Assembly: GCA_016795565.1 (NCBI GenBank)
Contig: JAEUGW010000041.1
Coordinates: 1 to 64,000 of the forward strand
Direction: 5' to 3'
Source of the DNA: Opitutaceae bacterium
GTDB lineage: Bacteria; Verrucomicrobiota; Verrucomicrobiia; Opitutales; Opitutaceae
DNA length: 64,000 nucleotides
In this document: piece after piece, positions 1 through 64,000 of the stretch
Numbering within the stretch: position 1 is the stretch's first letter
Layout of the letters: each line of letters starts with the position of its first letter
Translations under genes and position numbers: made by a program
Notes under the pieces: model-generated
Told to the model about the DNA's origin: nothing
What the model saw: only the letters and a program-made list of their open reading frames with translations
Database searches by the model: none

Positions 1-1
1 C

Positions 2-106
2 TGGGAACTCGGCCACGCCGCCAGTCAGGCGCTCAAGCGCATCCGTCGCCGGAAACGTCGCCCGAGGCTCATCGCAGCCTTCTTCGCCCAAGCCGAACTG
101 TTTTGA
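2..106 (+). CDS. C-terminal tail of an unidentified gene (partial)
   Basis: An open frame enters from the left edge and stops at a TGA at 104-106, giving about 34 basic residues ending in AAFFAQAELF. It is too short to assign to a family. It converges with the HNH gene, leaving only 8 bases between the two stop codons, which is typical of real convergent ends. It could still be a chance open frame. Confidence 0.3.
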   Translation, partial: WELGHAASQALKRIRRRKRRPRLIAAFFAQAELF

Positions 107-114
107 GCCCATCG

Positions 115-930
115 TCACTTCTTTAGGTAAGTCTCAATAATGTCGGCATGCATGTTCAAGCACTCACGCTCTGCTTTTGGTAGCGATGGGGAAAGTATGA
201 TGCGACCGTCTTCCCCAAACGTGAAGTAGCCGTATTCAAACAGCAGATCATATGTTCCAGCAAGGCATAAGCCATTCTCGGGATCCTGCCGTTCATCGTC
301 ACTTTCACATCCTCTTTTGTATTTCTTGATATGCGATGCCCGAAGAATAGCTCCAAGCGCGGAACCTGAAATGACGCATTGATGGTTCCATTTTTCTAGC
401 ACCTGCTTGCGCCAAAAATCTTGGTTAATGCGGCGGCCATTTGCAGCGACGCTTCGGACTATGGATGAACTTGAACTGGCCGCTTTCACTTCAGCCGGCG
501 TAGGTGACATCGCCTCTGATGCGCTTGCGGGCCCCGATTGGCCCCAAGGGGAAAGATTCCCGCTGATGGTCTTGTAATACAGTCCTCGCACAACATCACT
601 CAAGCAGCCGAAATATTCCTTTCCGTTGTCCTGTTGCACCACGATTCCGTTACGCCGATCCACCAACACTGGAACACTATCAATCGTGTTGCCCTTAAAT
701 TCGTGGATCCATCTAAGGAATCCTGGAATCGCTGAGGATCGATCAAATTTGGCGTCTAGTTTCTGGCCTCTCCTAAAATGGGCATAAGTGTTGGATTCCA
801 ATATGCACTTATCCGCCCTCGGTTTTTTCTTTAAAACCAGCACTTCATACTCCCTAAGCACACCACCTATTGGCCAGCCCATGTAGCCTTTGGCATTCAG
901 TGATGGAACTAGTTCAGCAAGTTTTGGCAT
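115..930 (-). CDS. HNH endonuclease domain protein
   Basis: A 271-residue protein whose C-terminal third matches the HNH nuclease pattern: a Cys near CVISG, then RASHIKKY, then DPENGLCL followed by TYDLLFEYGYF. This is the layout of HNH_2-type nucleases found in restriction and toxin proteins. The N-terminal 170 residues have no fold I recognise and may be a DNA- or partner-binding domain. I chose the ATG at 930 because the open frame upstream is arginine/proline/serine-rich shadow sequence over the neighbouring antitoxin gene. It starts 16 bases after the brnA stop on the same strand, so it may be co-transcribed with brnT-brnA. The nuclease call is secure; the biological role (defence, toxin or restriction) is inferred. 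Confidence 0.75.
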   Translation of the reverse strand: MPKLAELVPSLNAKGYMGWPIGGVLREYEVLVLKKKPRADKCILESNTYAHFRRGQKLDAKFDRSSAIPGFLRWIHEFKGNTIDSVPVLVDRRNGIVVQQDNGKEYFGCLSDVVRGLYYKTISGNLSPWGQSGPASASEAMSPTPAEVKAASSSSSIVRSVAANGRRINQDFWRKQVLEKWNHQCVISGSALGAILRASHIKKYKRGCESDDERQDPENGLCLAGTYDLLFEYGYFTFGEDGRIILSPSLPKAERECLNMHADIIETYLKK

Positions 931-946
931 ATACGAGTTGATGCTG

Positions 947-1240
947 TCAGGCGACGACGAGGCGTTCCTCGGCGACTTCGGAAATGGTCTTGCCCTGTTT
1001 GCGGGCGGCGGCGCGGAGGTTGCGGACCGTCTTGGGCGTGAGGCGGAGCAACACGGGCTGACGGCCCGAAGCTTTGCGGCCGGCACCTTCGCGGGCTCCG
1101 CCCCAAAGCGAGAAGGCCTGAACTGTGCCAAGGTTGGGCAGGGGCGTGCCGTTCAGGTCCTTGATATTGGTTTGATATCCCTCGGCGTCGAAAAGCGGAG
1201 GCTCAATCTTGGGCTTCTTGGTCTTTCCAGTAGATTTCAT
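947..1240 (-). CDS. brnA: BrnA-like ribbon-helix-helix antitoxin
   Basis: A 97-residue protein. Its C-terminal 45 residues (GGAREGAGRK, then LRLTPKTVRNLRAAARKQG and a final helix) have the strand plus two helices of a ribbon-helix-helix DNA-binding dimer, as in BrnA/CopG-type antitoxins. The role is to bind and neutralise the upstream BrnT-like toxin and repress the shared promoter. The ATG at 1240 was preferred over a GTG at 1273; both lie within the toxin gene, so the two genes overlap by 38 bases or more, which implies translational coupling. The family is clear from the RHH core and context; specific BrnA membership is inferred from the partner. Confidence 0.72.
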   Translation of the reverse strand: MKSTGKTKKPKIEPPLFDAEGYQTNIKDLNGTPLPNLGTVQAFSLWGGAREGAGRKASGRQPVLLRLTPKTVRNLRAAARKQGKTISEVAEERLVVA

Positions 1241-1499
1241 AGTAGGTAGCGGAGTTGCGCCAGTAACCGGCACCGATCAAGCGGATGACGCCGCCTGGTC
1301 GGTGCGTGTAGCGGACATGGAGGATACGGGAACCGACCCGCCCCAGCAGCCACCAGCGCAGTTCTTGCGATGTGCTGTGGGCTTGGTCGAAAAGAACGAT
1401 GAACTTTGGATCGGCAAACGCTTGCTGAGCTGTCGTGAAATCGACGCCATGGCGGGCGAGGTTGGCTCGCTCCTTGGCCCGATCCCAACTGAACTGCAT
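1203..1499 (-). CDS. brnT: BrnT-like ribonuclease toxin
   Basis: A 98-residue protein with the BrnT signature: an N-terminal FSWDRAKERANLARHGVDF segment, a central aspartate-containing loop (FADPKFIVLFD), the strand pair RWWLLGRVGSRILHVRYTH and a terminal IRLIGAG strand. BrnT proteins are RelE-like ribonucleases that stop growth under stress. The length is normal for the family. It is first in a leftward pair with the antitoxin gene, the usual toxin-first order for brnTA. The conserved family residues appear intact, so it is probably active. Confidence 0.85.
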   Translation of the reverse strand: MQFSWDRAKERANLARHGVDFTTAQQAFADPKFIVLFDQAHSTSQELRWWLLGRVGSRILHVRYTHRPGGVIRLIGAGYWRNSATYYEIYWKDQEAQD

Positions 1500-1607
1500 G
1501 AAGGGAGGCTACCCGGAGGCAGCTTGAAAAGCAATAGCGGATATCAAGCGGCCGATGCAGGGCGGTTGAGGGCAACCGTCCCTACCAAGCACGTTGAGAG
1601 CAACGCG

Positions 1608-1630
1608 CTTTACCATCGGGGGAGGTAAAG
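1608..1630 (-). terminator. Weak hairpin after the helicase gene
   Basis: CTTTACC (1608-1614) and GGTAAAG (1624-1630) form a perfect 7-bp stem with a 9-base loop, 14 bases beyond the helicase stop. There is no T-run on the minus strand after it, so it is a poor intrinsic terminator and may only protect the 3' end. Confidence 0.25.
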
Positions 1631-1643
1631 CCCCTCTTACAGG

Positions 1644-3650
<2,007 letters not shown>

Positions 3651-3743
3651 GAGTCGCGCCTAAAGGGCCGAAAGCGCGGGCAAAGCGCAAAGGAAAACGC
3701 GGCTTGTTTTGGGCGCGGCTTCGCCCTAGGAGCACATCGTTTT

Positions 3744-4853
3744 ATGCGCAAAATCATCGTCGGGGTGTTGATGTTGCTCGGTATGTCGGGGTTGGGCGGG
3801 GCGGTGCCCTATGCGCCGGGCGATCGGGTGGAAATTTTTTCGGCCCGCAAGTGGCATCCCGGCGTGGTGCGCGCGGTGAAGGACGATCAATTCAAGGTCG
3901 GCTTCGATGGTTACAGCGAGGTGTGGGATGCCTGGGTGACAGCGGACAAGCTGCGGAAGGCCGCGGCCGTGCCAGCGGCGGCACCCGCTGCGGCAGCGAC
4001 GGTGGCAACGGTCTTCAAGCCCGGCGAACGGGTCGAGGCCAAGACCATGGGCCTGTGGTTCAAGGGCACGGTTGGCGCGGTCGAGGCTGACCGCGTTCAG
4101 GTGCGGTTTGACGACAAGACGGAGGAGTGGATCAAGGTCGAGCAGGTGCGGCCACTGGCGGAGGCCCAGGCATTGGCCGCACCGGCGGCCACCACGCGGC
4201 CACCCGGCGCCAAGGCCGGGCTCGACGGCGCGTTTCTGCGGGTGGAGTCTTTTTTCATGGGCACGAGTTTGTCGCTCTCGAACCAGGCGTGGTTCTTCAC
4301 CAAGGACGGCAAGTTCAGCCGGGCGCCGGCCGGCGGATTCAGCTTCGACGGATTCAGTCCCACGCGCGCGACCGACGGGACCTATTGGATTGCGGGCGGG
4401 AAGATCACCCTCGCCTATGCCGATGGATCGAAGCCCTTGGTGCATGACTTTGCGGACAAGGGCGACGAGTTGAAGTGGGGCGGCGTCGGCGCGAGCCGGG
4501 TCGCCGGGTTCAGGAAAGGCTGGCGTTTCGACGGCGAATACGAGGGCGGCGCTTCAATCGGCGGCGGTGCGCTGATGTCGTCGAGCACCCTTGTGTTTCG
4601 CCGCGACGGGACGTTTGCGCGCGAATCGCTCGCGAATATCAATGTGGCGAACAGCCGCAGCACGGTGTCGGGCGGTGCGCAAGGCGCGGCGGCGGGCACC
4701 TATGAGTTCGACGGCTTCACCCTGACGCTGAAACCGAACAACGAGCCGGCGGTGAAGTTCACGGTGTTCGCTTTCGGCGACAAGGACAGCGCGGGCCGCC
4801 CCGAATACATCTACCGCGACGGGACGATGATGAAACGGCAGGAACGAAAATAA
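3744..4853 (+). CDS. Secreted protein with two Tudor/agenet-like modules
   Basis: A 369-residue protein with a signal peptide (MRKIIVGVLMLLGMSGLGGA). After it come two similar 45-residue modules: GDRVEIFSARKWHPGVV...WDAWV at about 28-70 and GERVEAKTMGLWFKGTV...TEEWIKV at about 95-140. They are separated by an alanine/proline linker, and each resembles the Tudor/agenet beta-barrel. The remaining 200 residues are predicted beta-rich with no recognised family. The ATG at 3744 has a good AGGAG at 3728-3732; the much longer upstream open frame is antisense to the helicase and was discarded. The protein probably acts in the periplasm or outer membrane; its ligand is unknown. Confidence 0.75.
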   Translation: MRKIIVGVLMLLGMSGLGGAVPYAPGDRVEIFSARKWHPGVVRAVKDDQFKVGFDGYSEVWDAWVTADKLRKAAAVPAAAPAAAATVATVFKPGERVEAKTMGLWFKGTVGAVEADRVQVRFDDKTEEWIKVEQVRPLAEAQALAAPAATTRPPGAKAGLDGAFLRVESFFMGTSLSLSNQAWFFTKDGKFSRAPAGGFSFDGFSPTRATDGTYWIAGGKITLAYADGSKPLVHDFADKGDELKWGGVGASRVAGFRKGWRFDGEYEGGASIGGGALMSSSTLVFRRDGTFARESLANINVANSRSTVSGGAQGAAAGTYEFDGFTLTLKPNNEPAVKFTVFAFGDKDSAGRPEYIYRDGTMMKRQERK

Positions 4854-4882
4854 GTCGATGCGGCGGGCTGGCGCGCGACAAT

Positions 4883-4910
4883 AAAAAGGGCGGGATCATT
4901 CATCCCGCCC
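4883..4910 (-). terminator. Intrinsic terminator of the pyrH-frr unit
   Basis: A perfect 9-bp stem, GGGCGGGAT (4888-4896) with ATCCCGCCC (4902-4910) around a 5-base loop, followed on the minus strand by TTTTT. It lies 28 bases beyond the frr stop and between convergent genes, so it ends leftward transcription of frr. Confidence 0.88.
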
Positions 4911-4937
4911 AATCGCGATTTCCGGAGGTGATTGGCG

Positions 4938-5483
4938 CTATTGCGTCGTCAGCTCCTTCTCCTTGTGGGCGAGATGGGTCTCGATGTCCTTGATGGATTT
5001 GTCCGTGGCGGCCTGGATTTCCTTCTCGAGGCGCTTGGCCTCGTCTTCGGGGAGCTTGGCCTTCTTGACCTGTTCGAGGGCGTCGCGGCGGACGTTGCGG
5101 ACGTGGACGCGACCCTCCTCGGCGAGGCGGTGGGCGGTTTTCACGAACTCCTGGCGGCGCTCCTTGGAAAGGTCGGGGAAGGGGAGGCGGATGAGGTTGC
5201 CGTCCACGACGGGGTTGACGCCGATGTTGGCCTGCTGGAGGGCCTTCTCGATGGCGCGCAGGAGGCCCTTGTCCCAAGGTTGCACCTGAATCAGGCGCGG
5301 GTCCGGCGTCGTGATGGCGGCGCAGGCCTTGAGCTGCTGGGTGCCGCCGTAGGCCTCGACCATGATGCCCTCGACCATGGCGGGGGAGGCCTTGCCGGTG
5401 TGGATGGTGGAAAATTCGTGGAGCGTGTGGTCCACGCTCTTCTTCATGCGGGTCGTGGCGTCGGTGAGGATGGGATGGGACAT
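4938..5483 (-). CDS. frr: Ribosome recycling factor
   Basis: A 181-residue protein matching ribosome recycling factor along its length (family 180-190). It splits post-termination ribosomes with EF-G. Visible features: N-terminal helix with RMKKSVDHTLHEFSTIHTGKASP, the hinge and domain II region with VNPVVDGNLIRLPFPDLS, the hallmark KERRQEFVKTAHRLAEEGRVHVRN split across helices II and III, and RRDALEQVKKA. The ATG at 5483 (MSHPILTDA) matches the family start; 29 upstream codons in frame lack homology. It lies 120 bases downstream of pyrH on the same strand, the widely conserved bacterial order. Confidence 0.97.
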   Translation of the reverse strand: MSHPILTDATTRMKKSVDHTLHEFSTIHTGKASPAMVEGIMVEAYGGTQQLKACAAITTPDPRLIQVQPWDKGLLRAIEKALQQANIGVNPVVDGNLIRLPFPDLSKERRQEFVKTAHRLAEEGRVHVRNVRRDALEQVKKAKLPEDEAKRLEKEIQAATDKSIKDIETHLAHKEKELTTQ

Positions 5484-5493
5484 GGGGGCGGAA

Positions 5494-5592
5494 GTTGAGA
5501 GCTGAGGGATGAGAGTTGAGGGAAAAACAAAGAAAAGGCGAGGCTGGGGGTGGGAGGATCGGTCTCTCAACTCTCAACCACCAACACTCAAC
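5494..5592. repeat. Inverted copies of a CTCAACTCTCAAC-type repeat
   Basis: The pyrH-frr spacer carries degenerate GTTGAGAG/GAGAGTTGAG units at 5494-5520 and their complement CTCTCAACTCTCAAC at 5564-5578, followed by a further ACACTCAACC copy. They can fold into a long imperfect stem between the two genes. Function is unknown; it could modulate read-through or be a dispersed genomic repeat. Confidence 0.55.
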
Positions 5593-5603
5593 CGGTCCAC
5601 AAC

Positions 5604-6338
5604 TCAGTTGTGAACCAAGGTTCCGATCTTCTCGCCCATGACGGCCTTTTTGATGGCGTGGGAGTCGTCGAGGTTGAAGACGAGGATGGGGACGTTGTTG
5701 TCGAGGCAGAGTGAGAAGGCGGTCGAGTCCATGACGTTGAGCCGCTGGCGGAGGGCGTCCACGAAGGTGAGCTCGTCATATTTGACGGCGTCGGCGTGCT
5801 TCTTCGGATCCTTGTCGTAGATGCCGTCCACCTTGGTGGCCTTCATGATGATGTCGGCGTGGAGCTCGGAGGCACGGAGGGCGGCGGTGGTGTCGGTCGA
5901 GAAATACGGGTTGCCCGTGCCGGCGACGAAGATGACGACGCGCTTCTTCTCGAGGTGGCGCATGGCGCGGCGCATGATGAACGGCTCGGCGATCTGGTTC
6001 ATCGGGATGGCGGACTGGACGCGGGTCTTGACGCCCATCTTTTCCAGGCAATCCATGATGGCCAGGCCGTTGATGACGGTGGCGAGCATGCCCATGTAAT
6101 CGCCGGTGGTGCGGTCCACGCCGCGCTTGGCGCCCTGGAGGCCGCGGAAAATGTTGCCGCCGCCGATGACCACGCAGACCTGGCAGCCGAGGTCGTGGAT
6201 TTCCTTCACCTGGTCGCACATGCGCTCGAGGGTGGCGGCGTCGATCGGCTCGGTGCCCTTGCCGCGAAGCACCTCGCCGCTCAGCTTGAGGACGACGCGC
6301 TGGTATTTGACAGGGGAAGCGGAGGCTTTGGCGGACAT
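5604..6338 (-). CDS. pyrH: UMP kinase
   Basis: A 244-residue cytoplasmic enzyme that phosphorylates UMP to UDP with ATP in pyrimidine nucleotide synthesis. Motifs of the bacterial amino-acid-kinase-fold UMPK are intact: KLSGEVL at 18-24, the phosphate loop GGGNIFRG at 59-66, [19 protein letters not shown], the PFIMRRA segment, and [14 protein letters not shown] towards the nucleotide-binding side. Length is normal. The ATG at 6338 gives a family-like start. It is followed by frr, but rpsB-tsf are not upstream; a divergent VOC gene begins 102 bases away. Confidence 0.97.
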
Positions 6339-6440
6339 CGGGGGTCAATCAAACGCCCGGTCAAAAGCGGCGTCAATGGCGGAGATGGAAGGCGCGTTGG
6401 CGGTTGCCTGGGCGGGCGCTTTCACCCAACGCTGAAGCGC

Positions 6441-6830
6441 ATGAAATTTGAACACCTGGCCCTGAATGTCCCCGATGTGCGCGCGATGAGCCGCTGGTAT
6501 GTGCAGCACCTCGGCCTGAGTGTGGTGCGGAGCCTGGATGCGGAGCCTTTCACCCACTTTCTGGCCGACGATACCGGCCGGGTGTTCATTGAGTTCTACT
6601 CGAACCCGGCGGCGCCGTATCCCGATTACGCGACGACACACCCGTTGGTGCTGCATGTGGCCTTCTTCACGCCGGATGCCGGCACGGCGCAGGCGAAGCT
6701 GCTGGCGGCGGGAGCGAAGGCCTTCTCGGACGACACGATGCCCGACGGCAGCCGGCTGATCTTCGTGCGCGACCCGTGGGGCGTGCCCGTGCAGCTGTGC
6801 CAGCGCGCGAAGCCGTTTCCGGGATTTTGA
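6441..6830 (+). CDS. VOC-family (glyoxalase/bleomycin-resistance fold) protein
   Basis: A 129-residue single vicinal-oxygen-chelate module: MKFEHLALNVPDVRAM with the first metal-type His at residue 5, YVQHLGLSVV, VFIEFYSNP, LVLHVAFFTPDA, and the closing strand LIFVRDPWGVPVQLCQR. Such proteins bind a divalent metal and act as lyases, dioxygenases or resistance binders; the substrate cannot be told from sequence. The ATG at 6441 begins exactly at the domain; the larger upstream open frame is antisense to pyrH. It stands alone, divergent from pyrH. Confidence 0.85.
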   Translation: MKFEHLALNVPDVRAMSRWYVQHLGLSVVRSLDAEPFTHFLADDTGRVFIEFYSNPAAPYPDYATTHPLVLHVAFFTPDAGTAQAKLLAAGAKAFSDDTMPDGSRLIFVRDPWGVPVQLCQRAKPFPGF

Positions 6831-7321
6831 GGCCGGTTGCGGGCGATCCCTCTCCCTCCGCTGTGCTTCGGTCGTCGCACTCCGTTCTCATCCACGCCCG
6901 TCATCCCCATTGCGGTGCAATTTGGCTGCCCAAGTCCGATTGAAACGCGAACTTTTGGAGCGAATCAAAACGATTCTAGAGGAGAATTCCTCCGGGGAAG
7001 CACGGGAATGAGTCAAAAGTGACATCGACGAGGCAGCGGATCAAACCGTTTTCGCGGCATCGATTTGCCTCATTCGCCTCATTCGTCAGGCCCGGTCTGG
7101 AAAGGGCTGCGAACTCACCCCCAGAAATGAACCTGCCAGCGCGCTTTTCGCCGATTCGGCGGCGCGAAATGCCGATCCGAACAATCAGAAAACTGATAGG
7201 GTATTCCATGTCCACAACCCGCCGCGCGGAGATCCAATAAAACCGCTCTCCCATCCAATTCAAAGAAGAAGAAACGTGCTATGTTTGCCCGAAAACAGGC
7301 CCCTTCCATGAGTGGGGGCCT
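6831..7321. other. 491-bp non-coding spacer before the recombinase
   Basis: No convincing gene here: the small open frames lack ribosome sites and family features. It changes from GC-rich after the VOC gene to more AT-rich beyond about 6950, has a short tandem of CTCATTCG at about 7067-7085, and ends in the hairpin that abuts the recombinase start. It is a plausible place for the recombinase promoter or an attachment site. Confidence 0.5.
7297..7321 (+). promoter_or_regulatory. Hairpin abutting the recombinase start codon
   Basis: AGGCCCC (7297-7303) and GGGGCCT (7315-7321) form a perfect 7-bp stem with an 11-base loop, ending one base before the ATG at 7322. The only purine-rich ribosome-site candidate (GTGGGGG) is inside the 3' arm, so the stem would hide it. 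Confidence 0.5.
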
Positions 7322-9463
7322 ATGCCCAAAAAATCAGCCACTCCAGATGCTCCCGTCCCATTCGGCCCCAAGTATATCGATGTCCGCGCGATCCCCGTTG
7401 GCATCTATGGCCGCGTCTCAACTGACCACCAAGTCGGCTTCCGTTTCGACTCCTGTGAGCACCAGGTGTTGGTCTGTCGAGACTACATTCAAAGAATGGC
7501 ATCTTGTGGCTGGTTTGAGGCGGGGTGCTTCGTCGATCAGGCTTACTCCGGCGCCAATATGGACCGGCCCGGGATACAGGCATTGATGGCGCAGATTGCT
7601 GCGGGAAGAATCAAAATTGTCCTGATCTACAAACTCGAACGCATCCTCCGCAGCACCTATGAGTGGGCCAAGTTCAGCAAATTCCTCGAAGAGCACGGCT
7701 GCCGGTTGCTCACGCCCTACGACGACCATTCCGATGATTCAGCCGCGGGGCGATTCAAGACCAATATGCTCGTGACCATGTCAGAATACGAACGAGACAA
7801 TATCTCCGAAAAGACGGTCGACAAGATGCGAGCCCAGGCAAGGCGTGGCATGTGGAATGGCGGATGCATTCCGTTTGGGTATGATTATGATCGCGGCCTT
7901 CAGCAATTGCGGCGCAACCCGACCGAGGCGCGAATCGTCGCCCGGATCTTTCAGCAGGCGGCGGAGCTTGTCCCGCTTGGAGAGGTTGCTGACCGCCTCA
8001 ATAGTATCGGCGTCCGGACGGGCCAACGCTGGAGAAAAGACGCCGCCCGAAATCGCCATGCCATCGGTCAGAAACCGTTCCGAACAGATGTGCTGAGAAA
8101 GCTGATTCAGAATCCACTCTACCGCGGGGCCATTCGATTCCGGGGGGAAGAATTCAAAGGGCAACATGAAGCCTTGGTTACACCTGATGTTTGGGATCAA
8201 GCCAACGCAGCCATCGCTGAGGCAAAAAGGAAGCCCAAGATCCGCCTTCGCCCGCTAGATAAATACGCCAATCTTCTCAAGGGCATGGTTGTCTGTTCGT
8301 ATTGCGGTGTGCCGCTCTTCTCTCGGGCGAGTGGCAAAGACCGCCTCGACGGCAAACTTTACCGCTACTATGCGTGTGTAGTCGCGAAACCCGCGGATGA
8401 AGGCGGCCCTTGCACGCTTGGTAGTGTTGCAGCTCAGCCACTGGAAGAGGCCATCATCGAGTTCCTATGTCATCCGGGCTTGGGCCGCCTCGCCAGTGAG
8501 TCGCTGATGGAAATTCCAGCTGCTGACGTTGCTCTCCGACGCAAGCTAACAGCCGAGCTTGCGGGCCTCGACGCAGAACTGGAGAAAGTGCAAACGCGCA
8601 CACAAAACTGCCTCGATGTAATAGCCGAAGAAGGGCTGCAGGGTATAAAACAAGAGTTAACGGAAAGGCTCGCCGGCCTGCAGACGCAAAAGCAGCCAAT
8701 TCTCATAAGACGTGCGCAATGCCGGCAACAGCTCACCACGCTCGACGAGCAAACCTTCAATCACGCACGTGTATGCCATGCTTTTGAGCGACTTGCCCGC
8801 CTATTGCCCAACATGGAGCGGGAACGGCAGCGACAAATCTTCTTCAGCCTGTTTGAATCGATCCAGGTCAGCAGGCTCAAACGGCCTCGCGACTACAGGG
8901 CCACCGATGACAGCGAACAGGTCCTGAAACTTGGATTCCGCTTCCGTCTCTCCAATTTTGTGGAGGCCATGGAGCGGGATGTGGTGATCGACGACCGCAC
9001 CGCCCGAACCCCGGCTTACGGCAGACGATTGCTCGAGATTGATGCCCAGATCGCACTGGGCCGGAAAGGCCGGACCAAGATTGTTGCTCCATTTCAGATA
9101 GAAATCGGGCCAGAGGCCGCCGTGGCCCCTGTGCCGATCGAGCAGGTCAAACACCCAATCCATCGTGCAATAAACTGGGAAGTGGAGCTAGAGCGCGGGA
9201 CCAGCGTTCGCGCGTTGGCGCTGAAAGAGAATGTATCAGCTTCGCTTGTTAGCTTTCATCTAAAGCTGCTCCGTCTGGCGCCGGAGATCCAAATCTTCGT
9301 CCGCGAGCTTTCGACTCCAGCCGAAGTGGAGTTCTTTAGCCTGAGAAAACTCGCGCTGTTGTCGGAACTGGACCGGGAGGCACAGCTCGTGAAATTCAAG
9401 ACGTGGCAGCACCGATTCAGCTCCATGCCGGCCTCAAATGCTTCCATATCTGCTGCGTCCTGA
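7322..9463 (+). CDS. Large serine recombinase (integrase type)
   Basis: A 713-residue site-specific recombinase. The N-terminal resolvase domain carries the catalytic serine in YGRVSTDHQ (Ser33) and the conserved arginines of KLERILRSTYEW and SEYERDNISEKT. A recombinase domain follows (RRGMWNGGCIPFGYDYD to NPLYRGAIRFRGEEF), then a zinc ribbon (CSYCG with later Cys in YYACV and GGPC) and a coiled-coil-like stretch. The extra C-terminal 130 residues contain a helix-turn-helix-like segment (SVRALALKENVSASLVS). The architecture is that of phage or element integrases. The ATG at 7322 is fixed by an adjacent hairpin and family start. No accessory excisionase is visible next to it. It may serve its own small element or the large conjugative element. 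Confidence 0.92.
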   Translation: MPKKSATPDAPVPFGPKYIDVRAIPVGIYGRVSTDHQVGFRFDSCEHQVLVCRDYIQRMASCGWFEAGCFVDQAYSGANMDRPGIQALMAQIAAGRIKIVLIYKLERILRSTYEWAKFSKFLEEHGCRLLTPYDDHSDDSAAGRFKTNMLVTMSEYERDNISEKTVDKMRAQARRGMWNGGCIPFGYDYDRGLQQLRRNPTEARIVARIFQQAAELVPLGEVADRLNSIGVRTGQRWRKDAARNRHAIGQKPFRTDVLRKLIQNPLYRGAIRFRGEEFKGQHEALVTPDVWDQANAAIAEAKRKPKIRLRPLDKYANLLKGMVVCSYCGVPLFSRASGKDRLDGKLYRYYACVVAKPADEGGPCTLGSVAAQPLEEAIIEFLCHPGLGRLASESLMEIPAADVALRRKLTAELAGLDAELEKVQTRTQNCLDVIAEEGLQGIKQELTERLAGLQTQKQPILIRRAQCRQQLTTLDEQTFNHARVCHAFERLARLLPNMERERQRQIFFSLFESIQVSRLKRPRDYRATDDSEQVLKLGFRFRLSNFVEAMERDVVIDDRTARTPAYGRRLLEIDAQIALGRKGRTKIVAPFQIEIGPEAAVAPVPIEQVKHPIHRAINWEVELERGTSVRALALKENVSASLVSFHLKLLRLAPEIQIFVRELSTPAEVEFFSLRKLALLSELDREAQLVKFKTWQHRFSSMPASNASISAAS

Positions 9464-9605
9464 ACTTACGGGACTGAACCAAATGCCGCGCGAACACATT
9501 GGTCTTCGGTATCCCTCTTTGGCTAAGGCTGGTCCGATTCATCGGCACCATCCCACGCTGTCAACATCACCAAAGCCGCCAGAATCAGAGCATGCCCAAA
9601 CAAGA

Positions 9606-9631
9606 GCCCGCCTCATGGATGTGAAGCGGGC
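9606..9631. terminator. Stem-loop between recombinase and hydrolase ends
   Basis: GCCCGC (9606-9611) and GCGGGC (9626-9631) form a 6-bp stem with a 14-base loop between two convergent genes. A short T-rich stretch (TCTTGTTT) follows on the minus strand. A modest bidirectional terminator is plausible. Confidence 0.35.
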
Positions 9632-9654
9632 GAGAGAAGCCGATTGAGAAGTCC

Positions 9655-10719
9655 TTACTTCAGGTTCTTCGCAAAAAAAGCCGTGATCCTGTCGAAGGGG
9701 ATCTTGTCCAGGCGGTCGTAGAGATCGACATGGTTGGTGCCGGGAATGATCAAAAGTTCTTTTGGCTCGGCCGCAGCCGCGTAGGCGGTCTCGCTGAAGT
9801 AGCGCGAGTGCGCATTCTCGCCGTGAATGAAGAGGATTGGGCGCGGTGAAATCTCCTTAATGTAGGTCAGGATCGGCATGTTCATGAACGACAGCGGATT
9901 GGTGATCGTCCAGGAGCCGTTTGAATTGACCGAACGCGGATGGAAACCGCGCGGCGTGCGGTAGAAGTCGTGATAGTCCACCAGGAACTGCGGCTCGCCA
10001 CCTTTCAGCTCATTCATGACCGGGCCATAGGCCGGTGCCCCCTTTTCGGCATCCTGCCAACGCTGCTGGCTCAATTGCTCCAACGCCTGTGTGCGCTGTT
10101 CGAGCGTCACGCTGTCGTTGTAGCCCTTGGACATCACGCGGGTCATGTCATACATGGTGCTGGTCACAACGGCCTTGATGCGTTTGTCCACCGCAGTGGC
10201 ATTCAGGGCCATGCCACCCCAGCCGCAAATGCCGATGATGCCGATGCGATTCCGGTCCACGAGCGGGTTCAGGCCGAGGAAATCCACGGCCGCACTGAAG
10301 CCCTCGGTGTTGATGTCGGGCGAGGCAACGTTGCGGGGCTCGCCGCCGCTCTCCCCGGTATAAGACGGATCGAAGGCCAGGGCCACGAAACCGCGTTCAG
10401 CCATCTGGTTGGCATACAGCCCGGAGGACTGCTCCTTGACCGCGCCGAAGGGTCCGCCAACGGCCAGCGCCGGCATCGTTTGGCCGGTGCGATCCTTCGG
10501 CACGTAGAGGTCGCCCGTCAGCCGGATGCCGTAGCGGTTGATGAAAGACACCTTCTGCCGCGTGACCTTGTCGCTCAGCGAGAAGATGTAATGGTCGGAT
10601 GCTGCCGCGGTCTTCATGGGCGCGCCGGGTTGGTTGGAAGTGGCGTTCTGGGAAAAGGCGTGGCCGACGAACATGGCCAAGCCCGCAATCAGTGAGGTAA
10701 TGGATTTCGATGAGTTCAT
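9655..10719 (-). CDS. Secreted alpha/beta hydrolase with Cys nucleophile elbow
   Basis: A 354-residue protein with a signal peptide (MNSSKSITSLIAGLAMFVG, then AFSQN). The hydrolase core has a nucleophile elbow GICGWGG, that is G-x-C-x-G as in dienelactone-hydrolase-like enzymes, the oxyanion side FDPSYTGESGG, the RPILFIHGENAHSR acid strand and the catalytic His in GTNHVDLYD. It probably acts on a small ester or lactone in the periplasm. The ATG at 10719 begins the signal peptide; upstream codons are Arg-rich and were discarded. It is downstream of the AraC regulator on the same strand, which likely controls it. Confidence 0.85.
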   Translation of the reverse strand: MNSSKSITSLIAGLAMFVGHAFSQNATSNQPGAPMKTAAASDHYIFSLSDKVTRQKVSFINRYGIRLTGDLYVPKDRTGQTMPALAVGGPFGAVKEQSSGLYANQMAERGFVALAFDPSYTGESGGEPRNVASPDINTEGFSAAVDFLGLNPLVDRNRIGIIGICGWGGMALNATAVDKRIKAVVTSTMYDMTRVMSKGYNDSVTLEQRTQALEQLSQQRWQDAEKGAPAYGPVMNELKGGEPQFLVDYHDFYRTPRGFHPRSVNSNGSWTITNPLSFMNMPILTYIKEISPRPILFIHGENAHSRYFSETAYAAAAEPKELLIIPGTNHVDLYDRLDKIPFDRITAFFAKNLK

Positions 10720-10884
10720 GGTTGATGCCCGACAATACACGGAACGGCCCCTCCTTTCGCCCGGTCCCTTGCGCCACCTGTAGTCTTGTTGCTCAAAACC
10801 GGCATCCCGGCGCCGGGCAGGCCCGCGCAATGAACGCCCCAGGTCGTTGCAGGAGGGTTTGCCGACAGGCCAGTCTCGCGGGTG

Positions 10885-11790
10885 TCAGGGCTGACGCCGA
10901 TACTCACTCGGCGTCAGGCGCGTCTCGCGCCGGAAAACCTGCGCGAAATGGCTGGGGCTCGAAAACCCGATGTCCAGCGCGATGGCAATGACGCTCTGTT
11001 TTGTTTCGCGCAGACGCCGCCGCGCCTCGTTCATGCGCGCCGTAAGCTGATACTTCGCCGGTGACACGCCTGTGGCCTGTTTGAACAGGCGGTGAAAGTG
11101 AAATTTGCTCAAGCCGGCCATGGCTGCGAGCGCATCCAAATCGAACTCGGCATCGAGGTGTGCCTCGATCCAGTCGGTGACCTGCTGGAGCTTGTAACCG
11201 GGTAGCGATGGATTGGCACCGTGGAGATCCTTGGGGATCTCGGCATAGTTGCGTGCCAGATGCATTGCAATGAGGTGGGCCAGGCCCTGGACGCGCAGGA
11301 CGCTCGCGCGGCGGGCCATCAGCTCCTGACGAACGCCTTCCATCATCCAGTTCAGATCCGGGTCGGTGAAGGCCGACATGTCGCGCAAACGAACCTTCGG
11401 TGCATCGGCGCCGAAGACCTCCTCCATGGCCCGGGTGAGCAAAGGCAGCTCGACAAATACCATCATCGAAAGGAACGGCTCGGGAGACAGGGTTTTCCAG
11501 CGACACTCGTAGGGTCCTCCACCGGTCGTGAGGAAAAAGGAGCCCGCTTTGATTCGGTGAGTGATCCAAGGGCCGTTGCCTTCGCGTTCCTGAAATTCAG
11601 CTTCGCCCGTGAACGTCCACGCCAGATAGGCCTCGCTCACCCCCGGCATGGCGAGCGCCGCCGTTTCGCGCAAGGGCTCGTGAATCCATGCCTTCAAATC
11701 CCGCCAAGCCTTGCCCCGACTGGGCCGAAGGCACTTCGATTTCGTGTAGGGAAGATAGGCTTCGGCGGAGGTTTTGTCGGGAATCGGCAT
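10885..11790 (-). CDS. AraC-family transcriptional regulator
   Basis: A 301-residue regulator. The N-terminal half is a cupin-like AraC ligand-binding domain of the AraC_N type (MPGVSEAYLAWTFTGEAEF, SFFLTTGGGPYECRW). The C-terminal 100 residues hold two helix-turn-helix units: FDLDALAAMAGLSKFHFHRL and SVIAIALDIGFSSPSHFAQV, followed by RRETRLTPSEYRR. The ATG at 11790 was chosen over the upstream basic extension. It precedes the hydrolase gene by 165 bases on the same strand and follows the broken transporter, so it probably regulates these neighbours in response to a small molecule. Confidence 0.9.
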   Translation of the reverse strand: MPIPDKTSAEAYLPYTKSKCLRPSRGKAWRDLKAWIHEPLRETAALAMPGVSEAYLAWTFTGEAEFQEREGNGPWITHRIKAGSFFLTTGGGPYECRWKTLSPEPFLSMMVFVELPLLTRAMEEVFGADAPKVRLRDMSAFTDPDLNWMMEGVRQELMARRASVLRVQGLAHLIAMHLARNYAEIPKDLHGANPSLPGYKLQQVTDWIEAHLDAEFDLDALAAMAGLSKFHFHRLFKQATGVSPAKYQLTARMNEARRRLRETKQSVIAIALDIGFSSPSHFAQVFRRETRLTPSEYRRQP

Positions 11791-11897
11791 CGGCCGCCGG
11801 CGCTGGCGCATCCTAATCACCAAGCCGGCGAGTCGAGGGTTAACCCGTTTCCGACCAAGGGCAAGCGCTCGGAAGATCACGGTTGATACGCCGGCGG

Positions 11898-12700
11898 TCA
11901 TGCTTCCGCCGGCTGACCTTCCGCTGGTGCCAATGCTTGCCGGGTGTTGTCTCCAAGCGAACCTCCGCGTCGCTCGCGGAGCATCGTCATGCCGGCCATG
12001 GTCAGAAGGACAATGCCACCGACGAACGTTGCCGTGATCGACAGGTGATCGAGCAACACGCCTCCAAAGACCCCACCAAGCATGATGGCCACTTGAATGG
12101 CTCCGACCATCAGGCCGCCACCCGCTTCAGGATCGCTGCGAAGGCGTCGTGTCAACCAGTTCGACCAACTCACCGGTATCGCGGAGTGGAACGTCCCCCA
12201 GAGAAACATCATAACGGCCACTCCCGCGAACGAATTGCCCACAACCAGCAAACCGATGCTCACCACGCCCAACCCCACGGGAAGACCGATCAACAGCGCA
12301 TCGAAGTGCCGCTGCATGAGGCGGCTTGCGCCGTAGGTGCCGGCAAATCCGGCAACCCCCAGGGAAAGCAGCATGAGGGATAGCTGCGGCACATTCACCT
12401 GCGCCTGGGTTTCCAAAAACGGACGGAGGTAAGTGAAAATGGTGAAGGCGCCACCGAAACTGAGCATCTGCGCGATCGTGGCGACGACCACATGCCGCTG
12501 CTTAAGCAGGCCAAGGACTCGCATTATGGGAATCGCTTGCTGCGGGCGCATCGAAGGAAGGCTGGCCCACTGCCAGATCAGGTTGGCCAGAGCGATGGGC
12601 GTCAGCGCCCAAAAAACACCGCGCCAGCCGATGATGCCGCCAAGATAAGGGCCGCCATCGTTGCGACACTGGCACTTACCACAAAATTACCAGCACAGTC
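11898..12700 (-). pseudogene. MFS transporter remnant, truncated and frameshifted
   Basis: An open frame from 12551 to 11898 encodes the C-terminal half of a DHA1-type MFS efflux pump (helices in [49 protein letters not shown]). Reading further upstream in that frame gives [18 protein letters not shown], a typical MFS loop and helix 6. The preceding residues [12 protein letters not shown] continue in another frame, so one base is missing near 12650. Similarity stops at about 12700, where the cupin gene region begins on the other strand; the first five helices are absent. It cannot make a functional pump. Confidence 0.75.
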
Positions 12701-12734
12701 CAACAAAGCCCGAACCTCCACGCAAGATATCGAA

Positions 12735-13136
12735 ATGGACCTCGAAATCATCCGCAATGGATCGCGGGCCTCCAGCAAGGGGCCTGCCGACTGGTTCAGC
12801 GGCATTACTCGCATCGATCCGCTGTTCTCAGCAAAGGACCCTGCTCGCGCCGCAGCGGCGCTCGTCACTTTTGAGCCCGGCGCGCGCACGGCTTGGCACA
12901 CTCACCCGCTGGGGCAGGCCTTGATTGTGGTTTCGGGTTTGGGTTGGGTGCAGCGCGAAGGCGGTTCGGTCCAGGAGATCCGCCCGGGTGATGTCGTTTG
13001 GTTACCACCGAACCTGAAGCACTGGCATGGCGCTACGCCGACAACCGCAATGTCGCACATCGCCATCCAAGAGCAATTGGACGGCAAAGTGGTGGAGTGG
13101 CTTGAGCACGTCACCGATGGGCAATACCGGGCATGA
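12735..13136 (+). CDS. Small cupin-domain protein
   Basis: A 133-residue single-domain cupin. Metal ligands are in the first motif [15 protein letters not shown] and the second [12 protein letters not shown]; the barrel is bounded by [10 protein letters not shown] and SHIAIQE. This is the HNL/mandelonitrile-lyase-like or decarboxylase-associated cupin type; the reaction is unknown. The ATG at 12735 ([10 protein letters not shown]) begins the domain. Its stop overlaps the next start as ATGA (13133-13136), so the two are translated together. Its upstream region replaces the lost N-terminal part of the transporter gene. Confidence 0.88.
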
Positions 13137-13597
13137 TTGCTCGCATCTTTCTGCCGGTCTGCCTCCTCACCGCCGTCTGTGCCTTGAAGGCCCAGACCGG
13201 CTCCCCGCCCACTCGAACTAGTCCTTCGCCAAATAGTGCCATGAAGATCACAATCAAAGCGGGGCAAGAAACTCTCTTCGCCACATTGGGTGAGAATGCC
13301 ACAGCAAAGTCGTTTGTTGCCCTACTTCCGCTGGAGCTGGAACTTGAGGACTACAACCAAACGGAGAAGATCGCCTACTTACCCCAAAAGTTGGTCACCG
13401 ATGGGGCTCCTGCAGGAGCCGATCCCTCTCCGGGTGACATTACTTACTACGCACCGTGGGGAAACCTCGCGCTGTTCTATCGTGACTTCGGTTACTCCAC
13501 TGGCCTGATCAAGATCGGACGGATCGACTCGGGAGTGGAGAGCCTGCGTGGCCTCCGGAAGATCAAAATCCGCATCGCGCTCGACTCTCAACCCTGA
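13133..13597 (+). CDS. Exported cyclophilin-like-fold protein
   Basis: A 154-residue protein with an N-terminal signal peptide ([20 protein letters not shown]) followed by a cyclophilin-like barrel of the type often linked to flavodoxin or cupin genes: [48 protein letters not shown] and [11 protein letters not shown]. The peptidyl-prolyl isomerase residues are not conserved in this family, so the function is unclear. It shares an ATGA overlap with the cupin gene. The segment before Cys16 is not a proper lipobox (AVC). Confidence 0.82.
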
Positions 13598-13644
13598 GCG
13601 AACTGGCTGCGCCCGGAGGTTATCCGCGGTGGCTCGCTGAGGGT

Positions 13645-13667
13645 GTGCAACACCCCGGGTGTTGCAC
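13645..13667. promoter_or_regulatory. Perfect 11+11 palindrome GTGCAACACCC
   Basis: GTGCAACACCC (13645-13655) and its exact complement GGGTGTTGCAC (13657-13667) surround a single C. This looks like a dimer-binding operator or a tight hairpin. The GTGCAAC core recurs at 13728-13734 (inverted) and 13777-13783. Confidence 0.6.
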
Positions 13668-13704
13668 GTCGATTCAAGTGTAACTAACGGCTGCGCGAAC
13701 CTTG

Positions 13705-13805
13705 TAATCCAAAATCTAGCTTGGCCCGTTGCACACTCCTTTTTTCAGGCGGCTGATTCTCTGTGAGTTGCGGAATGTGCAACACTCACTGAATTTTTTG
13801 GATTA
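13705..13805. repeat. 101-bp nested inverted repeat at the left edge of the element
   Basis: Outer arms TAATCCAAAA (13705-13714) and TTTTGGATTA (13796-13805) are perfect complements. Inner arms GTTGCACACTCC (13728-13739) and GGAATGTGCAAC (13772-13783) match at 11 of 12. Outer-to-inner spacing is 13 and 12 bases, and the centre is 32 bases. The symmetry is typical of element ends, recombination sites or a small palindromic insertion. Confidence 0.6.
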
Positions 13806-13987
13806 GAAATCAAACTGGCTGCCCGTTATGGGGAAGAACTTACAACCATTTGATTCACGGGCGGGGTTTTCTCAGAGGGAAACAGGTTTTCGGGTCAAAG
13901 TCTTGAAGCAAATCACACGGCAAAGAGGTCATTTTGGCGGGTTTTGATTTGATTCATTTGCTTCACCAGTGGGGCTCTAGCCTCGGT

Positions 13988-14680
13988 TCACTCCTGTTCC
14001 CAGAGTCGCCGGCCCGACGCCCCAATGATATATAGGGCGCAGAACTTCCGCCGCCAGACGTCCCGTGTCACCGCCAGAACTTCCGCCATGACGGGTTGGT
14101 CGTCGGGGTCGGCAAAGGCAACGTAGTCGTCAAAATAAACCAGCAAGGCCGTCCCGGCCGGATAATCGCGTGAGGACTTCCGCTCAATCGCCGCGACGAG
14201 CTGGTCGCGTTTCCTTTTCACGGTGTCGGAATGCAGCTGCATGTCCTCGGAGATTTCCACGGTGCGCCCGGTTCGTTTCGTGCCGGTCCACGTGACCGGG
14301 CTGATGGCGGACACGGTGCCCTTCTCCTCAAACACCTCCATGCGCACGGCCTCGGCCTGGTCGTTGTCGGCGGTGGTGATTTCGAGGAAGGAAAAGGCAC
14401 CCGCGACCGCCGGGGTGACGCTCACATCATACGGCTGGTTGCCGAGGACGTTCCGGAAGCGCCGCCCGCTCCACGCCGCCTGTTTCACGGCCAGCAGGCG
14501 GTAAAGGGGAAACACCTCCTCGTAGACGGGCTTGGCGAGACCCTGTCGCAGCAGGATTTGGCGCCGGAGCGCCGGATCGTCGAGGCGCGTCCGCTCCAGC
14601 ACCTCATCGAACCAAACGACGAAATCCGCGGGAGTGCGGTCCTGCGCAATTTCATCGAGGGTGACCAGTTGTTCGAGCAC
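13988..14680 (-). CDS. Unrecognised island protein, possibly nuclease-like
   Basis: A 230-residue soluble protein I cannot assign. The central part (YDVSVTPAVAGAFSFLEITTADND) alternates strands with acidic residues before a Lys-containing strand (EEKGTVSAISPVTWTGTK), and the C-terminal part (PAGTALLVYFDDYVAF) looks like an alpha/beta core. This is reminiscent of, but does not prove, a restriction-like fold. It is the leftmost gene of the defence island, reading out towards the repeat-rich boundary. Confidence 0.65.
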   Translation of the reverse strand: MLEQLVTLDEIAQDRTPADFVVWFDEVLERTRLDDPALRRQILLRQGLAKPVYEEVFPLYRLLAVKQAAWSGRRFRNVLGNQPYDVSVTPAVAGAFSFLEITTADNDQAEAVRMEVFEEKGTVSAISPVTWTGTKRTGRTVEISEDMQLHSDTVKRKRDQLVAAIERKSSRDYPAGTALLVYFDDYVAFADPDDQPVMAEVLAVTRDVWRRKFCALYIIGASGRRLWEQE

Positions 14681-14868
14681 GCTTCCGACCTACCTCCGCC
14701 CGGGAACGCGCGCAACCCAAAGAGCGCCCCGCCCGGCGAGCGGCCAGCACCCGGGGCGGGTGCGAGGCAAGGCCGCGAGACCGGCCGGCAGACCCAACAC
14801 CACCCCGGACACCACCCCCTCAACAGCCTCTGGTGACGGGCGCAGACGGCAAGCGGCGGACCAACCTT

Positions 14869-15219
14869 TCAATCCTCGAACGGCTGCATCCACCGCGACC
14901 GGGCGGCGAGCAGGAAGAGCCCCGCGACGACGACGGCGGCGATCTGGGCGAACAAGAAATAACCCGACAAACCGGGCCAGCGTTCCGCCAGAATCAGGCG
15001 GACGGTCCCCGCCGCAACCGAACCATAAAGGCAGAGCAGCACGTATCCGCAGCGCCACTCAAAGGAGCGCCGGCGGCGGGCAGGCTCCAGGTCACGCCGC
15101 GAAGCGAATTCCTCGCCAAAATGCGCGCACACGCCCGGCCGGAGCCAAACCTGATACCCGAAGGCGGACAGCGTCGCAAACGCCGCCAAACCGATCACGG
15201 CGATGGCGAGGGCCGTCAT
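14869..15219 (-). CDS. Small membrane protein, three predicted helices
   Basis: A 116-residue protein with hydrophobic segments at about 2-24 (ALAIAVIGLAAFATLSAFGYQ), 58-78 (GYVLLCLYGSVAAGTVRLIL) and 84-107 (LSGYFLFAQIAAVVVAGLFLLA), joined by an Arg-rich loop. No family recognised. Its start overlaps the stop of the upstream gene as ATGA, so the pair is translationally coupled. It may be a membrane partner or effector of the neighbouring protein. Confidence 0.6.
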   Translation of the reverse strand: MTALAIAVIGLAAFATLSAFGYQVWLRPGVCAHFGEEFASRRDLEPARRRRSFEWRCGYVLLCLYGSVAAGTVRLILAERWPGLSGYFLFAQIAAVVVAGLFLLAARSRWMQPFED

Positions 15220-15578
15220 GTGCTCAAGGGCTGCGGCAGCCGGTCGAGATCAATCCCGTCGAGCCAGGCCCGGCGCTTGGCCGCCGCAAAATAACGCGGC
15301 AGCGCGGGCGACTTTTCCAACATCTGGTGGGCCATGGCCCGGCTGTCGGGGAACGTCACGTGGCAGTGCTCCTGCATGGACACGATGGAGGTGCAATCGT
15401 CGCGCCCGAAATACATGATCGTGATGAGCGCCAGCATCTGTTCCCGCGGCAACCCGGAGAGAAAGCCCACCAACTCCTGATAAAGCGGATTCCCAATCTG
15501 GGTCGCGTGCAGCTTCGTCGCGGCCTCCACTTCCGGAAGCTTCGCCAGAACATGCTCGATCACCTGCAGGTTTGTCAT
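15216..15578 (-). CDS. DUF3775-like small protein
   Basis: A 120-residue helical protein. The segment LYQELVGFLSGLPREQMLALITIMYFGRDD resembles the DUF3775 core (a helix pair ending in a W/Y-hydrophobic-GRGD motif), a family of unknown function. I chose ATG 15578, with GAAGGA about 11 bases upstream, over ATG 15590, which has none. It overlaps the downstream membrane gene by four bases. It is divergent from the small gene at 15696. Confidence 0.6.
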   Translation of the reverse strand: MTNLQVIEHVLAKLPEVEAATKLHATQIGNPLYQELVGFLSGLPREQMLALITIMYFGRDDCTSIVSMQEHCHVTFPDSRAMAHQMLEKSPALPRYFAAAKRRAWLDGIDLDRLPQPLST

Positions 15579-15695
15579 CGACGGGTTCATCCTTCGATGG
15601 TGAGCCTGATATTTGTTACAGGTCAACGGCGCGTTTATTCGCCACGAGGTCAAAACAGGTTTGCCGAATCCGCCGACACCGCGTTGCTTGCCGGC

Positions 15696-16037
15696 ATGGA
15701 CGACCGGAAAGTGATCGGTTATTTTGCCCAAAAATCCGCGACGGAACTGTTCTGCGACAACCGCGCGCTGGTGGTCGCCGGTTCGGAGGAAACCATGCGG
15801 AAGGCACTGGCCCTCCGCGCCGCGGTTCCCGGCACCTTCACCATCCGCAAGACCCGCTTCGGCGAGATTCTCGCCGGCCTCCGGCTGGGGGGAGCCTACG
15901 CCTTTGACGAGGAAGCGTATGGGCGGTTTGCGCCGCTCGCCGAAGCGACCGGCATTGCCCGGCAGGATTTCGATTTCACCCCCAGCGAACCCGGCAAGAT
16001 CAAGTTTCTGATTTTGGATCCATCTCCGTCGAGCTAA
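15696..16037 (+). CDS. Hypothetical protein upstream of nuclease-like gene
   Basis: A 113-residue protein starting MDDRKVIGYFAQKSATELF. Predicted mixed alpha/beta; no family recognised. It ends 13 bases before the larger gene at 16051 on the same strand, so the two probably form an operon. The open frame runs much further upstream, but that extension is antisense to other genes and Arg/Pro-rich. Confidence 0.5.
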   Translation: MDDRKVIGYFAQKSATELFCDNRALVVAGSEETMRKALALRAAVPGTFTIRKTRFGEILAGLRLGGAYAFDEEAYGRFAPLAEATGIARQDFDFTPSEPGKIKFLILDPSPSS

Positions 16038-16050
16038 ACGGGAGCTTCGC

Positions 16051-17391
16051 ATGGCCGACCCGAAGACCCGACCGCCGGAATCGCTGGAAAAGCGGGTCAT
16101 GGCTTTCCTGGCCAACCGGCCCGGAGCCGAGAACATCGACCGCCTGCCGCTGACCCCGGCCCAGCGCGCCAGCGAGAAAGCCGACTTCTTCTTGGAGCGA
16201 CGGACCATCGTTTGCGAGGTGAAGGCGCTGCAGACGGATACCAAGGAGAAGATCGACCGGATTCTGGAGCCTATCCTGCAACGGTCGGATGCCCCCGTCT
16301 TCTACGGCGAGTGGGAAATGGAGAAAGTCCTCAAAAACCTCCCGGACGGCGAAGCCATCAGGCGCAAGGTATTCGAGGCGACCACCTCCGCCATCTGGAA
16401 TCTCTTTCGCAAAGCCAACGAGCAGATCAAGGCAACGAAAGGCACCTTCGACCTGCCTTCCGCCGGCGGCGTCCTCGTGCTGGCGAATGACTTGGTGCCC
16501 ATCCTCTCCCCGCAAGTGCTGGTCGCCCGGGTTAACGAACTCTTTGGTCACAAGGAGCCCGACGGGCGCATCTCCTACCCGGAGGTCGAGGCCGTTTGGA
16601 TTCTCGCCGAAACTCACCTCGTGGACATCGGGCAAGGCCAGCAATCCGTGGCCGCCATCACGATCCACCGCGAGGACGATTCCGCCGCCGTGCGCTGCCT
16701 CGATGCCCTCCAGCGCCCGTGGGCTGCGGTCCACGGAATGCCCTACGTGGAGATGAAACAGGATTTGTTCAGCACCCTGCAGTTCCAGGAGATCCCGAAG
16801 TCACCACCACCCACCCACGGGCCCCGGCATGAACGCTGGCGCCTCGAATACCGGCGCAACCCCTATCTGCGGCACCACTCCGAAGTCCAGTTGAAGGAAT
16901 TCTTCGCCAAGCTGATGCCGGCCATGACTGTCGGATTCCTCAAGGGCGCAAAGCCTGGACAGCTCGAAACGGCGAGCGCCCTCATGGAACAGTTCACGCA
17001 TTTTCTGGAGGAACTCCGCGCCCGCGGCCTGGACTTCCGCAAGATCACGGGGGGCCTTCCGCCGATGGGCCCCGACCTGCCGCCGGTCGCCGACCTCCCG
17101 GGCCTCGCCGCCACGGTCCACGTCGCGCCCAAATTCGAGCGCGATCGGTTCTACACCAACCGGGAGGGCAAACATTACCGCTGTCTCACAGTATCCGGCG
17201 ACAACGTGTGGTTGCTCCTTCTCGACTTGGTCGCCGGGAGAAGTCTGGAGGTGACCATGCGCACCAAGATGGCAACCGCGGCCCACTATCATCCGGTTTT
17301 CGACCCCGGCCTACTGGCCGGACTGGAGACAAGATACATCCGCTGGGCCGTGCGCCATCGCGCGAAATTTGACGCCGAGCACCCGCAATAG
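16051..17391 (+). CDS. Putative PD-(D/E)XK-type nuclease, unknown family
   Basis: A 446-residue protein of unrecognised family. Near the N-terminus (about 42-62) SEKADFFLERRTIVCEVKAL has the arrangement D-x(11)-E-x-K expected of the PD-(D/E)XK catalytic site, preceded by a helix. The rest contains alpha/beta segments (GGVLVLANDLVPILSP, VEAVWILAETH) and a C-terminal part (FYTNREGKHYRCLTVSGDNVWLLL) with no recognised match. It lies in the defence island behind a small gene and converges with the zinc/nuclease paralogue pair. A nuclease role is an inference from one motif. Confidence 0.7.
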   Translation: MADPKTRPPESLEKRVMAFLANRPGAENIDRLPLTPAQRASEKADFFLERRTIVCEVKALQTDTKEKIDRILEPILQRSDAPVFYGEWEMEKVLKNLPDGEAIRRKVFEATTSAIWNLFRKANEQIKATKGTFDLPSAGGVLVLANDLVPILSPQVLVARVNELFGHKEPDGRISYPEVEAVWILAETHLVDIGQGQQSVAAITIHREDDSAAVRCLDALQRPWAAVHGMPYVEMKQDLFSTLQFQEIPKSPPPTHGPRHERWRLEYRRNPYLRHHSEVQLKEFFAKLMPAMTVGFLKGAKPGQLETASALMEQFTHFLEELRARGLDFRKITGGLPPMGPDLPPVADLPGLAATVHVAPKFERDRFYTNREGKHYRCLTVSGDNVWLLLLDLVAGRSLEVTMRTKMATAAHYHPVFDPGLLAGLETRYIRWAVRHRAKFDAEHPQ

Positions 17392-17399
17392 CGGACGGG

Positions 17400-18452
17400 T
17401 CACTTCAGCTTGCGCCGCAACGCCGCGAGCTGCTCTGCCACGCGAGGCTCGTTGAGGTCGTCGTCCTCCCCGAAGCACGCAAGTGTGACGCCCTGCCTCG
17501 CACAAAGCTCCGCTTTCCGGCGGTCCCGCTCCTTCACCGCCGCGAGTGCCTTCTCGCCTCCCAAGTAGTCGAACGCCCGATAGTGCTGGGCTCCTTGAAA
17601 TTCGACTCCCAGCCGTTCCGTGGGAATCCAGATGTCCAATTCCAGTCCGCCCAAAAACTCCGGCTTCGCGTGCCGGATGACCTCCTGACCGCGGAAGATG
17701 GACCGCAGGTTCAGATACAGCACCGTCTCCCGCTGCAGCCATGCCTTGAACTCGGGGAATTCATAGTGGCTTCGCAACCGCGCCACCGCGAAATCCTTCA
17801 CCTGCTGCCGGGCCGCCTCGATCGCCCGTTCGAGTTCCGCCCACCGCTTATGGCGTTGTTGATACTCGCGCCAGTCTTCCGCTCCCGCTCGCGGCTGCGG
17901 CGTCGCCGAGCCGTGCAATAGCGCGCTCAACTGCCGTGCCTCCGTCACCCATTCCCCGAAATTCGCCGGCAACAATTGAGCCTGCCACGGAGTCTCGATA
18001 TGAGGCAAGGGATGGGCGATGAAAGAAAACCCCAGCTCATGCAGCTCACGATAGATCAGCCGCCGGAAGACGTTTTCGAAATAGGACCGGCTTTCCATGT
18101 TTTCATAAGGTGGCACCGCCCGATGACAACGGTGGCAAATCGCCTCCCGGTAGCGGATTCTTCCGCCGATATTCACGTTGTCGGGCTGCTCCGCCCACAA
18201 GGAATCGCGCACGGCTTTCGGAAAGGAGTGGTTGACGACGAAATCGTAGCGGCCCTGTGGCCGGGGCCCGCCCCGTCTGGCCCGGATCGCTTTTTCTTCC
18301 AATTCGCTATTTAGGTAATGGCAGATGGCCGACCGCGTGCACTCGCAGAAGTAGGCCGGCTCGCCCGGAGCTTCCGCATACGCCATGAACACATAGCCCG
18401 CGTGGCAGATGGGCAGCGGCAGGGAGGTGCGGACTTCCGGGAGGTCGGTCAA
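17400..18452 (-). CDS. Zinc/PD-(D/E)XK-like protein A (second of a paralogous pair)
   Basis: A 350-residue protein starting with TTG at 18452 that overlaps the upstream stop (TTGA); this fits the reading frame better than a longer version whose N-terminus is antisense-like. The N-terminal half has Cys pairs CEC (36-38) and CHRC (106-109), likely a zinc site. The middle is helical. The C-terminal 90 residues carry LELDIW (Asp273), GVEFQGAQH (Glu284, Gln286, His290) and VKERDRRKAELCARQGV, the pattern of DUF559/Vsr-like members of the PD-(D/E)XK superfamily. It is clearly related to the gene just upstream (same order of motifs). Role unknown; a DNA-cleaving defence function is likely. Confidence 0.75.
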   Translation of the reverse strand: MTDLPEVRTSLPLPICHAGYVFMAYAEAPGEPAYFCECTRSAICHYLNSELEEKAIRARRGGPRPQGRYDFVVNHSFPKAVRDSLWAEQPDNVNIGGRIRYREAICHRCHRAVPPYENMESRSYFENVFRRLIYRELHELGFSFIAHPLPHIETPWQAQLLPANFGEWVTEARQLSALLHGSATPQPRAGAEDWREYQQRHKRWAELERAIEAARQQVKDFAVARLRSHYEFPEFKAWLQRETVLYLNLRSIFRGQEVIRHAKPEFLGGLELDIWIPTERLGVEFQGAQHYRAFDYLGGEKALAAVKERDRRKAELCARQGVTLACFGEDDDLNEPRVAEQLAALRRKLK

Positions 18453-19468
18453 GGGGTGCGCTCCTTTTTCCGCCGATGGCGTGCAATCTCCCCGCCGACA
18501 AATTCCTCCGTGAGCGGGTCGGTGTAGTTGATGGCCACCAAGGTCACGCCCTGTTTCCGGCATAGCCTGGCTTTCAGGCGGTCACGTTCCTGCACCCGCG
18601 CCAGCGCCTCCTCGCCACCCCAGGCCTCGACCGGATGAAAGTGCTGCTGCCCCTGATACTCCAGCGCGAGCCCTTGGGCGGGCACAAAGACATCAAGCTC
18701 CAGCCGGCCGAGCCACTCGGGCCGGTGATGGCGGAGCACTTCGGTATCGGGAAAAAGACGCCGCACGAGGTTGCCCAGCATCGTCTCTGAGACCCAGCCT
18801 TCGCCTACTTTCCTAAACCCGAACTCCTCCCGGGTCAGGTCGATGACGGCATTCTTCAAACGTCGCTCCGCCGTCTGGCAGGCCCGTTGGTTGACCGGAG
18901 TGGGTTCAGCGTCGCGGGTTTGCGCCGCCGCTACGCTCGCCTCCACCAACCGCTGGATCGATTCCGGGCAGATTTGCGGGAGGAAGTCCCCGTCGAGCAC
19001 GCCAAGCCGCAACCGCATCTGGTTCACATACCAGCCGTAGGCTTGGTCGAAACGCCCGCCATACATCTCATGGCAGTAGCGCCAGGCGGGCGGCACAAGG
19101 TTGCACCGGTGGCAGAGCTTGGGGCGGAAGTTCAACGGCTGCAGCGGATCGTCACGGTGCAGCTGGGACAGGTCCGCGATGAAGTCCGGCACATGCCGGC
19201 TGTCGAGCGGCGCCCTCCGCTGGGGATTGGCATTCGGCCGCGCCGGCCGCCGGCGGTTCAATTCAGCCAGGTGCGTGAGTGGCGTGCGGGCACACTGGCA
19301 CAAGAACCACGGCCCTTGCTCTTCCGCGCCAAAGGCGAGGAACGTTCCATAGTGCCCGGGATAATGCACCCACGGCATCGGCAGCGCCCGCTCGAAGGCA
19401 ATTCCACCCAATGAGACCGGTGGAATCTCGGCGTGACGGCGGCGGCGGGGCTTGGGCATCGGCGCCAT
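18449..19468 (-). CDS. Zinc/PD-(D/E)XK-like protein B (first of a paralogous pair)
   Basis: A 339-residue protein (start ATG 19468, alternative ATG 19459). It repeats the layout of its neighbour: FLCQC and LCHRCNLVPP Cys pairs in the first half, a helical middle, then RLELDVFVP, LALEYQGQQHF and VQERDRLKARLCRKQGVTLV at the C-terminus. The shared core is about half identical between the two, while the middle differs, suggesting a diverged duplication forming a heterodimer or two specificities. The genes overlap by four bases. The start lies 116 bases from the start of the giant NTPase gene on the other strand, so the promoters are divergent. Confidence 0.75.
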   Translation of the reverse strand: MAPMPKPRRRRHAEIPPVSLGGIAFERALPMPWVHYPGHYGTFLAFGAEEQGPWFLCQCARTPLTHLAELNRRRPARPNANPQRRAPLDSRHVPDFIADLSQLHRDDPLQPLNFRPKLCHRCNLVPPAWRYCHEMYGGRFDQAYGWYVNQMRLRLGVLDGDFLPQICPESIQRLVEASVAAAQTRDAEPTPVNQRACQTAERRLKNAVIDLTREEFGFRKVGEGWVSETMLGNLVRRLFPDTEVLRHHRPEWLGRLELDVFVPAQGLALEYQGQQHFHPVEAWGGEEALARVQERDRLKARLCRKQGVTLVAINYTDPLTEEFVGGEIARHRRKKERTP

Positions 19469-19583
19469 TTTGCAGACCGCGCCACCCCGGGCAAGCGAGA
19501 CGCGACCAGTCAATCCGCCCGAGCCAACGTGGACAAAAAACGTAGTCGCCCGGCCAGTCAGATGCAGCCATTACTCGCCGGAT

Positions 19584-22500
19584 ATGAGCGATCACCCCAC
19601 GAGTCCTGCCGCGACCGGCGACCGGGGCGGGAGCTTTGAACAGCAGGTGGCGGCGTGTCACTTGGCCTACCTGCTCTCCCGGGGCGTGCCGCCATTCCTG
19701 CAGGGGGCGACGGTCGAGGAGGTTCACCTGCAAGCCGGACACCTCGGCTGGAAAACCGATGACCTTGTGTTGGTGGGGGCCGGCCCCCGCCGGCGGCAGG
19801 CCGCGTTGCAGGTCAAGAGCGCCTTCATCTTCTCCGCTGATAACAAGGAATGCCAGGAAGTGTTCGCCGCTGCGTGGGCCGATTTCAACAACGCGGCGTT
19901 GTTCGACCGGACCCGGGACGGCATCGCCGTGATCTGCGGGCCCCTGCCGGTGGCGACACAGCGACGGCTCCGCATCGTGCTTGATGCCGCCCGCGCCGCG
20001 CTCAATGCGGCCGACTGGCTGAACCGCCTCACGCTGCCCGGCTACCACGAGCACGGGGCCGCGCTGGCAGCCGACGCCCTCCGGGCGCTGCTGACCGAGG
20101 CGAACGGGTCCGCTGTCACCGACCAGCAGCTGTGGGAATTCGCCAAGGTCTTTGACTTCCAGTGTCTCGACCTGCTGACCCCCAGCAGTGTCACCGAGGC
20201 GTCGGTCCGCTCACTTCTGGCGTTCACTGCGTCCGCGGGCCCGCTCCCGCCCGCCGAGGCGGCGGAGCGGACGTGGAACGAATTGCTGGCGCTGGTGGGG
20301 ACCGGCGAACCCACCGCCGCCAGCTATGACTACGCCAAGCTGCCGGATTCGCTGCGGCAGCGGCACGACAAGGCCCCCAGTATCACCGGCACCACCGCCA
20401 AGGCCATTGCCGACCATTCCAAGATCGTCGAGCGCGGCGTGAAAACCACCATCGGCGGCAAGCTGACGCTCGCCCGCACGGAACTGGTGGCAACCATCCA
20501 AGCCGCCTGGGAGAACCACCGCATCCTGTGCATCAGCGGCCCGGCCGGCTTGGGCAAGTCCGGCGTCACCAAGGCCGTGTTTGAGCTGATGAAGGCGGAG
20601 GGGCTGGCCATCGCCTTCCGCGCCGAGAGCTTTGCCGAGCCGCACCTCAACGACGTCTTCGCGCCGCACGGCTTCACGGCGGAGTCCTTTCGCGCGCTGG
20701 CCGCGCTGCACCCGCGCAAATGGATCTGGGTCGAGAGCATGGAGCGGCTGCTGGAGAAATCGGAGCGCCACGCCTTCCTCGATCTGCTCGCGCTGGTCGC
20801 CGACGATCCCAGCCTGCGGCTGATCCTGACCTGTCGGGACTATCAGGTGGAGGCGATCAAGTCCGCCATGTTCGGGGCCTCGGGCCTCCCGTTTGTCCAC
20901 CTCGCGGTCCCGAATTTGAGCGATGCCGAACTCGCGGAGGCCGAGCGGCAGATGCCCGCCCTGGCGGTGCCCCTCGGCGTGCCCCGGCTCCGCGAGCTGC
21001 TGCGCAATCTGTTCATGCTGGAAAAGGCGGCGGCCCTCGACTGGTCGGCCGGCGCGGCGCTCCCGCAGAACGAACGGGAATTCCGGGCCAAGGTCTGGCG
21101 CGAGACCGTCCGGCGGGAGGACCAGCCGGCCGGCGGGATGCCGCAAAAGCGTTCGACCGCCTTCATCGAAATCGCGGTGCGCCGCGCCCAGAAACTCGAA
21201 GCGTTTGTCGATTGCGCCGACCTCGATGCCGAGGTGCTGCAACAGTTGCGCCAGGACGGCCTGACCATGTGCGCGGCCAACGACGACGCCTGGGTCGCCA
21301 CCGCCCACGACGTGCTCGAAGACTGGGCGGTGCTCGAATGGCTGTCCCAACAGTGGCGGCGCCAGCAGGGCGACGTGCCCAAATTCCTCGCCCAGATCGG
21401 CACCTTCCCCGCACTGCGCCGGGCCTACCGCCGCTGGCTCACGGAATGGCTGGAGGCGGAGCCGGCGGTCGCCGACCAGTTTGTGCTGGGCGTGCTGGCC
21501 AGCACCGCGGACCGCCATTGGCGCGACGACACGCTGGCGGCGACGCTGCTCTCCGGCACGGCCGACGGTTTTATTCGACGCAATGAATCTGTCCTCGTGG
21601 CCGACAATCTGGCGCTGCTGCGGCAGTGCATCCACCTGTTGCGCGTCGCCTGCAAGGGCACCCCGGCCTGGCTGGGGCGCCGGCAGGCCACCGGTGCGGT
21701 CCCGCTCGTGCCGCAGGGTCCGGCCTGGGGGGCAATCATCGACGTGGTGCAAAAGAATCTCGCGGTGTTCTCCGCCGAGGACAAGCCGCTGCTCGCGGGT
21801 TTGCTGGGGGACTGGTCGCGTTCCGCCACCGAGCAAACCCCATACCCCGCCGGTGCCGATAGCGCCGCCAAGATCGCCCAGTCGTTCCTGCCCGCAGACG
21901 AGGATTACGGGTTCCGCGCCGACGAACTGAACCAGAATTTTGCGGCCATCCTGCTGCGGGTGCCCAAGCCGGTAGAGGCCGACCTGACAGCCCGCATCCG
22001 CGCCAGCGTGAAGGAAGACCGGTGGGACCGGTGGCGGCCGGGCCTCGCCGGTCTCGCCCTGAGCTATTTCAAGGCCGCCGCCCTGGCGCGGGACTGCCCC
22101 GACCTCGTGATCGAGGTGCTGGAGGCCTATGTCGGCCTGAATCCCGAAGTCGAGGAAACCCCAGAATCCTACCGCCGCCCGGAAATCGCCGAGGGTTTCG
22201 GCCTGCCTTCCCGCCTGCAATTCGACGAGCATCAGGACAGCGCCTACCACGGTCCCTTTGGCAACCTGCTGCGCTATCACCCGGCCAAGGGGATCGACGT
22301 GCTGGTGCGCCTGATGAACAAGTGCTGCGCCGCCTACGGGGACCCGGCGCACCTGCCGCACTTCCTCGAGAAGCCGGTGCAGGTGACGCTCGAGTTGCCG
22401 GACGGAACCAAGGTCCTGCAATGGGCCAACAGCCGGCTCTGGCTGATGTTTCGCGGGACCTCGGTCGCGCCCGCGGTGCTGTGCTCCGCCCTGATGGCCT

Positions 22501-24662
22501 TGGAAGCGTGGCTGTTCGACCTCGCCGAATCCAAGCCCGCCGAGCTGGAGGCCACGCTGCTCGACCTCCTGCGCCGCAGCAACAATGTCGGTGTCACCGC
22601 CGTGGTCGCCAGCGTGGCCCAGGCGTATCCCCGGCCCGCCGGGAAAGCCGGCCTCGCCCTGCTGAGCTGTCCGCCGCTGTTCGATCTCGACCTGGGCCGG
22701 CGCGTGTCCGAAAGCGGCAGCACCGGCGGGCTCCTCTCCCTGCCGCCGATTGACGCGGAGCACGCGATCTTCGACCACGAGCGCGGTGCGGCCCGCGCCC
22801 GCGAGCATCGCCAGGAGGATCTGGAGGCCTATGCCGTGCGCCTGCAATTCGGGCCGCTCAAGGCCGAAGTGCAGCGGATGCTGGACACCTACCGCGCGGC
22901 GCTGCCGCCGGTGGCGGAACAGGATGAGGAAACCGTGCTGTGGCGGCTGCGGCTGCACCGGATCGACCTGCGCAATTTTGAAGTGGCGCAAACACTGGAG
23001 GACGGCCGGCGGCTGATCCAATCGACGCCGCCGGCGAGCGACATCCAGGAATTGATTGGGAAGCGCCAGCCGGCCCTCGACCGCCACAATCAGATGATGA
23101 GTCTGTGGCATTGGTCGACGCAGTGCTGGGAGCGGAAGAAGGACTCCAGCGATCCCAAGGAGTGGCCCGCGCGTCTGGCGGAAGCGCGCCGCTTGAGCAC
23201 TGCGGACGGTGCGTCCAGCCGGCTGGACGAGCGGCTGGAGAATTCCGCGATCCCGCAGGTTGCGGCGATTTGCCTGCGCGACCATTGGGACGAGATGTCC
23301 GCCGAAGACCAGGCATGGTGCCGCGAATGCGTGTGTGCCGCCGCCGTGCAGGAAGCCGACCTCCGGGCGGAACACGGCATGCTCCTGCGCGGCACGCTCG
23401 ATCTCAACCGCGCCGCCGCCGAAGCATTGCCCCTCCTGCTGGGCAAAACCCTCACGCCGGAGGAGCGGGCCGATGTCCTTGAATGCCTCGCCATCGCCCT
23501 GACGCACGCGCAGGACCCGGTGCGAGGGGCCGCCGCGCTCGGCATCGGCCGCCGGGTCTGGGATCTCGACCCGGCGCTCGCGTGGAGCTGCGTGGGCGCT
23601 CTCGTGAAGGAGTTCGAATTTATGAAGGCCAAGCGGAAGGAGCAGGACGGCGTGCCTTTCCCGGACCGGGTGCCATGGGAGCAGATCGAGCAGCTCGCCG
23701 CGAATGAGGTGCGCCCCGGGCTGATCGCCCGCGAGCCCGTGTCCCGTGAAAAGCTGCTCGCCCTCGCGCTGGGCGACGGCTCCGGCCACAAGGTCCTGCC
23801 GCTCTTGCTGGCCATCATGGTTCTGGCGCCGCCGGCCGATCCGCTCGCCGTCGAGTTCTTCGCCCTCGTGGCGCAGACCCTCTCCGCCGCGTGGGCGCAC
23901 GAGGCGGAGAAGGGCCAGCGGAACAGCCACTCCAAATTCGACGACGACGAAGAAGGCCTCGATCTCGAAAAGGAAGCGATGCTGTCGCGCCACCTCGCCC
24001 AGTTCCTCCTCGATCTTTCGCCCGAGCAGGCGGTGAAGACGGCCGCCCCGGTGCTGGCGGCGGCGCTCCTCCACCCGGAGAGAGGGGCGGCCTTCCTCGG
24101 TCACCTGATTGACGCCCAGGACCAGCGCCAGAACTCGCCGGCGTTCTGGCCGCTCTGGCAGTCGCTGGCGGATGGATTGATGGTGACCGTCAGCGCCAAG
24201 AAGCGCACCCCGGCGCAGCAACGGGGCATCCCCAAGCTCGTGGAAAAACTCTTCCTCGGCGTGCACTGGAACCCCGACACAAGCGACTGGCTCCCACTGG
24301 AGGGGGAAACCGGCCGGCTGGAGGAACTGTTCGCCGCCTTCGGCGCGCATCCGCTCGTCGTGGAGTCCTACCTTGTCTGCCTCCGCCGGCCGGGCGCCAA
24401 GCGCCTGCTGCCCCAAGCCTTCCTCGCGCTGGCCAAGAAAGTCTCCACGAAGCCGGCGGCCCAGGTGCTCTCGTCGCGCAGCGTCGCCTGGCTGGAGGAA
24501 ATTCTCGGCCGCTTCATCTATTCGGACCCCACGGCGCTCAAGGTGACGCCGGAGATGCGCGCCGCGGTGCTGGTCCTGCTCGACGCCTGCATCGAAGCGG
24601 GCTCCTCCGAATGCTACCGGCAGCGTGATGACTTCCTCACGCCGGCGGCACCGCCGGCATAA
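19584..24662 (+). CDS. Avs-like giant NTPase with N-terminal Cap4-like nuclease
   Basis: A 1692-residue protein. Residues 15-120 resemble the Cap4/DUF4297 dsDNA nuclease: GGSFEQQVAACHLAYLL, DDLVLV (Asp59/60) and ALQVKSA (Gln76, Lys78), the QxK variant of the PD-(D/E)XK site. A P-loop NTPase follows with Walker A GPAGLGKS (319-326), a Walker-B-like strand KWIWVESMERL and the sensor strand LILTCRD (413-419), as in STAND proteins. The last 1100 residues are helical and repeat-like, expected for a ligand-sensing solenoid. This is the layout of antiviral STAND ATPases (Avs), which bind a phage protein, oligomerise and unleash the nuclease. The ATG at 19584 fits the domain start. I cannot say which Avs type it is, or whether it is a new one. 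Confidence 0.82.
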   Translation: MSDHPTSPAATGDRGGSFEQQVAACHLAYLLSRGVPPFLQGATVEEVHLQAGHLGWKTDDLVLVGAGPRRRQAALQVKSAFIFSADNKECQEVFAAAWADFNNAALFDRTRDGIAVICGPLPVATQRRLRIVLDAARAALNAADWLNRLTLPGYHEHGAALAADALRALLTEANGSAVTDQQLWEFAKVFDFQCLDLLTPSSVTEASVRSLLAFTASAGPLPPAEAAERTWNELLALVGTGEPTAASYDYAKLPDSLRQRHDKAPSITGTTAKAIADHSKIVERGVKTTIGGKLTLARTELVATIQAAWENHRILCISGPAGLGKSGVTKAVFELMKAEGLAIAFRAESFAEPHLNDVFAPHGFTAESFRALAALHPRKWIWVESMERLLEKSERHAFLDLLALVADDPSLRLILTCRDYQVEAIKSAMFGASGLPFVHLAVPNLSDAELAEAERQMPALAVPLGVPRLRELLRNLFMLEKAAALDWSAGAALPQNEREFRAKVWRETVRREDQPAGGMPQKRSTAFIEIAVRRAQKLEAFVDCADLDAEVLQQLRQDGLTMCAANDDAWVATAHDVLEDWAVLEWLSQQWRRQQGDVPKFLAQIGTFPALRRAYRRWLTEWLEAEPAVADQFVLGVLASTADRHWRDDTLAATLLSGTADGFIRRNESVLVADNLALLRQCIHLLRVACKGTPAWLGRRQATGAVPLVPQGPAWGAIIDVVQKNLAVFSAEDKPLLAGLLGDWSRSATEQTPYPAGADSAAKIAQSFLPADEDYGFRADELNQNFAAILLRVPKPVEADLTARIRASVKEDRWDRWRPGLAGLALSYFKAAALARDCPDLVIEVLEAYVGLNPEVEETPESYRRPEIAEGFGLPSRLQFDEHQDSAYHGPFGNLLRYHPAKGIDVLVRLMNKCCAAYGDPAHLPHFLEKPVQVTLELPDGTKVLQWANSRLWLMFRGTSVAPAVLCSALMALEAWLFDLAESKPAELEATLLDLLRRSNNVGVTAVVASVAQAYPRPAGKAGLALLSCPPLFDLDLGRRVSESGSTGGLLSLPPIDAEHAIFDHERGAARAREHRQEDLEAYAVRLQFGPLKAEVQRMLDTYRAALPPVAEQDEETVLWRLRLHRIDLRNFEVAQTLEDGRRLIQSTPPASDIQELIGKRQPALDRHNQMMSLWHWSTQCWERKKDSSDPKEWPARLAEARRLSTADGASSRLDERLENSAIPQVAAICLRDHWDEMSAEDQAWCRECVCAAAVQEADLRAEHGMLLRGTLDLNRAAAEALPLLLGKTLTPEERADVLECLAIALTHAQDPVRGAAALGIGRRVWDLDPALAWSCVGALVKEFEFMKAKRKEQDGVPFPDRVPWEQIEQLAANEVRPGLIAREPVSREKLLALALGDGSGHKVLPLLLAIMVLAPPADPLAVEFFALVAQTLSAAWAHEAEKGQRNSHSKFDDDEEGLDLEKEAMLSRHLAQFLLDLSPEQAVKTAAPVLAAALLHPERGAAFLGHLIDAQDQRQNSPAFWPLWQSLADGLMVTVSAKKRTPAQQRGIPKLVEKLFLGVHWNPDTSDWLPLEGETGRLEELFAAFGAHPLVVESYLVCLRRPGAKRLLPQAFLALAKKVSTKPAAQVLSSRSVAWLEEILGRFIYSDPTALKVTPEMRAAVLVLLDACIEAGSSECYRQRDDFLTPAAPPA

Positions 24663-24667
24663 AAATA

Positions 24668-24692
24668 GCGCCCCGAGGAAACCCCGGGGCGC
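24668..24692 (+). terminator. Strong GC hairpin after the giant NTPase gene
   Basis: GCGCCCCGAGG (24668-24678) pairs with CCCCGGGGCGC (24682-24692) with one mismatch and a 3-base loop, 5 bases beyond the stop. No T-run follows on the plus strand, so termination may be incomplete and downstream HEPN-type genes may still be read from the same promoter. Confidence 0.5.
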
Positions 24693-24825
24693 CGGCCCGC
24701 TGCCAGTCCAGTTCAGCGAACGGTCACGCCCAGGCAAAGAAAAATTACTCGCCCTTTTGGGTTAAAATCCCGCGGGGTCCGGCAATCGTCATTTGGCGGT
24801 GGCCCCCACGACGGCAATTCCTAGG

Positions 24826-25659
24826 ATGGATTCCGCCGTGGCGACCTTTCCCAGTTTTGACCCCAACGTGCTGGAGCGCATCTGCGATGTGCTCGCGGCG
24901 ACGGATTCCCGCCTAACGGGCACGGACATGGGCAAGTTGCTCAACCAACTCGGCATCGCCGACCCGATGGTCGGTGCGACCAAACGGGTGCGCCTGCTGG
25001 AAGCCCTGCGGCAGCGCCAAACGCAGGACCACTGCGGCAACCTTGTGGTGGCGTTCGTGCAAAAGGCCATGAGCCCCGTCCGTCACACCGGGGCCCAGGA
25101 CTGGTTCGAGGCAACCCGCAATGACCTCAATACCGTGCTCGCTTTCGCTGGCCTCGAACTCGGTGCCGACGGTCAGGTTCGTCCGCGCTCCACCGCCAAG
25201 ACCATCGACCAGGCCGAGCAACGCGCTCTGCGCCTGCGGAACGAACTTCTCCGCCGGCAGGTGCACGGCGATGTGCTCAAATTCTGCACGGCCGAACTGG
25301 TGAAGGACGATTACTTCCACGCTGTGCTGGAAGCGACTAAGAGTGTCTCCCAGAAAATCCGGGACAAGACCGGGCTCACCGGCGACGGCGGCGATCTCGC
25401 CACCAAAGCCCTTTCCCTCGGTCAGGTCGGGATGCCGTTCCTCGCCTTCAACAGCCTTCGCAACGACTCCGAGAAAAGCGAGCAGTCCGGCCTGATGACC
25501 CTCACGGTCGGCATGTTCAGCACCTTCCGCAATCCCACCGCGCACGCGCCCCGGATTCACTGGAATGTGTCGGAACAGGATGCGATCGACCTGCTGACGA
25601 TGGCCTCGTTCCTGCATCGTCGGCTGGACACGGCCGCCCGCACCCCGCGCACGGTCTGA
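24826..25659 (+). CDS. Hypoth_Ymh (TIGR02391)-type protein with HEPN motif
   Basis: A 277-residue protein whose C-terminal 130 residues match the Ymh family: DDYFHAVLEATKSVSQKIRD, then LATKALSLG, then GMFSTFRNPTAHA. The last contains R-x4-H (RNPTAH), the catalytic motif of HEPN ribonucleases. The N-terminal half (FDPNVLERICDVLA, TGTDMGKLLNQLGI) resembles a small helical DNA/RNA-binding module often paired with it. ATG 24826 was preferred to TTG 24793. Four bases separate it from the next gene, which also has a HEPN motif. Members of this family occur in abortive-infection settings; activity here is inferred. Confidence 0.8.
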   Translation: MDSAVATFPSFDPNVLERICDVLAATDSRLTGTDMGKLLNQLGIADPMVGATKRVRLLEALRQRQTQDHCGNLVVAFVQKAMSPVRHTGAQDWFEATRNDLNTVLAFAGLELGADGQVRPRSTAKTIDQAEQRALRLRNELLRRQVHGDVLKFCTAELVKDDYFHAVLEATKSVSQKIRDKTGLTGDGGDLATKALSLGQVGMPFLAFNSLRNDSEKSEQSGLMTLTVGMFSTFRNPTAHAPRIHWNVSEQDAIDLLTMASFLHRRLDTAARTPRTV

Positions 25660-25663
25660 TCCC

Positions 25664-26230
25664 ATGAGCACCGTCACCGGATTCTCGGGCCAGTATGTGA
25701 GCCTCGCGGTGGCCCTGCGCCTCGCGCTGGACGACTACCGGGCCTGCGGCGCCGAGCCCCGCGGAAAAAGAAAATCCATTGTGGAGGCAATCGAGGGGCC
25801 CCGCGCCCGGGCGATCAACGTCGTGCTGCTGAACGCCGCCCTGTGCGAGGCCACGATCAACACCGTCCTCTCGCTGCAGTTCAGCCCGGCGATGTGGGCC
25901 TCGGTGGACCGGCTGCCCACCATCAAGAAATGGACGGCCATTCCGCAGAGGATCTGGCCCGGCTGCGAGATTCCGGCCAGCGACGCGTTGCACAAGGAAC
26001 TGGCCGCACTCTTTGCCTGCCGCAATGCGATCATGCACCCGGTGCCGGAAGTTCACCGGGGCGCGGATGAGTCGCAATCGGGCAACGTCAAGGACTGGCG
26101 GACCCTGGATGACAAGCTGGTCACCGGTTCGCACGACCTCGTGCTGCGCCTGCTCCAGCATCTGGCGAAATTCGATTTCAGTATAAAACTGCACCACGAC
26201 TCCATTGCGGAGCACCTGAACCGCCGCTAA
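25664..26230 (+). CDS. HEPN-like helical protein
   Basis: A 188-residue, mostly helical protein without a family I can name. Helix NVVLLNAALCEATINTVLSL is followed near residue 118 by FACRNAIMHPVPEV, an R-x4-H motif (RNAIMH) as in HEPN domains. It begins four bases after the Ymh-type gene, so the two are co-translated. It may be a partner or a second HEPN ribonuclease. It could also be a non-catalytic helical protein in which the motif is coincidental. Confidence 0.65.
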   Translation: MSTVTGFSGQYVSLAVALRLALDDYRACGAEPRGKRKSIVEAIEGPRARAINVVLLNAALCEATINTVLSLQFSPAMWASVDRLPTIKKWTAIPQRIWPGCEIPASDALHKELAALFACRNAIMHPVPEVHRGADESQSGNVKDWRTLDDKLVTGSHDLVLRLLQHLAKFDFSIKLHHDSIAEHLNRR

Positions 26231-26279
26231 TGCCGGTCAGGGTTTGCAGTCGGCCCCGTCCTCGGTAAGGATACTACTC

Positions 26280-26864
26280 ATGAAGAAAGCTCCGGCGGCG
26301 GCTCCCCTTGCGAGTTCACAGATAGCCTGCCTCGGCTGGGGTTCGCTGGTGTGGGACCCGCGCGACCTGCCGATTCACCGGCGATGGTTTGAGGACGGCC
26401 CGCTCGTGCGGGCGGAATTTCTGCGGCAATCACAGGACCAGCGAATCACGCTGGTTCTGCACAAGGACGTTCCCTTCGTCCGCAGCCTTTGGGCCCTGAT
26501 GCCGGTGGCCTCGCTCGTGGAAGCACGCGAGAAACTCGCCCTTCGCGAGGGCATCAAGGACACCCGCATTGCCCAAGACATTGGCGCTTGGTCGCAAGGT
26601 GCGCCGGAAGTTCCGGTTATCGCCGGCCTTGCGGCTTGGGCGGCGGCACGCGGGATCGAGCATGTGGTCTGGACGGCACTGCCCCCGAAATTCACGGGCA
26701 CGGCGGGCCGCGTGCCCACGGAGGCCGAGGTGGTGCAGCATCTGTCCGGGTTGAAGGGACCGACCCGCGATGTGGCCGAACAATACATCCGGCGCACGCC
26801 CCGGCAGGTGGATACATTATACCGGCGGGCTATCGAGGCGAAGCTGGGTTGGGCTGCCCTTTAA
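26280..26864 (+). CDS. GGCT-like (gamma-glutamylcyclotransferase-fold) protein
   Basis: A 194-residue protein. The start IACLGWGSLVWDPRDLP matches the YGSL-type loop of gamma-glutamylcyclotransferase-fold proteins, with SLWALMPV as a later strand and a helical C-terminus. The usual enzyme cleaves gamma-glutamyl peptides; substrate here is unknown. ATG 26280 is preceded by TAAGGA at 26266-26271, so it was preferred over an earlier frame start. It is 49 bases after the HEPN-like gene and may be unrelated cargo. Confidence 0.68.
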   Translation: MKKAPAAAPLASSQIACLGWGSLVWDPRDLPIHRRWFEDGPLVRAEFLRQSQDQRITLVLHKDVPFVRSLWALMPVASLVEAREKLALREGIKDTRIAQDIGAWSQGAPEVPVIAGLAAWAAARGIEHVVWTALPPKFTGTAGRVPTEAEVVQHLSGLKGPTRDVAEQYIRRTPRQVDTLYRRAIEAKLGWAAL

Positions 26865-26925
26865 TGGCCATTTGGGCTCCTTTTGGCCGATCAACGGCCT
26901 GACAAGGCCGGTTATAGTGGGTTTT

Positions 26926-26986
26926 GCATGGTTTTTTAGCTGTCACAGGGCTATTTACATAATTCCAGATACACCAAAAACCATGC
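26926..26986. promoter_or_regulatory. 11-bp inverted repeat before the abiE genes
   Basis: GCATGGTTTTT (26926-26936) and AAAAACCATGC (26976-26986) are perfect complements 39 bases apart in an AT-rich stretch 40 bases upstream of the toxin start. AbiEi-family antitoxins are known to bind paired inverted repeats at their own promoter, so this is the likely autoregulatory operator. Confidence 0.6.
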
Positions 26987-27029
26987 TTTTGCTATTGCGA
27001 GTTATTCAACTGGGTGTGAACTAGGCGAC

Positions 27030-27791
27030 ATGAGCCCAAGGCAGGCAGTCGAGCGATTTCACCTCGTGTTCCTGAAGCATTTCACGAACACGGTCAGCCC
27101 GGGCACGATCTGCCTCAAGGGCGGGGTGAACCTGCGCCTCTATCACGGCAGCCCCCGGCTGTCCGAGGACATGGATTTCGACGCCCGCATTGTCGCCGTC
27201 GCGACGCTCCGCAAGAACGTCAATAAGACGTTGAAGGCCCGGCCACTGGTGGCCGAGCTGGCCGCCGCCGGCATCGCCTTGAGCGAGCCCAACGATGACA
27301 AGCAGACCGCTACCTGCCAGCGCTGGAAATTCGACGTGATCTTTGAGGGCCGGCCCACCGCCACCCGCCTCGAATTCTCGCGTCGGAAAGAGGATGGCTT
27401 CGACGTCAATCGCGTGTCGCCGCCGGCGGCGGCAATCCTCGGCGAGCACCAGTTGGCTCCGTTTCTTTTTCCCCAATACCTGCCGCCGGCCGCCTACCGG
27501 CAGAAGATCAATGCCCTGGCCACCCGCCGCTACGCGCAGGCCCGCGATGTGTTCGACCTGCAGCTGCTCTCCCGCCACGCCGCCGCCGGCCGCGAGGCGC
27601 CGCCGGCCCTCGTCGAGAAAGCGCTGGAGCAACTTGCGACCATCACCTTCGCGATGTTTCTGGACCTCGTGATTCCCTTCCTTCCGGCCGACCTCGCCGC
27701 CTACTACGGGACCGAGGAAGCCTGGAGCCAAATGAAGGAGCAAGTGCGACAGGATCTGACCGCCGCACTGCCTCCTCCCCCCGCCACATGA
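27030..27791 (+). CDS. AbiEii-family nucleotidyltransferase toxin
   Basis: A 253-residue protein with the AbiEii/MNT-like nucleotidyltransferase site: CLKGGVNLRLY (GG motif) and RLSEDMDFD (D-x-D metal pair), plus the Lys/Arg-rich strand TATRLEFSRRK and the AYRQKINALATRRYAQARDVFDL helix typical of the family. AbiEii toxins modify tRNA or other targets and stop growth, aborting phage infection. It overlaps the antitoxin gene by four bases (ATGA). Here the toxin gene comes first, the reverse of the classic abiEi-abiEii order. Confidence 0.87.
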   Translation: MSPRQAVERFHLVFLKHFTNTVSPGTICLKGGVNLRLYHGSPRLSEDMDFDARIVAVATLRKNVNKTLKARPLVAELAAAGIALSEPNDDKQTATCQRWKFDVIFEGRPTATRLEFSRRKEDGFDVNRVSPPAAAILGEHQLAPFLFPQYLPPAAYRQKINALATRRYAQARDVFDLQLLSRHAAAGREAPPALVEKALEQLATITFAMFLDLVIPFLPADLAAYYGTEEAWSQMKEQVRQDLTAALPPPPAT

Positions 27792-28417
27792 CCACACTTT
27801 CCTTCTATCAAAAAATCGCCGCTCAGCGGCATGTGACCACGCGGTCGGCGGCCCAGCTGGCCGGGATGTCGATGACGACCGCTTCGATGGCACTGCAACG
27901 GCTCTCGGCCGAAGGCTTGGTCACGCGCATCAAGGCCGGCTCGTGGCTGGTCGGCTCCGCTGTGCGTGAACCTGCCGCGCTGGTGGCGGCTGTCGCCCGT
28001 CCGTATGAGGCCTACCTCTCGGGCTGGTCCGCGCTGCGGCATCACGGGCGCATCCAGCAGTTTCCCGAGACCCATTTCGGCGTTACGCTCGGCCGGCCGG
28101 CCGAAGTGAAGGTGGCCTCCGTGCGGGTGTGGCTGCACCACATCACCCCGACGCTTTTCACGGGTTACGATTTCGTGCCCGAGCTGGGGGGGCACGTGGC
28201 CTCTCCCGAAAAGGCCCTGTTTGACCTCGTTTATTTCGCGGCGATGAACCGGCGCCGTCATAGCGGCCGGTTGCCCGAAACCGAATTGAACGGCCTGCAC
28301 TGGCGCGACATTCAGGGCTGGTTGCGCCGAGTTCCGGCCGTCCACCTCCGCACGCTCATGGAGCGAAATTTCAAGGCCCTGCGGGAACAGCACGCCAGTA
28401 ATCCGGCGGACGAGTAG
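27788..28417 (+). CDS. AbiEi-family antitoxin
   Basis: A 209-residue protein: an N-terminal winged helix-turn-helix (TTRSAAQLAGMSMTTASMAL, LSAEGLVTRIKAG) followed by the AbiEi C-terminal domain (PYEAYLSGWSALRHHG, then ASPEKALFDLVYF). It should bind DNA at the inverted repeat upstream of the pair and block the toxin. It is second in the operon and overlaps the toxin stop by four bases. Confidence 0.87.
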   Translation: MTTLSFYQKIAAQRHVTTRSAAQLAGMSMTTASMALQRLSAEGLVTRIKAGSWLVGSAVREPAALVAAVARPYEAYLSGWSALRHHGRIQQFPETHFGVTLGRPAEVKVASVRVWLHHITPTLFTGYDFVPELGGHVASPEKALFDLVYFAAMNRRRHSGRLPETELNGLHWRDIQGWLRRVPAVHLRTLMERNFKALREQHASNPADE

Positions 28418-28473
28418 GTCCGGGCGGCTGGCCCGCGATTGACCTTTCCTCCGGTGGGTGGGAAAATGCCGGG

Positions 28474-29286
28474 ATGTTCAACGTCATCGTCGCCTATAAC
28501 CCGACCGCCTGGGAAACCGACCAGTTGATGCGGATGGATGATGACCGCTTCAAGGAATACAGCGGCGGTCCGGAATCGGACCGGGTGGAACTGGCGAAGC
28601 CCGCGACTCTGAAACTGCTCGAAGGGATTCCGACCTTGCTCTTCTACGAAAGCGGTTCCGAGGGTGCCGCTGCCAAGGTGGTCCGCTACGGAACGGTGCA
28701 CGGCGTGCACGCCGCGAAAGACGAAGTCGTCTTCCGGTTCACGGAAGAAGGCCGCTTCACCCGGGCGGTGCTGGAGGAATATATGTCGCGGCTGGACATC
28801 GGGCGCTTTGAAAGCAACCGCACTCACTGGGCGGTCAAGGAGGGCGGGCTTCCCAGCGCGATGATGAGTCATCTGCGGCCAACCTACGACATTGTGTTTT
28901 CCTTCGCGGGCGAGGACCGGACCTATGTGGCGAAGGTGGCGCGCTACTTGAAGACGAAGGGCGTGAAGGTGTTTTATGACGAGTTCGAGTCGGCCGATCT
29001 TTGGGGCAAGGACCTGGCGGAGCACTTCAGCATGATTTACGGACAGAGTGCCCGCTATTGCGTGATGTTCATTTCGGCGGCCTACGTGAGGAAGATGTGG
29101 ACCCGGCACGAACGCCGGAACGCCCTCTCTCGCGCCGTCGAGGAACATCAGGATTATATCCTGCCGGCACGGTTCGACGACACGCCGGTGGACGGCATCC
29201 GGTCGAGCATCGCCTACATTTCCCTCGACATGCTTTCGCCGCTCCAATTCGCGAAACAAATACTGAAGAAGCTTGGCCGCTCTTGA
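28474..29286 (+). CDS. TIR-domain protein with a novel N-terminal domain
   Basis: A 270-residue protein. Residues 138-260 are a TIR domain (YDIVFSFAGEDRTYVAKV, LKTKGVKVFYDEFESADLWG, then MWTRHERRNAL with the likely catalytic Glu213). Bacterial TIR domains degrade NAD+ or make signalling nucleotides during phage defence. The first 125 residues (NVIVAYNPTAW, PTLLFYESGSEG, VVRYGTVHGVH) are an unrecognised beta-rich domain, presumably the sensor. It stands alone after the AbiE pair, with no obvious SIR2, SLOG or Thoeris partner beside it. Confidence 0.85.
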   Translation: MFNVIVAYNPTAWETDQLMRMDDDRFKEYSGGPESDRVELAKPATLKLLEGIPTLLFYESGSEGAAAKVVRYGTVHGVHAAKDEVVFRFTEEGRFTRAVLEEYMSRLDIGRFESNRTHWAVKEGGLPSAMMSHLRPTYDIVFSFAGEDRTYVAKVARYLKTKGVKVFYDEFESADLWGKDLAEHFSMIYGQSARYCVMFISAAYVRKMWTRHERRNALSRAVEEHQDYILPARFDDTPVDGIRSSIAYISLDMLSPLQFAKQILKKLGRS

Positions 29287-29306
29287 ATTTAAGGCCGACC
29301 TCCTCT

Positions 29307-30041
29307 TCAGAGGACACCCGCCTCCCTGAACGAGTAGTAACCCCGGGATTGCGGGTCCGCTCCAGTCCGGCCCACGATGACGTGGTCCAGGAGTTCAATG
29401 TCCACTGCCTTGGCGGCGTCCCGAAGTTGTCGCGTCACCTGCACATCGGCCGCTGATGGCGCCGGATCGCCGCTCGGGTGATTGTGCACGCACACCACTG
29501 CCGTCGCTCCCTCCCGGATCGCGCACCGGAACACTTCGCGCGGATGCGCCAGCGAACTGGTCGCGGTCCCGGAAGTAATCTCCACCATTCGCTTCAACCG
29601 ATTTTTCCGGTTCAAGCACATCGTCCAGAATTTTTCCACCTCCAGCCCCTGGATGATAGGCTGGAAGTATTCCGCCACCAATTCCGGCCGGTTCATCACC
29701 GGCGCTTCCGCCTGCGGCCCCCGCGCCATCCGCCGCGCGATCTCGATCATTGCCATCAGCATTTGCCCCTTGGCTCGGCCGATGCCTTTCCATCGACGGA
29801 AATCCGCCGGGTGCCAGTGGGCCAATCCGGCCACGGACCCCGCTTCCGCCACGATCCGTTGCGCCAGCGCCATCAACTGGCCGGTGGCCAGTCCATTCTG
29901 CAGCATCACCGCAAGCAGTTCCGTGTCGCTCAGGGCATCTGCTCCGAATGTTTCCATCCGCGCCTGCGGCTGTTCGCCGCAAGCCAAGATTATTTCCTCA
30001 TCCCCGCCCGTCAGGCCCAAGTCCAATTTCGATTGGTTCAT
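29307..30041 (-). CDS. radC: RadC-family JAB/MPN protein
   Basis: A 244-residue protein. N-terminal helix-hairpin-helix part (LSDTELLAVMLQNGL, FRRWKGIGRAKGQML), then the JAMM metal site HNHPSGDPAPSAAD with the upstream Glu in PREVFRCAIREG, and the end DHVIVG. Members are common on mobile elements; enzymatic role is unresolved. ATG 30041 (MNQSKLDLGL) was chosen because the long upstream frame reads through the hairpin-rich spacer. It is convergent with the TIR gene, ends 20 bases apart. Confidence 0.9.
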   Translation of the reverse strand: MNQSKLDLGLTGGDEEIILACGEQPQARMETFGADALSDTELLAVMLQNGLATGQLMALAQRIVAEAGSVAGLAHWHPADFRRWKGIGRAKGQMLMAMIEIARRMARGPQAEAPVMNRPELVAEYFQPIIQGLEVEKFWTMCLNRKNRLKRMVEITSGTATSSLAHPREVFRCAIREGATAVVCVHNHPSGDPAPSAADVQVTRQLRDAAKAVDIELLDHVIVGRTGADPQSRGYYSFREAGVL

Positions 30042-30047
30042 GATATT

Positions 30048-30267
30048 GGGCGCACGTTGCGCCCCGGCCGGGCGTTCTGCCCGGTTCTCGTGGCGCGCTC
30101 CGCGCGCTGGCCCTTGCGAGCACGCCCAGCCACCGACCGGGCCGCCGAGCGAGGAGACTCGCTTCTCCTCGCGAGGGGGAAGGCCCGAGAGGGAAAGGTG
30201 GAGCCGCGCGCAGCGCGGACTACCTTGGCGGGCGTGATAGACTAGGGCCAGCGAGCGGAGGCTAGTC
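30048..30267. other. Hairpin-dense non-coding spacer
   Basis: Between radC and the next leftward gene there are at least six compact stems: 30048-30064 (GGGCGC/GCGCCC), 30068-30084 (CCGGGC/GCCCGG), 30093-30107 (GCGCGC/GCGCGC), 30149-30172 (GCGAGGAG/CTCCTCGC), 30204-30218 (CCGCGC/GCGCGG) and 30240-30267 (GACTAG/CTAGTC). It could be a structured RNA, a long leader of radC, a termination zone for the 20-kb transfer operon or a recombination site. Confidence 0.5.
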
Positions 30268-30283
30268 CACTTCCCGGCCTCGC

Positions 30284-31282
30284 TCAGAGCCCCAGCCGGA
30301 TAGACGGCTCCGCTTTGAGCGAGGCAACATGGGCCGGAGTGTCCGGCCGCGCCCAGTTCACGCCGGTGACCAAAGTTGCCGCATGACGGGCTGTGTTGTT
30401 TCGCAGTCGCTGCCAGCAATCATTGGTGTAGGACCAGTGGAAGCCATGCGCCTTCAACCGGCCGATGACGTCGGCGGCCGGCTTTTCATCGAAGTAAACC
30501 TTCACCCGGCAATCCGCTGCGTTGTCTTCTACCCGGCCGCCCGCAAACGCGAGCGTCACGGTTTCCCGGGATGATTCCGCCACTAGCCCCTGCACGCGGT
30601 CCTGCATCCGCCGGATGTTGGCGGCATTGTTCGACAGTTTGAATCCTGGAAACCCAATCCGCCCCGCGAAATCCGGCTTCAGCAGTTCACGGGCATACGC
30701 CTCCTTGATGCCACACTGCGATTCCAACTGGGCGATTTTCCAGGCCTCGTCAGTATTCGGATCCCGCACGATCTTGTTGGCCGTCTTCATCCGTTCCTGC
30801 GCCGCGTCGGCCGCCTTGATCTTGGCCTCGAGCTGCGCCACCGCGCCGTCGTCATCGGAACGAATAGACTGCGCCGGGCCATGCCGCCGCAATCGCTTCG
30901 CTAGATTTTCCCGCGCGGCATTCAGTTCCCCGAATGCCCGTCTCATCACTCTTTCCGCGCGCTGCGGCCGGGCATGCTCATTATATCTGGCAGGACCAAC
31001 TACCGACCAAGGCGGAGCTAATTCCCGACTCCGGATCGTCGCAAGGAACACCTGATACCGCGCGGCCCGCAGCCGCTCCAGAGCCCGGGCTACGTCCTCG
31101 GGTATCGTGGTCTTGCCATGGATCTTGAGCGTCGTCTCCGCTTGGGTTTTCTCGACGACTGATTCCTCGGCAAATTTTGCGTTCTCCTTCCGCAGCTCCT
31201 TCGGGAAGTGCGTCAGGTTGTTGAACCGGTCGATATCCCGCTGGGTGAACGGTGCATCCGTGTTGTAGGGTGCGGTCATCAT
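30284..31282 (-). CDS. Unrecognised element protein, helical
   Basis: A 332-residue, strongly helical and charged protein. It contains a segment ELAPPWSVVGPARYNEHAR that recalls the 'VVGPxRYN' motif in other plasmid or element accessory proteins, a coiled-coil-like stretch at about 140-170, and a C-terminal part (RVKVYFDEKPAADVIGRLKAHGFHWSYTNDCWQRL) resembling a small binding domain. Its start overlaps the upstream stop. It is the last gene of the long leftward transfer series. Function unknown. Confidence 0.65.
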   Translation of the reverse strand: MMTAPYNTDAPFTQRDIDRFNNLTHFPKELRKENAKFAEESVVEKTQAETTLKIHGKTTIPEDVARALERLRAARYQVFLATIRSRELAPPWSVVGPARYNEHARPQRAERVMRRAFGELNAARENLAKRLRRHGPAQSIRSDDDGAVAQLEAKIKAADAAQERMKTANKIVRDPNTDEAWKIAQLESQCGIKEAYARELLKPDFAGRIGFPGFKLSNNAANIRRMQDRVQGLVAESSRETVTLAFAGGRVEDNAADCRVKVYFDEKPAADVIGRLKAHGFHWSYTNDCWQRLRNNTARHAATLVTGVNWARPDTPAHVASLKAEPSIRLGL

Positions 31283-31581
31283 TCCCAGTTGAAACGCAGC
31301 CGCTCCGCGCGGTTCTTCGGTAGACCGATGCGTTTAGGTTTCTGATAGGGCCTCATCACCACCGGCTCCAGCGGCAGTCCCTCCTTCACCCAGCCGCGCG
31401 CCCGCGCCACCTGATCCAAGGCCGCCTTCACATGTTCCAGCGCCGGGGTGTTCTGGACACACCCCGTGTGCGCCACGACTTTGAGCGCGAATTCGGCCTT
31501 GGACAGGTAGTCGTCTACGTGCTGACGGATGGCAGGATGAACTGCCACGACTTCAGCCCGCCGACATCGCCGGCGCAGCAT
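31279..31581 (-). CDS. Hypothetical protein of the transfer operon
   Basis: A 100-residue basic protein (KAEFALKVVAHTGC, LEHVKAALDQVARARGWV, ending KNRAERLRFNWE). No family recognised. It overlaps its upstream neighbour by 29 bases and the downstream one by four, so it is probably real and translated in series. Confidence 0.55.
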   Translation of the reverse strand: MLRRRCRRAEVVAVHPAIRQHVDDYLSKAEFALKVVAHTGCVQNTPALEHVKAALDQVARARGWVKEGLPLEPVVMRPYQKPKRIGLPKNRAERLRFNWE

Positions 31582-32047
31582 GGCCCGGCGCCCGCAGCGC
31601 CCGGCGGTTGTCCGCCATGCCCTGCCGGTTCATCTCGCTGAACACCGCGCCGACGAAGCGCTTGGTGTGGTTGAACGGATTGACCTCGGCGAGCACCGCA
31701 TCGACGCGATGACGCGAATCCGGCGTCATCTTTTCGTAGATCGCCTTCGCCTGCGGCAGCTGCTTCACCGCCTCGCGGGTGTCACGGTCGTGCTTCTGCC
31801 ACTCGCGGTAGAAGTGGTAGTTGACCGCGCGATCGGGGTGCTTCGCCACCAGGTCCGTGAAATACTTCACGGTCTCGGGGTTCGCCGCCTTGTAGTCGGC
31901 GATGTTCTTCTCGATGACGGGATTTGAGCGGAACTCCATCGGGGTTTCCGCCGCGGGCTTGGGCGAGGCGGCCTGCTGGAGGACAGTCGCCGGGGGTTGG
32001 GCACCATTGCCGGGTGCCTGGTCGGGATGTTTGGGCTTGAGGGCCAT
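31553..32047 (-). CDS. Hypothetical protein of the transfer operon
   Basis: A 164-residue protein: a Pro/Ala-rich first 40 residues, then a helical domain (NPVIEKNIADYKAANPETVKYFTDLVAKH, RAVNYHFYREWQKHDR) and another Ala-rich tail. No family recognised. Likely cytoplasmic and possibly DNA- or partner-binding. Confidence 0.55.
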   Translation of the reverse strand: MALKPKHPDQAPGNGAQPPATVLQQAASPKPAAETPMEFRSNPVIEKNIADYKAANPETVKYFTDLVAKHPDRAVNYHFYREWQKHDRDTREAVKQLPQAKAIYEKMTPDSRHRVDAVLAEVNPFNHTKRFVGAVFSEMNRQGMADNRRALRAPGHAAPAMSAG

Positions 32048-32132
32048 GTTTGGTTTTTGGTTGATGCGCCGGCCGCTTGAGAGGTGCGGGCCGGACGGCT
32101 TCTCGGCACCGGGCGGAATCCGCCCAAAGGGA

Positions 32133-32360
32133 TCAGTCGAGCAGCGGGTTCAGGCGCGGCTCCTTGCCGCTTACCACGCGCAGCGCCAAATCGAACTGCG
32201 CGCTGATGTCGGACTGCTGGTGACGCGAGAGCGCAAAGATCATCAAGGATTTCGCGTCCACCGGTGGTTTGATGTCTGCGAAGGTCCGGTTGATTTCCTT
32301 CGCCGCCTCGATGTATTCGGAGGCGACGGGCTCGGGGATGCGGAGAGTAACGATGAACAT
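32133..32360 (-). CDS. Small hypothetical protein after the pilus genes
   Basis: A 75-residue protein beginning MFIVTLRIPEPVASEYIEAAKEINR; a strand followed by helices, reminiscent of small ribbon-helix-helix-like proteins but too short to assign. Its ATG lies four bases after the PilO-like stop, so it is coupled to the pilus operon. Confidence 0.55.
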   Translation of the reverse strand: MFIVTLRIPEPVASEYIEAAKEINRTFADIKPPVDAKSLMIFALSRHQQSDISAQFDLALRVVSGKEPRLNPLLD

Positions 32361-32364
32361 AATC

Positions 32365-33072
32365 TCAGTGGGTTGGGGGTTGGGATTCGGGGATGAAACG
32401 ATCCGAGGCCGGAGCGAGGGTGGCCGGGACGGACGCGACGCCGGGCCGGGAGACGGAGCCGGCCGCCGGAATGGCGGGCGGCGGAGGCGGACGGACGGCG
32501 GGAAGCGGACCGGACCCGGTCTCCCGTAGCCCGGCCGACTCCCGCCCGGAACCCGGTCCGGCGCGCGGTTCCTCCGCGCGGCGGACGGGGTTCATTGGGC
32601 GCAACGTGGGGATGATCCGGGCGGTGAGTTCGACGGCGCCGAACTGGCGCGCGGTCCGGCTGCCGGTGGTCTCGATCCGGATACCCTGCACGGTGAGCCC
32701 GGGCAGGTTCTCCAGCCGTTCGACCGCGGCAATGATGTCGGTCCAGTGCACGGCGGCCGGCTCGGCCGGCCGGAAGGTGACGGCGTCCAAGTTCGCGGCG
32801 GCCACCCACGGGCCGCCGAGGGCTTCGTCCGCCGCCATCGCCGGCCGGTCCGCGGATTCCAGCGGATGCGCCTGCCGCCACTCGGCCAGCTGGCGTTCGG
32901 CGTCGGCCGGCAGGCCCGCGAGGTCGGCGCGCAGCGCCGCCACCTCGGCCACGGCGGCGGGGACGCCCACGGGACGCAGGTGCCGGACGGCGAGCACGAC
33001 GGCCAGCCAGGCCAGCGCGAAGAGCAGCATCGCCCAGACCGGGGCCGGAATCCTTGGTTGCGGCGCGTTCAT
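32365..33072 (-). CDS. PilO/GspM-like inner-membrane protein
   Basis: A 235-residue protein with a short cytoplasmic N-terminus, one helix at about 12-30 (VWAMLLFALAWLAVVLAVRHL), a periplasmic alpha-beta part (ALRADLAGLPADAERQLAEWRQ and GLTVQGIRIETTG strand) and a long proline-rich C-terminus. This matches PilO/GspM topology, though similarity is weak, and the Pro-rich tail is unusual. It follows the PilM/N-like gene with a four-base overlap. Confidence 0.6.
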   Translation of the reverse strand: MNAPQPRIPAPVWAMLLFALAWLAVVLAVRHLRPVGVPAAVAEVAALRADLAGLPADAERQLAEWRQAHPLESADRPAMAADEALGGPWVAAANLDAVTFRPAEPAAVHWTDIIAAVERLENLPGLTVQGIRIETTGSRTARQFGAVELTARIIPTLRPMNPVRRAEEPRAGPGSGRESAGLRETGSGPLPAVRPPPPPAIPAAGSVSRPGVASVPATLAPASDRFIPESQPPTH

Positions 33073-34298
33073 CGGGGTCGTCCGGTGAGCCGGACGGTGC
33101 CGGCCGGCAGCCCGGCGGGTTCGACGCGCCAGGTCTCGCCGCCCAGCCGGCCGAGCCAGTCGCGCCAGGCCGCCTCGGTCAGCGCGCCGGCCGCGGTCAC
33201 GCCGCCCGTCACCGTGAACTCGCCGCGCGTGGCGCGCAGCGCCGTCAGCGTCACCGCGCCCGGCACCTGGCCCACGGCGCGGAGCCACGGGCCGAAGACC
33301 GGCGCCGGCCGGCCCGCCTCGGCCCGGAGCGCCGCCAGTTCCGCCTGCGCCTGCTGCCGCCGGGCGATCTCGGCCCGCAGCGCGGGGACTTCCCGCGCGA
33401 GTTCCGCCCCGGTGCGGCGGGCGGTGATTTCGCGGTGGAGGTATTCGCCCCCGAGCGCCAGCCCGGCCGCCAGCACCAAGGCGCACGCCGCCGCCAGCGC
33501 GCGCGCCGGCAGCAGGACCGCACCCGGCGGCAGCAACTGTGCCGGGTGGCGGCCAGAGATCGGCGCCGGCTTGGCCAGCGCCTCCCACACCGAGAAGTGC
33601 CCGACTACGCGGTCGCCGATGAGGGGCAGCCGCTGGTTCAGGGCGTCAATCAGGCTGTCGTCCGTTGTCACATAGAGGACGAATTCGTCCGGATGTTTGG
33701 CGAAGGTCGCCTGAAGGATGCCTGCGAGCTGGTCGAGGACATCGGCGCCCTGTCCGGTCTGCACCGAGCGGACGCCTTCGGGCGAGTGGCGATAGAGACA
33801 GAAGCGCTCGGCGCTGACGGCGACCAAGGTCATCGCCCCCGAATCCGACAGATCCGGCGGCAGCGCGTTGAGCCACGTCGGCAGCGGCCACACGGAATCG
33901 ACCGTGAAGCCATGCTCCTGCAATTGGTGGACCAACCCAAAAAGGGCCGGCCGGGTTTCGTGGTGCAACAGGGTGTTGAACGATTCGCCGGCCGCGAGGA
34001 TCGGCTCGTGGCTCCACACAAGTCCCGGATGCGTCACCACCGGAAACTCCTCGGCCAGCGCGAGCGACAGCACCGTTCTGCCGGCGTTCGGACACGTGGC
34101 CGGCACGGTCGCGAAATCGTCCGGGTGATAGACGATCCGCAGCCGCTTGGTCCGGCCCGGCCATGCCGCCGCCAGCAAGGCGGCCGCCTGGGCCGGCTCG
34201 GCGAACGGCACCGGCAACTGGTGTCGGGGCAGCCACCACCGGTCGCCCCACAGGAGAACCGTGGCCGCCTCAGATTTCAGTGATGAAAATAAAGACAT
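33069..34298 (-). CDS. PilM/PilN or GspL-like assembly protein
   Basis: A 409-residue bitopic protein: a cytoplasmic actin-like part (about 1-245, TLVAVSAERFCLYRHSPEG, DEFVLYVTTDD), one helix at about 268-290 (ALAAACALVLAAGLALG), a coiled coil and a small periplasmic domain (VTLTALRATRGEFTVTGGV). This is GspL-like, or a fused PilM-PilN, joining ATPase to pilus machinery. ATG 34298 has GGAG six bases upstream; ATG 34310 has none. It overlaps the prepilin gene by 29 bases. Confidence 0.68.
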   Translation of the reverse strand: MSLFSSLKSEAATVLLWGDRWWLPRHQLPVPFAEPAQAAALLAAAWPGRTKRLRIVYHPDDFATVPATCPNAGRTVLSLALAEEFPVVTHPGLVWSHEPILAAGESFNTLLHHETRPALFGLVHQLQEHGFTVDSVWPLPTWLNALPPDLSDSGAMTLVAVSAERFCLYRHSPEGVRSVQTGQGADVLDQLAGILQATFAKHPDEFVLYVTTDDSLIDALNQRLPLIGDRVVGHFSVWEALAKPAPISGRHPAQLLPPGAVLLPARALAAACALVLAAGLALGGEYLHREITARRTGAELAREVPALRAEIARRQQAQAELAALRAEAGRPAPVFGPWLRAVGQVPGAVTLTALRATRGEFTVTGGVTAAGALTEAAWRDWLGRLGGETWRVEPAGLPAGTVRLTGRPR

Positions 34299-35022
34299 CG
34301 GTGACTCCATTTACGGGGGCGGCATACGCGACCAGTCCGGTGTCACAGGCGGCACCCGGCACGGGCGCCAGCTGCGGGGCGTTCATCGCGAGCGCCAGTT
34401 CGTAGGCGTCGTTGGCGGGTGCCCCGATGATCACCAGATACGCGATGATGACGTTGGTCGGCCGGTTGGTGACGCCATCCAACCGGAAGTTCGCCCCCTG
34501 GGCCGCCGACGGGGCGAGCGCCGGGTTGGATGACCGCGCCTCGATCCGGGTGGCCCCCGTCCAGTTGCGCAACGGCGCCGCATCGGGGGTCATGACGAAG
34601 GCCTGGGCCGCCTGGCTCCAGGTCATCTCGTTGCCGGTCCCGGTCGAAGTGTAGACCTGGCTGCCCATCCGCACGCTGAGCGGGTGCTCCATTTTTCCGG
34701 CGGAGAGCAGCACGGTGTCGAGCCGGGCGGCGTTGCCCTTCGCGGTGTCGGTCGCGCCGCCGAGTGCCGCCCCCGAGGTCGGGATGCCGGTCCCCTCGGT
34801 GCGCGGGATGCTGCCGTTGCCGCCCGGCATGTTGATGAAGTCCACCAAGGCGGTCTTCAGGGTGTCGGCCGCCCGGGCGACCTGATGGACGCGCGCGGCG
34901 CGCAGGGCGTCCTGGCCCTTGGGCAACAGCAAGGCGGCCAGCACGGCGAGGATCGCGAGGACGAACATGAGTTCGAGAAGGGAGAAGCCCTTCACCGAAG
35001 GATGATTTCGATTTCTTTTCAT
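34270..35022 (-). CDS. Type IV prepilin-like protein
   Basis: A 250-residue protein with a basic leader and the prepilin peptidase site G/FSLLELMFVLAILAVL at about 12-28 (Gly before Phe+1, Glu at +5), followed by a helical stalk and a globular domain. It should be processed by a host prepilin peptidase, since no pilD gene is in the window. It is one of two prepilins of the module and the larger spacing of cysteines is not obvious. It lies 27 bases downstream of the ATPase gene. Confidence 0.82.
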   Translation of the reverse strand: MKRNRNHPSVKGFSLLELMFVLAILAVLAALLLPKGQDALRAARVHQVARAADTLKTALVDFINMPGGNGSIPRTEGTGIPTSGAALGGATDTAKGNAARLDTVLLSAGKMEHPLSVRMGSQVYTSTGTGNEMTWSQAAQAFVMTPDAAPLRNWTGATRIEARSSNPALAPSAAQGANFRLDGVTNRPTNVIIAYLVIIGAPANDAYELALAMNAPQLAPVPGAACDTGLVAYAAPVNGVTDVFIFITEI

Positions 35023-35049
35023 GGGGGGTTATGGGTTACGGGTTGAAAT

Positions 35050-36249
35050 TCAGAGCACGCGCGCGACTTCCTCCACGGTCGTGAGCCCGGCGCCGGCCGC
35101 CGCGAGCCCGTGTTGCCAGAGCGTGCACAGCCCCTCGCGGTCGCGGAGCCTCGCGAGTTCGGCAAGCGGCGCATGGGCCGCAATGAGCGGCAGAAACTTC
35201 TGCGCGGGGATGACCTCGTGGATGGCAAGCCGGCCGCGATAGCCGCGCCCGCGGCACGCGGGACAGCCGACCGGCCGGAAGAAATGCGCCCCGGGCACCT
35301 GATGCTCCGCCGCGAGCCGCGCGCTTTCGGGATGCGGCTCCTTGCACTCCGCGCAAAGTTTCCGCACGAGCCGCTGGGCCGCGAGCAAGCGCAGCGCCGC
35401 CGCCAGCAGGAAGGTTTCGACACCCAGGTCGCGCAGGCGCGGAATCGCCGAGAGCGCATCATTGGTATGCAGCGTCGAAAGCACCAGGTGTCCGGTGAGC
35501 GCCGCGCGCACCGCAAGCTGGGCCGTCTCCGCATCGCGGGTTTCGCCCACGAGAATGACATCGGGGTTCTGCCGGAGCATCGCCCGCAACGCAGTCGCAA
35601 AGGTGAGACCGACCTTTTCGCGGATCTCGGTCTGCCGAATGCCGGGGAACTCGTATTCCACCGGCTCTTCGAGCGTGTGGATGACGCGGGAGGAATGATC
35701 GAAGGTGTGGAGGGCGGCGTGCAGGGTCGTGGTCTTGCCGGAGCCGGTCGGCCCGGTGAGGAAGATGAGCCCGGCCGGCCCGGTCAGCGCTTCTTGCACT
35801 GCCGTCGCCTGTGCCGGTGCCAGCCCCAGTTCGGTGAACGACTGCGCCGGCATCGACTGGTCGAGGAGCCGGACCACGAGGCTCTCACCGTGCACGGTGG
35901 GCACCGTGTTCATCCGCAGGTGGAACCGCCGGCCCCGTTCCTGCAGCAGCGCCCGGCCGTCCTGCGGCAGGCGCTTTTCAGTGATGTCCATGCCGCCGGT
36001 GATTTTTCCGCGCGCCAGCAACGCGTCGCGCTGGGCAAGCGGCAGCCGCGCGTGCTCGCGCATTTCGCCGTCGAGCCGGAAGCGGATCACGAGCCCGTCT
36101 TCCTTCGGCTCGCAATGGACATCGCTCGCGCCCTCGCGCGCCGCGGCCCGGAGGATCGCATCCAAGGTGCGTGTCGCGTTGCCGCCGGTTTCCAATGGCG
36201 GTGTGACCGGGACGGCCGGGGTCCGTAATTTGTCGAGCAGCGCCAGCAT
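35050..36249 (-). CDS. PilB/GspE-family assembly ATPase
   Basis: A 399-residue hexameric secretion ATPase that drives pilin polymerisation. N2-type domain (ASDVHCEPKEDGLVIRFRLDG), Walker A GPTGSGKT (166-173), Asp box, Walker B region NPDVILVGETRD, His box STLHTNDA, and a tetracysteine zinc site (LCAEC...GCPAC) typical of GspE/PilB but not PilT. The N1 (MshEN/GspE_N) domain of the usual 500-570 residue proteins is missing. Its ATG overlaps the secretin stop by one base. No separate VirB11 gene exists in the element. Confidence 0.9.
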   Translation of the reverse strand: MLALLDKLRTPAVPVTPPLETGGNATRTLDAILRAAAREGASDVHCEPKEDGLVIRFRLDGEMREHARLPLAQRDALLARGKITGGMDITEKRLPQDGRALLQERGRRFHLRMNTVPTVHGESLVVRLLDQSMPAQSFTELGLAPAQATAVQEALTGPAGLIFLTGPTGSGKTTTLHAALHTFDHSSRVIHTLEEPVEYEFPGIRQTEIREKVGLTFATALRAMLRQNPDVILVGETRDAETAQLAVRAALTGHLVLSTLHTNDALSAIPRLRDLGVETFLLAAALRLLAAQRLVRKLCAECKEPHPESARLAAEHQVPGAHFFRPVGCPACRGRGYRGRLAIHEVIPAQKFLPLIAAHAPLAELARLRDREGLCTLWQHGLAAAGAGLTTVEEVARVL

Positions 36250-37652
36250 TAGCGGATGAGTTTCGGGGTGAGGAAAATCACGAGTTCGGTCCGGTTGTGC
36301 AGGGTCGCCTTCGTCTTGAACGCCCGTCCGGCCACCGGGATCGAGCCCAGGACCGGCACCGCGCGTGTGCTGCCGCCGGTGTCCTCGGAGATCAGTCCGC
36401 CGATAACGGCGGTCTCGCCGTCCTTCAGCCGCACGATGGTCGAAGCCTGCTTCACCTCCGTCAGCGGGGCGGTCTGCTTGCCGTCCGGGCTCGTCACAAT
36501 CGCCTGCAACCGCGTGATCGCTGGAAGCACATCGAGCGTGATGACGCCGTTGCCGTCGATCTGCGGAGTCACCGCCAGGATGGTCCCGATGGTGATGGTC
36601 GAAACCGAGTAGTTCTCCTGTGTCTGGTTCACCGGCACGCTCGTCCCGCCCTGCTGGAAGGTGGTCGATTGCTGCAGGCGGAAGAACGGGCGGTCCTCGC
36701 CGACCTTGATGAAGCTCGTCTGATTATTGAGCGCCCGCAGCCGGGGCTGTGCCACGGTCGTCACCTCGCCTTGCTGTTGCAGCGCATGGATGACCGCCGT
36801 CGCCCGCCCAAACCCCAGGTTCGCGGCAAACGTGTTGGGGGCGAGCAAGGCCCCGCCCACGCCGACGACATCGAGCGGCGCGCCGCCCTCGACCGAGACC
36901 TTCCCGACCGCGCCGGCGGCAAGGTCCCAGTCGATGCCGAGCTTGCGCTCGTCGCGCAGCGTGACCTCGACAATCCGCGCCTCGATCTCGACCTGCCGCG
37001 TGATGCGCGTATTCACCAGTTCCAGGAACGCCCGGAGGGTTTCGTGCCGCGCGACGGGAGCCGTCACCTGCACGACCCCGGAGAATTTGTTTAGCACGAG
37101 ACTGTCGCCGTCCTTCAGCATCGCCCGCAGCTCCGCTTCCAGCCCGGTCCAGAAGGTGTTCTGGTTCTCCTGCGAGATGGACACCTGCGTGGCATCCGAG
37201 CCGACGCCGTTCTGCCCGGGCAACTGGCTGGGGTTGGCCAGCGTGGGCGTCGGGTAACCGTTGCCGTAGCTGCCGTTGTTCGCCCCGCCGAGTGTGATGG
37301 ACGCGCTGCCGGAGCCGCTGCGGGTAAGCTGCGGATAATCGACCGGATAGAGGACGGTCTTGCGGAACCGCACGGCGATCCCGCCGGCCGTCTCTTCAAA
37401 GTGGTATCCGCCCGGTCGGGTGAGCGCCAAGAGGACCGAGCGCAGCGTGCTGCGGGCGATCTCCACGGTCACATCGCCCGTGACGTCGGGTTCGATGAGG
37501 AGAGTGGCGCCGGTTGCGCGCGCCAGGGTCCGGAGCGCCGCCGGCAGCGGTGCGTTTTCCAGCCGCAGGTTTTCCACCGGGCGGTCGAGTTCGCTGGGCT
37601 CGGCCGCGCGGAGCAGTGCCGCCGAAAAAAGTAAGCAGGAAAGAATCTTCAT
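36249..37652 (-). CDS. Secretin (MshL/PilQ/GspD family)
   Basis: A 467-residue outer-membrane secretin with signal peptide (MKILSCLLFSAALLRAAEP). Short N-domain (LRLENAPLPAALRTLARATGATLLIEPDV), a Gly/Asn-rich linker, then the secretin domain: RQVEIEARIVEVTLRDERKL, TVAQPRLRALNNQ, and the conserved end VPVLGSIPVAGRAF...TELVIFLTPKLIR. It forms the outer-membrane pore for a pilus or substrate. It most resembles MSHA-type MshL in its short length. ATG 37652 begins the signal peptide. Confidence 0.9.
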   Translation of the reverse strand: MKILSCLLFSAALLRAAEPSELDRPVENLRLENAPLPAALRTLARATGATLLIEPDVTGDVTVEIARSTLRSVLLALTRPGGYHFEETAGGIAVRFRKTVLYPVDYPQLTRSGSGSASITLGGANNGSYGNGYPTPTLANPSQLPGQNGVGSDATQVSISQENQNTFWTGLEAELRAMLKDGDSLVLNKFSGVVQVTAPVARHETLRAFLELVNTRITRQVEIEARIVEVTLRDERKLGIDWDLAAGAVGKVSVEGGAPLDVVGVGGALLAPNTFAANLGFGRATAVIHALQQQGEVTTVAQPRLRALNNQTSFIKVGEDRPFFRLQQSTTFQQGGTSVPVNQTQENYSVSTITIGTILAVTPQIDGNGVITLDVLPAITRLQAIVTSPDGKQTAPLTEVKQASTIVRLKDGETAVIGGLISEDTGGSTRAVPVLGSIPVAGRAFKTKATLHNRTELVIFLTPKLIR

Positions 37653-37656
37653 GGGA

Positions 37657-39390
37657 TCAGGGGTTGCCGATAACGTAGTTGGCCGCCTCCGCCGTCCGGC
37701 CTGTCTGGAGGAGCGTGCGCGCGGCCGTGTGATATTTGAGCACCGCTGGAGCCGCCGCATTGAACGTCCCGGTAATGGGTGGAGCCGCCAGCGTGTAGGC
37801 GTCGCCGGGCTGGACGGCCTGGATCGTGATGGACCCGGGCCCGGTTACGGTCAGCGTGCCGTTGCTGAAAGTCGCGGGACCACCCAGCACCACGAAACTC
37901 ACGGGCAGCCCGGAGGAGGACGTGGCGGTGAGCGGCAGAGCCGCCCCGACATTCTGGTCGCCCGGCGGCGTGAACGAGATGCTCTGCGCCGCCTTCGGTG
38001 CGAACTGCGCCTGCACGAACTTCGCCCGGTCGAGCAGCACTGCGATCGGGCTGGCCGGGCCGGCCGCGTCGCCAGTCCAGCCGGTGAAGTAGTGGGCGGC
38101 ATCGGGCGTGGCCGCGATGGTCACGGTCGTGCCGTAGGGATAGTTCCCGCCGGGAGTTACGTTGCCGCCGACACTGGCATTCGTGGTCAGGGAGAGGTTC
38201 TTCGGGGCAAAACCAGCCTGCACGGTTTTCGCCCGGTCCATGAGGACGGCGAGCGGGTTGGCGCTGCCGCCCGCATCACCGCTCCAGCCGGTGAAGTCAT
38301 GCGTGCCAGACGGAGTGGCGGTGATCATGACGGTCGTGCCGGCCGTATAAGTGCCGCCGGCGGACACCGCGCCGCCCGCACCCGCGACGGTGACCAGGGC
38401 AAACTGGGCCGGCGGCGGAGCAATGACGGTGATGGCGACGGTGCCGGAGTGATACCACCCGCTGCCGTCGTTTGCCGCCGCCCTGACATAGTAGGTGCCG
38501 ACGTCCGTGAAGGTGAAACCGGCGGAGCGGGTCGAGTCAGCGGCGCTGCCGACCGCGCCGCCCTGGAACGGTTCACCCGCGGCAAACCCGCCTTGGAAGT
38601 TCCAGTCCCCGGTGGGCCGCTGGATGTCGAGATTGTGGTTGGAGATGTTCCCGTCTGGATCGGTGGCGCGGCTGGCAATCGTCAGAACTGTGCCCGCCGT
38701 GATGGTTTGCGCCCCGGGAGCAAGCAGGGTGACCGTGGGCGGCTGGTTCACCACGGCGTCAATCGTGACGGTGTGCGTGATAAGGGGTGAGGTGGCGCCG
38801 TCGGCATCCACTGCCTGGGCGGTAAAGGTAACGGTCTGCGGGCCGGGGTCGTTGGTCCAGTTGCCGGAGTCGCCATCCATCCCGTTGCCGCCGCCGGCGA
38901 AAGCGAAGGGCTGGCCGTTCTTCCATACGTTTACCTGCGTGAGGTTGCCGTCGTCGTCGTGGCCGTGCGCAGTGACGTTGTAGCCCTGGCCGGCGGCGCT
39001 GCTGCCGGGAGCGATGTTCCATGTTATGGTCGGCGGCAGGTTGACGGGACCCACCTGGATCAAGTTGCCCGGTTGGTAGTAGGTGGTGCCGGACTGCGGC
39101 GCCGCATACCCGTAGCCGTTCCACACCTGCCAAATACCCGTTTCGTTCAGGGTGACGGTCCGCGACGAAGCGCCGTCCGGACAGTCGAGACCGAAATGGG
39201 AATCCTCCGAATACCACTGGCCGGTCGGACTCATCAGGGAGATGGCCCCCCAGGATTGGATCCCGTCGTAGGTGGTCCAGTGGTAGGAACTCACCACGAA
39301 CGGAGTGCCCAGGGCGGCCTGCTCCGCCGCCCGGACGTTGGCCGGCCAGGCGGTGGCAAAGGCGAAGAGAACAAATAACAGGTGTTTCAT
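37657..39390 (-). CDS. Secreted Ig-like/InlB-repeat protein in the pilus operon
   Basis: A 577-residue protein with a signal peptide (MKHLLFVLFAFATAWPANV). Order of modules: an N-terminal domain, two Ig/PKD-like domains (PPTITWNIAPGSSAAG, PPTVTLLAPGAQTI), then two InlB-type B-repeats (VMITATPSGTHDFTGWSGDA and VTIAATPDAAHYFTGWTGDA) and a C-terminal part. Such repeats are typical of surface adhesins. It sits between a prepilin and the secretin in one operon, so it may be exported through the secretin or decorate the pilus to recognise recipients. The role is inferred. Confidence 0.75.
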   Translation of the reverse strand: MKHLLFVLFAFATAWPANVRAAEQAALGTPFVVSSYHWTTYDGIQSWGAISLMSPTGQWYSEDSHFGLDCPDGASSRTVTLNETGIWQVWNGYGYAAPQSGTTYYQPGNLIQVGPVNLPPTITWNIAPGSSAAGQGYNVTAHGHDDDGNLTQVNVWKNGQPFAFAGGGNGMDGDSGNWTNDPGPQTVTFTAQAVDADGATSPLITHTVTIDAVVNQPPTVTLLAPGAQTITAGTVLTIASRATDPDGNISNHNLDIQRPTGDWNFQGGFAAGEPFQGGAVGSAADSTRSAGFTFTDVGTYYVRAAANDGSGWYHSGTVAITVIAPPPAQFALVTVAGAGGAVSAGGTYTAGTTVMITATPSGTHDFTGWSGDAGGSANPLAVLMDRAKTVQAGFAPKNLSLTTNASVGGNVTPGGNYPYGTTVTIAATPDAAHYFTGWTGDAAGPASPIAVLLDRAKFVQAQFAPKAAQSISFTPPGDQNVGAALPLTATSSSGLPVSFVVLGGPATFSNGTLTVTGPGSITIQAVQPGDAYTLAAPPITGTFNAAAPAVLKYHTAARTLLQTGRTAEAANYVIGNP

Positions 39391-40340
39391 TGGAGGGTAA
39401 CGGTCGGGTTTTCGTGGAGGTTGAACCGCAGCGCCTCGACGCCCGGCCAGGCGGCGCCGCGGTTGATGATGACGAGCCGCCCGCCGAGGATCTCCGGCGT
39501 GACGCTCGCCCCGGAATTGGCCGGTGCCGTGAAGGCGGGGTTCGTGTTGTTGAACGAAACGAAGGCCTGCTCGGTCGGGTGGTTGTTGTTCACGCTCACG
39601 CGGAACTTCGGGAGGACGATGCGCCGGACGCAGAGCCGGTTTGTCTGCGTCTGGCCGCCGCTGCCCTCGCTCCAGGCCGCCAACTGCGCCGGAGTCAGCC
39701 GGCCGGACCAGTAGGCCGGTGTCGCCGCGGTTTTGTTTTCCCAGTTCGTGTTCCACAGGGCGTCGAACCACGCCGCGTTTGCCTCGTAGGCCGGGAGCAC
39801 GAGCTGGTCGTTGCGCGCCATCAGGCTCACGAGGAGGAAGCGCTGGCGGCCGGGTTCGGCCGGGGCGGCGATGAGCAGCCGCGGATTGCCGAGCCCATTG
39901 AAGGCGATGCGCGCCAGTTCCGGCTGGGCCGTGGCGGACGGTGCGACCCCGATCTGGGGCGTCAGTCCGCGCGCTCGCGCCAATTTCGCATACCAGTCCG
40001 CGGCAGCGGTGCTGGCGTAGCCGGCGGAGGTGGAGGTGGAGAACACCGTCGCGGTGTCGCCGGGCCCGATCGTGCCCGGCAGGGCCGCCAAGTTCAGGTT
40101 GGTCAGGTCGCTGTTCTCGAACGAAGCGGTGATGGTGCTCGCTAGTTCCTCCAGCGACTTTGCCTCGGCCTCGCGACGCGCCTTTTCAACCACGTCGCGC
40201 ATGGCCGGCGCCAGCGCCGCCGCCACGATACCCAGGACGAAAAGGACAAGGACAATTTCCAACAACGAGAAGGCGCGCAGCAGGCGCTTCAGCGGCACAC
40301 CCAGCCGGCGCATCGGTAGTATATAAGAGTGAAGAAACAT
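39387..40340 (-). CDS. Type IV prepilin-like protein
   Basis: A 317-residue protein with a prepilin-type cleavage and helix signature AFSLLEIVLVLFVLGIVAAA (Phe+1, Glu+5). Ala precedes the cleavage site instead of Gly, which lowers certainty of processing. Start at ATG 40340 gives a 24-residue leader, while ATG 40314 would give about 15; the upstream stop is four bases away from the first. The large globular part suggests a minor or tip pilin. It overlaps the following Ig-protein gene by four bases. Confidence 0.78.
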   Translation of the reverse strand: MFLHSYILPMRRLGVPLKRLLRAFSLLEIVLVLFVLGIVAAALAPAMRDVVEKARREAEAKSLEELASTITASFENSDLTNLNLAALPGTIGPGDTATVFSTSTSAGYASTAAADWYAKLARARGLTPQIGVAPSATAQPELARIAFNGLGNPRLLIAAPAEPGRQRFLLVSLMARNDQLVLPAYEANAAWFDALWNTNWENKTAATPAYWSGRLTPAQLAAWSEGSGGQTQTNRLCVRRIVLPKFRVSVNNNHPTEQAFVSFNNTNPAFTAPANSGASVTPEILGGRLVIINRGAAWPGVEALRFNLHENPTVTLQ

Positions 40341-40344
40341 AAAT

Positions 40345-41547
40345 TCAGCGGGCGTTGATGCCGCCCAAGAGCGAGAACAACGGCAGGAAGAACGAGAGGG
40401 CGATGAGCCCGACGATGCCGGTGAGGGCCGCCAGCAGTGCCGGCTCGAGGAACGCGAGGGCGGTGGCCAGCGTCTCGCGGGCGCGTCCGGCCGCGTAGTC
40501 CTCGATGTGCCGCAAGGCGGCGCCCAGTTGCCCGGTGGTCTCGCCAGCCTTGAGCGCCGGCACAAAGAACCCCGGGAAACCGTGGTCCTTCGGTAGTGCC
40601 GCATGGAGCGGCCGGCCGGCCGCCACGCCCTCGCGGGCGGCGAGCAACTGGGCCGACAAAACGGCATTGCCGGTGAGTTCGGCCCCGGTGCTCAGTGATT
40701 CCAGGACCGGGATGTCCGCCTCGTGGAGCAGCCGGGTGTGGGCCGCGAACCGCGCGGTCGCGAGGCAGCGCAGGGTTTCGCCGAAGACCGGCACGCGCAG
40801 CAGCAGCCGGTCGCGCATCCGCTGCAACCGGGGAGTGCGGGTGGCGAACCAAAGGAGCAGACAGGCGGCCACCGCCGCTCCGGCCATGATCGGCCAGCCG
40901 TGGCGCACAGCCTCGCTCACGCGGATCAACGCGAGGGTGAGCGCGGGCAGCGTGAGCCGCATCGAGGCGAAGATTTCCGCAAACTTCGGCACCACCCCGC
41001 CCAGCAGGAACACTACGAGTCCCCCGGTCACGGTGAGCACAATCGCGGGATAGATCAGCGCACGCTTGGCTGTGCGCCGGAGTTCGTCGGCCCCCGTGAG
41101 GTGCGACGCCAACGCGCGCAATGCCTCGGGCAACTGGGCCGAGGCTTCGCCCGCCGCAATGATGGCCGCGATGTGCGGCGGAAACTGCCGCGTGAAGAAC
41201 CGGCACGCCGTATGGATGGGAACGCCTTGGGCGACGGACTGGCTGATGTGTGCCAAGAGCGTCCGCACCGGCCCGGGCGGCGTATCGTCGGCCAGTTGGC
41301 CGAATGCGACATCCGCGGTCACACCGGCCCGGAGCTGCAATTCCAACTGGTGGAGCAGCGCGACAAAATCCCGCGCCGGCAGGGTCAGCCGCGCGAGCTT
41401 CCGGTCCGGCGTCACCGGCTTCACCGATACCGGCCAGAACGCTTGGGCGCGGAGCCGCGCGCGCAACTGCGCTTCGTCGGACGCGTCCTCGCGGAGCGAA
41501 CGGCGGCGGCCGGTCTGGTCCATGACAATGGCGGCGAAAGTTGGCAT
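40345..41547 (-). CDS. PilC/GspF-family inner-membrane platform protein
   Basis: A 400-residue protein with the duplicated GspF domain: first FVALLHQLELQLRAGVTADVAF with helix ALIYPAIVLTVTGGLVVFLLGGVVP, second FAAHTRLLHEADIPVLESLS with TALAFLEPALLAALTGIVGL. It forms the rotary or platform core that the PilB/GspE ATPase acts on. ATG 41547 begins MPTFAAIVMD, normal for the family. It is between the PilP-like lipoprotein (1 base away) and the prepilin. Confidence 0.92.
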   Translation of the reverse strand: MPTFAAIVMDQTGRRRSLREDASDEAQLRARLRAQAFWPVSVKPVTPDRKLARLTLPARDFVALLHQLELQLRAGVTADVAFGQLADDTPPGPVRTLLAHISQSVAQGVPIHTACRFFTRQFPPHIAAIIAAGEASAQLPEALRALASHLTGADELRRTAKRALIYPAIVLTVTGGLVVFLLGGVVPKFAEIFASMRLTLPALTLALIRVSEAVRHGWPIMAGAAVAACLLLWFATRTPRLQRMRDRLLLRVPVFGETLRCLATARFAAHTRLLHEADIPVLESLSTGAELTGNAVLSAQLLAAREGVAAGRPLHAALPKDHGFPGFFVPALKAGETTGQLGAALRHIEDYAAGRARETLATALAFLEPALLAALTGIVGLIALSFFLPLFSLLGGINAR

Positions 41548-41548
41548 A

Positions 41549-42157
41549 TCAGAGGGGCAGCCGGAGGCGGACGGGCTTCTCGGTGAGCGGTAGCCGGAGG
41601 AGTTCCGCGCCGTGCCGGAGGAGCACGGCCGCCGGTTCGATGCGGACCACATCGAGGGATTCGATCCGGTCGCCGGCCTGCACCGGCCGGCCGTTGATGA
41701 GGGCGCAAGGCGACGGCCCGCGCACGATGCCGCCTACACGCAGCGCGATCTCCCTCACGGATTCAGGTGGCAGGGTGCGGACGGCGAAGGGATTGGCTTC
41801 GTCGCCGATGCGAACGGCCGTCAGGTCCAGTAAGCCCTCGGCGTTCGGCATCAGGGCCGGTTCGTTGACGGGCTCCGGCAAGGGCGCTGTGGGGACCATA
41901 GCTGATGCCTGCACCGGCGAGGGCGGAGCCGACGCGGTGACCGGTTTGGGCTGCGCTTCAAGTTCGCGCACCCGGCTGCCGAGGGCTTCGTTCTGCGCGA
42001 TGAGCGCTTCGATGTGCCGGCGCTGGCGCACGGCCGGGTCGGCCCGCTCTGGTATGGGTGCGGGGGCCGCCACCGGTGGGCTGACGGGAGCGACCGGTTG
42101 GGGAGCGCTCTGGCAGCCGGCCAGCGCCAGCAGGCAAAGGAAGAGGCTAGTTCGCAT
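41549..42157 (-). CDS. PilP/GspC-like lipoprotein
   Basis: A 202-residue lipoprotein (lipobox LALAGC, lipidated Cys near 15). A proline-rich linker is followed by a helical stretch (HIEALIAQNEALGSRVRELE) and a C-terminal beta domain (CALINGRPVQAGDRIESLDVVRIEPAAVLLRHG) like PilP/GspC/GspB periplasmic domains. It would link inner-membrane pilus parts to the secretin. It overlaps the VirB10-like gene by 11 bases, physically joining the T4SS and pilus gene sets. Confidence 0.7.
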   Translation of the reverse strand: MRTSLFLCLLALAGCQSAPQPVAPVSPPVAAPAPIPERADPAVRQRRHIEALIAQNEALGSRVRELEAQPKPVTASAPPSPVQASAMVPTAPLPEPVNEPALMPNAEGLLDLTAVRIGDEANPFAVRTLPPESVREIALRVGGIVRGPSPCALINGRPVQAGDRIESLDVVRIEPAAVLLRHGAELLRLPLTEKPVRLRLPL

Positions 42158-43133
42158 GAGCGGGTGTGGCCGCGCCAAGGCGGGCGCGGCCGGGGTCGAT
42201 TGCTTCGGTGACATAGAGGTAGAACGCCTTGCCCGCGGGGATGCGGACGTAGAACCCATCGCGGGCAATGGCCTCGCGGATCTGCTGCGCGTATTCGCGG
42301 AGCACCGCACCCGTGCCGGCGAGGGTCGCATTCCGGGCGGTCGTGGCCGGCAGGCTCGTCTCGCCCAGCAGTCCGGCGGCGGAGCGGGTGTCCTGCAGCG
42401 CCGCGGTGGCGCTCGAAAGGAACGTGGCCGCGAAAAGCTGGACCTCGCGCCAGTCGCTCGTCCGGAGCACTTCGCCGCGCAGCCCGGCTGATCCGTCATG
42501 CGACCCCCATGCACCGGTCGCCTCGTCGCGTTCCCGATCGAGGGCCAGCCCGCGAACATTCAGCTCGCGGCCGTTCTCGGGCCCGGCCCGCCAGACAATC
42601 GTCCAGGTGCCCTCGGCTGCCAGGCGCTCGCGCGCCCGGTCCGGTGACGCCCGGCCGTGCACCTCGGCTCCGGCGGGCACGACCCGCCGGCCGGCCTGCC
42701 AGACATCCTCGGTCACGAGCCCGATGACGGGCGTCTCCAGCCGGTTGGATTCGATGGCGAGCACGGTCTCGCACGGAATCAACCGGCCATAGGGCGCGGC
42801 CGACTCGGCAGCATCAGCCGGTGCGGCCGGTGCGGTCATGAGCGACAGCGGCAGAACCGGCGGCGGCGCGGGGACCGGCTTGGGTTCGGCGGGATTCTGA
42901 ATCTGGCGCGGGCTGGATGGCGCTGGTTCCTCCACCTTGGTGAAATTGAGTCGCGCGCCTTCCCGCTGGACCGTGCGCGGCAGGGCGGCCACCGGGGCCG
43001 CGTGAACGGCAGGCAACGCGGCGGTCTTTCGCTGGCGCTGGGTGTAGAGCGCGACGCCCGCGAAAACGACCAGCGCTCCCACCAGGACGACCTGGCCGGT
43101 GGGTGAGGCAAAGAATGTCGTGTCGAACTTCAT
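42147..43133 (-). CDS. VirB10/TrbI-like scaffold protein
   Basis: A 328-residue protein: a short cytoplasmic start, one helix at about 13-31 (GQVVLVGALVVFAGVALY), a proline-rich periplasmic linker and a C-terminal beta-barrel-type domain (RLIPCETVLAIESNRLETPVIGLVTEDVW, VVPAGAEVHGRAS, GFYVRIPAGKAFYLYV), as in VirB10/TrbI. It would couple inner-membrane energy to the outer-membrane channel. Smaller than typical VirB10 (380-430). Overlaps the VirB9-like gene by four bases. Confidence 0.75.
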   Translation of the reverse strand: MKFDTTFFASPTGQVVLVGALVVFAGVALYTQRQRKTAALPAVHAAPVAALPRTVQREGARLNFTKVEEPAPSSPRQIQNPAEPKPVPAPPPVLPLSLMTAPAAPADAAESAAPYGRLIPCETVLAIESNRLETPVIGLVTEDVWQAGRRVVPAGAEVHGRASPDRARERLAAEGTWTIVWRAGPENGRELNVRGLALDRERDEATGAWGSHDGSAGLRGEVLRTSDWREVQLFAATFLSSATAALQDTRSAAGLLGETSLPATTARNATLAGTGAVLREYAQQIREAIARDGFYVRIPAGKAFYLYVTEAIDPGRARLGAATPAHAN

Positions 43134-43945
43134 GGCAGCCGGGTGACGAGCACCGAAAAAACATTCTGCACGGAGAGATTGGCCCGGCCGCCGCCGGGCG
43201 CGCCGGTCACGGCAAACCAAACCGTGGTGTGTCCGCGCGGCGGGAGTTCGCCGGTCGTGTCCGCAAGCGCCGCCGGGTAGATCTCCGGTCCCACCCGCAC
43301 GGCGAGGTTGTCCGCGTCGAACCGGACCGGAGTGGAGCCCGGGTTCTCGACCCGCACGCGGAAAACCAGCGTGTCCTCCACATCGAAGCGGAACACCTCC
43401 TCCAAGGTAACTGTGAACCCCGGATACCGCGTGACGCTGCGCGGACCGGCCCGTTCCACCGCCTGGGTCAGCGCCGGATACTGGGCGGCCAGGAGCGCGT
43501 GGTTCTTCGCCCGGTCGAGCAGGCTGCGCACGAGGACGGGAGTCGCCACCGGCGAACTTGCCACTGGTGCGTCGAAGAACGACACCGCGCGGTCGGCCTC
43601 CTCGGCCGCACGGAAGGTGAAGACATACACCCGCCCGCGATAGATCACGTTGACGGCGGCGGTCGCATCCGCGCGGAGCGCCCGCACGGAAAAGAAGCTC
43701 GTGCCCGGCTGGTAGGACAATAGCACCGGCGGTGAGTCCTCGGGCTTGGTCGAAAGGTTGGCGCTCTCCAACGCCGTGAGCGCCCCGGGAAACAGGCAGG
43801 TGGTCGGTTCGTCCCGGCTGACGCGGATGGAATAGGCCATGCGCTCGTCGAGCGGATAGGTCCGGATCGCCTCCCAGGAGGCCGCGAAGACCATGCTCCA
43901 GCCGCTCATGAGCAGCCCCGCTACGGCAAAAGTTCGTATCGCCAT
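43130..43945 (-). CDS. VirB9/TrbG-like channel protein
   Basis: A 271-residue exported protein (signal MAIRTFAVAGLLMSGWSMVFA). N-terminal strands (AIRTYPLDERMAYSIRVSRDEPTT), a central VNVIYRGRVYVFTFRA strand pair and a C-terminal beta-sandwich (FRFDVEDTLVFRVRVENPG, TVWFAVTGAPGG). The position between VirB8-like and VirB10-like genes and the fold pattern suit VirB9/TrbG. Similarity is weak, so this is partly by context. Confidence 0.58.
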   Translation of the reverse strand: MAIRTFAVAGLLMSGWSMVFAASWEAIRTYPLDERMAYSIRVSRDEPTTCLFPGALTALESANLSTKPEDSPPVLLSYQPGTSFFSVRALRADATAAVNVIYRGRVYVFTFRAAEEADRAVSFFDAPVASSPVATPVLVRSLLDRAKNHALLAAQYPALTQAVERAGPRSVTRYPGFTVTLEEVFRFDVEDTLVFRVRVENPGSTPVRFDADNLAVRVGPEIYPAALADTTGELPPRGHTTVWFAVTGAPGGGRANLSVQNVFSVLVTRLP

Positions 43946-44580
43946 ACGGCCAGGGGGTAGCGGCCGTTGACGACCAGGTTGGGGTTGCGCGCGAATGTGA
44001 ATCGCGCGGTGAAAGCGGGCGCTTCGGTGAACGGCCGGCCCTGAAACAGTCCTGTGCGAATCCACTGGCCCTCGACTTGAACGAGCACGGTGTCCTCGCG
44101 TGTCTCCAGCACGGTGAGCTTCAGCACCTCGAGCTTCTGGTGCAGCGACTTGGCCGCAAACTCCTCCGCGCTGCGCGCGATCTCTTCGCGCGCCTGCTTC
44201 AGCGCCTCCGGTAGGAACAGCTTTTCCAGCAGCTCCGGGTGGTCGCTGCCCGCGGGATTGCGCGACCACAGCGCCAGGCACGCGAGGAGCGCGTGCATCT
44301 CATGGAGTTTGCCGGCCTCCTCGAAGCCGAGGAGCGGGCTCTGGTGAAACGTCCCGGCCCCATCGAGGATGACGACGCGTTCACGCGTGCGGTAGGCCCG
44401 GATCACGAGGTAAGGCGCGATGACCGCGTAGGCCGTGGCAACGAGCGCCACCAAAAACCACAGCCGGGCTGCCACCGCATAGTCGGTGAATAATTCCAGC
44501 GGATGCCTCCGGCGGCGGGGCGCCGTGGCCGGGTCGAGCCGCACATGTGGGGCGGGAGTTTCGCGCAAGGTCTGGCTCAT
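43921..44580 (-). CDS. VirB8/TrbF-like inner-membrane protein
   Basis: A 219-residue bitopic protein: cytoplasmic Pro/Arg-rich N-terminus, one helix at about 38-58 (ARLWFLVALVATAYAVIAPYL), and a periplasmic domain of VirB8 type with a helical half and a curved sheet (LEVLKLTVLETREDTVLVQVEGQWIRTG, PAFTARFTFARNPN). It nucleates the channel. It overlaps the VirB9-like start by 25 bases. Confidence 0.68.
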   Translation of the reverse strand: MSQTLRETPAPHVRLDPATAPRRRRHPLELFTDYAVAARLWFLVALVATAYAVIAPYLVIRAYRTRERVVILDGAGTFHQSPLLGFEEAGKLHEMHALLACLALWSRNPAGSDHPELLEKLFLPEALKQAREEIARSAEEFAAKSLHQKLEVLKLTVLETREDTVLVQVEGQWIRTGLFQGRPFTEAPAFTARFTFARNPNLVVNGRYPLAVWRYELLP

Positions 44581-44582
44581 GG

Positions 44583-45641
44583 TCAGCAGGTGTTTTGCGG
44601 CGCGGGCATCCGCGTCGAGGCCAGCAGTGCGGCGACGGCTTGGTCGCCGGCAGGGTCGGACTTGGGGACACTCGCGGGTGAGACCGGGGCCGGCGGTGTC
44701 GGCGGCGGCAGCGGCGTGGGCATCGAAGGTGGCGGCGGTCCGCCGTCGGGCGGCACCTTCGCAGCTCCGCCCGCGGAGCCGACCACCGCCGCCGCGCCGC
44801 CCGTCTTGAGCGACTTGGCGAGCCAGACCACCTGCTGCAAGGTGTAGAGCTGCTGCAAGCCCTGACCGCCGCCACCCGAGAGAGGGGAACCCGAGCAGAA
44901 GAGCATCTGCATCAAAAACGGCGTCCCGAGCGTGCCGAGGACCAGCCACACGGCGGCGAACAATGCCCCCAATAGGCTGGCAAAGGACATCGCGTCGATC
45001 TCCCCGGGCCGCAATCCGTAGGCGGTCGCGAGGTTGGTGGAATACGCGGTCAGCAGGTTCCAGGTGACCAGTTCGGTGATCGCGAAGCCGACCGGCCACG
45101 CGAGCACGGCGAGCGTCTGTTGCAGATACCGCACCCCGAGGTTGTCGAGTCCCGGCAGCATGAACATCGACAGCGCGACCGGCAGGAACAGGAAGCAGAG
45201 CAGCTTCAGGATGTAGTGCAGGATGAGGAGCGGCAGCTGCAGCACGCTCGCCACGAGCACCACGAGCTTGCCCGAACCCATGAGGAACGCGCGGTAAAGC
45301 GACTCGCCCATCCGCGCGAAACTGAAGTCGTTCGCGCTTTCCGTCATGCCGTCCCGTAACAGCGCGGCGGCCTGCATCGGGTGCTCGGTGTAGCCGTGAT
45401 GGAACACCTCGGCCATCGAGAGGAACGAGTCCTCGGTGAACGCGAACCACCACGGCAGCGTGGTGGTGAATCCGACCACCAGCACCGCCCGCACAACCGG
45501 CTGCACCAGGCTGTCCTGTTCGGGCCGCGCCCGGCTGACGCGGAGCATGAGCCCCGCGACGCACACGAAATAGACCACGAACCGCAGCGACTCGGTGAGC
45601 GCCACGACGGACTCGCGGAAGCCTGGGACGAAGTTGTCCAT
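44583..45641 (-). CDS. VirB6/TrbL-like polytopic membrane protein
   Basis: A 352-residue protein with six or so hydrophobic segments (FVVYFVCVAGLMLRV, VVRAVLVVGFTTTLPWW, LVVLVASVLQLPLLILHYIL, LCFLFLPVALSMFML, SFASLLGALFAAVWLVLG) and a long Pro-rich C-terminal tail. This is the topology of VirB6/TrbL, part of the inner-membrane pore for the DNA. It lies between a tiny membrane gene and the VirB8-like gene. Confidence 0.8.
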   Translation of the reverse strand: MDNFVPGFRESVVALTESLRFVVYFVCVAGLMLRVSRARPEQDSLVQPVVRAVLVVGFTTTLPWWFAFTEDSFLSMAEVFHHGYTEHPMQAAALLRDGMTESANDFSFARMGESLYRAFLMGSGKLVVLVASVLQLPLLILHYILKLLCFLFLPVALSMFMLPGLDNLGVRYLQQTLAVLAWPVGFAITELVTWNLLTAYSTNLATAYGLRPGEIDAMSFASLLGALFAAVWLVLGTLGTPFLMQMLFCSGSPLSGGGGQGLQQLYTLQQVVWLAKSLKTGGAAAVVGSAGGAAKVPPDGGPPPPSMPTPLPPPTPPAPVSPASVPKSDPAGDQAVAALLASTRMPAPQNTC

Positions 45642-45886
45642 CAGTTGCGGCGCTCCTGCGGACGCTGCCGCTCTTCCTCGGCCTTGAGTTTTTCGAGCAG
45701 GCGCTTCTTCGCCACCTCGTCGGGCGTGTAGCTGCCGCCCCGGTCCAGCTTGATCGAATCCTGCCACGCATCGACCGGTTGCAGTCCGGCCGGCGCGACC
45801 GGACGGGGTGACCGCCGCCACATGAGCCAGCCGCCCAAGGCGATGCCGGCGAGCAGGACTAAGAGATAGACCGCCATTTTCTTCAT
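45641..45886 (-). CDS. Small single-helix membrane protein
   Basis: An 81-residue protein: one N-terminal helix (AVYLLVLLAGIALGGWLMW) then a charged helical tail rich in Lys/Glu/Arg. It overlaps both neighbours (1 and 4 bases). It may be an entry-exclusion or stabilising T4SS subunit; no family is recognisable. Confidence 0.6.
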   Translation of the reverse strand: MKKMAVYLLVLLAGIALGGWLMWRRSPRPVAPAGLQPVDAWQDSIKLDRGGSYTPDEVAKKRLLEKLKAEEERQRPQERRN

Positions 45887-46698
45887 GGGCGCGTATAGTT
45901 GGTGGGGGTGAGCCGCAGCGACCGCTGCCAGGCGTTGGCGACCGCCACCGACTGCCGTTCCTCGGCGATCTGCTTTTCCTGCAAGTCCCGCCGTTCCTTC
46001 TCGGCTTGGTTCTCGTTGAGGATCTGTGCCGCCAGCAGCTTGCCCGTTTCCTCACTGCGCCGCGCCGCGAGTCCCGCCAGCCGCCCGTTGAGCGCATCGA
46101 CCGTGGCGTGCAGCTTCTCGGTTTCCGCCTGCGTTGACGCGTTCCGCAGGTCGTTCACGGCCGCCGCCAGGTCCGTTTGCACTGCGGCGATGTCGGCGTC
46201 GGTGGCGGCCAGCACGACACCGACATTGTCGCCCTGCCTTTCGACCGCCGCGTAGCGGCGATATAGCTCCGGCTGCCGGGCAAAGCTGGCGCCCAGCGAC
46301 GTTTTATCGTCCAGAGCGCGATAGATTCCATCCGAGGTGCGCTTGAGCGAATCCACCGCATCGGACAGCCGCCGCATCGCGTCCATCGTCTCGCCGTAGG
46401 TCTTGCCAAACTCGGTTCCGCCCAAGGTGCGGCGGATCACGCGGTCACCGGCCCGGGCCGGATCGCCCATGACCTCGCGGATCATCCGCTGGGTGGCCAG
46501 CAGGTCCTCGACCTGCCTGATCTGCCGGTTCAGTTTCTCCAACTGGTCGGCCCACTGCCGCATGGTTTCGGCGTGCTGGGCGATCTGGTTGCCCTTGATG
46601 GCCGCATTGACGGCGGTGTTGGCCGGGTCGATGACAACCCATTGGGCGAAGGCCGGGCTGGTGAGGCCGGCGAGAAGGATGAGGGGAATCAGTTTCAT
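45883..46698 (-). CDS. VirB5/TrbJ-like exported protein
   Basis: A 271-residue secreted helical protein (signal MKLIPLILLAGLTSPAFA), then WVVIDPANTAVNAAIKGNQIAQHAETMRQ, the characteristic start of TrbJ/VirB5 proteins, followed by long coiled helices (EKLNRQIRQVEDLLATQR, EKERRDLQEKQIAEERQ). VirB5 localises to the pilus tip. It overlaps the following lipoprotein by four bases. Confidence 0.75.
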   Translation of the reverse strand: MKLIPLILLAGLTSPAFAQWVVIDPANTAVNAAIKGNQIAQHAETMRQWADQLEKLNRQIRQVEDLLATQRMIREVMGDPARAGDRVIRRTLGGTEFGKTYGETMDAMRRLSDAVDSLKRTSDGIYRALDDKTSLGASFARQPELYRRYAAVERQGDNVGVVLAATDADIAAVQTDLAAAVNDLRNASTQAETEKLHATVDALNGRLAGLAARRSEETGKLLAAQILNENQAEKERRDLQEKQIAEERQSVAVANAWQRSLRLTPTNYTRP

Positions 46699-46931
46699 GG
46701 GGAGTGGGGCAGGAAGATTTCCACCGTCGAAGGCACGCGCAGGGCGCCGTCCTCGAGCCGGGCGGGCTGGCGGAGTCGCACGCGGGCGGCTGGTCCCGGC
46801 GGAGTTTTCCGCTGCGCCTCCTGGGTCGCCCAATACCGCGCCTTCACCGCCTGGTTGACGGCGGCCTCGGGCCCGGCCGGATGGGCACACCCGGCGCACA
46901 GCAGCAGACTAAGCGGCAGGAGCCGACGCAT
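46695..46931 (-). CDS. Small lipoprotein (VirB7 candidate)
   Basis: A 78-residue lipoprotein with lipobox LLLCAGC and a short mature region (HPAGPEAAVNQAVKARYW). Size, position between VirB4 and VirB5-like genes and lipidation fit a VirB7-type stabiliser of the outer-membrane core. Sequence alone does not prove it. It overlaps virB4 by 23 bases. Confidence 0.62.
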   Translation of the reverse strand: MRRLLPLSLLLCAGCAHPAGPEAAVNQAVKARYWATQEAQRKTPPGPAARVRLRQPARLEDGALRVPSTVEIFLPHSP

Positions 46932-49524
46932 GGTTTGCCTCCGGTGGGGGTTGGATGTGAAGGAGCGTGCCGCATTGCGGCGGCTGCGCCGTGGGCAGGA
47001 AGTAGCACACCGACGAATGCCGGTGACCGGCCGGCTGCTGCTCTGGCAGCTGGTAGTTCGGGATTGTCTCCAGCGCGCTCTCCGGCAGCGGCAGGTCGCG
47101 CGCCAGGTCGATCAGGTCGCTGCGGTCCGCCTGCCGCATCAGGAAAAATTGTTTTGCGTTACCAATAACGGCCGAGCGCACGCGCGAGGCGCGGAACCGG
47201 GCGTATTGCTGGACGACACTGACGGCCCAGCAGTTGAATTTTCGCAGCTGGGCGTAGCTTTCCGAAACAATCGCTTCGCCGCCCGGCACGTCGAGGAACC
47301 GCGCAACCTCCTCGAAGATGATCCGCTTCCGCTGCGCCCGCGGGAGCCCGAGGATGTGCTGGCGGGCGAATCCGGAAATAAGAAGTCCCGTGGCGGTCTT
47401 CAATTCAACCGCCTGCTCCGGGATGAGCCCGAGCTCAAAATGCGCGACGCTGCGCTTTAGCGACACGTTGGTGACGCCGTCGAAGAGCCGGCCAAACTGT
47501 CCTCGCGCGGTCCACGCCCCCAGCAGGGTCGCCAGCCGGTCCGTCTCCTCCTTGGGATGTTCCGGCAGCCGGCCGTAGGCCAGCAGCTCGACGAGCGCCC
47601 CGTGCGTGGGAAAATCCTCCGGCGTCCACAGGGCACACGCCGTGTGCGTCACCAGCCGCGCGGTGGCGGGGTCCTGCGCGAACCGCGTGATGGTCACCTC
47701 GTCCAGCCGGGCGACAAATTCGAGCGTCTCCGCGTCATTCGCGTTCCGCCGGTCGCGCAATTCGGCGTAAGCCTCCAGCGCCGTCGTGCCCGCCGGCATC
47801 CGTTCGCGCCAGCGGTGGACCGCACAGGCGAGCCGCCCGGCCTCGCGCGCCTGCTCGGGATGCGCCCGCGACCAGTCCGCAAACGCGTCCTGATAGAGCA
47901 GGTGCACATACTGCGCGAGCTGCGCCTGGCGAAGGGCCTGCCGCTCCGCATCGGCTGGCTCGCCGGTCATGCGCGCCAACAACGCGACCGCGCTCGCCAC
48001 CTGGAGTTGCGTGAGCGGCAGGCCCAAAGTGTCGAGGTAGTTGAGCGTGAGCGGCGCATCGGGTTGAACCACGATGGGCGTCTCTCCCAACTCCTCGGTG
48101 TAAGATTTATAGGACAGTCCCTCCTCGACGATCAGCGTGTAGGCGTAATGCCCCGCCGTCTGGAGGAGCAGGTCGCGCATCTTCTCCGACTTGCCGGACC
48201 CGCTCATGCCGAAGACCACCGCGTGCTGCGGCGAACCGCCCACGGCGGTGCTGACGCCGACGAGGTTCCGGTTCACGCCGTCGTAAAGTGCCTCGGCTGA
48301 GTCGAGGCAGCCCGTGAACGTGCTGGAGAACGGCAGCAGGTCGGCCAGGTTGGCGTCCTCGGCATACAGGTCCCAGTCCCGGTAGGACGAATGGGTCCAG
48401 CCCGGCCAGGACCCAAAGAAGAGTTTCTTCGCCGTCGTCGGCCGCGCGCATTCATAATACTGCGCGCCGTTCATCGCGTGGATCGCCGCCTGCAGCTGGC
48501 TCACCTTGTCCCGCAGCCCCTGCCGCGTGGCATCCCACACCCGCACGACATAGCCGACCCGGAACGGCCGGGCGAAGCCGCCCGCCAGGCTCTCGATCTT
48601 GCGCTCCTTTTTCTGGAGCGCGACCCACAGAGAGTGCCGCTTTTCCCCGGCGTATTCGCCGGCCAGCCGCTCCATCGCCCGTTCCTCGCGGTGGATTTCC
48701 CCGCGCGTCTCCACGGGCGTCACGTTGACGGAGATCTGGTAGTCGAGGAAAGGCAGGCCCGTGAGAAAAGTAACCATGCCCGGCTTCGTGCCGCGCGGCC
48801 ACCGGGTCAGCACCAAGACGCAGTGGTAGTGCCCGTCGAGAAGGAAGCCGCCGTCCGGCTGGCCTACGCCGTCGGCGAGCCAGCAGTTTTCCTGGATGGT
48901 GAGGCCGGGTTCACAGGGCGGCGGACCGGCGTCGCGCCGGGCGAGTCCCGGATTGAGGAAGCGGTGCAGGCATTCGCAATGCGCCGCATCGTCCATCGGC
49001 CGGATGGGTGTCTCCGGGCCGAAGATCGCCCGCGCTGCCCCGGCAAATTCTGCAAACTGCGCCTGCAGTTCCTTGAGCAGCGTGCGGTATCCCTCCAGCA
49101 GGCTGGTTCGCGTGGCGAGATTGCCCGCGTAGGCGGTGACCTCGATGGACAGGAAGATAGCCAGCCGCTCCCGCCGCAGTTCGCGCGCGTGCATCCGCCG
49201 CCAGTAGCGGCTGAACCGCTCGTTCCGGGTCCGGCGGATCACCGGATGAGTGGTCTGCTGGGTTTCCGCGTGATACCGGAGCAGTTCGCGCCGGTAGTCT
49301 GCATCGCAGGACCACTGCACCTGCAAACGGCGTCCCGGGGTCACGAGCGCGAAGAGAGAGCGCACCTGATCCTGAAACGCATTCTTCCGCTCATTGCTGG
49401 CGCCGCGCAGGTCGGGTGACTCAATCCAGAATCCCTTCACGGCGATCGCTCCGCGCTCCAGCGAGCCGTAGAGCAGGAGGTCCTCGGCGAACACTCCGTT
49501 GGGTGCCTCGGCGTGGGGTCTCAT
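46909..49524 (-). CDS. virB4: VirB4/TraC-family T4SS ATPase
   Basis: An 871-residue ATPase that powers channel assembly and DNA transfer. N-terminal CagE/VirB4 domain (FQDQVRSLFALVTPGRR, ...), C-terminal RecA-like domain with Walker A GMSGSGKS at about 434-441, then LTLNYLDTLGLPLTQLQVASAVALLARMTGEP, and a Walker-B-like segment RIIFEEVARFLDVPGG with the final SVVQQYARF. Length and order are normal for TraC/TrbE/VirB4. The start overlaps the upstream VirB3-like gene by four bases. Confidence 0.93.
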   Translation of the reverse strand: MRPHAEAPNGVFAEDLLLYGSLERGAIAVKGFWIESPDLRGASNERKNAFQDQVRSLFALVTPGRRLQVQWSCDADYRRELLRYHAETQQTTHPVIRRTRNERFSRYWRRMHARELRRERLAIFLSIEVTAYAGNLATRTSLLEGYRTLLKELQAQFAEFAGAARAIFGPETPIRPMDDAAHCECLHRFLNPGLARRDAGPPPCEPGLTIQENCWLADGVGQPDGGFLLDGHYHCVLVLTRWPRGTKPGMVTFLTGLPFLDYQISVNVTPVETRGEIHREERAMERLAGEYAGEKRHSLWVALQKKERKIESLAGGFARPFRVGYVVRVWDATRQGLRDKVSQLQAAIHAMNGAQYYECARPTTAKKLFFGSWPGWTHSSYRDWDLYAEDANLADLLPFSSTFTGCLDSAEALYDGVNRNLVGVSTAVGGSPQHAVVFGMSGSGKSEKMRDLLLQTAGHYAYTLIVEEGLSYKSYTEELGETPIVVQPDAPLTLNYLDTLGLPLTQLQVASAVALLARMTGEPADAERQALRQAQLAQYVHLLYQDAFADWSRAHPEQAREAGRLACAVHRWRERMPAGTTALEAYAELRDRRNANDAETLEFVARLDEVTITRFAQDPATARLVTHTACALWTPEDFPTHGALVELLAYGRLPEHPKEETDRLATLLGAWTARGQFGRLFDGVTNVSLKRSVAHFELGLIPEQAVELKTATGLLISGFARQHILGLPRAQRKRIIFEEVARFLDVPGGEAIVSESYAQLRKFNCWAVSVVQQYARFRASRVRSAVIGNAKQFFLMRQADRSDLIDLARDLPLPESALETIPNYQLPEQQPAGHRHSSVCYFLPTAQPPQCGTLLHIQPPPEANHASAPAA

Positions 49525-49844
49525 GGCTCGGTCAGTCCCCGCTGTTGGATGGCACTGCGGCTGAAGGTGCCGCCGCCTAGGAGCTGTTCGATCAAGTCCC
49601 GGTCGTAGGCGGGCGGGCGGCCGTTCCGCAGGAAGACAGCCCAGGCCAGCACCAGCGCAAGCGGCGTGCCCGCCACCACCCCGGCCGTGACCCAGCCGAG
49701 GGCCAGCAATTGCCCCACGACCGCGAAGAGCGCTAGGGCCGCCACCGCCGCGATCACCACCGGCAGGTAAAGGTTGCCATCGAGTCCGAAGACCCGGCCG
49801 CGCGAATCATCCGCCGCATTCGTATCGGTGTGCCGCAGGTTCAT
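49521..49844 (-). CDS. VirB3-like membrane protein
   Basis: A 107-residue protein with two membrane segments (LYLPVVIAAVAALALFAVVG and GWVTAGVVAGTPLALVLAWAVFL) followed by PPAYDRDLIEQLL, a pattern seen in VirB3/TrbD-like proteins located just before virB4. The start overlaps nothing upstream (VirB2-like stop is one base away). Confidence 0.62.
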   Translation of the reverse strand: MNLRHTDTNAADDSRGRVFGLDGNLYLPVVIAAVAALALFAVVGQLLALGWVTAGVVAGTPLALVLAWAVFLRNGRPPAYDRDLIEQLLGGGTFSRSAIQQRGLTEP

Positions 49845-49845
49845 G

Positions 49846-50157
49846 TCAGAAACGCGGTTTGATGACGGCGTCCTCCAGCCCGAAGATCGCGAACAGGGCC
49901 GCCATGATGCTGGCCGCCGCCGCGATGATGACCCCGGCCACGATGCCGGCCTTTCCATCCGGATCGCCCTTGGCAATGGCGTTCGCCCCGGACCAGATTT
50001 TGACGATTCCCCAAATAAAACCGAACATGAACAGCACCGTGAGGGCCAGGCCGAAGCCGTCCTTCAACTGCTGGATTTGGGCCACAAAAGGCCGGGCGTA
50101 GGCCGACAGCGGCAGCGCTTTCTTCAGGCCGACTTGGAAGGAGCCGAGGGGTAGCAT
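49846..50157 (-). CDS. VirB2/TrbC-like pilin
   Basis: A 103-residue protein with two hydrophobic helices (LALTVLFMFGFIWGIVKIWSG and AGIVAGVIIAAAASIMAALFAIFG) joined by a short polar turn, as in VirB2/TrbC major pilins. The N-terminus (SFQVGLKKALPLSAYA) lacks an obvious cleavage site. First gene of the long leftward series; its start lies four bases from the operator-like motif. Confidence 0.65.
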   Translation of the reverse strand: MLPLGSFQVGLKKALPLSAYARPFVAQIQQLKDGFGLALTVLFMFGFIWGIVKIWSGANAIAKGDPDGKAGIVAGVIIAAAASIMAALFAIFGLEDAVIKPRF

Positions 50158-50160
50158 GGA

Positions 50161-50214
50161 GTAAACGACTGCACTTATATTTCAGCTTGTCAAAACAAAA
50201 CCGCTGTCGTTTAC
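50161..50214. promoter_or_regulatory. Divergent conjugation control region with two operator-like motifs
   Basis: GCAGTCGTTTAC on the minus strand (50161-50172) and AAACCGCTGTCGTTTAC on the plus strand (50198-50214) face each other in the 65-bp gap between the virB operon and the tandem-RHH gene; TTGACA (minus, 50188-50193) and AT-rich sequence lie between. A protein binding both would control both directions. Confidence 0.6.
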
Positions 50215-50222
50215 TTTCCCGC

Positions 50223-50675
50223 ATGGAAACCGCCGCCAACAAAAGGAAAGTCACCTACCGTCTTTACTCGCTGGACGAGCAGGCGCTGAAGGCCTCGACC
50301 GACGCCCTGGCCCAGCTGGCCCCCCGATTGGAATTCGACCGCTCCGACGTGATGCGCGCCTTCGTGCACCTCACCCCGGAGGTCGACCTGGAGGCCCTCG
50401 GCATCCTCCGCTCGCGCTTCGAGCGCGCCGGGGGCGCTCTGCCGCCCGAGGACAAATGCGACATTCCCCTGACCCTGCGCCTGCCCGGCAAGGACGATGG
50501 GAAAATCAAGGCGATGGCCAAGCGCCTCAAGGCCCGGGATGTCCCCACTTCCGAGGGGGAACTGGTGCGGGCCCTGGCGCACGTGAAGGTCGATTGGAAG
50601 CTGTTCCTGCCGAAGTTCACCGCCTATCTCACGGAGTTCCCCGACGGCCGGGAACTGCGCTGGAAAACGCCATGA
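50223..50675 (+). CDS. Tandem ribbon-helix-helix-like regulator
   Basis: A 150-residue protein made of two similar halves: VTYRLYSLDEQALKASTDAL...FDRSDVMRAFVHL and DIPLTLRLPGKDDGKIKAMAKRL...TSEGELVRALAHV. Each half has a strand followed by two helices, the layout of an RHH motif; a tandem protein would act like a dimer. Adjacent operators suggest autoregulation and control of transfer genes. No named family recognised. ATG 50223 follows the operator motif by 8 bases. Confidence 0.62.
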   Translation: METAANKRKVTYRLYSLDEQALKASTDALAQLAPRLEFDRSDVMRAFVHLTPEVDLEALGILRSRFERAGGALPPEDKCDIPLTLRLPGKDDGKIKAMAKRLKARDVPTSEGELVRALAHVKVDWKLFLPKFTAYLTEFPDGRELRWKTP

Positions 50676-51577
50676 GTCCCGCGGAGCGCCGGGTGCATCT
50701 GGCCGGCATGGAATCCCACCTGCGCTCCCGGCTGCTCGGTCAGGATCACCTGCTGGGCCGGGCTGCGGCCATGTTCCAGCGCGGCGAAATGGGCCTCGCC
50801 ACCTCGGGCCGTCCCCGGGGCTCCTGCTTGCTTATCGGGCCGACGGGGACCGGCAAGACCGAGCTAGTGCTGCTGAGCGGCGACTACCTCTTCGGCCCGG
50901 AAAACCGCTGTCGGTTCGACCTCTCGGAGTATGCCCGCCCCGATGCGGTGGCGCGCTTCCTGGGCGTGGACCGCAAAGACCCGGGCGATCTCGGCCGGGC
51001 CCTCCGGGGCCGCAAGTGCGGCATCCTGCACTTCGATGAGCTGGAGAAGTCCCATCCCACTCTCTGGGATATTTTCCTCCAGCTGCTCGATCCCGGCCAT
51101 GTCACCCTCGCCACCGGCGAGCGGGTATCGGTGGCGCCCTTCTACCTTTCCTTCACCTCAAACCTCGGCGGCGCCGAGGCGATGCGGATGGAGCAATCCA
51201 CCTTCGCCAGCGTTGAGCGCACCGTCCTGCGGCGGCTGACCCAAACGCTCCGCCCGGAGCTGGTCGAGCGCATCGAGGAGAAATGGGTTTTCGCCCGGCT
51301 CACCCCGGAGGTGCAGCGGGAGGTCTGCGCCCTCCGCGTCGCCGACGAACTGGGCCGGCTGCGCGCGCTCGGCCATGACGTCCAGATTTCCCGCGCCGCG
51401 TTGGAGTTCCTGGTGCGCGAGGGATTTGATCCGCATGTCGGCGCCCGCCGTCTCCGGAACACGGTCGAACGCCACCTCCGCGACGCCGTCGTGCGGGGCC
51501 TGCTCGCCCACGGTGCCGCCTGCGGCGAGATCGAGCCCGACGGGCCGGCGCCCCGCCTCAAGATTCACGTCCGGTGA
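50672..51577 (+). CDS. Clp-type AAA+ ATPase (single D2 module)
   Basis: A 301-residue protein equal to the second AAA module of ClpA/ClpB: Walker A GPTGTGKT (56-63), Walker B GILHFDELEKSHPTLWDIFLQ near 129, sensor SFTSNLGG, arginine-finger region RPELVERIEEKW and the ClpB small domain (FDPHVGARRLRNTVERHL). It lacks the N-terminal and first AAA module. It overlaps the RHH gene by four bases. A Clp-like remodeller inside a conjugation region is unusual; it may unfold the relaxase or a channel subunit. Confidence 0.82.
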   Translation: MSPAERRVHLAGMESHLRSRLLGQDHLLGRAAAMFQRGEMGLATSGRPRGSCLLIGPTGTGKTELVLLSGDYLFGPENRCRFDLSEYARPDAVARFLGVDRKDPGDLGRALRGRKCGILHFDELEKSHPTLWDIFLQLLDPGHVTLATGERVSVAPFYLSFTSNLGGAEAMRMEQSTFASVERTVLRRLTQTLRPELVERIEEKWVFARLTPEVQREVCALRVADELGRLRALGHDVQISRAALEFLVREGFDPHVGARRLRNTVERHLRDAVVRGLLAHGAACGEIEPDGPAPRLKIHVR

Positions 51578-53087
51578 CCGCCTTCCTCGCCGCTTCCGCA
51601 GCGTAGTCGTTGGCGAGCGTGAACCGGCTGAACGGAAGTTTCTTCAGCAGCGGCTTGCCCGTCCGCCGCGGATGGCGAATCAACGCCTTACCTTCCGGCA
51701 GAGACAACAACTCCGCCGGCTTGAACCACGGCAGGTCGGCCAGCTGCCAGTTCCGCAGAGCCTTCCCGGCCGTATGGCCGCCGCTGTATTTTCGGGCCTC
51801 CCGTCCGCCCATCTTCTCGGAAATGATCTTCGCCCCTTTCTCGTCGGCCGCCCTGAAATGCACCTGCGTTCTCAAGTTCGCCATGAACACGTCCGCCTTG
51901 TTCGGGACATCGAAGGACGCATACAACGACAGCGGCGTCTGTGTCGCCGAGATCAGGCACACGCCCGCCTCGCGCAGTTCGTCCACGGCCAGGTGATCCG
52001 AGAAACCGTCCTCCGACACGAGGGTCGTCTTCTGGCCTTCGTCCAGCACCAGCGCGATGACGTTCCTACGGCGCATTTCTTCCGGTTTCAGGTCGAACCG
52101 CCGGAAGGCGTGCAACAGGAAGAGCTGCTTGCAGAGCAAATTCAGATACTTCCGCTCGACCTGGTAGGTCTGTGGAATGGACAGGCAGATCAGTTTTCCC
52201 CGGTCGAGTTCATCGAGTGAGAAGTTCGGCCGGTTGGCGCAGAACACCTCCGCGATGTCCGGCGGTGTGTAGGGGCGGAGATAGTTCGCGACCGTATAGA
52301 CGGTGCCGCTGCGCTGCTCGGGCGGCTGCTCATGAAAATCCGTGAAGAATTGGTTCTCCGCCTTTGCGGCTTCCCCGGTCAGTTTGCCGAGCCGGTTCAG
52401 CAGGTCTTCGCGGTCCTCCGAAACGCAGATGACATTGTGCACGTTCTCCGGCGTCACCGCGAGGTCCACCAGGTTGAGCGCGATCATCGCGTGCGTGATG
52501 GCATCCTTGGAGGTTTCCTTAAAAAAGGCCTGGCCGCCGCGCTGCCCGGCGGCGGTCGCGGTATCCACGAGGATCTTGGCGTAGGTCGAAGGCGGCACGC
52601 TGGGGTCCGCCAGCACGCTCATCGCGAGCGGCGGCGTCCAGTCCTCCGGGGCCACCTCGGTCGGCCGCACCCGGATGAGCCGCAGGTCGTTCTCCTGGCC
52701 CAGTGACCTTGCCATTTCGCTGAGCGGTTTCCAGAGCGCCCCCTTGGAATCAATCGCGAGGATGCCCGTGTTGGGCAGCGTCTCGCGCAACCCGTGAAGG
52801 ATCGGCACGACGGCCCGCGCTGTCTTCCCGGTCCCTGTCGCCCCCGTGATGAAGAAATGCGTGCACACCTCGTCGCGAGTCCACTCCAGTCCCCATAGCC
52901 GGAGCACCACGCGGGTCATCTCGCTCCGGGTCAGGGCGCAGTAGAGGAGCCAACTCGCCACGGCACCGGCGGTCAGCGGGATGACGCAATCCAACGGCGG
53001 TGGGCAGCAGAGCCAAGCGGCCCAAGCGCCCAAGTAACAGCCGCCGGCGAGGCCGCCCGTAACACTGCTTAGGCGGGCCAGAACCAT
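51558..53087 (-). CDS. Type IV coupling protein (VirD4/TraD/TraG)
   Basis: A 509-residue coupling ATPase that delivers the relaxase-DNA complex to the channel. Two N-terminal helices (GGCYLGAWAAWLCCPP and VIPLTAGAVASWLLYCAL), Walker A GATGTGKT (82-89), the TraG-like segment KPLSEMARSLG, Walker B VIALVLDEGQKT and the C-terminal RecA part with QTYQVERKYLN. It overlaps the convergent AAA+ gene by 20 bases and follows a coiled-coil gene by 19. Confidence 0.92.
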   Translation of the reverse strand: MVLARLSSVTGGLAGGCYLGAWAAWLCCPPPLDCVIPLTAGAVASWLLYCALTRSEMTRVVLRLWGLEWTRDEVCTHFFITGATGTGKTARAVVPILHGLRETLPNTGILAIDSKGALWKPLSEMARSLGQENDLRLIRVRPTEVAPEDWTPPLAMSVLADPSVPPSTYAKILVDTATAAGQRGGQAFFKETSKDAITHAMIALNLVDLAVTPENVHNVICVSEDREDLLNRLGKLTGEAAKAENQFFTDFHEQPPEQRSGTVYTVANYLRPYTPPDIAEVFCANRPNFSLDELDRGKLICLSIPQTYQVERKYLNLLCKQLFLLHAFRRFDLKPEEMRRRNVIALVLDEGQKTTLVSEDGFSDHLAVDELREAGVCLISATQTPLSLYASFDVPNKADVFMANLRTQVHFRAADEKGAKIISEKMGGREARKYSGGHTAGKALRNWQLADLPWFKPAELLSLPEGKALIRHPRRTGKPLLKKLPFSRFTLANDYAAEAARKAVTGRES

Positions 53088-53542
53088 ATTGTCAGGGATG
53101 CCCCGAAGACCACGCCGATGACAAACGAGGCGAGCGCCTGCCGTCGCTGGGCTGATTGCACGGTCCGTGTCACCGCGCCCAGCGACTGCTCCAGGGTGCG
53201 GATTTGAGCCACGGCCCCGGCGATCGGAGCGCGTAAGTCCTCCTCCAATCGCCGGGCGAAGCCGGCCGGTTTCTGGTCGAGCACGGTCTGCACCTGTGCG
53301 AGTTGTCCCGCGACGTTGACGAGGTTGTCGCCGGATTCGGCGAGCACCTCAATGCGGGCATCGAGTGCCGATTGCAGCTCCATCGACAGATCGCGCAGTG
53401 TGCCCTCCGACTCCTGCACCCGCAGCCAATGGGCACCCATCACCTGCAAGACCGGGTCATTGAGCGGCAGCCCGTAGTGTTCGGCGATGCGCTGCAGGTG
53501 TTCCGGCAGCGCCTGCGGATCGGCTTCGTCCTCGGCACTCAC
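53069..53542 (-). CDS. Coiled-coil protein with C-terminal membrane anchor
   Basis: A 157-residue protein starting with GTG (the overlap is GTGA). Long helical region (MELQSALDARIEVLAESGDN, QVQTVLDQKPAG, QIRTLEQSLGAVTRTV) and one C-terminal hydrophobic segment (ALASFVIGVVFGASLTIWFW). Between an HTH-type gene and the coupling protein, it resembles TraJ/MobB-type accessory proteins that anchor relaxosome to the membrane, but no family is recognised. Confidence 0.6.
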   Translation of the reverse strand: MSAEDEADPQALPEHLQRIAEHYGLPLNDPVLQVMGAHWLRVQESEGTLRDLSMELQSALDARIEVLAESGDNLVNVAGQLAQVQTVLDQKPAGFARRLEEDLRAPIAGAVAQIRTLEQSLGAVTRTVQSAQRRQALASFVIGVVFGASLTIWFWPA

Positions 53543-53877
53543 GACCGGCCTCCCCGGCGACCGCTGATGAACGAGGGCACCCGCGGAGTGGGCGCCGGAA
53601 CGGGCGTCCCGGATACGCTGGCCGCGGTCTCGAGCTCGAGCCGCTTCCGCTGGATGTCAGCCTTGCGGAAGTGCCGGCGGCAAAAAAGCCCGACATTGGT
53701 CGGCGAGGCCTGCAGGCCCAGCCGGTTCAGCGCGGCGGCAATCTGCTCATAGCTGAAGCCCCGGGCGCGGTAGATCAGCACCGCCTCCCGGTGCGGTGCC
53801 AACCGGACTTGCCGGCCGGCCGGCACAGCTCGGTGGGCATCCTCCAGGATGCGTTCTCGTTGTTCGACGGCGTCCAT
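53539..53877 (-). CDS. Small HTH-like relaxosome accessory protein
   Basis: A 112-residue protein with a helix-turn-helix-like stretch: REAVLIYRARGFSYEQIAAALNRLGL followed by SPTNVGLFCRRHF. Similar proteins (TraK/MobC-type) bind near oriT. ATG 53877 was chosen over a GTG at 53895 because the latter abuts the operator motif. It faces the relaxase across the 250-bp spacer. Confidence 0.6.
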   Translation of the reverse strand: MDAVEQRERILEDAHRAVPAGRQVRLAPHREAVLIYRARGFSYEQIAAALNRLGLQASPTNVGLFCRRHFRKADIQRKRLELETAASVSGTPVPAPTPRVPSFISGRRGGRS

Positions 53878-53895
53878 GTTCAGCAAATAATGCAC

Positions 53896-54147
53896 AAACC
53901 GCTGTCGGTTACAAATTGAAAGCGCCTAGCGGCTCGAATGCGGTGGTTGCCTGGTGGTCGGTTGGTGGTTGGCTTCGCCTAATTTCATTAGGGGTGGCGT
54001 GTTCCTCTCTAAATAGAATGATAATTGCTTAGTTCTAGTCGCTTGGCTCGATCACAGTCTTGTTCTTAGTTTTATGCGTTTAGACGGTTGGTTGCTGCTC
54101 TCGATTTCTGGCTTCAATACCTAGTAACTTGAAAAAGAGCTGTCGGT
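53896..54147. other. oriT-like intergenic region
   Basis: Spacer between the relaxosome/coupling operon and the MobF relaxase, the usual place of oriT. It holds AAACCGCTGTCGGTTAC (53896-53912), a GG-rich run at 53942-53972, a perfect hairpin CCTAAT-TTC-ATTAGG (53978-53992) and AT-rich sequence to 54130. GCTGTCGGTATG (54139-54150) overlaps the relaxase start. The exact nick site cannot be read by eye. Confidence 0.55.
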
Positions 54148-56868
54148 ATGTCATCTGTCACGGCAATGGTTCGTTTCGATAAACCCTGCTGTCGGGTTTC
54201 CGGTGCCGTGGAGTATTTCCGCGAGCATATGGAAATTGGCGACTACCTCGACCAAGGCGGGCAGGCCGAGTTGACCTGGTTCGGCCGGGGTGCGGACAGG
54301 TTGAACTTGCGAGGCGCCTGCCGCCGGGAGTATTTTGAACGGCTCTGTGAAGGCCGGCATCCGTTGACCGGCGAACGGCTGACGGCCCGCGACAAGGGGG
54401 TCAGCCGGCGGGTCTGCTTCTTCGGCCAGATTTCCCCGCCCAAGGACGTGTCCATTGCCTGCCTTGTGGGCGGGGACGAGAGGATCAGGGCCTGGTGGAA
54501 TGAAGCGATCCGAGATACCCTCCGCGAAATCGAAGCCGTCACGGCCACCCGGGTCCGCCGGGCCGGGGCGGACGAAGACCGGCCCACGGGCAACATGGTT
54601 GCGGCCATCGTCACCCATGAGGCCAGCCGGAAACTAGACCCCCAGCTCCACACCCATGTGTGCATCATGAACGCGACTTTCGATGTCGCGGAGAACCGCT
54701 GGAAGAGCGTCCAGCCGGCCGGCTATTACCGCCACCAGGCATTCTTCCGGGAGGTCTGCTATGCCAAGCTGGCCGCCCGCCTTTGCGCGGCCGGTTACGA
54801 ACTGGAATCCGTGCGCGGGCAAGGCTTCATCTTGAAGGGCGTTCCGCTCGAACTCCGGGAGCGGTTCAGCCGGCGGCGGGCCGAGATCAAACGTGCCGCC
54901 GTGATGCAGGGTGTCACGTCACAGGACGCGCTCCAAACAATCGCGGGCGAGAGCCGCGACGCCAAGGTGAACGCCACTGCCGCGGGCCTCCGCGCCAGCT
55001 GGCTGAAAGCCGCGGGCGATGAACTAGTCGCGCTCCATGACGTGATCGACCGCGCCGACGGCAAATCGCGGCCGAAGCCCACTGGGACACCCGAAACCAT
55101 CCTTGCCGATGCGGAGGCGCACCTGTTCGAGCGTCGGTCGGTGGTGGACCAACGCGAGCTACTCGCCCAAGGTCTCGCGGGCGGGCGTGGCGACGTATCG
55201 CTCACGGAGCTGCGCCGGGAGCTGGATCGCCGGGTTGATTCCGGCGCCTTGCTCCGTTCCGGCGAGCTGGTCACGTCGCGCGAAGCACTCCAAGCCGAGG
55301 AAGAATTCGTCAGCTGGGCGAATCGGACCCGCCAGGAGTGCCCTCTGTTGGGCACCGTCTCAGGGGCTCAAGGGCAATTCAATCGCGACCAGGAGGCCGC
55401 GATTGCAGCTGTGCTCGGCTCGCCCTCACGCGTCATCGTTCTCCAAGGAGACGCCGGCACGGGCAAGACTACCTGTCTTCGGGCCATTGTCGCCGGTATT
55501 GAGCGGCAGGGTGGGCAGACATTTGGCTGTGCGCCCTCGGCTGGTGCGGCCGATGTGCTCCGCCGCGAACTGACGCCCATGGCGGACACGCTCCAGCAAT
55601 TGCTGGTCAACGCGCGATTGCAGACCGCGCTGCGCGGGCGCGTCCTCGTCGTGGACGAAGCCGGCCTCGTTTCCGTCCGCCAGATGCGCGACCTCTGCCG
55701 GCTGGCCGCGGCCAACGACAACCGGCTGCTGCTGGTCGGCGACACCAAGCAGCACACCTCGGTCGAAGCCGGCGACGCGCTGCGCTGCCTTCAGCGCTAT
55801 GCGCGGGTGCCGGTCGCCCGGCTCACGGAGATCCGCCGCCAGCAAGATCCCGCCTACCGCGAAGCCGTGCGGCTGCTCGCCCGCGGCAACGTCCTCGGCG
55901 CATTCAAGCGCCTCACCGAACTTGGTGCCGTTCGCGAACTCGCGGACAGCCGTGCACTCTTCCGCACCGCGGCTGATGACTACCTTCGCACCCTGAAGGC
56001 CGGCAAGTCCTGTTTGGCCATCTCACCCGTGTGGGCGGACATCCAGGCGTTCAACGCCGAGGTGCGTGCGCAAATGAGGCGCGCAGGGCTCCTGCGCTCC
56101 GCCGAGCGAGCGGTGCCCACCGTCGTGTCGTGGCAATGGACCCGCGCGCAGCGCCGGCGTCTATCGAACTACCAACCCGGCGACGTGCTCACCTTTCACC
56201 GGGACCTCGCGGGATTCGTCCGCAACGAGCACGCCGCGGTCGTGCGGAAAGAAGGCGGGCGGTTGATTCTCCGGGGCATGTCCGGCCGCGAGGGCTCATT
56301 CGATCCTCGCCGGGCCGGCGGTTTCGATGTCGGGCGCTCAGAAGAGATTCCTGTTTCGGCCGGTGACCGGCTGCTCTTGCGTGCCAACGTCAAATCCGCA
56401 GCCCTCAAGAATGGCGACATCGTCGAGGTCGCCGGATTCGCCACGGACGGTGCATTGCGGCTAGCAGGTGGGGCAACCTTGCCTGCCGGTTACCGGCACT
56501 TCACGCACGGATATTCGACCACGTCGCATTCGGCTCAGGGGAAAACCGTGGATCGCGGCCTGCTTCTGTTGACGGAGGCCGGGCTCGGCACCGCTAACCT
56601 CAAGCAATGTTATGTGAGTAATTCCCGGTTTCGTGAGACGCAGACCATCTACACCACCGACGCGAAGGCCGCCCGGGCCGCAATGCAGCGGCCGGCGGAC
56701 CGTCTGCTCGCTTCGGAACTTCGTGCGCCCGCGGGCCGGTCGTCGTTTCGCACGGCCCTCCTGCATCGACTATCGCGCATGCGCATGGTGGCGTCCGCGC
56801 TGACAGTGCTGCGAGGCTGGCGTGACACTTACTGGGGCGCTTCGCCGGCTATGCCGGTCCGCACCTGA
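54148..56868 (+). CDS. MobF relaxase-helicase (TrwC/TraI-like)
   Basis: A 906-residue bifunctional protein that nicks oriT and unwinds the transferred strand. The relaxase domain has candidate catalytic Tyr23 and Tyr33 (AVEYFREHMEIGDYLDQGG) and the metal-binding 3-His site with His157 (VTHEASRKLDPQL) and HTH at 168-170. The helicase domain has Walker A GDAGTGKT near 435, Walker B VLVVDEAGLVS near 501 and the late motif GYSTTSHSAQGKTVDRG. Shorter than F TraI (1756), similar to TrwC (966). The start overlaps a likely operator. Confidence 0.93.
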   Translation: MSSVTAMVRFDKPCCRVSGAVEYFREHMEIGDYLDQGGQAELTWFGRGADRLNLRGACRREYFERLCEGRHPLTGERLTARDKGVSRRVCFFGQISPPKDVSIACLVGGDERIRAWWNEAIRDTLREIEAVTATRVRRAGADEDRPTGNMVAAIVTHEASRKLDPQLHTHVCIMNATFDVAENRWKSVQPAGYYRHQAFFREVCYAKLAARLCAAGYELESVRGQGFILKGVPLELRERFSRRRAEIKRAAVMQGVTSQDALQTIAGESRDAKVNATAAGLRASWLKAAGDELVALHDVIDRADGKSRPKPTGTPETILADAEAHLFERRSVVDQRELLAQGLAGGRGDVSLTELRRELDRRVDSGALLRSGELVTSREALQAEEEFVSWANRTRQECPLLGTVSGAQGQFNRDQEAAIAAVLGSPSRVIVLQGDAGTGKTTCLRAIVAGIERQGGQTFGCAPSAGAADVLRRELTPMADTLQQLLVNARLQTALRGRVLVVDEAGLVSVRQMRDLCRLAAANDNRLLLVGDTKQHTSVEAGDALRCLQRYARVPVARLTEIRRQQDPAYREAVRLLARGNVLGAFKRLTELGAVRELADSRALFRTAADDYLRTLKAGKSCLAISPVWADIQAFNAEVRAQMRRAGLLRSAERAVPTVVSWQWTRAQRRRLSNYQPGDVLTFHRDLAGFVRNEHAAVVRKEGGRLILRGMSGREGSFDPRRAGGFDVGRSEEIPVSAGDRLLLRANVKSAALKNGDIVEVAGFATDGALRLAGGATLPAGYRHFTHGYSTTSHSAQGKTVDRGLLLLTEAGLGTANLKQCYVSNSRFRETQTIYTTDAKAARAAMQRPADRLLASELRAPAGRSSFRTALLHRLSRMRMVASALTVLRGWRDTYWGASPAMPVRT

Positions 56869-56874
56869 TTACCC

Positions 56875-57240
56875 ATGGCGCTCAAGCATCTCGCCCACAA
56901 GCCACCCGCACCGCTGCCCGTCGCCCCGGGCTGGGGTATCGTCGCCACGGATGGCGAATCCCCCGGGGTCCTGCGCCTGGAATGCCACGACCGGACGGAA
57001 TCGCTGCCCTATCACACCCTCACGCGTTGGACACTCAAGCCGGGGGATGAAGATGTGCTCACCCTTCACGCGGGCGGCCTCGTCGTCGCCGTGCGCGGCC
57101 GGGAACTGGCTCCCGTCCGCGATGCTCTTGATGCCGGCCGGCTCGTTTCCCTCCAGGCGACCGAGGGCCGTTACCTTGCACTCAAGTTGGGCACGGTCGT
57201 GACCAGCATCATCCTGTCGTCCGAGAACAGCCATGACTGA
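56875..57240 (+). CDS. Hypothetical protein downstream of the relaxase
   Basis: A 121-residue protein, beta-rich (GWGIVATDGESPGVLRLECHD, WTLKPGDEDVLTLHAGGLVVAVRG). No family recognised. It begins six bases after the relaxase stop and overlaps the next gene by eight bases, so it is an operon member. Confidence 0.6.
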   Translation: MALKHLAHKPPAPLPVAPGWGIVATDGESPGVLRLECHDRTESLPYHTLTRWTLKPGDEDVLTLHAGGLVVAVRGRELAPVRDALDAGRLVSLQATEGRYLALKLGTVVTSIILSSENSHD

Positions 57241-57580
57241 TCCGACTCTGTTTTCTACGGTCATTCCGGAAGAGGAGCGGCTGCGGCGCATCGGTGCCTT
57301 CGTCTGTCGGGTCGCTCAACTCGCGCAGCCATCGCCGCCGGCCGAGCCGACGCCGCCGGTCGTCCTTGCGGACGCCGCCGACCCCGACGAGCGCGTGCTG
57401 GCTTTTCTGGGCCGCGGGCGCGAAGCTTCCCCGGTCGAAATCAGACTCTCGCTCGGGCTCTCCCGCTCGATGACCTACCGGGCACTACAACGGCTCGTCC
57501 TCACTGGGCGTGTCTTGAGCCGCGGTCGCACAAAGGCAGTCGTCTACGGTGCAGTTCCGGCTGATTTGACGCGTAATTGA
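57233..57580 (+). CDS. Winged-helix DNA-binding protein
   Basis: A 115-residue protein. C-terminal half DERVLAFLGRGREASPVEIRLSLGLSRSMTYRALQRLVLTGRVLSRGR matches a winged helix-turn-helix (recognition helix around SRSMTYRAL). The N-terminal 50 residues are Pro/Ala-rich. Last gene of the relaxase operon and of the element; possibly an element regulator. Confidence 0.7.
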   Translation: MTDPTLFSTVIPEEERLRRIGAFVCRVAQLAQPSPPAEPTPPVVLADAADPDERVLAFLGRGREASPVEIRLSLGLSRSMTYRALQRLVLTGRVLSRGRTKAVVYGAVPADLTRN

Positions 57581-57600
57581 TGGTTCCTGAAAGGGAGCCA
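57581..57600 (+). terminator. Weak hairpin at the right edge of the element
   Basis: TGGTTCC (57581-57587) pairs with GGAGCCA (57594-57600) with one G-T pair, followed by TGGCTACTTTT. A modest terminator for the relaxase operon. Confidence 0.3.
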
Positions 57601-57647
57601 TGGCTACTTTTAACCTACTTAAGATGACCATATCCCATAATAATTAT

Positions 57648-59033
57648 TCAATACTCACGTAAATGCCAGGCTCTCGGACGAGTGAAGGCCCGAATGCCGT
57701 ATTTTGATAAGGTGAGACCTATTCCTGAATGACCGGTCCCTGACCATGGCAAATGCGGGCTGACGCGATCACAGCAATTCCAGTAGGCGGTGCCGCTATT
57801 TACACGGGATAGGATGGTTCGGGCCCTGCCCTCGTCACGCGAATAAACGGCGGCTGTCAGACCGTAAGCCGAGTCGTTCATGAGTTCGACGGCGTGGGCG
57901 TCGTCCTTGGCGGACATGATCCCGATGATAGGTCCGAAGCTTTCCTCTTTCATGACCTTCATTCGGTGGTTCACGTCCACGAGGACCGTGGGCTGGTAAT
58001 AACTACCGTGATGCTTGGCGCGGCGTTGGCCGCCCAGAAGCACTCTCGCTCCCTTGCGGCGCGCGTCGGCTATTTGTTCATCCAGCACCTTGATCTGAGG
58101 CCGCCGGGTGAGCGGGCCGATATAGACATCTGGTTTCATCGGGTTGCCTACCCGGAATTTTTTCACTTCGGCCACGAATTTGCTGACGAACGCGGCATAG
58201 ACCTGTTCGTGCACATATATGCGTTCGACCGAACAGCAGCTTTGCCCGGTGTTGTAAAAGGCACCGTCGGCCAAGCTGGCGGCGGCCATGGACACGTCAG
58301 CATCGGGGCAAACATAGGCGGGATCTTTCCCCCCGAGTTCGAGTTGAAGTTTGATCATACGGCCGGCGGCGCGGCGGGCGATCTTTCGACCGGTGGCGTA
58401 GGAGCCGGTGAAAAAGATTCCGTCGACCGGTTGCTCGAGGAGCGCCTCGCCGATCTTGCCCGGGCCGATGACGGGCGCGAAGACATGCTTCGGCACGCCG
58501 CTCGAGTGCAACAGCCGGGTGATGGCGAGACCGGTCAGGGTGGCGAACTCGGAAGGTTTGTAGAGCACCGCGTTGCCGGCCAGCAGTGCGGGCACAAAGA
58601 CGTTGCTGCCCACAAAATACGGGTAGTTCCAGGCCGAGATATTGGCGACGACTCCGAGCGGAACGTGCGTGATGAGTTCCGTCAGCGGCGAACCTGCAGC
58701 GGGGGAGCGCACGGTTTCGTCACGTAACGCAGATTCGGTCTCGGTCAGAAAAAAGTCGAGACGCTCGAGCGTGCCTTTGAGTTCGTTGAAGGATTGCTGA
58801 AGTGGTTTGCCAACCTCCTGGGTCAGGGTGCGGGCCAGTTTCGGGGATTCCTCGGCCAATTCGGCGCGGAAACGACGGAGGCAGGCGAGACGGTCTGCGA
58901 GGGGCAGGGCGGCCCAGCCCGGCTGGGCCGCTCGGGCCGCCTGATACTTGGCGCGGACATCGGCCGGCTCGTCACCATCGACGATGGTGATCAGAATGTC
59001 GGTCGCAGGATTGGTGACGAGAAGGGAGGACAT
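57648..59033 (-). CDS. Aldehyde dehydrogenase
   Basis: A 461-residue NAD(P)+-dependent aldehyde dehydrogenase. Features: Rossmann segment ANISAWNYPYFVGSNV, FTGSYATGRKIA, general base Glu in LELGGKDPAYV, catalytic Cys in NTGQSCCSVER, EESFGPIIGI. Full length for the family. ATG 59033 begins MSSLLVTNPATD. Last gene of the leftward catabolic operon; oxidises the aldehyde formed from an amine or amino alcohol. Its 3' end is next to the putative right edge of the element. Confidence 0.93.
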   Translation of the reverse strand: MSSLLVTNPATDILITIVDGDEPADVRAKYQAARAAQPGWAALPLADRLACLRRFRAELAEESPKLARTLTQEVGKPLQQSFNELKGTLERLDFFLTETESALRDETVRSPAAGSPLTELITHVPLGVVANISAWNYPYFVGSNVFVPALLAGNAVLYKPSEFATLTGLAITRLLHSSGVPKHVFAPVIGPGKIGEALLEQPVDGIFFTGSYATGRKIARRAAGRMIKLQLELGGKDPAYVCPDADVSMAAASLADGAFYNTGQSCCSVERIYVHEQVYAAFVSKFVAEVKKFRVGNPMKPDVYIGPLTRRPQIKVLDEQIADARRKGARVLLGGQRRAKHHGSYYQPTVLVDVNHRMKVMKEESFGPIIGIMSAKDDAHAVELMNDSAYGLTAAVYSRDEGRARTILSRVNSGTAYWNCCDRVSPHLPWSGTGHSGIGLTLSKYGIRAFTRPRAWHLREY

Positions 59034-59044
59034 GGTTGGTGTTG

Positions 59045-59947
59045 TTAAATGCAGCCGACTGGCGGATATGGAGAAGAATCGGTCGCAGGGCTGCGCCATG
59101 CCTCGCAGGCCGAAAGAAAATCCAGCAGGATCGGGCGGCTGTCCAGGAAGCCGGGCTGGCCGGGGGCGATGAATTCCGGGTGCCACTGGATGCCGCAGAC
59201 GTAGGCCGGACCGTCCCCGCGCACGGCCTCGATGACCGCCGGGTCCTCGCGGGCGCGCGCCTCGACCTTCAGGCCGGTGCCGAGGGTTTTGATTGCCTGG
59301 TGATGGATCGAGTTAACGCGCGCCCGGGGTGTGGCGGGGTGGAGCCGGGCCAGGCCGGAACCGGGCACGAAGTCCACCTCGTGATGGTTGGCGTCGTAGA
59401 GCTGCTCGTGACGGTGCGCCGCCGCGGCCGGAGAAACCTGCCGGCCAAGGTCCTGATAAAGCGTGCCACCGTGGGCGACGTTGAGCAACTGGCAGCCACG
59501 GCAGATGCCCAGCACCGGCTGGCCGCGACGCAGGGCGGCGCGCAAGAGGGCGAGTTCGTATTCATCGCGCCACGGGTCGCCGGTCCATTCGGGGGCGAGC
59601 GGCTCTTCCCCGTAGGTGCGGGGTGAAATGTCGGACCCACCCTGCAGGACGAGGCCGTCGAGCGCGTCAATAAAGTCCTCCGGGGCGACGCCGCTTGGGG
59701 CGGACGGAGCGCCGGGATTGAGGGCGGGGATAATAAAGACCAGCGCGCCGGTGGACATCAGCCAGTTGGCGAGACGGTCCTCCGCGTATTGGATCGTTTT
59801 GCCGGGCAGAATCGTGCGCGAGGCATCGGGATACATCAGCCGGACGGTCAGGCCGATCCGCAAGGGGCGGTGCGGGGCTCCGCCGGAGGGGAACTTCCCG
59901 CGAACCCGCCGCCGAAGATGGTTGAAGCCTTGGTGGAATGCCAGCAT
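59045..59947 (-). CDS. PuuD-like gamma-glutamyl hydrolase (class I glutamine amidotransferase)
   Basis: A 300-residue peptidase C26 protein. It releases glutamate from gamma-glutamyl-aminobutyrate-type intermediates. Catalytic Cys149 in GICRGCQLLNVAHGG, the His-Glu pair in GIQWHPEF, and the oxyanion LQGGSDISP. Typical proteins start near residue 30 here (RIGLTVRL), so the first 28 residues may be an over-long N-terminus. It sits 9-11 bases from its neighbours in the operon. Confidence 0.88.
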   Translation of the reverse strand: MLAFHQGFNHLRRRVRGKFPSGGAPHRPLRIGLTVRLMYPDASRTILPGKTIQYAEDRLANWLMSTGALVFIIPALNPGAPSAPSGVAPEDFIDALDGLVLQGGSDISPRTYGEEPLAPEWTGDPWRDEYELALLRAALRRGQPVLGICRGCQLLNVAHGGTLYQDLGRQVSPAAAAHRHEQLYDANHHEVDFVPGSGLARLHPATPRARVNSIHHQAIKTLGTGLKVEARAREDPAVIEAVRGDGPAYVCGIQWHPEFIAPGQPGFLDSRPILLDFLSACEAWRSPATDSSPYPPVGCI

Positions 59948-59956
59948 CGGGAGGTT

Positions 59957-61204
59957 TTAGAAGATCACTTGGAAACGCGCCAGAAGGCGTCGGCTATTGT
60001 CAGGGGCTCCGGGCGTTTTTCCGACGAGGTAGTTGACCATGAGTTTCAGATTGTCGCCCCGGATCAGCCAGTTCTGGCCCAAGGTCCAGAGGTTCGTCTC
60101 GTTTCCACCGGCCGCCGAGCCGGGATCGAAACTCTCCCGTCGCAGCACGAGCTGCCATTTGTCGGGCAGCACGGTGTAGGCTGCGGTGAGGTGCCAGCCG
60201 TGGGCGACGAGATCGGCGGCGGGCAATCGGTTGCGCGGATGAAAATGTTCCTCCAGCCACTCGCCCGAGAAATCGAGCCGGTTGAAATTCCAACGCGCAT
60301 CGATTCCCCACGCCGCGCGCCGGCCAACGAACAGATTGTCGATGAGGTTTCCGTTCTGCGTGAATCCGAACCCCGGCTTCGCCGCTCCATTGTCTTCCGA
60401 CCATAGTCCGCCGGTGCCTATCTCCAGCCGCCCAAGTGCGCCGGGCGTTCGAGCTGCGAACGGCTTGAACGCAATCCGGGCGGAGCGCTGAAACCGGCTG
60501 TTGTCGTTGGCGCTGCTGTTGGCGCCGACTCCGTTGCCGACCACAGTCAGATACGTGAGCCGCTCGCCAAAAAGTCTGCCGCTGGCGGAGAACGCCAGTT
60601 GCCGTCCGTCCGCCAAACGGTCGTTGGCGAGCGTGCGTTCGATCGTCAGCAAGGTGGTGTCGCCCGCGAGGTTTTCGCTGCCGTAGGCGGCTTTGAGCTG
60701 GCCTGCGCGCAGATTGAAACCGACGAAGCGGTGCCAATGAATGTAGACCTCATTGGCCTGGGCCCGGATTCCGTTGGCGGAATTCAGCGAGTTGCCGCCC
60801 AGATCCAGTTCGGCCTTGAAATCGAACGGTTCGGCCAGGCTTCCGGTGACGTAGATGCGGGCGCGACGGAAGAAAAGCCGGTCCCTGATGTTGGCGAAGC
60901 GCGGGTCTGCTGCGTGACCAAATTCCGTCTGAAACTGTAGAAAACCGCCGATCGACAGTTTGGCCTCGGTGCCGGCAGGACGCGGGGCCACCCGAGAGGG
61001 ATTTTGGGGCCACCCGAGAATTTTTTTCAGTTCGGTGTTCTCGCGGGTTATGGCTTGAAGCTGATTCTCGAGTGTGCGGAGGCGTTCCTCGATTGTCGGT
61101 TCAGCGGCGGCTGCCGCAGCGGCGAACAACAGGCTGCCAATCCAAGCCAGCAATTGACGGCCCCGGAGGAGAATTCGGGCGGAGCGGCAATGGGTTGAGT
61201 TCAT
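59957..61204 (-). CDS. Phosphate-selective-type (OprO/P) outer-membrane porin
   Basis: A 415-residue exported protein: signal peptide ending AAAAAAEP, a coiled-coil start (TIEERLRTLENQLQAITREN), then the beta-barrel with LSIGGFLQFQTEF, RLFFRRARIYVTG, FDFKAELDLGGNSL and the final FQVIF with C-terminal Phe. This is the OprO/OprP-type porin. It probably admits the operon's substrate. ATG 61204. Confidence 0.9.
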   Translation of the reverse strand: MNSTHCRSARILLRGRQLLAWIGSLLFAAAAAAAEPTIEERLRTLENQLQAITRENTELKKILGWPQNPSRVAPRPAGTEAKLSIGGFLQFQTEFGHAADPRFANIRDRLFFRRARIYVTGSLAEPFDFKAELDLGGNSLNSANGIRAQANEVYIHWHRFVGFNLRAGQLKAAYGSENLAGDTTLLTIERTLANDRLADGRQLAFSASGRLFGERLTYLTVVGNGVGANSSANDNSRFQRSARIAFKPFAARTPGALGRLEIGTGGLWSEDNGAAKPGFGFTQNGNLIDNLFVGRRAAWGIDARWNFNRLDFSGEWLEEHFHPRNRLPAADLVAHGWHLTAAYTVLPDKWQLVLRRESFDPGSAAGGNETNLWTLGQNWLIRGDNLKLMVNYLVGKTPGAPDNSRRLLARFQVIF

Positions 61205-61218
61205 GACTGACACGCGAA

Positions 61219-62358
61219 TCAAAGGGCGGCGGCAAACAGGGACTTGAGATCGGCCCGGGTGCAGGGCCGCGGATTGGTCTTGTGACAAGGGTCGGCCAAG
61301 GCGATGTCGACAAGGCGGGGCAGATGCGTTGCGGTGACGCCAACAGCATCGAGCCGTGCGGGGATGCCGATGGTGGTCTTGAGCGAGGCGACCCAGTCCG
61401 GGAAGGACTGCGGCGCGGCGCCCTCCTGGCAGACGCGCGCCAGCTCGGCGATTTTCTCCGGGGCGGACGGCGCGTTGAAACGCATGACGTGATCGAGCAT
61501 CAGGCCGTTGGCCAGGCCGTGGTGCAGGTCGCAAACGGCGCTCAGCGCGTGGGCGCACGAGTGGACGGCGCCGAGGTCCTTTTGGAATGCAATGCCGCCG
61601 AGCAGCGAACTCATCATCAGGTCGGAGCGGGCCCGGAGGTTGCGGCCGTCCCGGACGGCAGCCACCAGCGAGCGGGCCGCGAGCCGGGCGCCTTCCAGGG
61701 CGATGCCGTCGCACAGGGGATGATAGACAGGAGAAAGATAGCTTTCGATGTTGTGCGTCAGCGCGTCCATGCCGGTGGCGGCCGTGAGGTGAGCGGGCAG
61801 GCTGAGCGTGAGCTCGGGGTCGGCGAACACGGCGCGCGCGAGCAGGCGCGGCGAGAAGATGATGCGCTTGATATGGGTGGACTCCTCGGAAATCACCGCC
61901 GAGCGACCGACCTCGGAGCCCGTGCCGCTCGTCGTGGGCACGGCGACGAGATAAGGGAGCGGGTGGACGACAGCCCGGACCTTGGGGTGGTCCCAGGCGT
62001 ATTCGAGGATGTCACCGTCATGGCTGGTGAGCAGGGCCACGGCCTTGGCGACATCGAGTGCGGCGCCTCCCCCCAAGCCGATTATGGCGTCGGCCCGGTG
62101 CGCCCGAAAGGCGGCGGTGCCCGCTGTGGCCTGGCTGGCGGTGGGATTCCCATGCACGCCGGAATACACCTCGGGAGAGAGTCCGGCGGCAGCCAGAGCC
62201 GACTGCAATTCCGCGACGAGCGGGAGCGCGGCGAGGCCACGGTCAGTGACAATGAGCGGCCGCCCAACCCCGGCCTGAGCCAGGTGATCCGGGATCAGGC
62301 TGCGGGCGTTGGCCCCGAAATGAATCTGCGTAGGGAAGGAGAATGAGTGGATGGGCAT
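61219..62358 (-). CDS. Iron-type alcohol dehydrogenase
   Basis: A 379-residue group III alcohol dehydrogenase. GGGAALDVAKAVALL and PTTSGTGSEVGRSAV for cofactor; metal-binding His residues in TGMDALTHNIESYLSP and VHSCAHALSAVCDLHHG. Family length 380-390. It would convert an alcohol (for example a gamma-glutamylated amino alcohol) to aldehyde. 14 bases from the porin gene and 27 from the ligase gene. Confidence 0.92.
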   Translation of the reverse strand: MPIHSFSFPTQIHFGANARSLIPDHLAQAGVGRPLIVTDRGLAALPLVAELQSALAAAGLSPEVYSGVHGNPTASQATAGTAAFRAHRADAIIGLGGGAALDVAKAVALLTSHDGDILEYAWDHPKVRAVVHPLPYLVAVPTTSGTGSEVGRSAVISEESTHIKRIIFSPRLLARAVFADPELTLSLPAHLTAATGMDALTHNIESYLSPVYHPLCDGIALEGARLAARSLVAAVRDGRNLRARSDLMMSSLLGGIAFQKDLGAVHSCAHALSAVCDLHHGLANGLMLDHVMRFNAPSAPEKIAELARVCQEGAAPQSFPDWVASLKTTIGIPARLDAVGVTATHLPRLVDIALADPCHKTNPRPCTRADLKSLFAAAL

Positions 62359-62385
62359 GATGGAAAAACGCGGGAAACGGCGGGC

Positions 62386-63777
62386 TCAGATGACCTCGAA
62401 GTAGCGGCGCAACTCCCAATCGGTCACGCCATCGAGCCATTGGCGCCATTCCCATTCGCGGGTCGCGGCGAAGTGGTCCACGAACACGTCGCCGAGCCAG
62501 TCGCGCGCGATCTTTGAGGCGCGGAAGTTGCGGGTCGTTTCGATGAGCGTGCGCGGGGCCCGCGGCACGTCGTCGGCGCCTTGGTTGGAGCCGTGGATGG
62601 GGGGGATGGTGAGCTTGAGTTTGCGTTCGACGCCGTGCAGGCCGGCTGCGATGACCGCGGCCATCGCGAGATAAGGATTCACATCGGCGCCGGGACAGCG
62701 GGTTTCGAGGCGGGTGGATTTGGGCGAGCCGGGGATCACACGAAAGCTCGCGGTGCGGTTGTCGATCGCCCAGGTGGGTTTCACGGGCGCCCAGAAGCCG
62801 TCGACGAGGCGCTTGTAGCTGTTGATCGTCGGCCAGAACAGAGGGGCAAACTCAAGGAGGCAGGCGACCTGTCCGGCAAGGTAGCTCTCGAAGAGCGGAC
62901 TCATCCCTTGCCGGCCCCGGACAGCATGGAAGAGGTTCTTGCCCGTGCGCGGATCGGCGAGGCTTTGGTGGATGTGCCCGCTGCATCCGGGATACGACTG
63001 GTTCCATTTGGCCATGAAGCTCGGCATGATCCCAAAGCGGTGGCCGATTTCCTTCACGGCGGTCTTGAAGAGGACGGCGCGGTCCGCGCTTTCCAGCGCG
63101 TCGGAGAACTGCAGGGCGGCTTCGAGCACGCCAGGGCCGGTCTCGGTGTGCAGGCCCTCAACGGGCACCCCGAACCGGGGCAGTTCCTCCATGAGCGCAC
63201 GCAGGAATTCCCGGCTGTGGTTGGCGCGCAGGAGCGAGTAGCCAAACATGCCGGGCGTGATAGGCTCGGGCCGGGTGTAATTCTTGGCCGCCCAAGTCTG
63301 GGGGGTCTCGGCGAAGTTGAACCACTCGAACTCCATGCCGCACATCGGGTGCACGCCGAGCTGTTCGGCCCGACGGAGGACGCGCCGGAGGACTTGGCGC
63401 GGGCAGAGGGGATGCGGCACCTCCGCGGGCCTGCGAGCCGGGCCGGGTTGGACGAACTCGCCGAGGAAGAACGAAACCCCATCGTCCCACGGAATGCGGC
63501 GATGGGTGCGGAGATCGATGCGGGCCAGGACGTCGGGGAAGCCCTTGTGCCAGCCGGTGAGCTGGGTGTTGTCGTAGCACTGGTCGGCCATGTCCCAGCC
63601 GAAGACGACGTCGCAGAACCCGAACCCACCCGCCGGCGCCTCGGCGGCGACGGAGAGAAACTTGTCCTTGTGCAGGTATTTGCCACGCAGGATGCCGTCG
63701 ATATCGGCGACGGCGACTTTGACGCGCGTTTGGGGCGAGCGGGCGATTTCACGAAGCAGGCGGGAGCGGGTTTTCAT
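62386..63777 (-). CDS. Glutamine-synthetase-family gamma-glutamyl ligase (PuuA/IpuC-like)
   Basis: A 463-residue type III glutamine-synthetase-like ligase. It joins glutamate to an amine with ATP. Beta-grasp N-domain (DIDGILRGKYLHKDKF), then catalytic HTETGPGVLEAALQF, PSFMAKWNQSYPGCSGHIHQSL and PTINSYKRLVDGFWAPVKPTW with RVIPGSPKSTRLETRCPGADVNPYLAMAAV. PuuA uses putrescine; here the partner alcohol dehydrogenase suggests an amino alcohol or other amine. ATG 63777 overlaps the hydrolase stop by four bases. Confidence 0.92.
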   Translation of the reverse strand: MKTRSRLLREIARSPQTRVKVAVADIDGILRGKYLHKDKFLSVAAEAPAGGFGFCDVVFGWDMADQCYDNTQLTGWHKGFPDVLARIDLRTHRRIPWDDGVSFFLGEFVQPGPARRPAEVPHPLCPRQVLRRVLRRAEQLGVHPMCGMEFEWFNFAETPQTWAAKNYTRPEPITPGMFGYSLLRANHSREFLRALMEELPRFGVPVEGLHTETGPGVLEAALQFSDALESADRAVLFKTAVKEIGHRFGIMPSFMAKWNQSYPGCSGHIHQSLADPRTGKNLFHAVRGRQGMSPLFESYLAGQVACLLEFAPLFWPTINSYKRLVDGFWAPVKPTWAIDNRTASFRVIPGSPKSTRLETRCPGADVNPYLAMAAVIAAGLHGVERKLKLTIPPIHGSNQGADDVPRAPRTLIETTRNFRASKIARDWLGDVFVDHFAATREWEWRQWLDGVTDWELRRYFEVI

Positions 63778-64000
63778 GGACGGGAGACCTCAGCGAGAAA
63801 CGCCTGAACCACGGGGAAATATTCGGACGGCCGCTCGTAGAACGGCATGTGCGAGCAATCGCGGAAGACCACGAACCTGGATCGCGGCAGCGCGTCGTGG
63901 ATGCGCCGGGAGCAGGCGGGGGTCAGCTCGTCGAATTCGCCACAGAGGACCAGGCAGGGACACTTGATCGCACCGAGGGCCGGAATGCGGTTCCAGTCCT
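63774..64000 (-). CDS. Alpha/beta hydrolase, C-terminal part (runs off the right edge)
   Basis: The last 75 residues of an alpha/beta hydrolase: IKCPCLVLCGEFDELTP (the acid-strand region) and FVVFRDCSHMPFYERP with the catalytic His (SHMP), ending FLAEVSRP. It resembles proline-iminopeptidase-like enzymes. It reads leftward, its stop overlaps the ligase start as ATGA, and its 5' end lies beyond base 64000. Confidence 0.85.
   Translation of the reverse strand, partial: DWNRIPALGAIKCPCLVLCGEFDELTPACSRRIHDALPRSRFVVFRDCSHMPFYERPSEYFPVVQAFLAEVSRP

Follow-up and report, generated by a model that had tools for sequence, protein, structure and literature searches.

Genes A and B are best explained as deeply diverged members of one unnamed nuclease family that combines a zinc-binding-type N-terminal part with a C-terminal domain of the Vsr/DUF559 type, moves as single-gene mobile cargo, and likely attacks incoming DNA; we put the probability of this reading at about one half. 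The protein family seems to be genuine and so far uncharacterised. Both the family and its architecture appear to be undescribed, and searches of the libraries and the open literature turned up no account of them. The two genes lie in a window of 64,000 nucleotides from an Opitutaceae bacterium, the whole stretch of DNA that was analysed, together with the following features.

7322-9463, forward strand: large serine recombinase of the island (context)
17400-18452, reverse strand: gene A, 350 aa, TTG start; divergent member of gene B's family
17403-17744, reverse strand: predicted nuclease domain of A, residues 237-350; E242, D273, E284, Q286, H290, D310, K313
18449-18452, reverse strand: TTGA overlap, TGA stop of B over the TTG start of A
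18449-19468, reverse strand: gene B, 339 aa; predicted N-terminal Zn-binding-type part, helical middle, and C-terminal Vsr/DUF559-like nuclease domain
18452-18796, reverse strand: predicted nuclease domain of B, residues 225-339; alpha-beta-beta-beta-alpha-beta core; E228, D259, E270, Q272, H276, D296, K299
18461-18466, reverse strand: AAGGAG, 8 nt before the TTG of A and resembling a Shine-Dalgarno site
19584-24662, forward strand: Avs4-like STAND NTPase, 1692 aa (PADLOC Avs4, E 2.3e-133)
24793-25659, forward strand: PD-Lambda-3_B/Hypoth_ymh protein (context)
27030-28417, forward strand: AbiEii-type toxin gene with winged-helix partner (context)

The gene pair and its island

The sequence-only reading had described A and B as adjacent leftward genes of 350 and 339 aa, and their coordinates, strands, and lengths are as it claimed. 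It had also let A begin with a TTG inside the stop codon of B. Because the frame of A stays open upstream to an in-frame ATG at 18563, from which A would be 37 aa longer, this start had to be tested. The TTG is preferred because AAGGAG lies 8 nt upstream of it and the GC content by codon position switches there, from 0.78/0.62/0.46 in the ATG extension to 0.66/0.44/0.76 within A. The GC pattern of the extension is the coding pattern of B read out of frame, and the coding bias of A begins at the TTG. No site comparable to AAGGAG precedes the ATG. The TTG start, and with it translational coupling of B and A, is thus well supported.

Synteny within the genus stops near 6826, and the island follows conserved core genes and starts with the large serine recombinase; a search for its empty integration site did not resolve the right end. 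Moreover, A and B have a GC3 of 0.76-0.79, whereas the core genes on the flanks reach 0.92-0.94. This context suggests that A and B are horizontally moving cargo.

The proposed defence-island setting was borne out, with Avs4, PD-Lambda-3_B, AbiEii, and TIR genes nearby. The Avs4-like gene is divergent from B and begins about 115 bp upstream of it. Its product matches NCBIfam NF041815 with an E value of 2.9e-144 but with 482 bits, under the 1500-bit cut-off; being well below this equivalog cut-off, it is taken as a divergent Avs4. On the forward strand, positions 24793-29286 hold a defence-type run of PD-Lambda-3_B (Hypoth_ymh), two unnamed ORFs, AbiEii with its winged-helix partner, and a TIR protein. 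Convergent with A is a 446-aa ORF (16051-17391, forward strand) with weak similarity to DpnII-MboI (E 0.26); its only relatives are two plasmid ones at 28-30% identity, one of which overlaps a recombinase-annotated stretch.

Conserved residues and predicted fold

A and B align over nearly their whole length with 29% identity (E 1e-35). The common order of features noted from the sequence was located in both proteins: CxC at residues 36/38 of A and 57/59 of B, CHRC at 106-109 of A and 119-122 of B (the CxxC pair, 119/122 in B), and the C-terminal core, in which the residues listed above for A match those of B. In an alignment of 31 family members, 17 positions are invariant, and A and B keep all 17 of them; the match between the two is not due to chance, since these positions are invariant across all 31 members. 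The core follows the signature E…D-x10-E-x-Q-G-x-Q-H…D..K. In addition, the four cysteines of CxC and CxxC are invariant in 31/31 members and would most simply form one zinc site.

AlphaFold (AF2) models built with 29 aligned sequences reached a pLDDT of 91.5 for B and 86.0 for A, and a nuclease fold is predicted at both C-termini. About 115 C-terminal residues form a PD-(D/E)XK core. In the model of B, the elements are H227-238, E245-248, E258-262, E267-272, H285-305, and E309-314, and A has the same order; the acids D259/D273 fall on strand 2 and E270/E284 on strand 3. The leading structural matches are Vsr (1cw0; Z 10.1 for B and 10.8 for A, over 106-112 residues), I-Bth0305I (3r3p; Z 9.4 for B and 10.0 for A), and the RAP domain of FASTKD4 (9gek), which is the top match for B with Z 11.1; 2p14 also appears for B, with Z 5.5.

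Profile comparison points the same way. With hhalign, the C-terminal profile of the family matched that of DUF559 with a probability of 93% over 67 columns, pairing D259, E270, H276, and D296 with the DUF559 motif, the second D of which is replaced by Q. Against the Vsr profile, no sequence similarity was detected (probability 4%), though DUF559 compared with Vsr itself gave only 17%. The PD-(D/E)XK lysine two residues past the strand-3 acid is absent and is replaced by Gln272/Gln286, which is invariant in the 31 members; substitutions at this position occur in several families. Overall, the models, with structural matches of Z about 9-11, and the DUF559 profile support the resemblance to DUF559/Vsr-like PD-(D/E)XK nucleases that had been noticed in the core, and A and B are predicted to be most like a Vsr/DUF559-type nuclease in mode of action.

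That the pair could not be named also stands, as neither protein is assigned a family in Pfam, NCBIfam, or PADLOC. PF04480 (DUF559) gave no match to A, B, or nine relatives at E up to 1, and PF03852 (Vsr) gave none to A or B. With neither Pfam model matching, the family cannot be placed in DUF559 or in Vsr. DUF2726 reached E 0.02 with B, below the cut-off of that model. No family of PADLOC 2023, which predates later-published systems, matched A or B at E up to 0.1, and sequence searches of the PDB gave nothing meaningful.

Relatives, phylogeny, and neighbourhoods

The family was scanned for in one genome per species (84,980 species), which yielded 159 confirmed relatives, the best 80 of which were kept. 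Among these 80, about 30 are full-length B-type relatives, from Verrucomicrobiota, Pseudomonadota, Bacteroidota, Bdellovibrionota, Chloroflexota, Bacillota, haloarchaea, and others; more full-length copies occur on plasmids and in proviral contigs. Without the rest of the protein, the nuclease domain occurs on many other N-termini as well, including in phages. A second large architecture, seen in Flavobacteriales and others (L064-L083), carries it on longer N-termini, for example with VNGFLG-like motif repeats. Within the window's phylum, only 2 of 387 genomes encode a full-length match to the profile, the window's own and G227; a third genome (G301) has a related protein of 481 aa that is extended at its C-terminus. 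One family member from the same order (L110, 1006-2451) has a helical extension of ~200 aa C-terminal to the nuclease domain. Searches with A at E up to 0.001 found neither A nor B in 94 near relatives, 20 of them of the same genus.

The closest relative of B is a 66% identical orthologue in an Opitutia MAG, with a sister support of 100/100; an excisionase-like gene and one for a tyrosine integrase lie next to it, and A is absent there. A forms a long, deep branch with no stable place in the tree, and its placement was still unsettled after G301, an A-leaning relative of the same order, had been added. Joining A and B cost even the best such tree 30 log-likelihood units (AU p 0.019); with the Opitutia gene joined to them as well, the AU p was 0.047. 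A recent duplication in situ is thus disfavoured, although the long branch of A calls for caution. The earlier proposal of a diverged duplication stands insofar as A and B are true full-length paralogues, but only as a deep divergence, an A+B clade being disfavoured. No close orthologue of A was found among the best 80 of the 159 relatives from about 85,000 species genomes, and viral contigs scanned for A alone gave nothing. Since the sequence of A itself satisfies the scan patterns (E[YF][QN]G[QVA]QH[YF]), a close orthologue in the species collection should have surfaced.

The A-B pair was seen only in this window. In the genome, viral, and plasmid collections and in the 387 genomes of the phylum, each locus of a close relative holds one intact family gene, and no A-type second copy lies beside full-length close relatives in any of their loci. 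Three candidate pairs (L046, L056, and L058) were rejected as two pieces of one broken gene each. The one in Bacteroidetes HLUCCA01 (L056, 7012-10591) is a B-type gene split near residue 148 by an insert of ~2.5 kb, possibly an intron or a mobile element. Some viral loci carry two family ORFs (L142, L162, L175, and others), but these encode distant phage nucleases that match mainly in the C-terminal domain, and they were rejected too. An all-against-all comparison of neighbours for a conserved partner gene found only phage repressor and integrase recurring across unrelated loci. Given the single gene in each relative's locus, the Opitutia sister without A, and the tree, the tandem is, within the collections covered, a local juxtaposition of two ancient paralogues and not a recurrent two-gene system, which weakens the earlier claim about the pair.

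The relatives have varied neighbours. In Flavobacterium (L036), Avs2 lies 67 bp upstream of a B-type gene. Two prophages (L123, 4226-7391; L129, 4328-7867) have a CI repressor gene, the family gene, and then a tyrosine integrase gene in the same direction, and in L122 (4214-5927), a family gene directly follows the CI repressor gene at the contig end. Genes between CI repressor and integrase are often expressed in the lysogen and protect it. In phage L125 (4365-6377), the family gene lies 46 bp ahead of the gene for the terminase small subunit, where HNH endonucleases are often encoded, and this placement fits other phage roles. The neighbours of chromosomal relatives are mixed: defence genes occur, but so do genes for SecA, HypF, and methylmalonyl-CoA mutase, and many copies have housekeeping neighbours. 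Defence genes were not visibly commoner within 2.5 kb of the relatives than at 6.5-10 kb on the same contigs, a weak control because the near and distal sets both lie within 10 kb.

Candidate functions and known systems

In the mechanism that we propose, a four-cysteine N-terminal part, probably zinc-binding, is linked by helices to the Vsr/DUF559-type PD-(D/E)XK domain, whose conserved acidic residues and histidine would hold a metal ion and which most likely uses it to nick or cut DNA. Defence islands, integrase elements, and prophages would spread the family horizontally as a single-gene cargo, and attacking incoming DNA, in defence or superinfection exclusion, would be its likeliest job. 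Such a role is our leading guess; in view of the housekeeping neighbours, the terminase-side copy, and the lack of defence enrichment, it is a guess and not a result. In the window, the tandem genes would be translated as a coupled pair, so that the products of A and B would be made together. The two may work in parallel, each on targets of its own, or may join in a hetero-oligomer, much like the heterodimeric restriction enzymes of the nickase type.

The pairing could go further, with A and B as an obligate heteromeric nuclease, one subunit for each strand or a cutter with a recogniser, and hence a true two-gene system. The stop-start overlap with its ribosome-binding site and the intact active-site residues in both proteins agree with this, as does the existence of heterodimeric nucleases such as R.BspD6I (2p14). 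We nevertheless consider it quite unlikely, because the pair does not recur, B-type genes stand alone elsewhere, including the Opitutia orthologue, and A has no close relative, so that no A-B co-evolution is visible. A more elaborate version, in which A and B form a heteromeric restriction nuclease partitioned by strand or sequence, possibly with Avs4 alongside, and their single-gene kin are superinfection-exclusion nucleases of prophages, seems very unlikely. Conversely, B alone might matter and A be a decaying extra copy, which would suit its long branch and its want of a close orthologue; A keeps all the family-invariant residues, an intact frame, coding bias, a ribosome-binding site, and a confident fold, and we give this idea very little credence.

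Other explanations concern the family as a whole. Its members could be selfish, free-standing homing-type endonucleases of the EDxHD-like kind, or phage passengers, of no use to the host. The weaker PHROG matches are phage homing and intron endonucleases, I-Bth0305I is among the best folds, and the same nuclease domain occurs on many different N-termini in phages. However, the immediate neighbours of A and B give no sign of insertion into a conserved gene or an intron, relatives recur in CI-integrase modules and beside Avs genes, and the Zn-type N-terminal part is kept as a unit from haloarchaea to Bacteroidota, which makes this explanation unlikely. It is highly improbable that the domain binds nucleic acid without cleavage, as in an RNA-binding regulator of the RAP type. 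The best structural match of B is a RAP domain, RAP domains share the fold with no reported cleavage, and mutation of a Vsr-like residue in FASTKD4 revealed no nuclease function (PMC11879112). Yet Asp, Glu, and His are invariant in the present family, whereas FASTKD4 has Asn at the catalytic His position (PMC11879112), and this invariant His makes catalysis the better guess.

For the preferred reading, a mobile single-gene nuclease directed at incoming DNA, the CI-integrase position and the Avs neighbours provide a concrete single-gene candidate for an anti-phage role. The family is sharply conserved and confidently folded, extends over bacteria, haloarchaea, plasmids, and prophages, and has no name in Pfam, NCBIfam, or PADLOC. 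The tandem in the window is a natural case for asking whether two distant paralogues cooperate.

Among known proteins, DUF559 (PF04480) shares with the family the alpha-beta3-alpha-beta core and the D-x10-E-x-x-G-x-x-H...D spacing, besides the profile match at 93% probability; however, it has E-x-D-G where the family has E-x-Q-G, and it lacks the Zn-type N-terminal part. Vsr (PF03852; 1cw0, 1vsr) is the nearest solved nuclease fold (Z 9-11), with corresponding positions of the acidic residue and His, whereas its Thr63-His64 is replaced by Glu-Tyr/Phe in the family, to which its Pfam model does not extend. The EDxHD homing endonucleases, represented by I-Bth0305I, have a similar catalytic fold (Z 9.4-10.0) and appear among the weaker PHROG matches, but the family has its conserved four-Cys N-terminal part in place of NUMOD-type DNA-binding repeats. 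The immediate neighbours of A and B are Avs4 and the unrelated 446-aa ORF, and from these alone no intron or insertion context is seen. The RAP domain of FASTKD4 resembles B in fold and differs in lacking the catalytic His (PMC11879112); RAP proteins are eukaryotic and RNA-binding. In type III-B CoCoNuTs, the Vsr-like domain is fused to a helicase within an McrBC-type operon, neither of which is found here (PMC11090510). Because the Vsr-like PD-(D/E)XK domain of those systems is a predicted defence effector (PMC11090510), the kind of effector that A and B would represent is already known.

Follow-up and report, generated by a model that had tools for sequence, protein, structure and literature searches.

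The window analysed here, a 64,000-nucleotide stretch from an Opitutaceae bacterium belonging to Lacunisphaera or a nearby genus, carries an integrative conjugative element. Its genes probably specify a composite mating apparatus, with a lipoprotein that tethers the secretin of a type IV pilus (T4P) to the outer-membrane core of a type IV secretion system (T4SS). At the center of this reading is a chimeric gene in which the N-terminus of a T4SS lipoprotein and a C-terminal HR domain of the PilP/GspC/GspB type share one reading frame; the reading is further based on gene order, protein families, the fold of the HR domain, linkage, a one-clade origin and purifying selection.

Integrase, relaxase, coupling protein and T4SS all lie in one integrated stretch, in which the VirB2-VirB10 row and the pil block are accompanied by a TrwC relaxase, VirD4 and a serine recombinase. 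Chromosomal metabolic genes follow at 57.6 kb. A comparison of the element flanks revealed no convincing shared direct repeats (nothing longer than 14 bases), and neither an empty insertion site nor the flank itself was found in relatives. The features of the element are as follows.

7322-9463, plus strand: large serine recombinase, likely the element's integrase (Resolvase 5e-27, Recombinase 3e-12)
54148-56868, plus strand: TrwC-type relaxase-helicase, MOBF (PF08751 1.6e-71)
51558-53087, minus strand: VirD4-type coupling protein (PF02534 3e-10, TraG-D_C)
49846-50157, minus strand: VirB2-like pilin (103 aa), position and profile kept in 60 of 61 T4SS loci
49521-49844, minus strand: VirB3-like protein (107 aa), profile conserved in related loci
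46909-49524, minus strand: VirB4/TraC ATPase (871 aa; P-loop_TraG 6e-7; TraC-F-type 7e-21, under the cut-off)
45883-46698, minus strand: VirB5/TrbJ-like secreted protein (DUF4141 1.9e-6, under the cut-off)
45641-45886, minus strand: small membrane-anchored protein (81 aa) between VirB5 and VirB6, present in most pil+ loci
44583-45641, minus strand: VirB6-like polytopic protein (position and a weak TrbL match, E 0.088; kept in 57 of 61 loci)
43921-44580, minus strand: VirB8-like protein (by position and its one N-terminal TM segment; kept in 55 of 61 loci)
43130-43945, minus strand: VirB9/TraO-like protein, by predicted fold
42147-43133, minus strand: VirB10/TrbI (PF03743, TrbI, 1.2e-16)
41849-42157, minus strand: chimeric lipoprotein, N-terminal half, corresponding to the T4SS lipoprotein with its lipobox (LAGC) and coiled coil
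41549-41848, minus strand: chimeric lipoprotein, C-terminal half with the HR domain of PilP/GspC/GspB type
40345-41547, minus strand: PilC/GspF inner-membrane platform (T2SSF 4.5e-40)
39387-40313, minus strand: prepilin 1 with FSLLE motif (N_methyl E 0.002), conserved in pil+ loci
37657-39390, minus strand: secreted InlB-B-repeat protein, probable adhesin (PF18998 3e-23)
36249-37652, minus strand: MshL-like secretin with N0 domain (PF00263 1e-38; N0 4e-4; Secretin_N_2)
35050-36249, minus strand: PilB/GspE-type assembly ATPase lacking the N-terminal MshEN domain (T2SSE 5e-115)
34270-35022, minus strand: prepilin 2 with GFSLLE motif (N_methyl 9e-7)
33069-34310, minus strand: PilMN/GspL-like inner-membrane assembly protein, named by position; conserved in pil+ and distant T4P loci
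32365-33072, minus strand: PilO-like protein with Pro-rich C-terminus, named by position and topology only; weakly conserved
32133-32360, minus strand: s75, conserved small protein bordering the pil block on its 3' side, likewise present in pil-free T4SS operons
31553-32047, minus strand: s164, also conserved and bordering the block on the 3' side; in pil-free operons it comes straight after the lipoprotein gene

From VirB2 to PilO every gene lies head-to-tail on the minus strand, in agreement with the original prediction, which had also correctly given an 11-base overlap between the VirB10-like and PilP-like genes. Its description of mostly overlapping genes (by 1-29 bases) captured the tight packing of the row, but overlaps reach 41 bases, other junctions are gaps of 1-31 bases, and a single larger gap of 210 bases separates VirB4 from VirB5; two genes, those for the InlB-B-repeat protein and the small protein between VirB5 and VirB6, had been missed. 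The row showed no internal sigma-70-like promoter and no surplus of terminators, a weak indication; the row is probably read as one transcript.

The transfer part of the element contains what defines a conjugative T4SS of the VirB/VirD4 type, namely VirB4, VirB10, a VirB9 core, VirB6 (weak match), a coupling protein and a relaxase. The VirB2-like pilin had no match in Pfam, and the VirB8-like and VirB9-like proteins matched no sequence family; searches of PDB sequences with the VirB8 and VirB9 profiles returned nothing useful. The predicted fold of VirB9, by comparison, matched VirB9/TraO chains in T4SS core complexes whose structures have been solved (Foldseek 4.5e-12). VirB9 seemed to evolve faster in pil+ operons, a difference given no weight here because the pil-free set of that comparison includes some pil+ loci truncated ahead of the secretin. 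This genome has another copy of the system (contig C38), where VirB3 is fused to VirB4; decay of this copy was considered and rejected, as the two simply form one open frame there. No VirB11 ATPase was identified, and among the 61 T4SS loci a T2SSE-type ATPase occurs only in those with a pil block. Since F-type T4SSs likewise lack VirB11, its absence marks a T4SS subtype, and substitution of a lost VirB11 by the PilB-like ATPase is not favoured because pil-free relatives are also without VirB11.

The pil block encodes the parts characteristic of the type IV pilus/T2SS superfamily: an assembly ATPase, a platform, a secretin, prepilins and an HR-domain protein. The two prepilins foreseen by the original prediction were confirmed. 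MshL is indeed the nearest family of the secretin, as had been proposed, at a score below the family cut-off (TIGR02519, 210 bits; cut-off 250) and well above that of the type IVb secretin family (TIGR02520, 92 bits). Against solved structures, the ATPase matched PilF/PilB/GspE at 1e-94 to 1e-99 and PilT only at 1e-33, and its match to BfpD was 2e-31 compared with 1e-99 for PilF/PilB. The PilMN/GspL-like protein had no family match, and the naming of PilMN, PilO and VirB8 by position counts against the preferred reading. The block contains neither PilT nor a prepilin peptidase; T2SSE ATPases and a prepilin peptidase are encoded elsewhere in the host genome. The InlB-repeat adhesin is not a prepilin and, with a variable length and dN/dS of 0.27-0.45, is among the fastest-evolving products of the block.

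The gene originally taken for a PilP does end in a PilP-type domain, yet its N-terminal half is the T4SS lipoprotein. A profile of 52 pil-free lipoproteins matched the N-termini of nine long-form pil+ proteins at 1e-21 to 5e-26 and the window chimera at 1e-5 in two pieces; the middle of the lipoprotein half has been lost in the window, which counts against the preferred reading. All 52 pil-free lipoproteins lack the C-terminal HR domain, which is homologous to the proteins in the PilP slot of distant T4P loci (1e-8 to 5e-10), matches Pfam T2SSB in 10 of 17 members (best 1.7e-7), and in Foldseek resembles GspB (4wfw) and GspC (3oss) at probability 1.00 as well as the HR domain of PulC. A contig of 102 kb carries a divergent VirB operon that encodes a second chimera (T4SS lipoprotein half 4.5e-8, HR half 8e-17). 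Since the lipoprotein half is a T4SS part that pil-free relatives also carry, this gene was rejected as the start of the pil block, which properly begins at PilC.

Pil-free versions of the T4SS operon are widespread across the class, and the block, where present, lies at one precise site, between the lipoprotein gene and s75/s164. It is confined to one VirB4 clade of Opitutaceae (a tree of 72 needs only one change; clade support 100): within the family it was present in every locus checked with VirB4 identity of at least 62% and enough downstream sequence, and missing from every one checked at 58% or less. A synteny search, suggested along with the original prediction, recovered the same gene order in dozens of loci; the order of the row is thus not due to chance. 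In all 51 pil-family loci with at least 6.5 kb of upstream sequence, the VirB genes lie upstream, VirB10, the chimera and PilC occur together and the block never stands alone, so that its independent occurrence on non-conjugative chromosomes, named beforehand as evidence against a joint unit, was not seen. The same linkage was found in the set of named genomes. More distant T4P loci, whose secretins are no more than 43% identical, exist without detectable VirB genes, and these look like the ancestral stock. A literature search found no relevant paper on such an arrangement in Verrucomicrobiota or Opitutus.

Both the vir and the pil genes are under purifying selection, with dN/dS mostly between 0.04 and 0.35 in three closer pairs. 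Their distances are correlated (r 0.72, 0 of 2000 permutations), and the two groups roughly co-diverge. An AU test, run with 1000 replicates rather than the larger number advised, rejected exact co-inheritance; the vir and pil trees share 9 of 21 splits, which indicates that blocks have been swapped among elements.

Functional precedents exist with other T4P and T4SS classes. As the original prediction noted, IncI plasmids use a thin T4P for liquid mating with a different gene set and layout. The IncI2 pilus serves mating in broth (PMC9045228), and the R64 and TP114 elements likewise combine their own T4SS with a T4P and a variable adhesin (PMC9045228, PMC12857230). IncI plasmids, however, encode a T4bP with PilS/PilV and a shufflon, a T4SS that in IncI1 is Dot/Icm-like, and separate T4SS and T4P clusters, whereas the element described here has MshL/T2SS-like components, a VirB-type T4SS, probably a single operon and, in place of PilV, a Sec-secreted InlB-repeat protein, plus the chimeric lipoprotein; neither the PilN-type secretin nor the PilV shufflon adhesin of the IncI/PAPI-1 type IVb thin pilus was found in it. 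The integrated PAPI-1 element of Pseudomonas aeruginosa, described as a chimeric system, also has its own T4P, which is essential for transfer (PMC12857230), but only clear VirB4 and VirD4 homologues accompany its T4bP, compared with VirB2-6 and VirB8-10 here. The Xanthomonas VirB7 (PMC3093366) is likewise a T4SS lipoprotein extended by a C-terminal secretin-system domain; there it is an N0 domain without a pilus block, and here an HR/PilP domain together with the secretin whose N0 is its natural partner. T4aP, MSHA and T2SS machines share PilB/GspE, PilC/GspF, a secretin, prepilins, PilMN/PilO-like proteins and a PilP-type HR domain with the block, which differs in its ATPase without MshEN, its lack of PilT and prepilin peptidase, and a PilP that exists only as a fusion with the T4SS lipoprotein. 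We know of no fusion between a T4SS lipoprotein and a PilP-type domain in IncI or PAPI-1.

In the apparatus that we propose, the VirB2-VirB10/VirD4/TrwC part would form the DNA-transfer channel and the pil block a type IV pilus with inner-membrane platform, assembly ATPase, secretin and two prepilins, which may display or export the variable InlB-repeat adhesin so that recipients are caught and held. Prepilin peptidase, and retraction if any, would be supplied by the host. The T4SS half of the chimera would sit with the VirB9/VirB10 outer-membrane core, while its PilP-type half would presumably bind the secretin of the pilus at its N0 domain, just as the PilP C-domain binds PilQ N0 (PMC3441751) and GspC HR binds GspD N0 (PMC3169554), and pilus gate and transfer channel would be assembled side by side. 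The hybrid nature of the machinery in the original prediction is thus reinforced by the chimera and the conserved series on a conjugative element; a role in mating, like the contact between lipoprotein and secretin, is what we infer from them. With one half from the channel and the other from the pilus, the lipoprotein points to a physical coupling of both machines for mating. More tentatively, T4SS core and T4P secretin may be joined in one envelope machine, the chimera setting the pilus gate beside the VirB9/VirB10 channel or within a ring shared with it, and pilus dynamics bringing the recipient to the DNA channel, a union that may have arisen more than once in mobile elements of Opitutaceae.

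The ATPase and platform are equally near to T2SS and T4P, which counts against a pilus, and the block could instead be a T2SS-like exporter, a short pseudopilus machine that puts the InlB-repeat protein on the donor surface as mating adhesin or otherwise. This would fit the best NCBIfam matches (GspE 437 bits over PilB 415, GspF over PilC), an HR domain closest to GspB/GspC and the non-pilin secreted protein whose gene, in almost every pil+ locus, separates those for prepilin and secretin; we consider it unlikely, given a secretin closest to that of the MshL pilus, matches that all stay below family cut-offs, and only two prepilins with no recognizable GspG/H/I/J/K set. Even less probable is an independent pilus for host adhesion, twitching or DNA uptake that merely resides within the tra operon and is read from its promoter: mobile elements do carry cargo, pil blocks recombine among them, and the host has T2SSE ATPases and a prepilin peptidase of its own, but the constant site inside the operon, the 51 of 51 linkage and the reading frame joining T4SS lipoprotein to pil part all speak against cargo, as do the T4P-like systems already present in the host.

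How the pilus connects to the channel in conjugative elements that use T4P is an open question, discussed for PAPI-1 (PMC12857230). The natural fusion described here names a likely contact, a T4SS lipoprotein bearing the secretin-binding domain of PilP/GspC, and thereby opens this question to simple tests with binding assays and gene deletions. The composite apparatus would also mean that pilus-assisted conjugation goes beyond the Proteobacteria cases in the cited sources and occurs in Verrucomicrobiota as well, built from other components and encoded in a single operon.

From VirB2 (49846-50157) to PilO (32365-33072), eighteen leftward genes of a VirB-type type IV secretion system (T4SS) and a type IV pilus (T4P) form a row joined by overlaps of 1-41 bases or gaps of 1-31, the sole exception being a 210-base gap after VirB4. 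The overlap of VirB10 with the next gene, put at 11 bases in the original prediction, measured exactly that. Pfam and NCBIfam confirm the families of VirB4, VirB10, VirD4, PilC, one prepilin, the ATPase and the secretin, and the predicted fold confirms VirB9; family support for VirB6 is weak, and VirB8, PilMN and PilO were named solely from position and conservation. The window spans the initial 64 kb of contig C5 (100.7 kb) in a 3.52-Mb genome that is 99.99% complete. The stretch holding this operon and the following genes is read as an integrative conjugative element:

7322-9463, large serine recombinase
51558-53087, VirD4 coupling protein
54148-56868, TrwC relaxase

Ordinary-metabolism genes (aldehyde dehydrogenase, glutamine synthetase) start at 57.6 kb. 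The exact ends of the element, sought as direct repeats between the flanks and as an empty site in relatives, were not found. No prepilin peptidase is encoded on the element, and the genome carries one, on contig C33. Between VirD4 and VirB2, a ClpB/ClpX-like AAA protein is encoded on the opposite strand (50456-51577). Defence cargo at 19452-29286 comprises an Avs4-like STAND NTPase (PADLOC, 2.6e-133), a PD-Lambda-3_B-like protein, an AbiEii-like nucleotidyltransferase and a TIR-domain protein.

A VirB4 search of the class gave matches in 67 of 384 genomes, and window-derived profiles were used to annotate 61 T4SS loci. The order VirB2-3-4-5-6-8-9-10, the "PilP" gene and the conserved proteins s75 and s164 is kept across these loci, mostly without any pil gene; where present, the pil block (PilC to PilO) lies exactly between the lipoprotein gene after VirB10 and s75/s164. 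VirB4 proteins of pil-carrying operons fall into a single clade of 17 rows with support 100, and the tree of 72 rows needs only one change. Within the family, loci with VirB4 identity of at least 62% and enough downstream sequence all carry the block, and those at or below 58% all lack it. In the window, s75 and s164 (31553-32360) follow the T4SS operon as in many relatives, pil-carrying and pil-free alike; s164 matched no Pfam family. The same genome holds a second complete composite operon (contig C38, 166243-186242), whose VirB4 is about 65% identical and shares one open frame with VirB3.

Where the pil genes are absent, VirB10 is followed by a lipoprotein gene whose product, about 165 residues long, combines a lipobox with a 'YPVGRYVDP...HEAH...WNL' motif and a coiled coil. 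The pil-carrying counterpart is longer, a chimera with an additional C-terminal domain of about 95 residues, which was absent from 52 pil-free lipoproteins (best E 0.27). Nine of 30 such proteins keep the N-terminal region in full (profile E 1e-21 to 5e-26), and most of the rest, the window's included, retain only the lipobox and coiled coil (window E 1e-5). Homologs of this C-terminal domain occupy the PilP slot of distant T4P loci, and in one such locus, L146, the domain directly precedes PilC and prepilin 1, as in the window. Pfam recognizes it as T2SSB in 10 members out of 17, with a best E-value of 1.7e-7. In an AlphaFold model of one such lipoprotein (locus L034) the domain has pLDDT >90, and Foldseek ranks GspB (4wfw) and the HR domain of GspC in complex with GspD (3oss) highest, each at probability 1.00, with E-values of only 2e-3 and 5e-3 for this small domain. 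PilP and GspC each bind the N0 domain of their own secretin through HR-type domains (PMC3441751, PMC3169554), and the secretin of the pil block has an N0 match. A second, more divergent chimera is encoded in a VirB operon of genome G410, on a contig of 102 kb. PilC and prepilin 1 come next there as well, with the secretin and s164 farther along; VirB4 and PilB frames are broken in that assembly.

Independent occurrence of the pil block, named in the original prediction as counterevidence, was not observed: VirB10, lipoprotein and PilC were present in 51 of 51 strong loci whose upstream sequence reaches at least 6.5 kb (pooled from two overlapping collections; 41 distinct secretins). Searching 200 genomes of the family for the secretin yielded about 30 matches at 65-80% identity (21 genomes, 13 genera), below which identity dropped to 43%. 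Scanning named genomes gave 37 matches at no less than 66%, including a few fragments. Almost all came from records titled Opitutaceae, Opitutae or Verrucomicrobia; two had odd titles, a Pedosphaera MAG with a full composite locus and an Anaerolinea MAG (4.5-kb contig). Of the T4P loci whose secretin is more distant (43% identity or less), some have PilT and an MshEN-bearing PilB with no VirB gene in reach, and others are linked to other T4SS (L137, L149, L150, L152). Window-type blocks form one clade of the secretin tree (99); since T4SS-linked loci elsewhere on it require further changes, T4SS and T4P were probably brought together on more than one occasion. Plasmid-sized Opitutaceae contigs also carry divergent T4SS and T4P clusters (L231/L232 on G410 C2, 102 kb; L150 and L234 on G384 C2, 100 kb), with partly different gene order and an extra PilT-like ATPase.

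Both modules are under purifying selection: in three pairs of pil-carrying loci the dN/dS values of vir and pil genes lie mostly within 0.04-0.35 and their dS is similar. A more distant fourth pair gave higher values in a few genes. Vir and pil distances are correlated (Mantel r 0.72), yet the two trees differ significantly: pil blocks have been swapped among elements while keeping their place. The InlB-repeat protein is among the fastest-evolving (dN/dS 0.27-0.45) and ranges from about 400 to more than 1300 residues, as expected of an adhesin. Its length differs strongly between elements (L128, 6019-10053; L160, 12444-15746), and its end is a conserved C-terminus just ahead of the secretin gene.

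T4P can serve conjugation, as in IncI thin pili (PMC9045228) and PAPI-1 (PMC12857230), and Xanthomonas VirB7 is a T4SS lipoprotein bearing a secretin-type N0 domain (PMC3093366). Searches of the open-access literature yielded no account of a PilP/GspC domain joined to a T4SS lipoprotein, nor of an operon of this type. The main rival reading takes the block as a T2SS-like export system for the adhesin. In the mating apparatus that we favor, the pilus would catch or hold recipient cells, and the lipoprotein would link the T4SS outer-membrane core with the secretin of the pilus. For how T4SS and T4P are joined, the composite operon offers a molecular clue that is unusually explicit.
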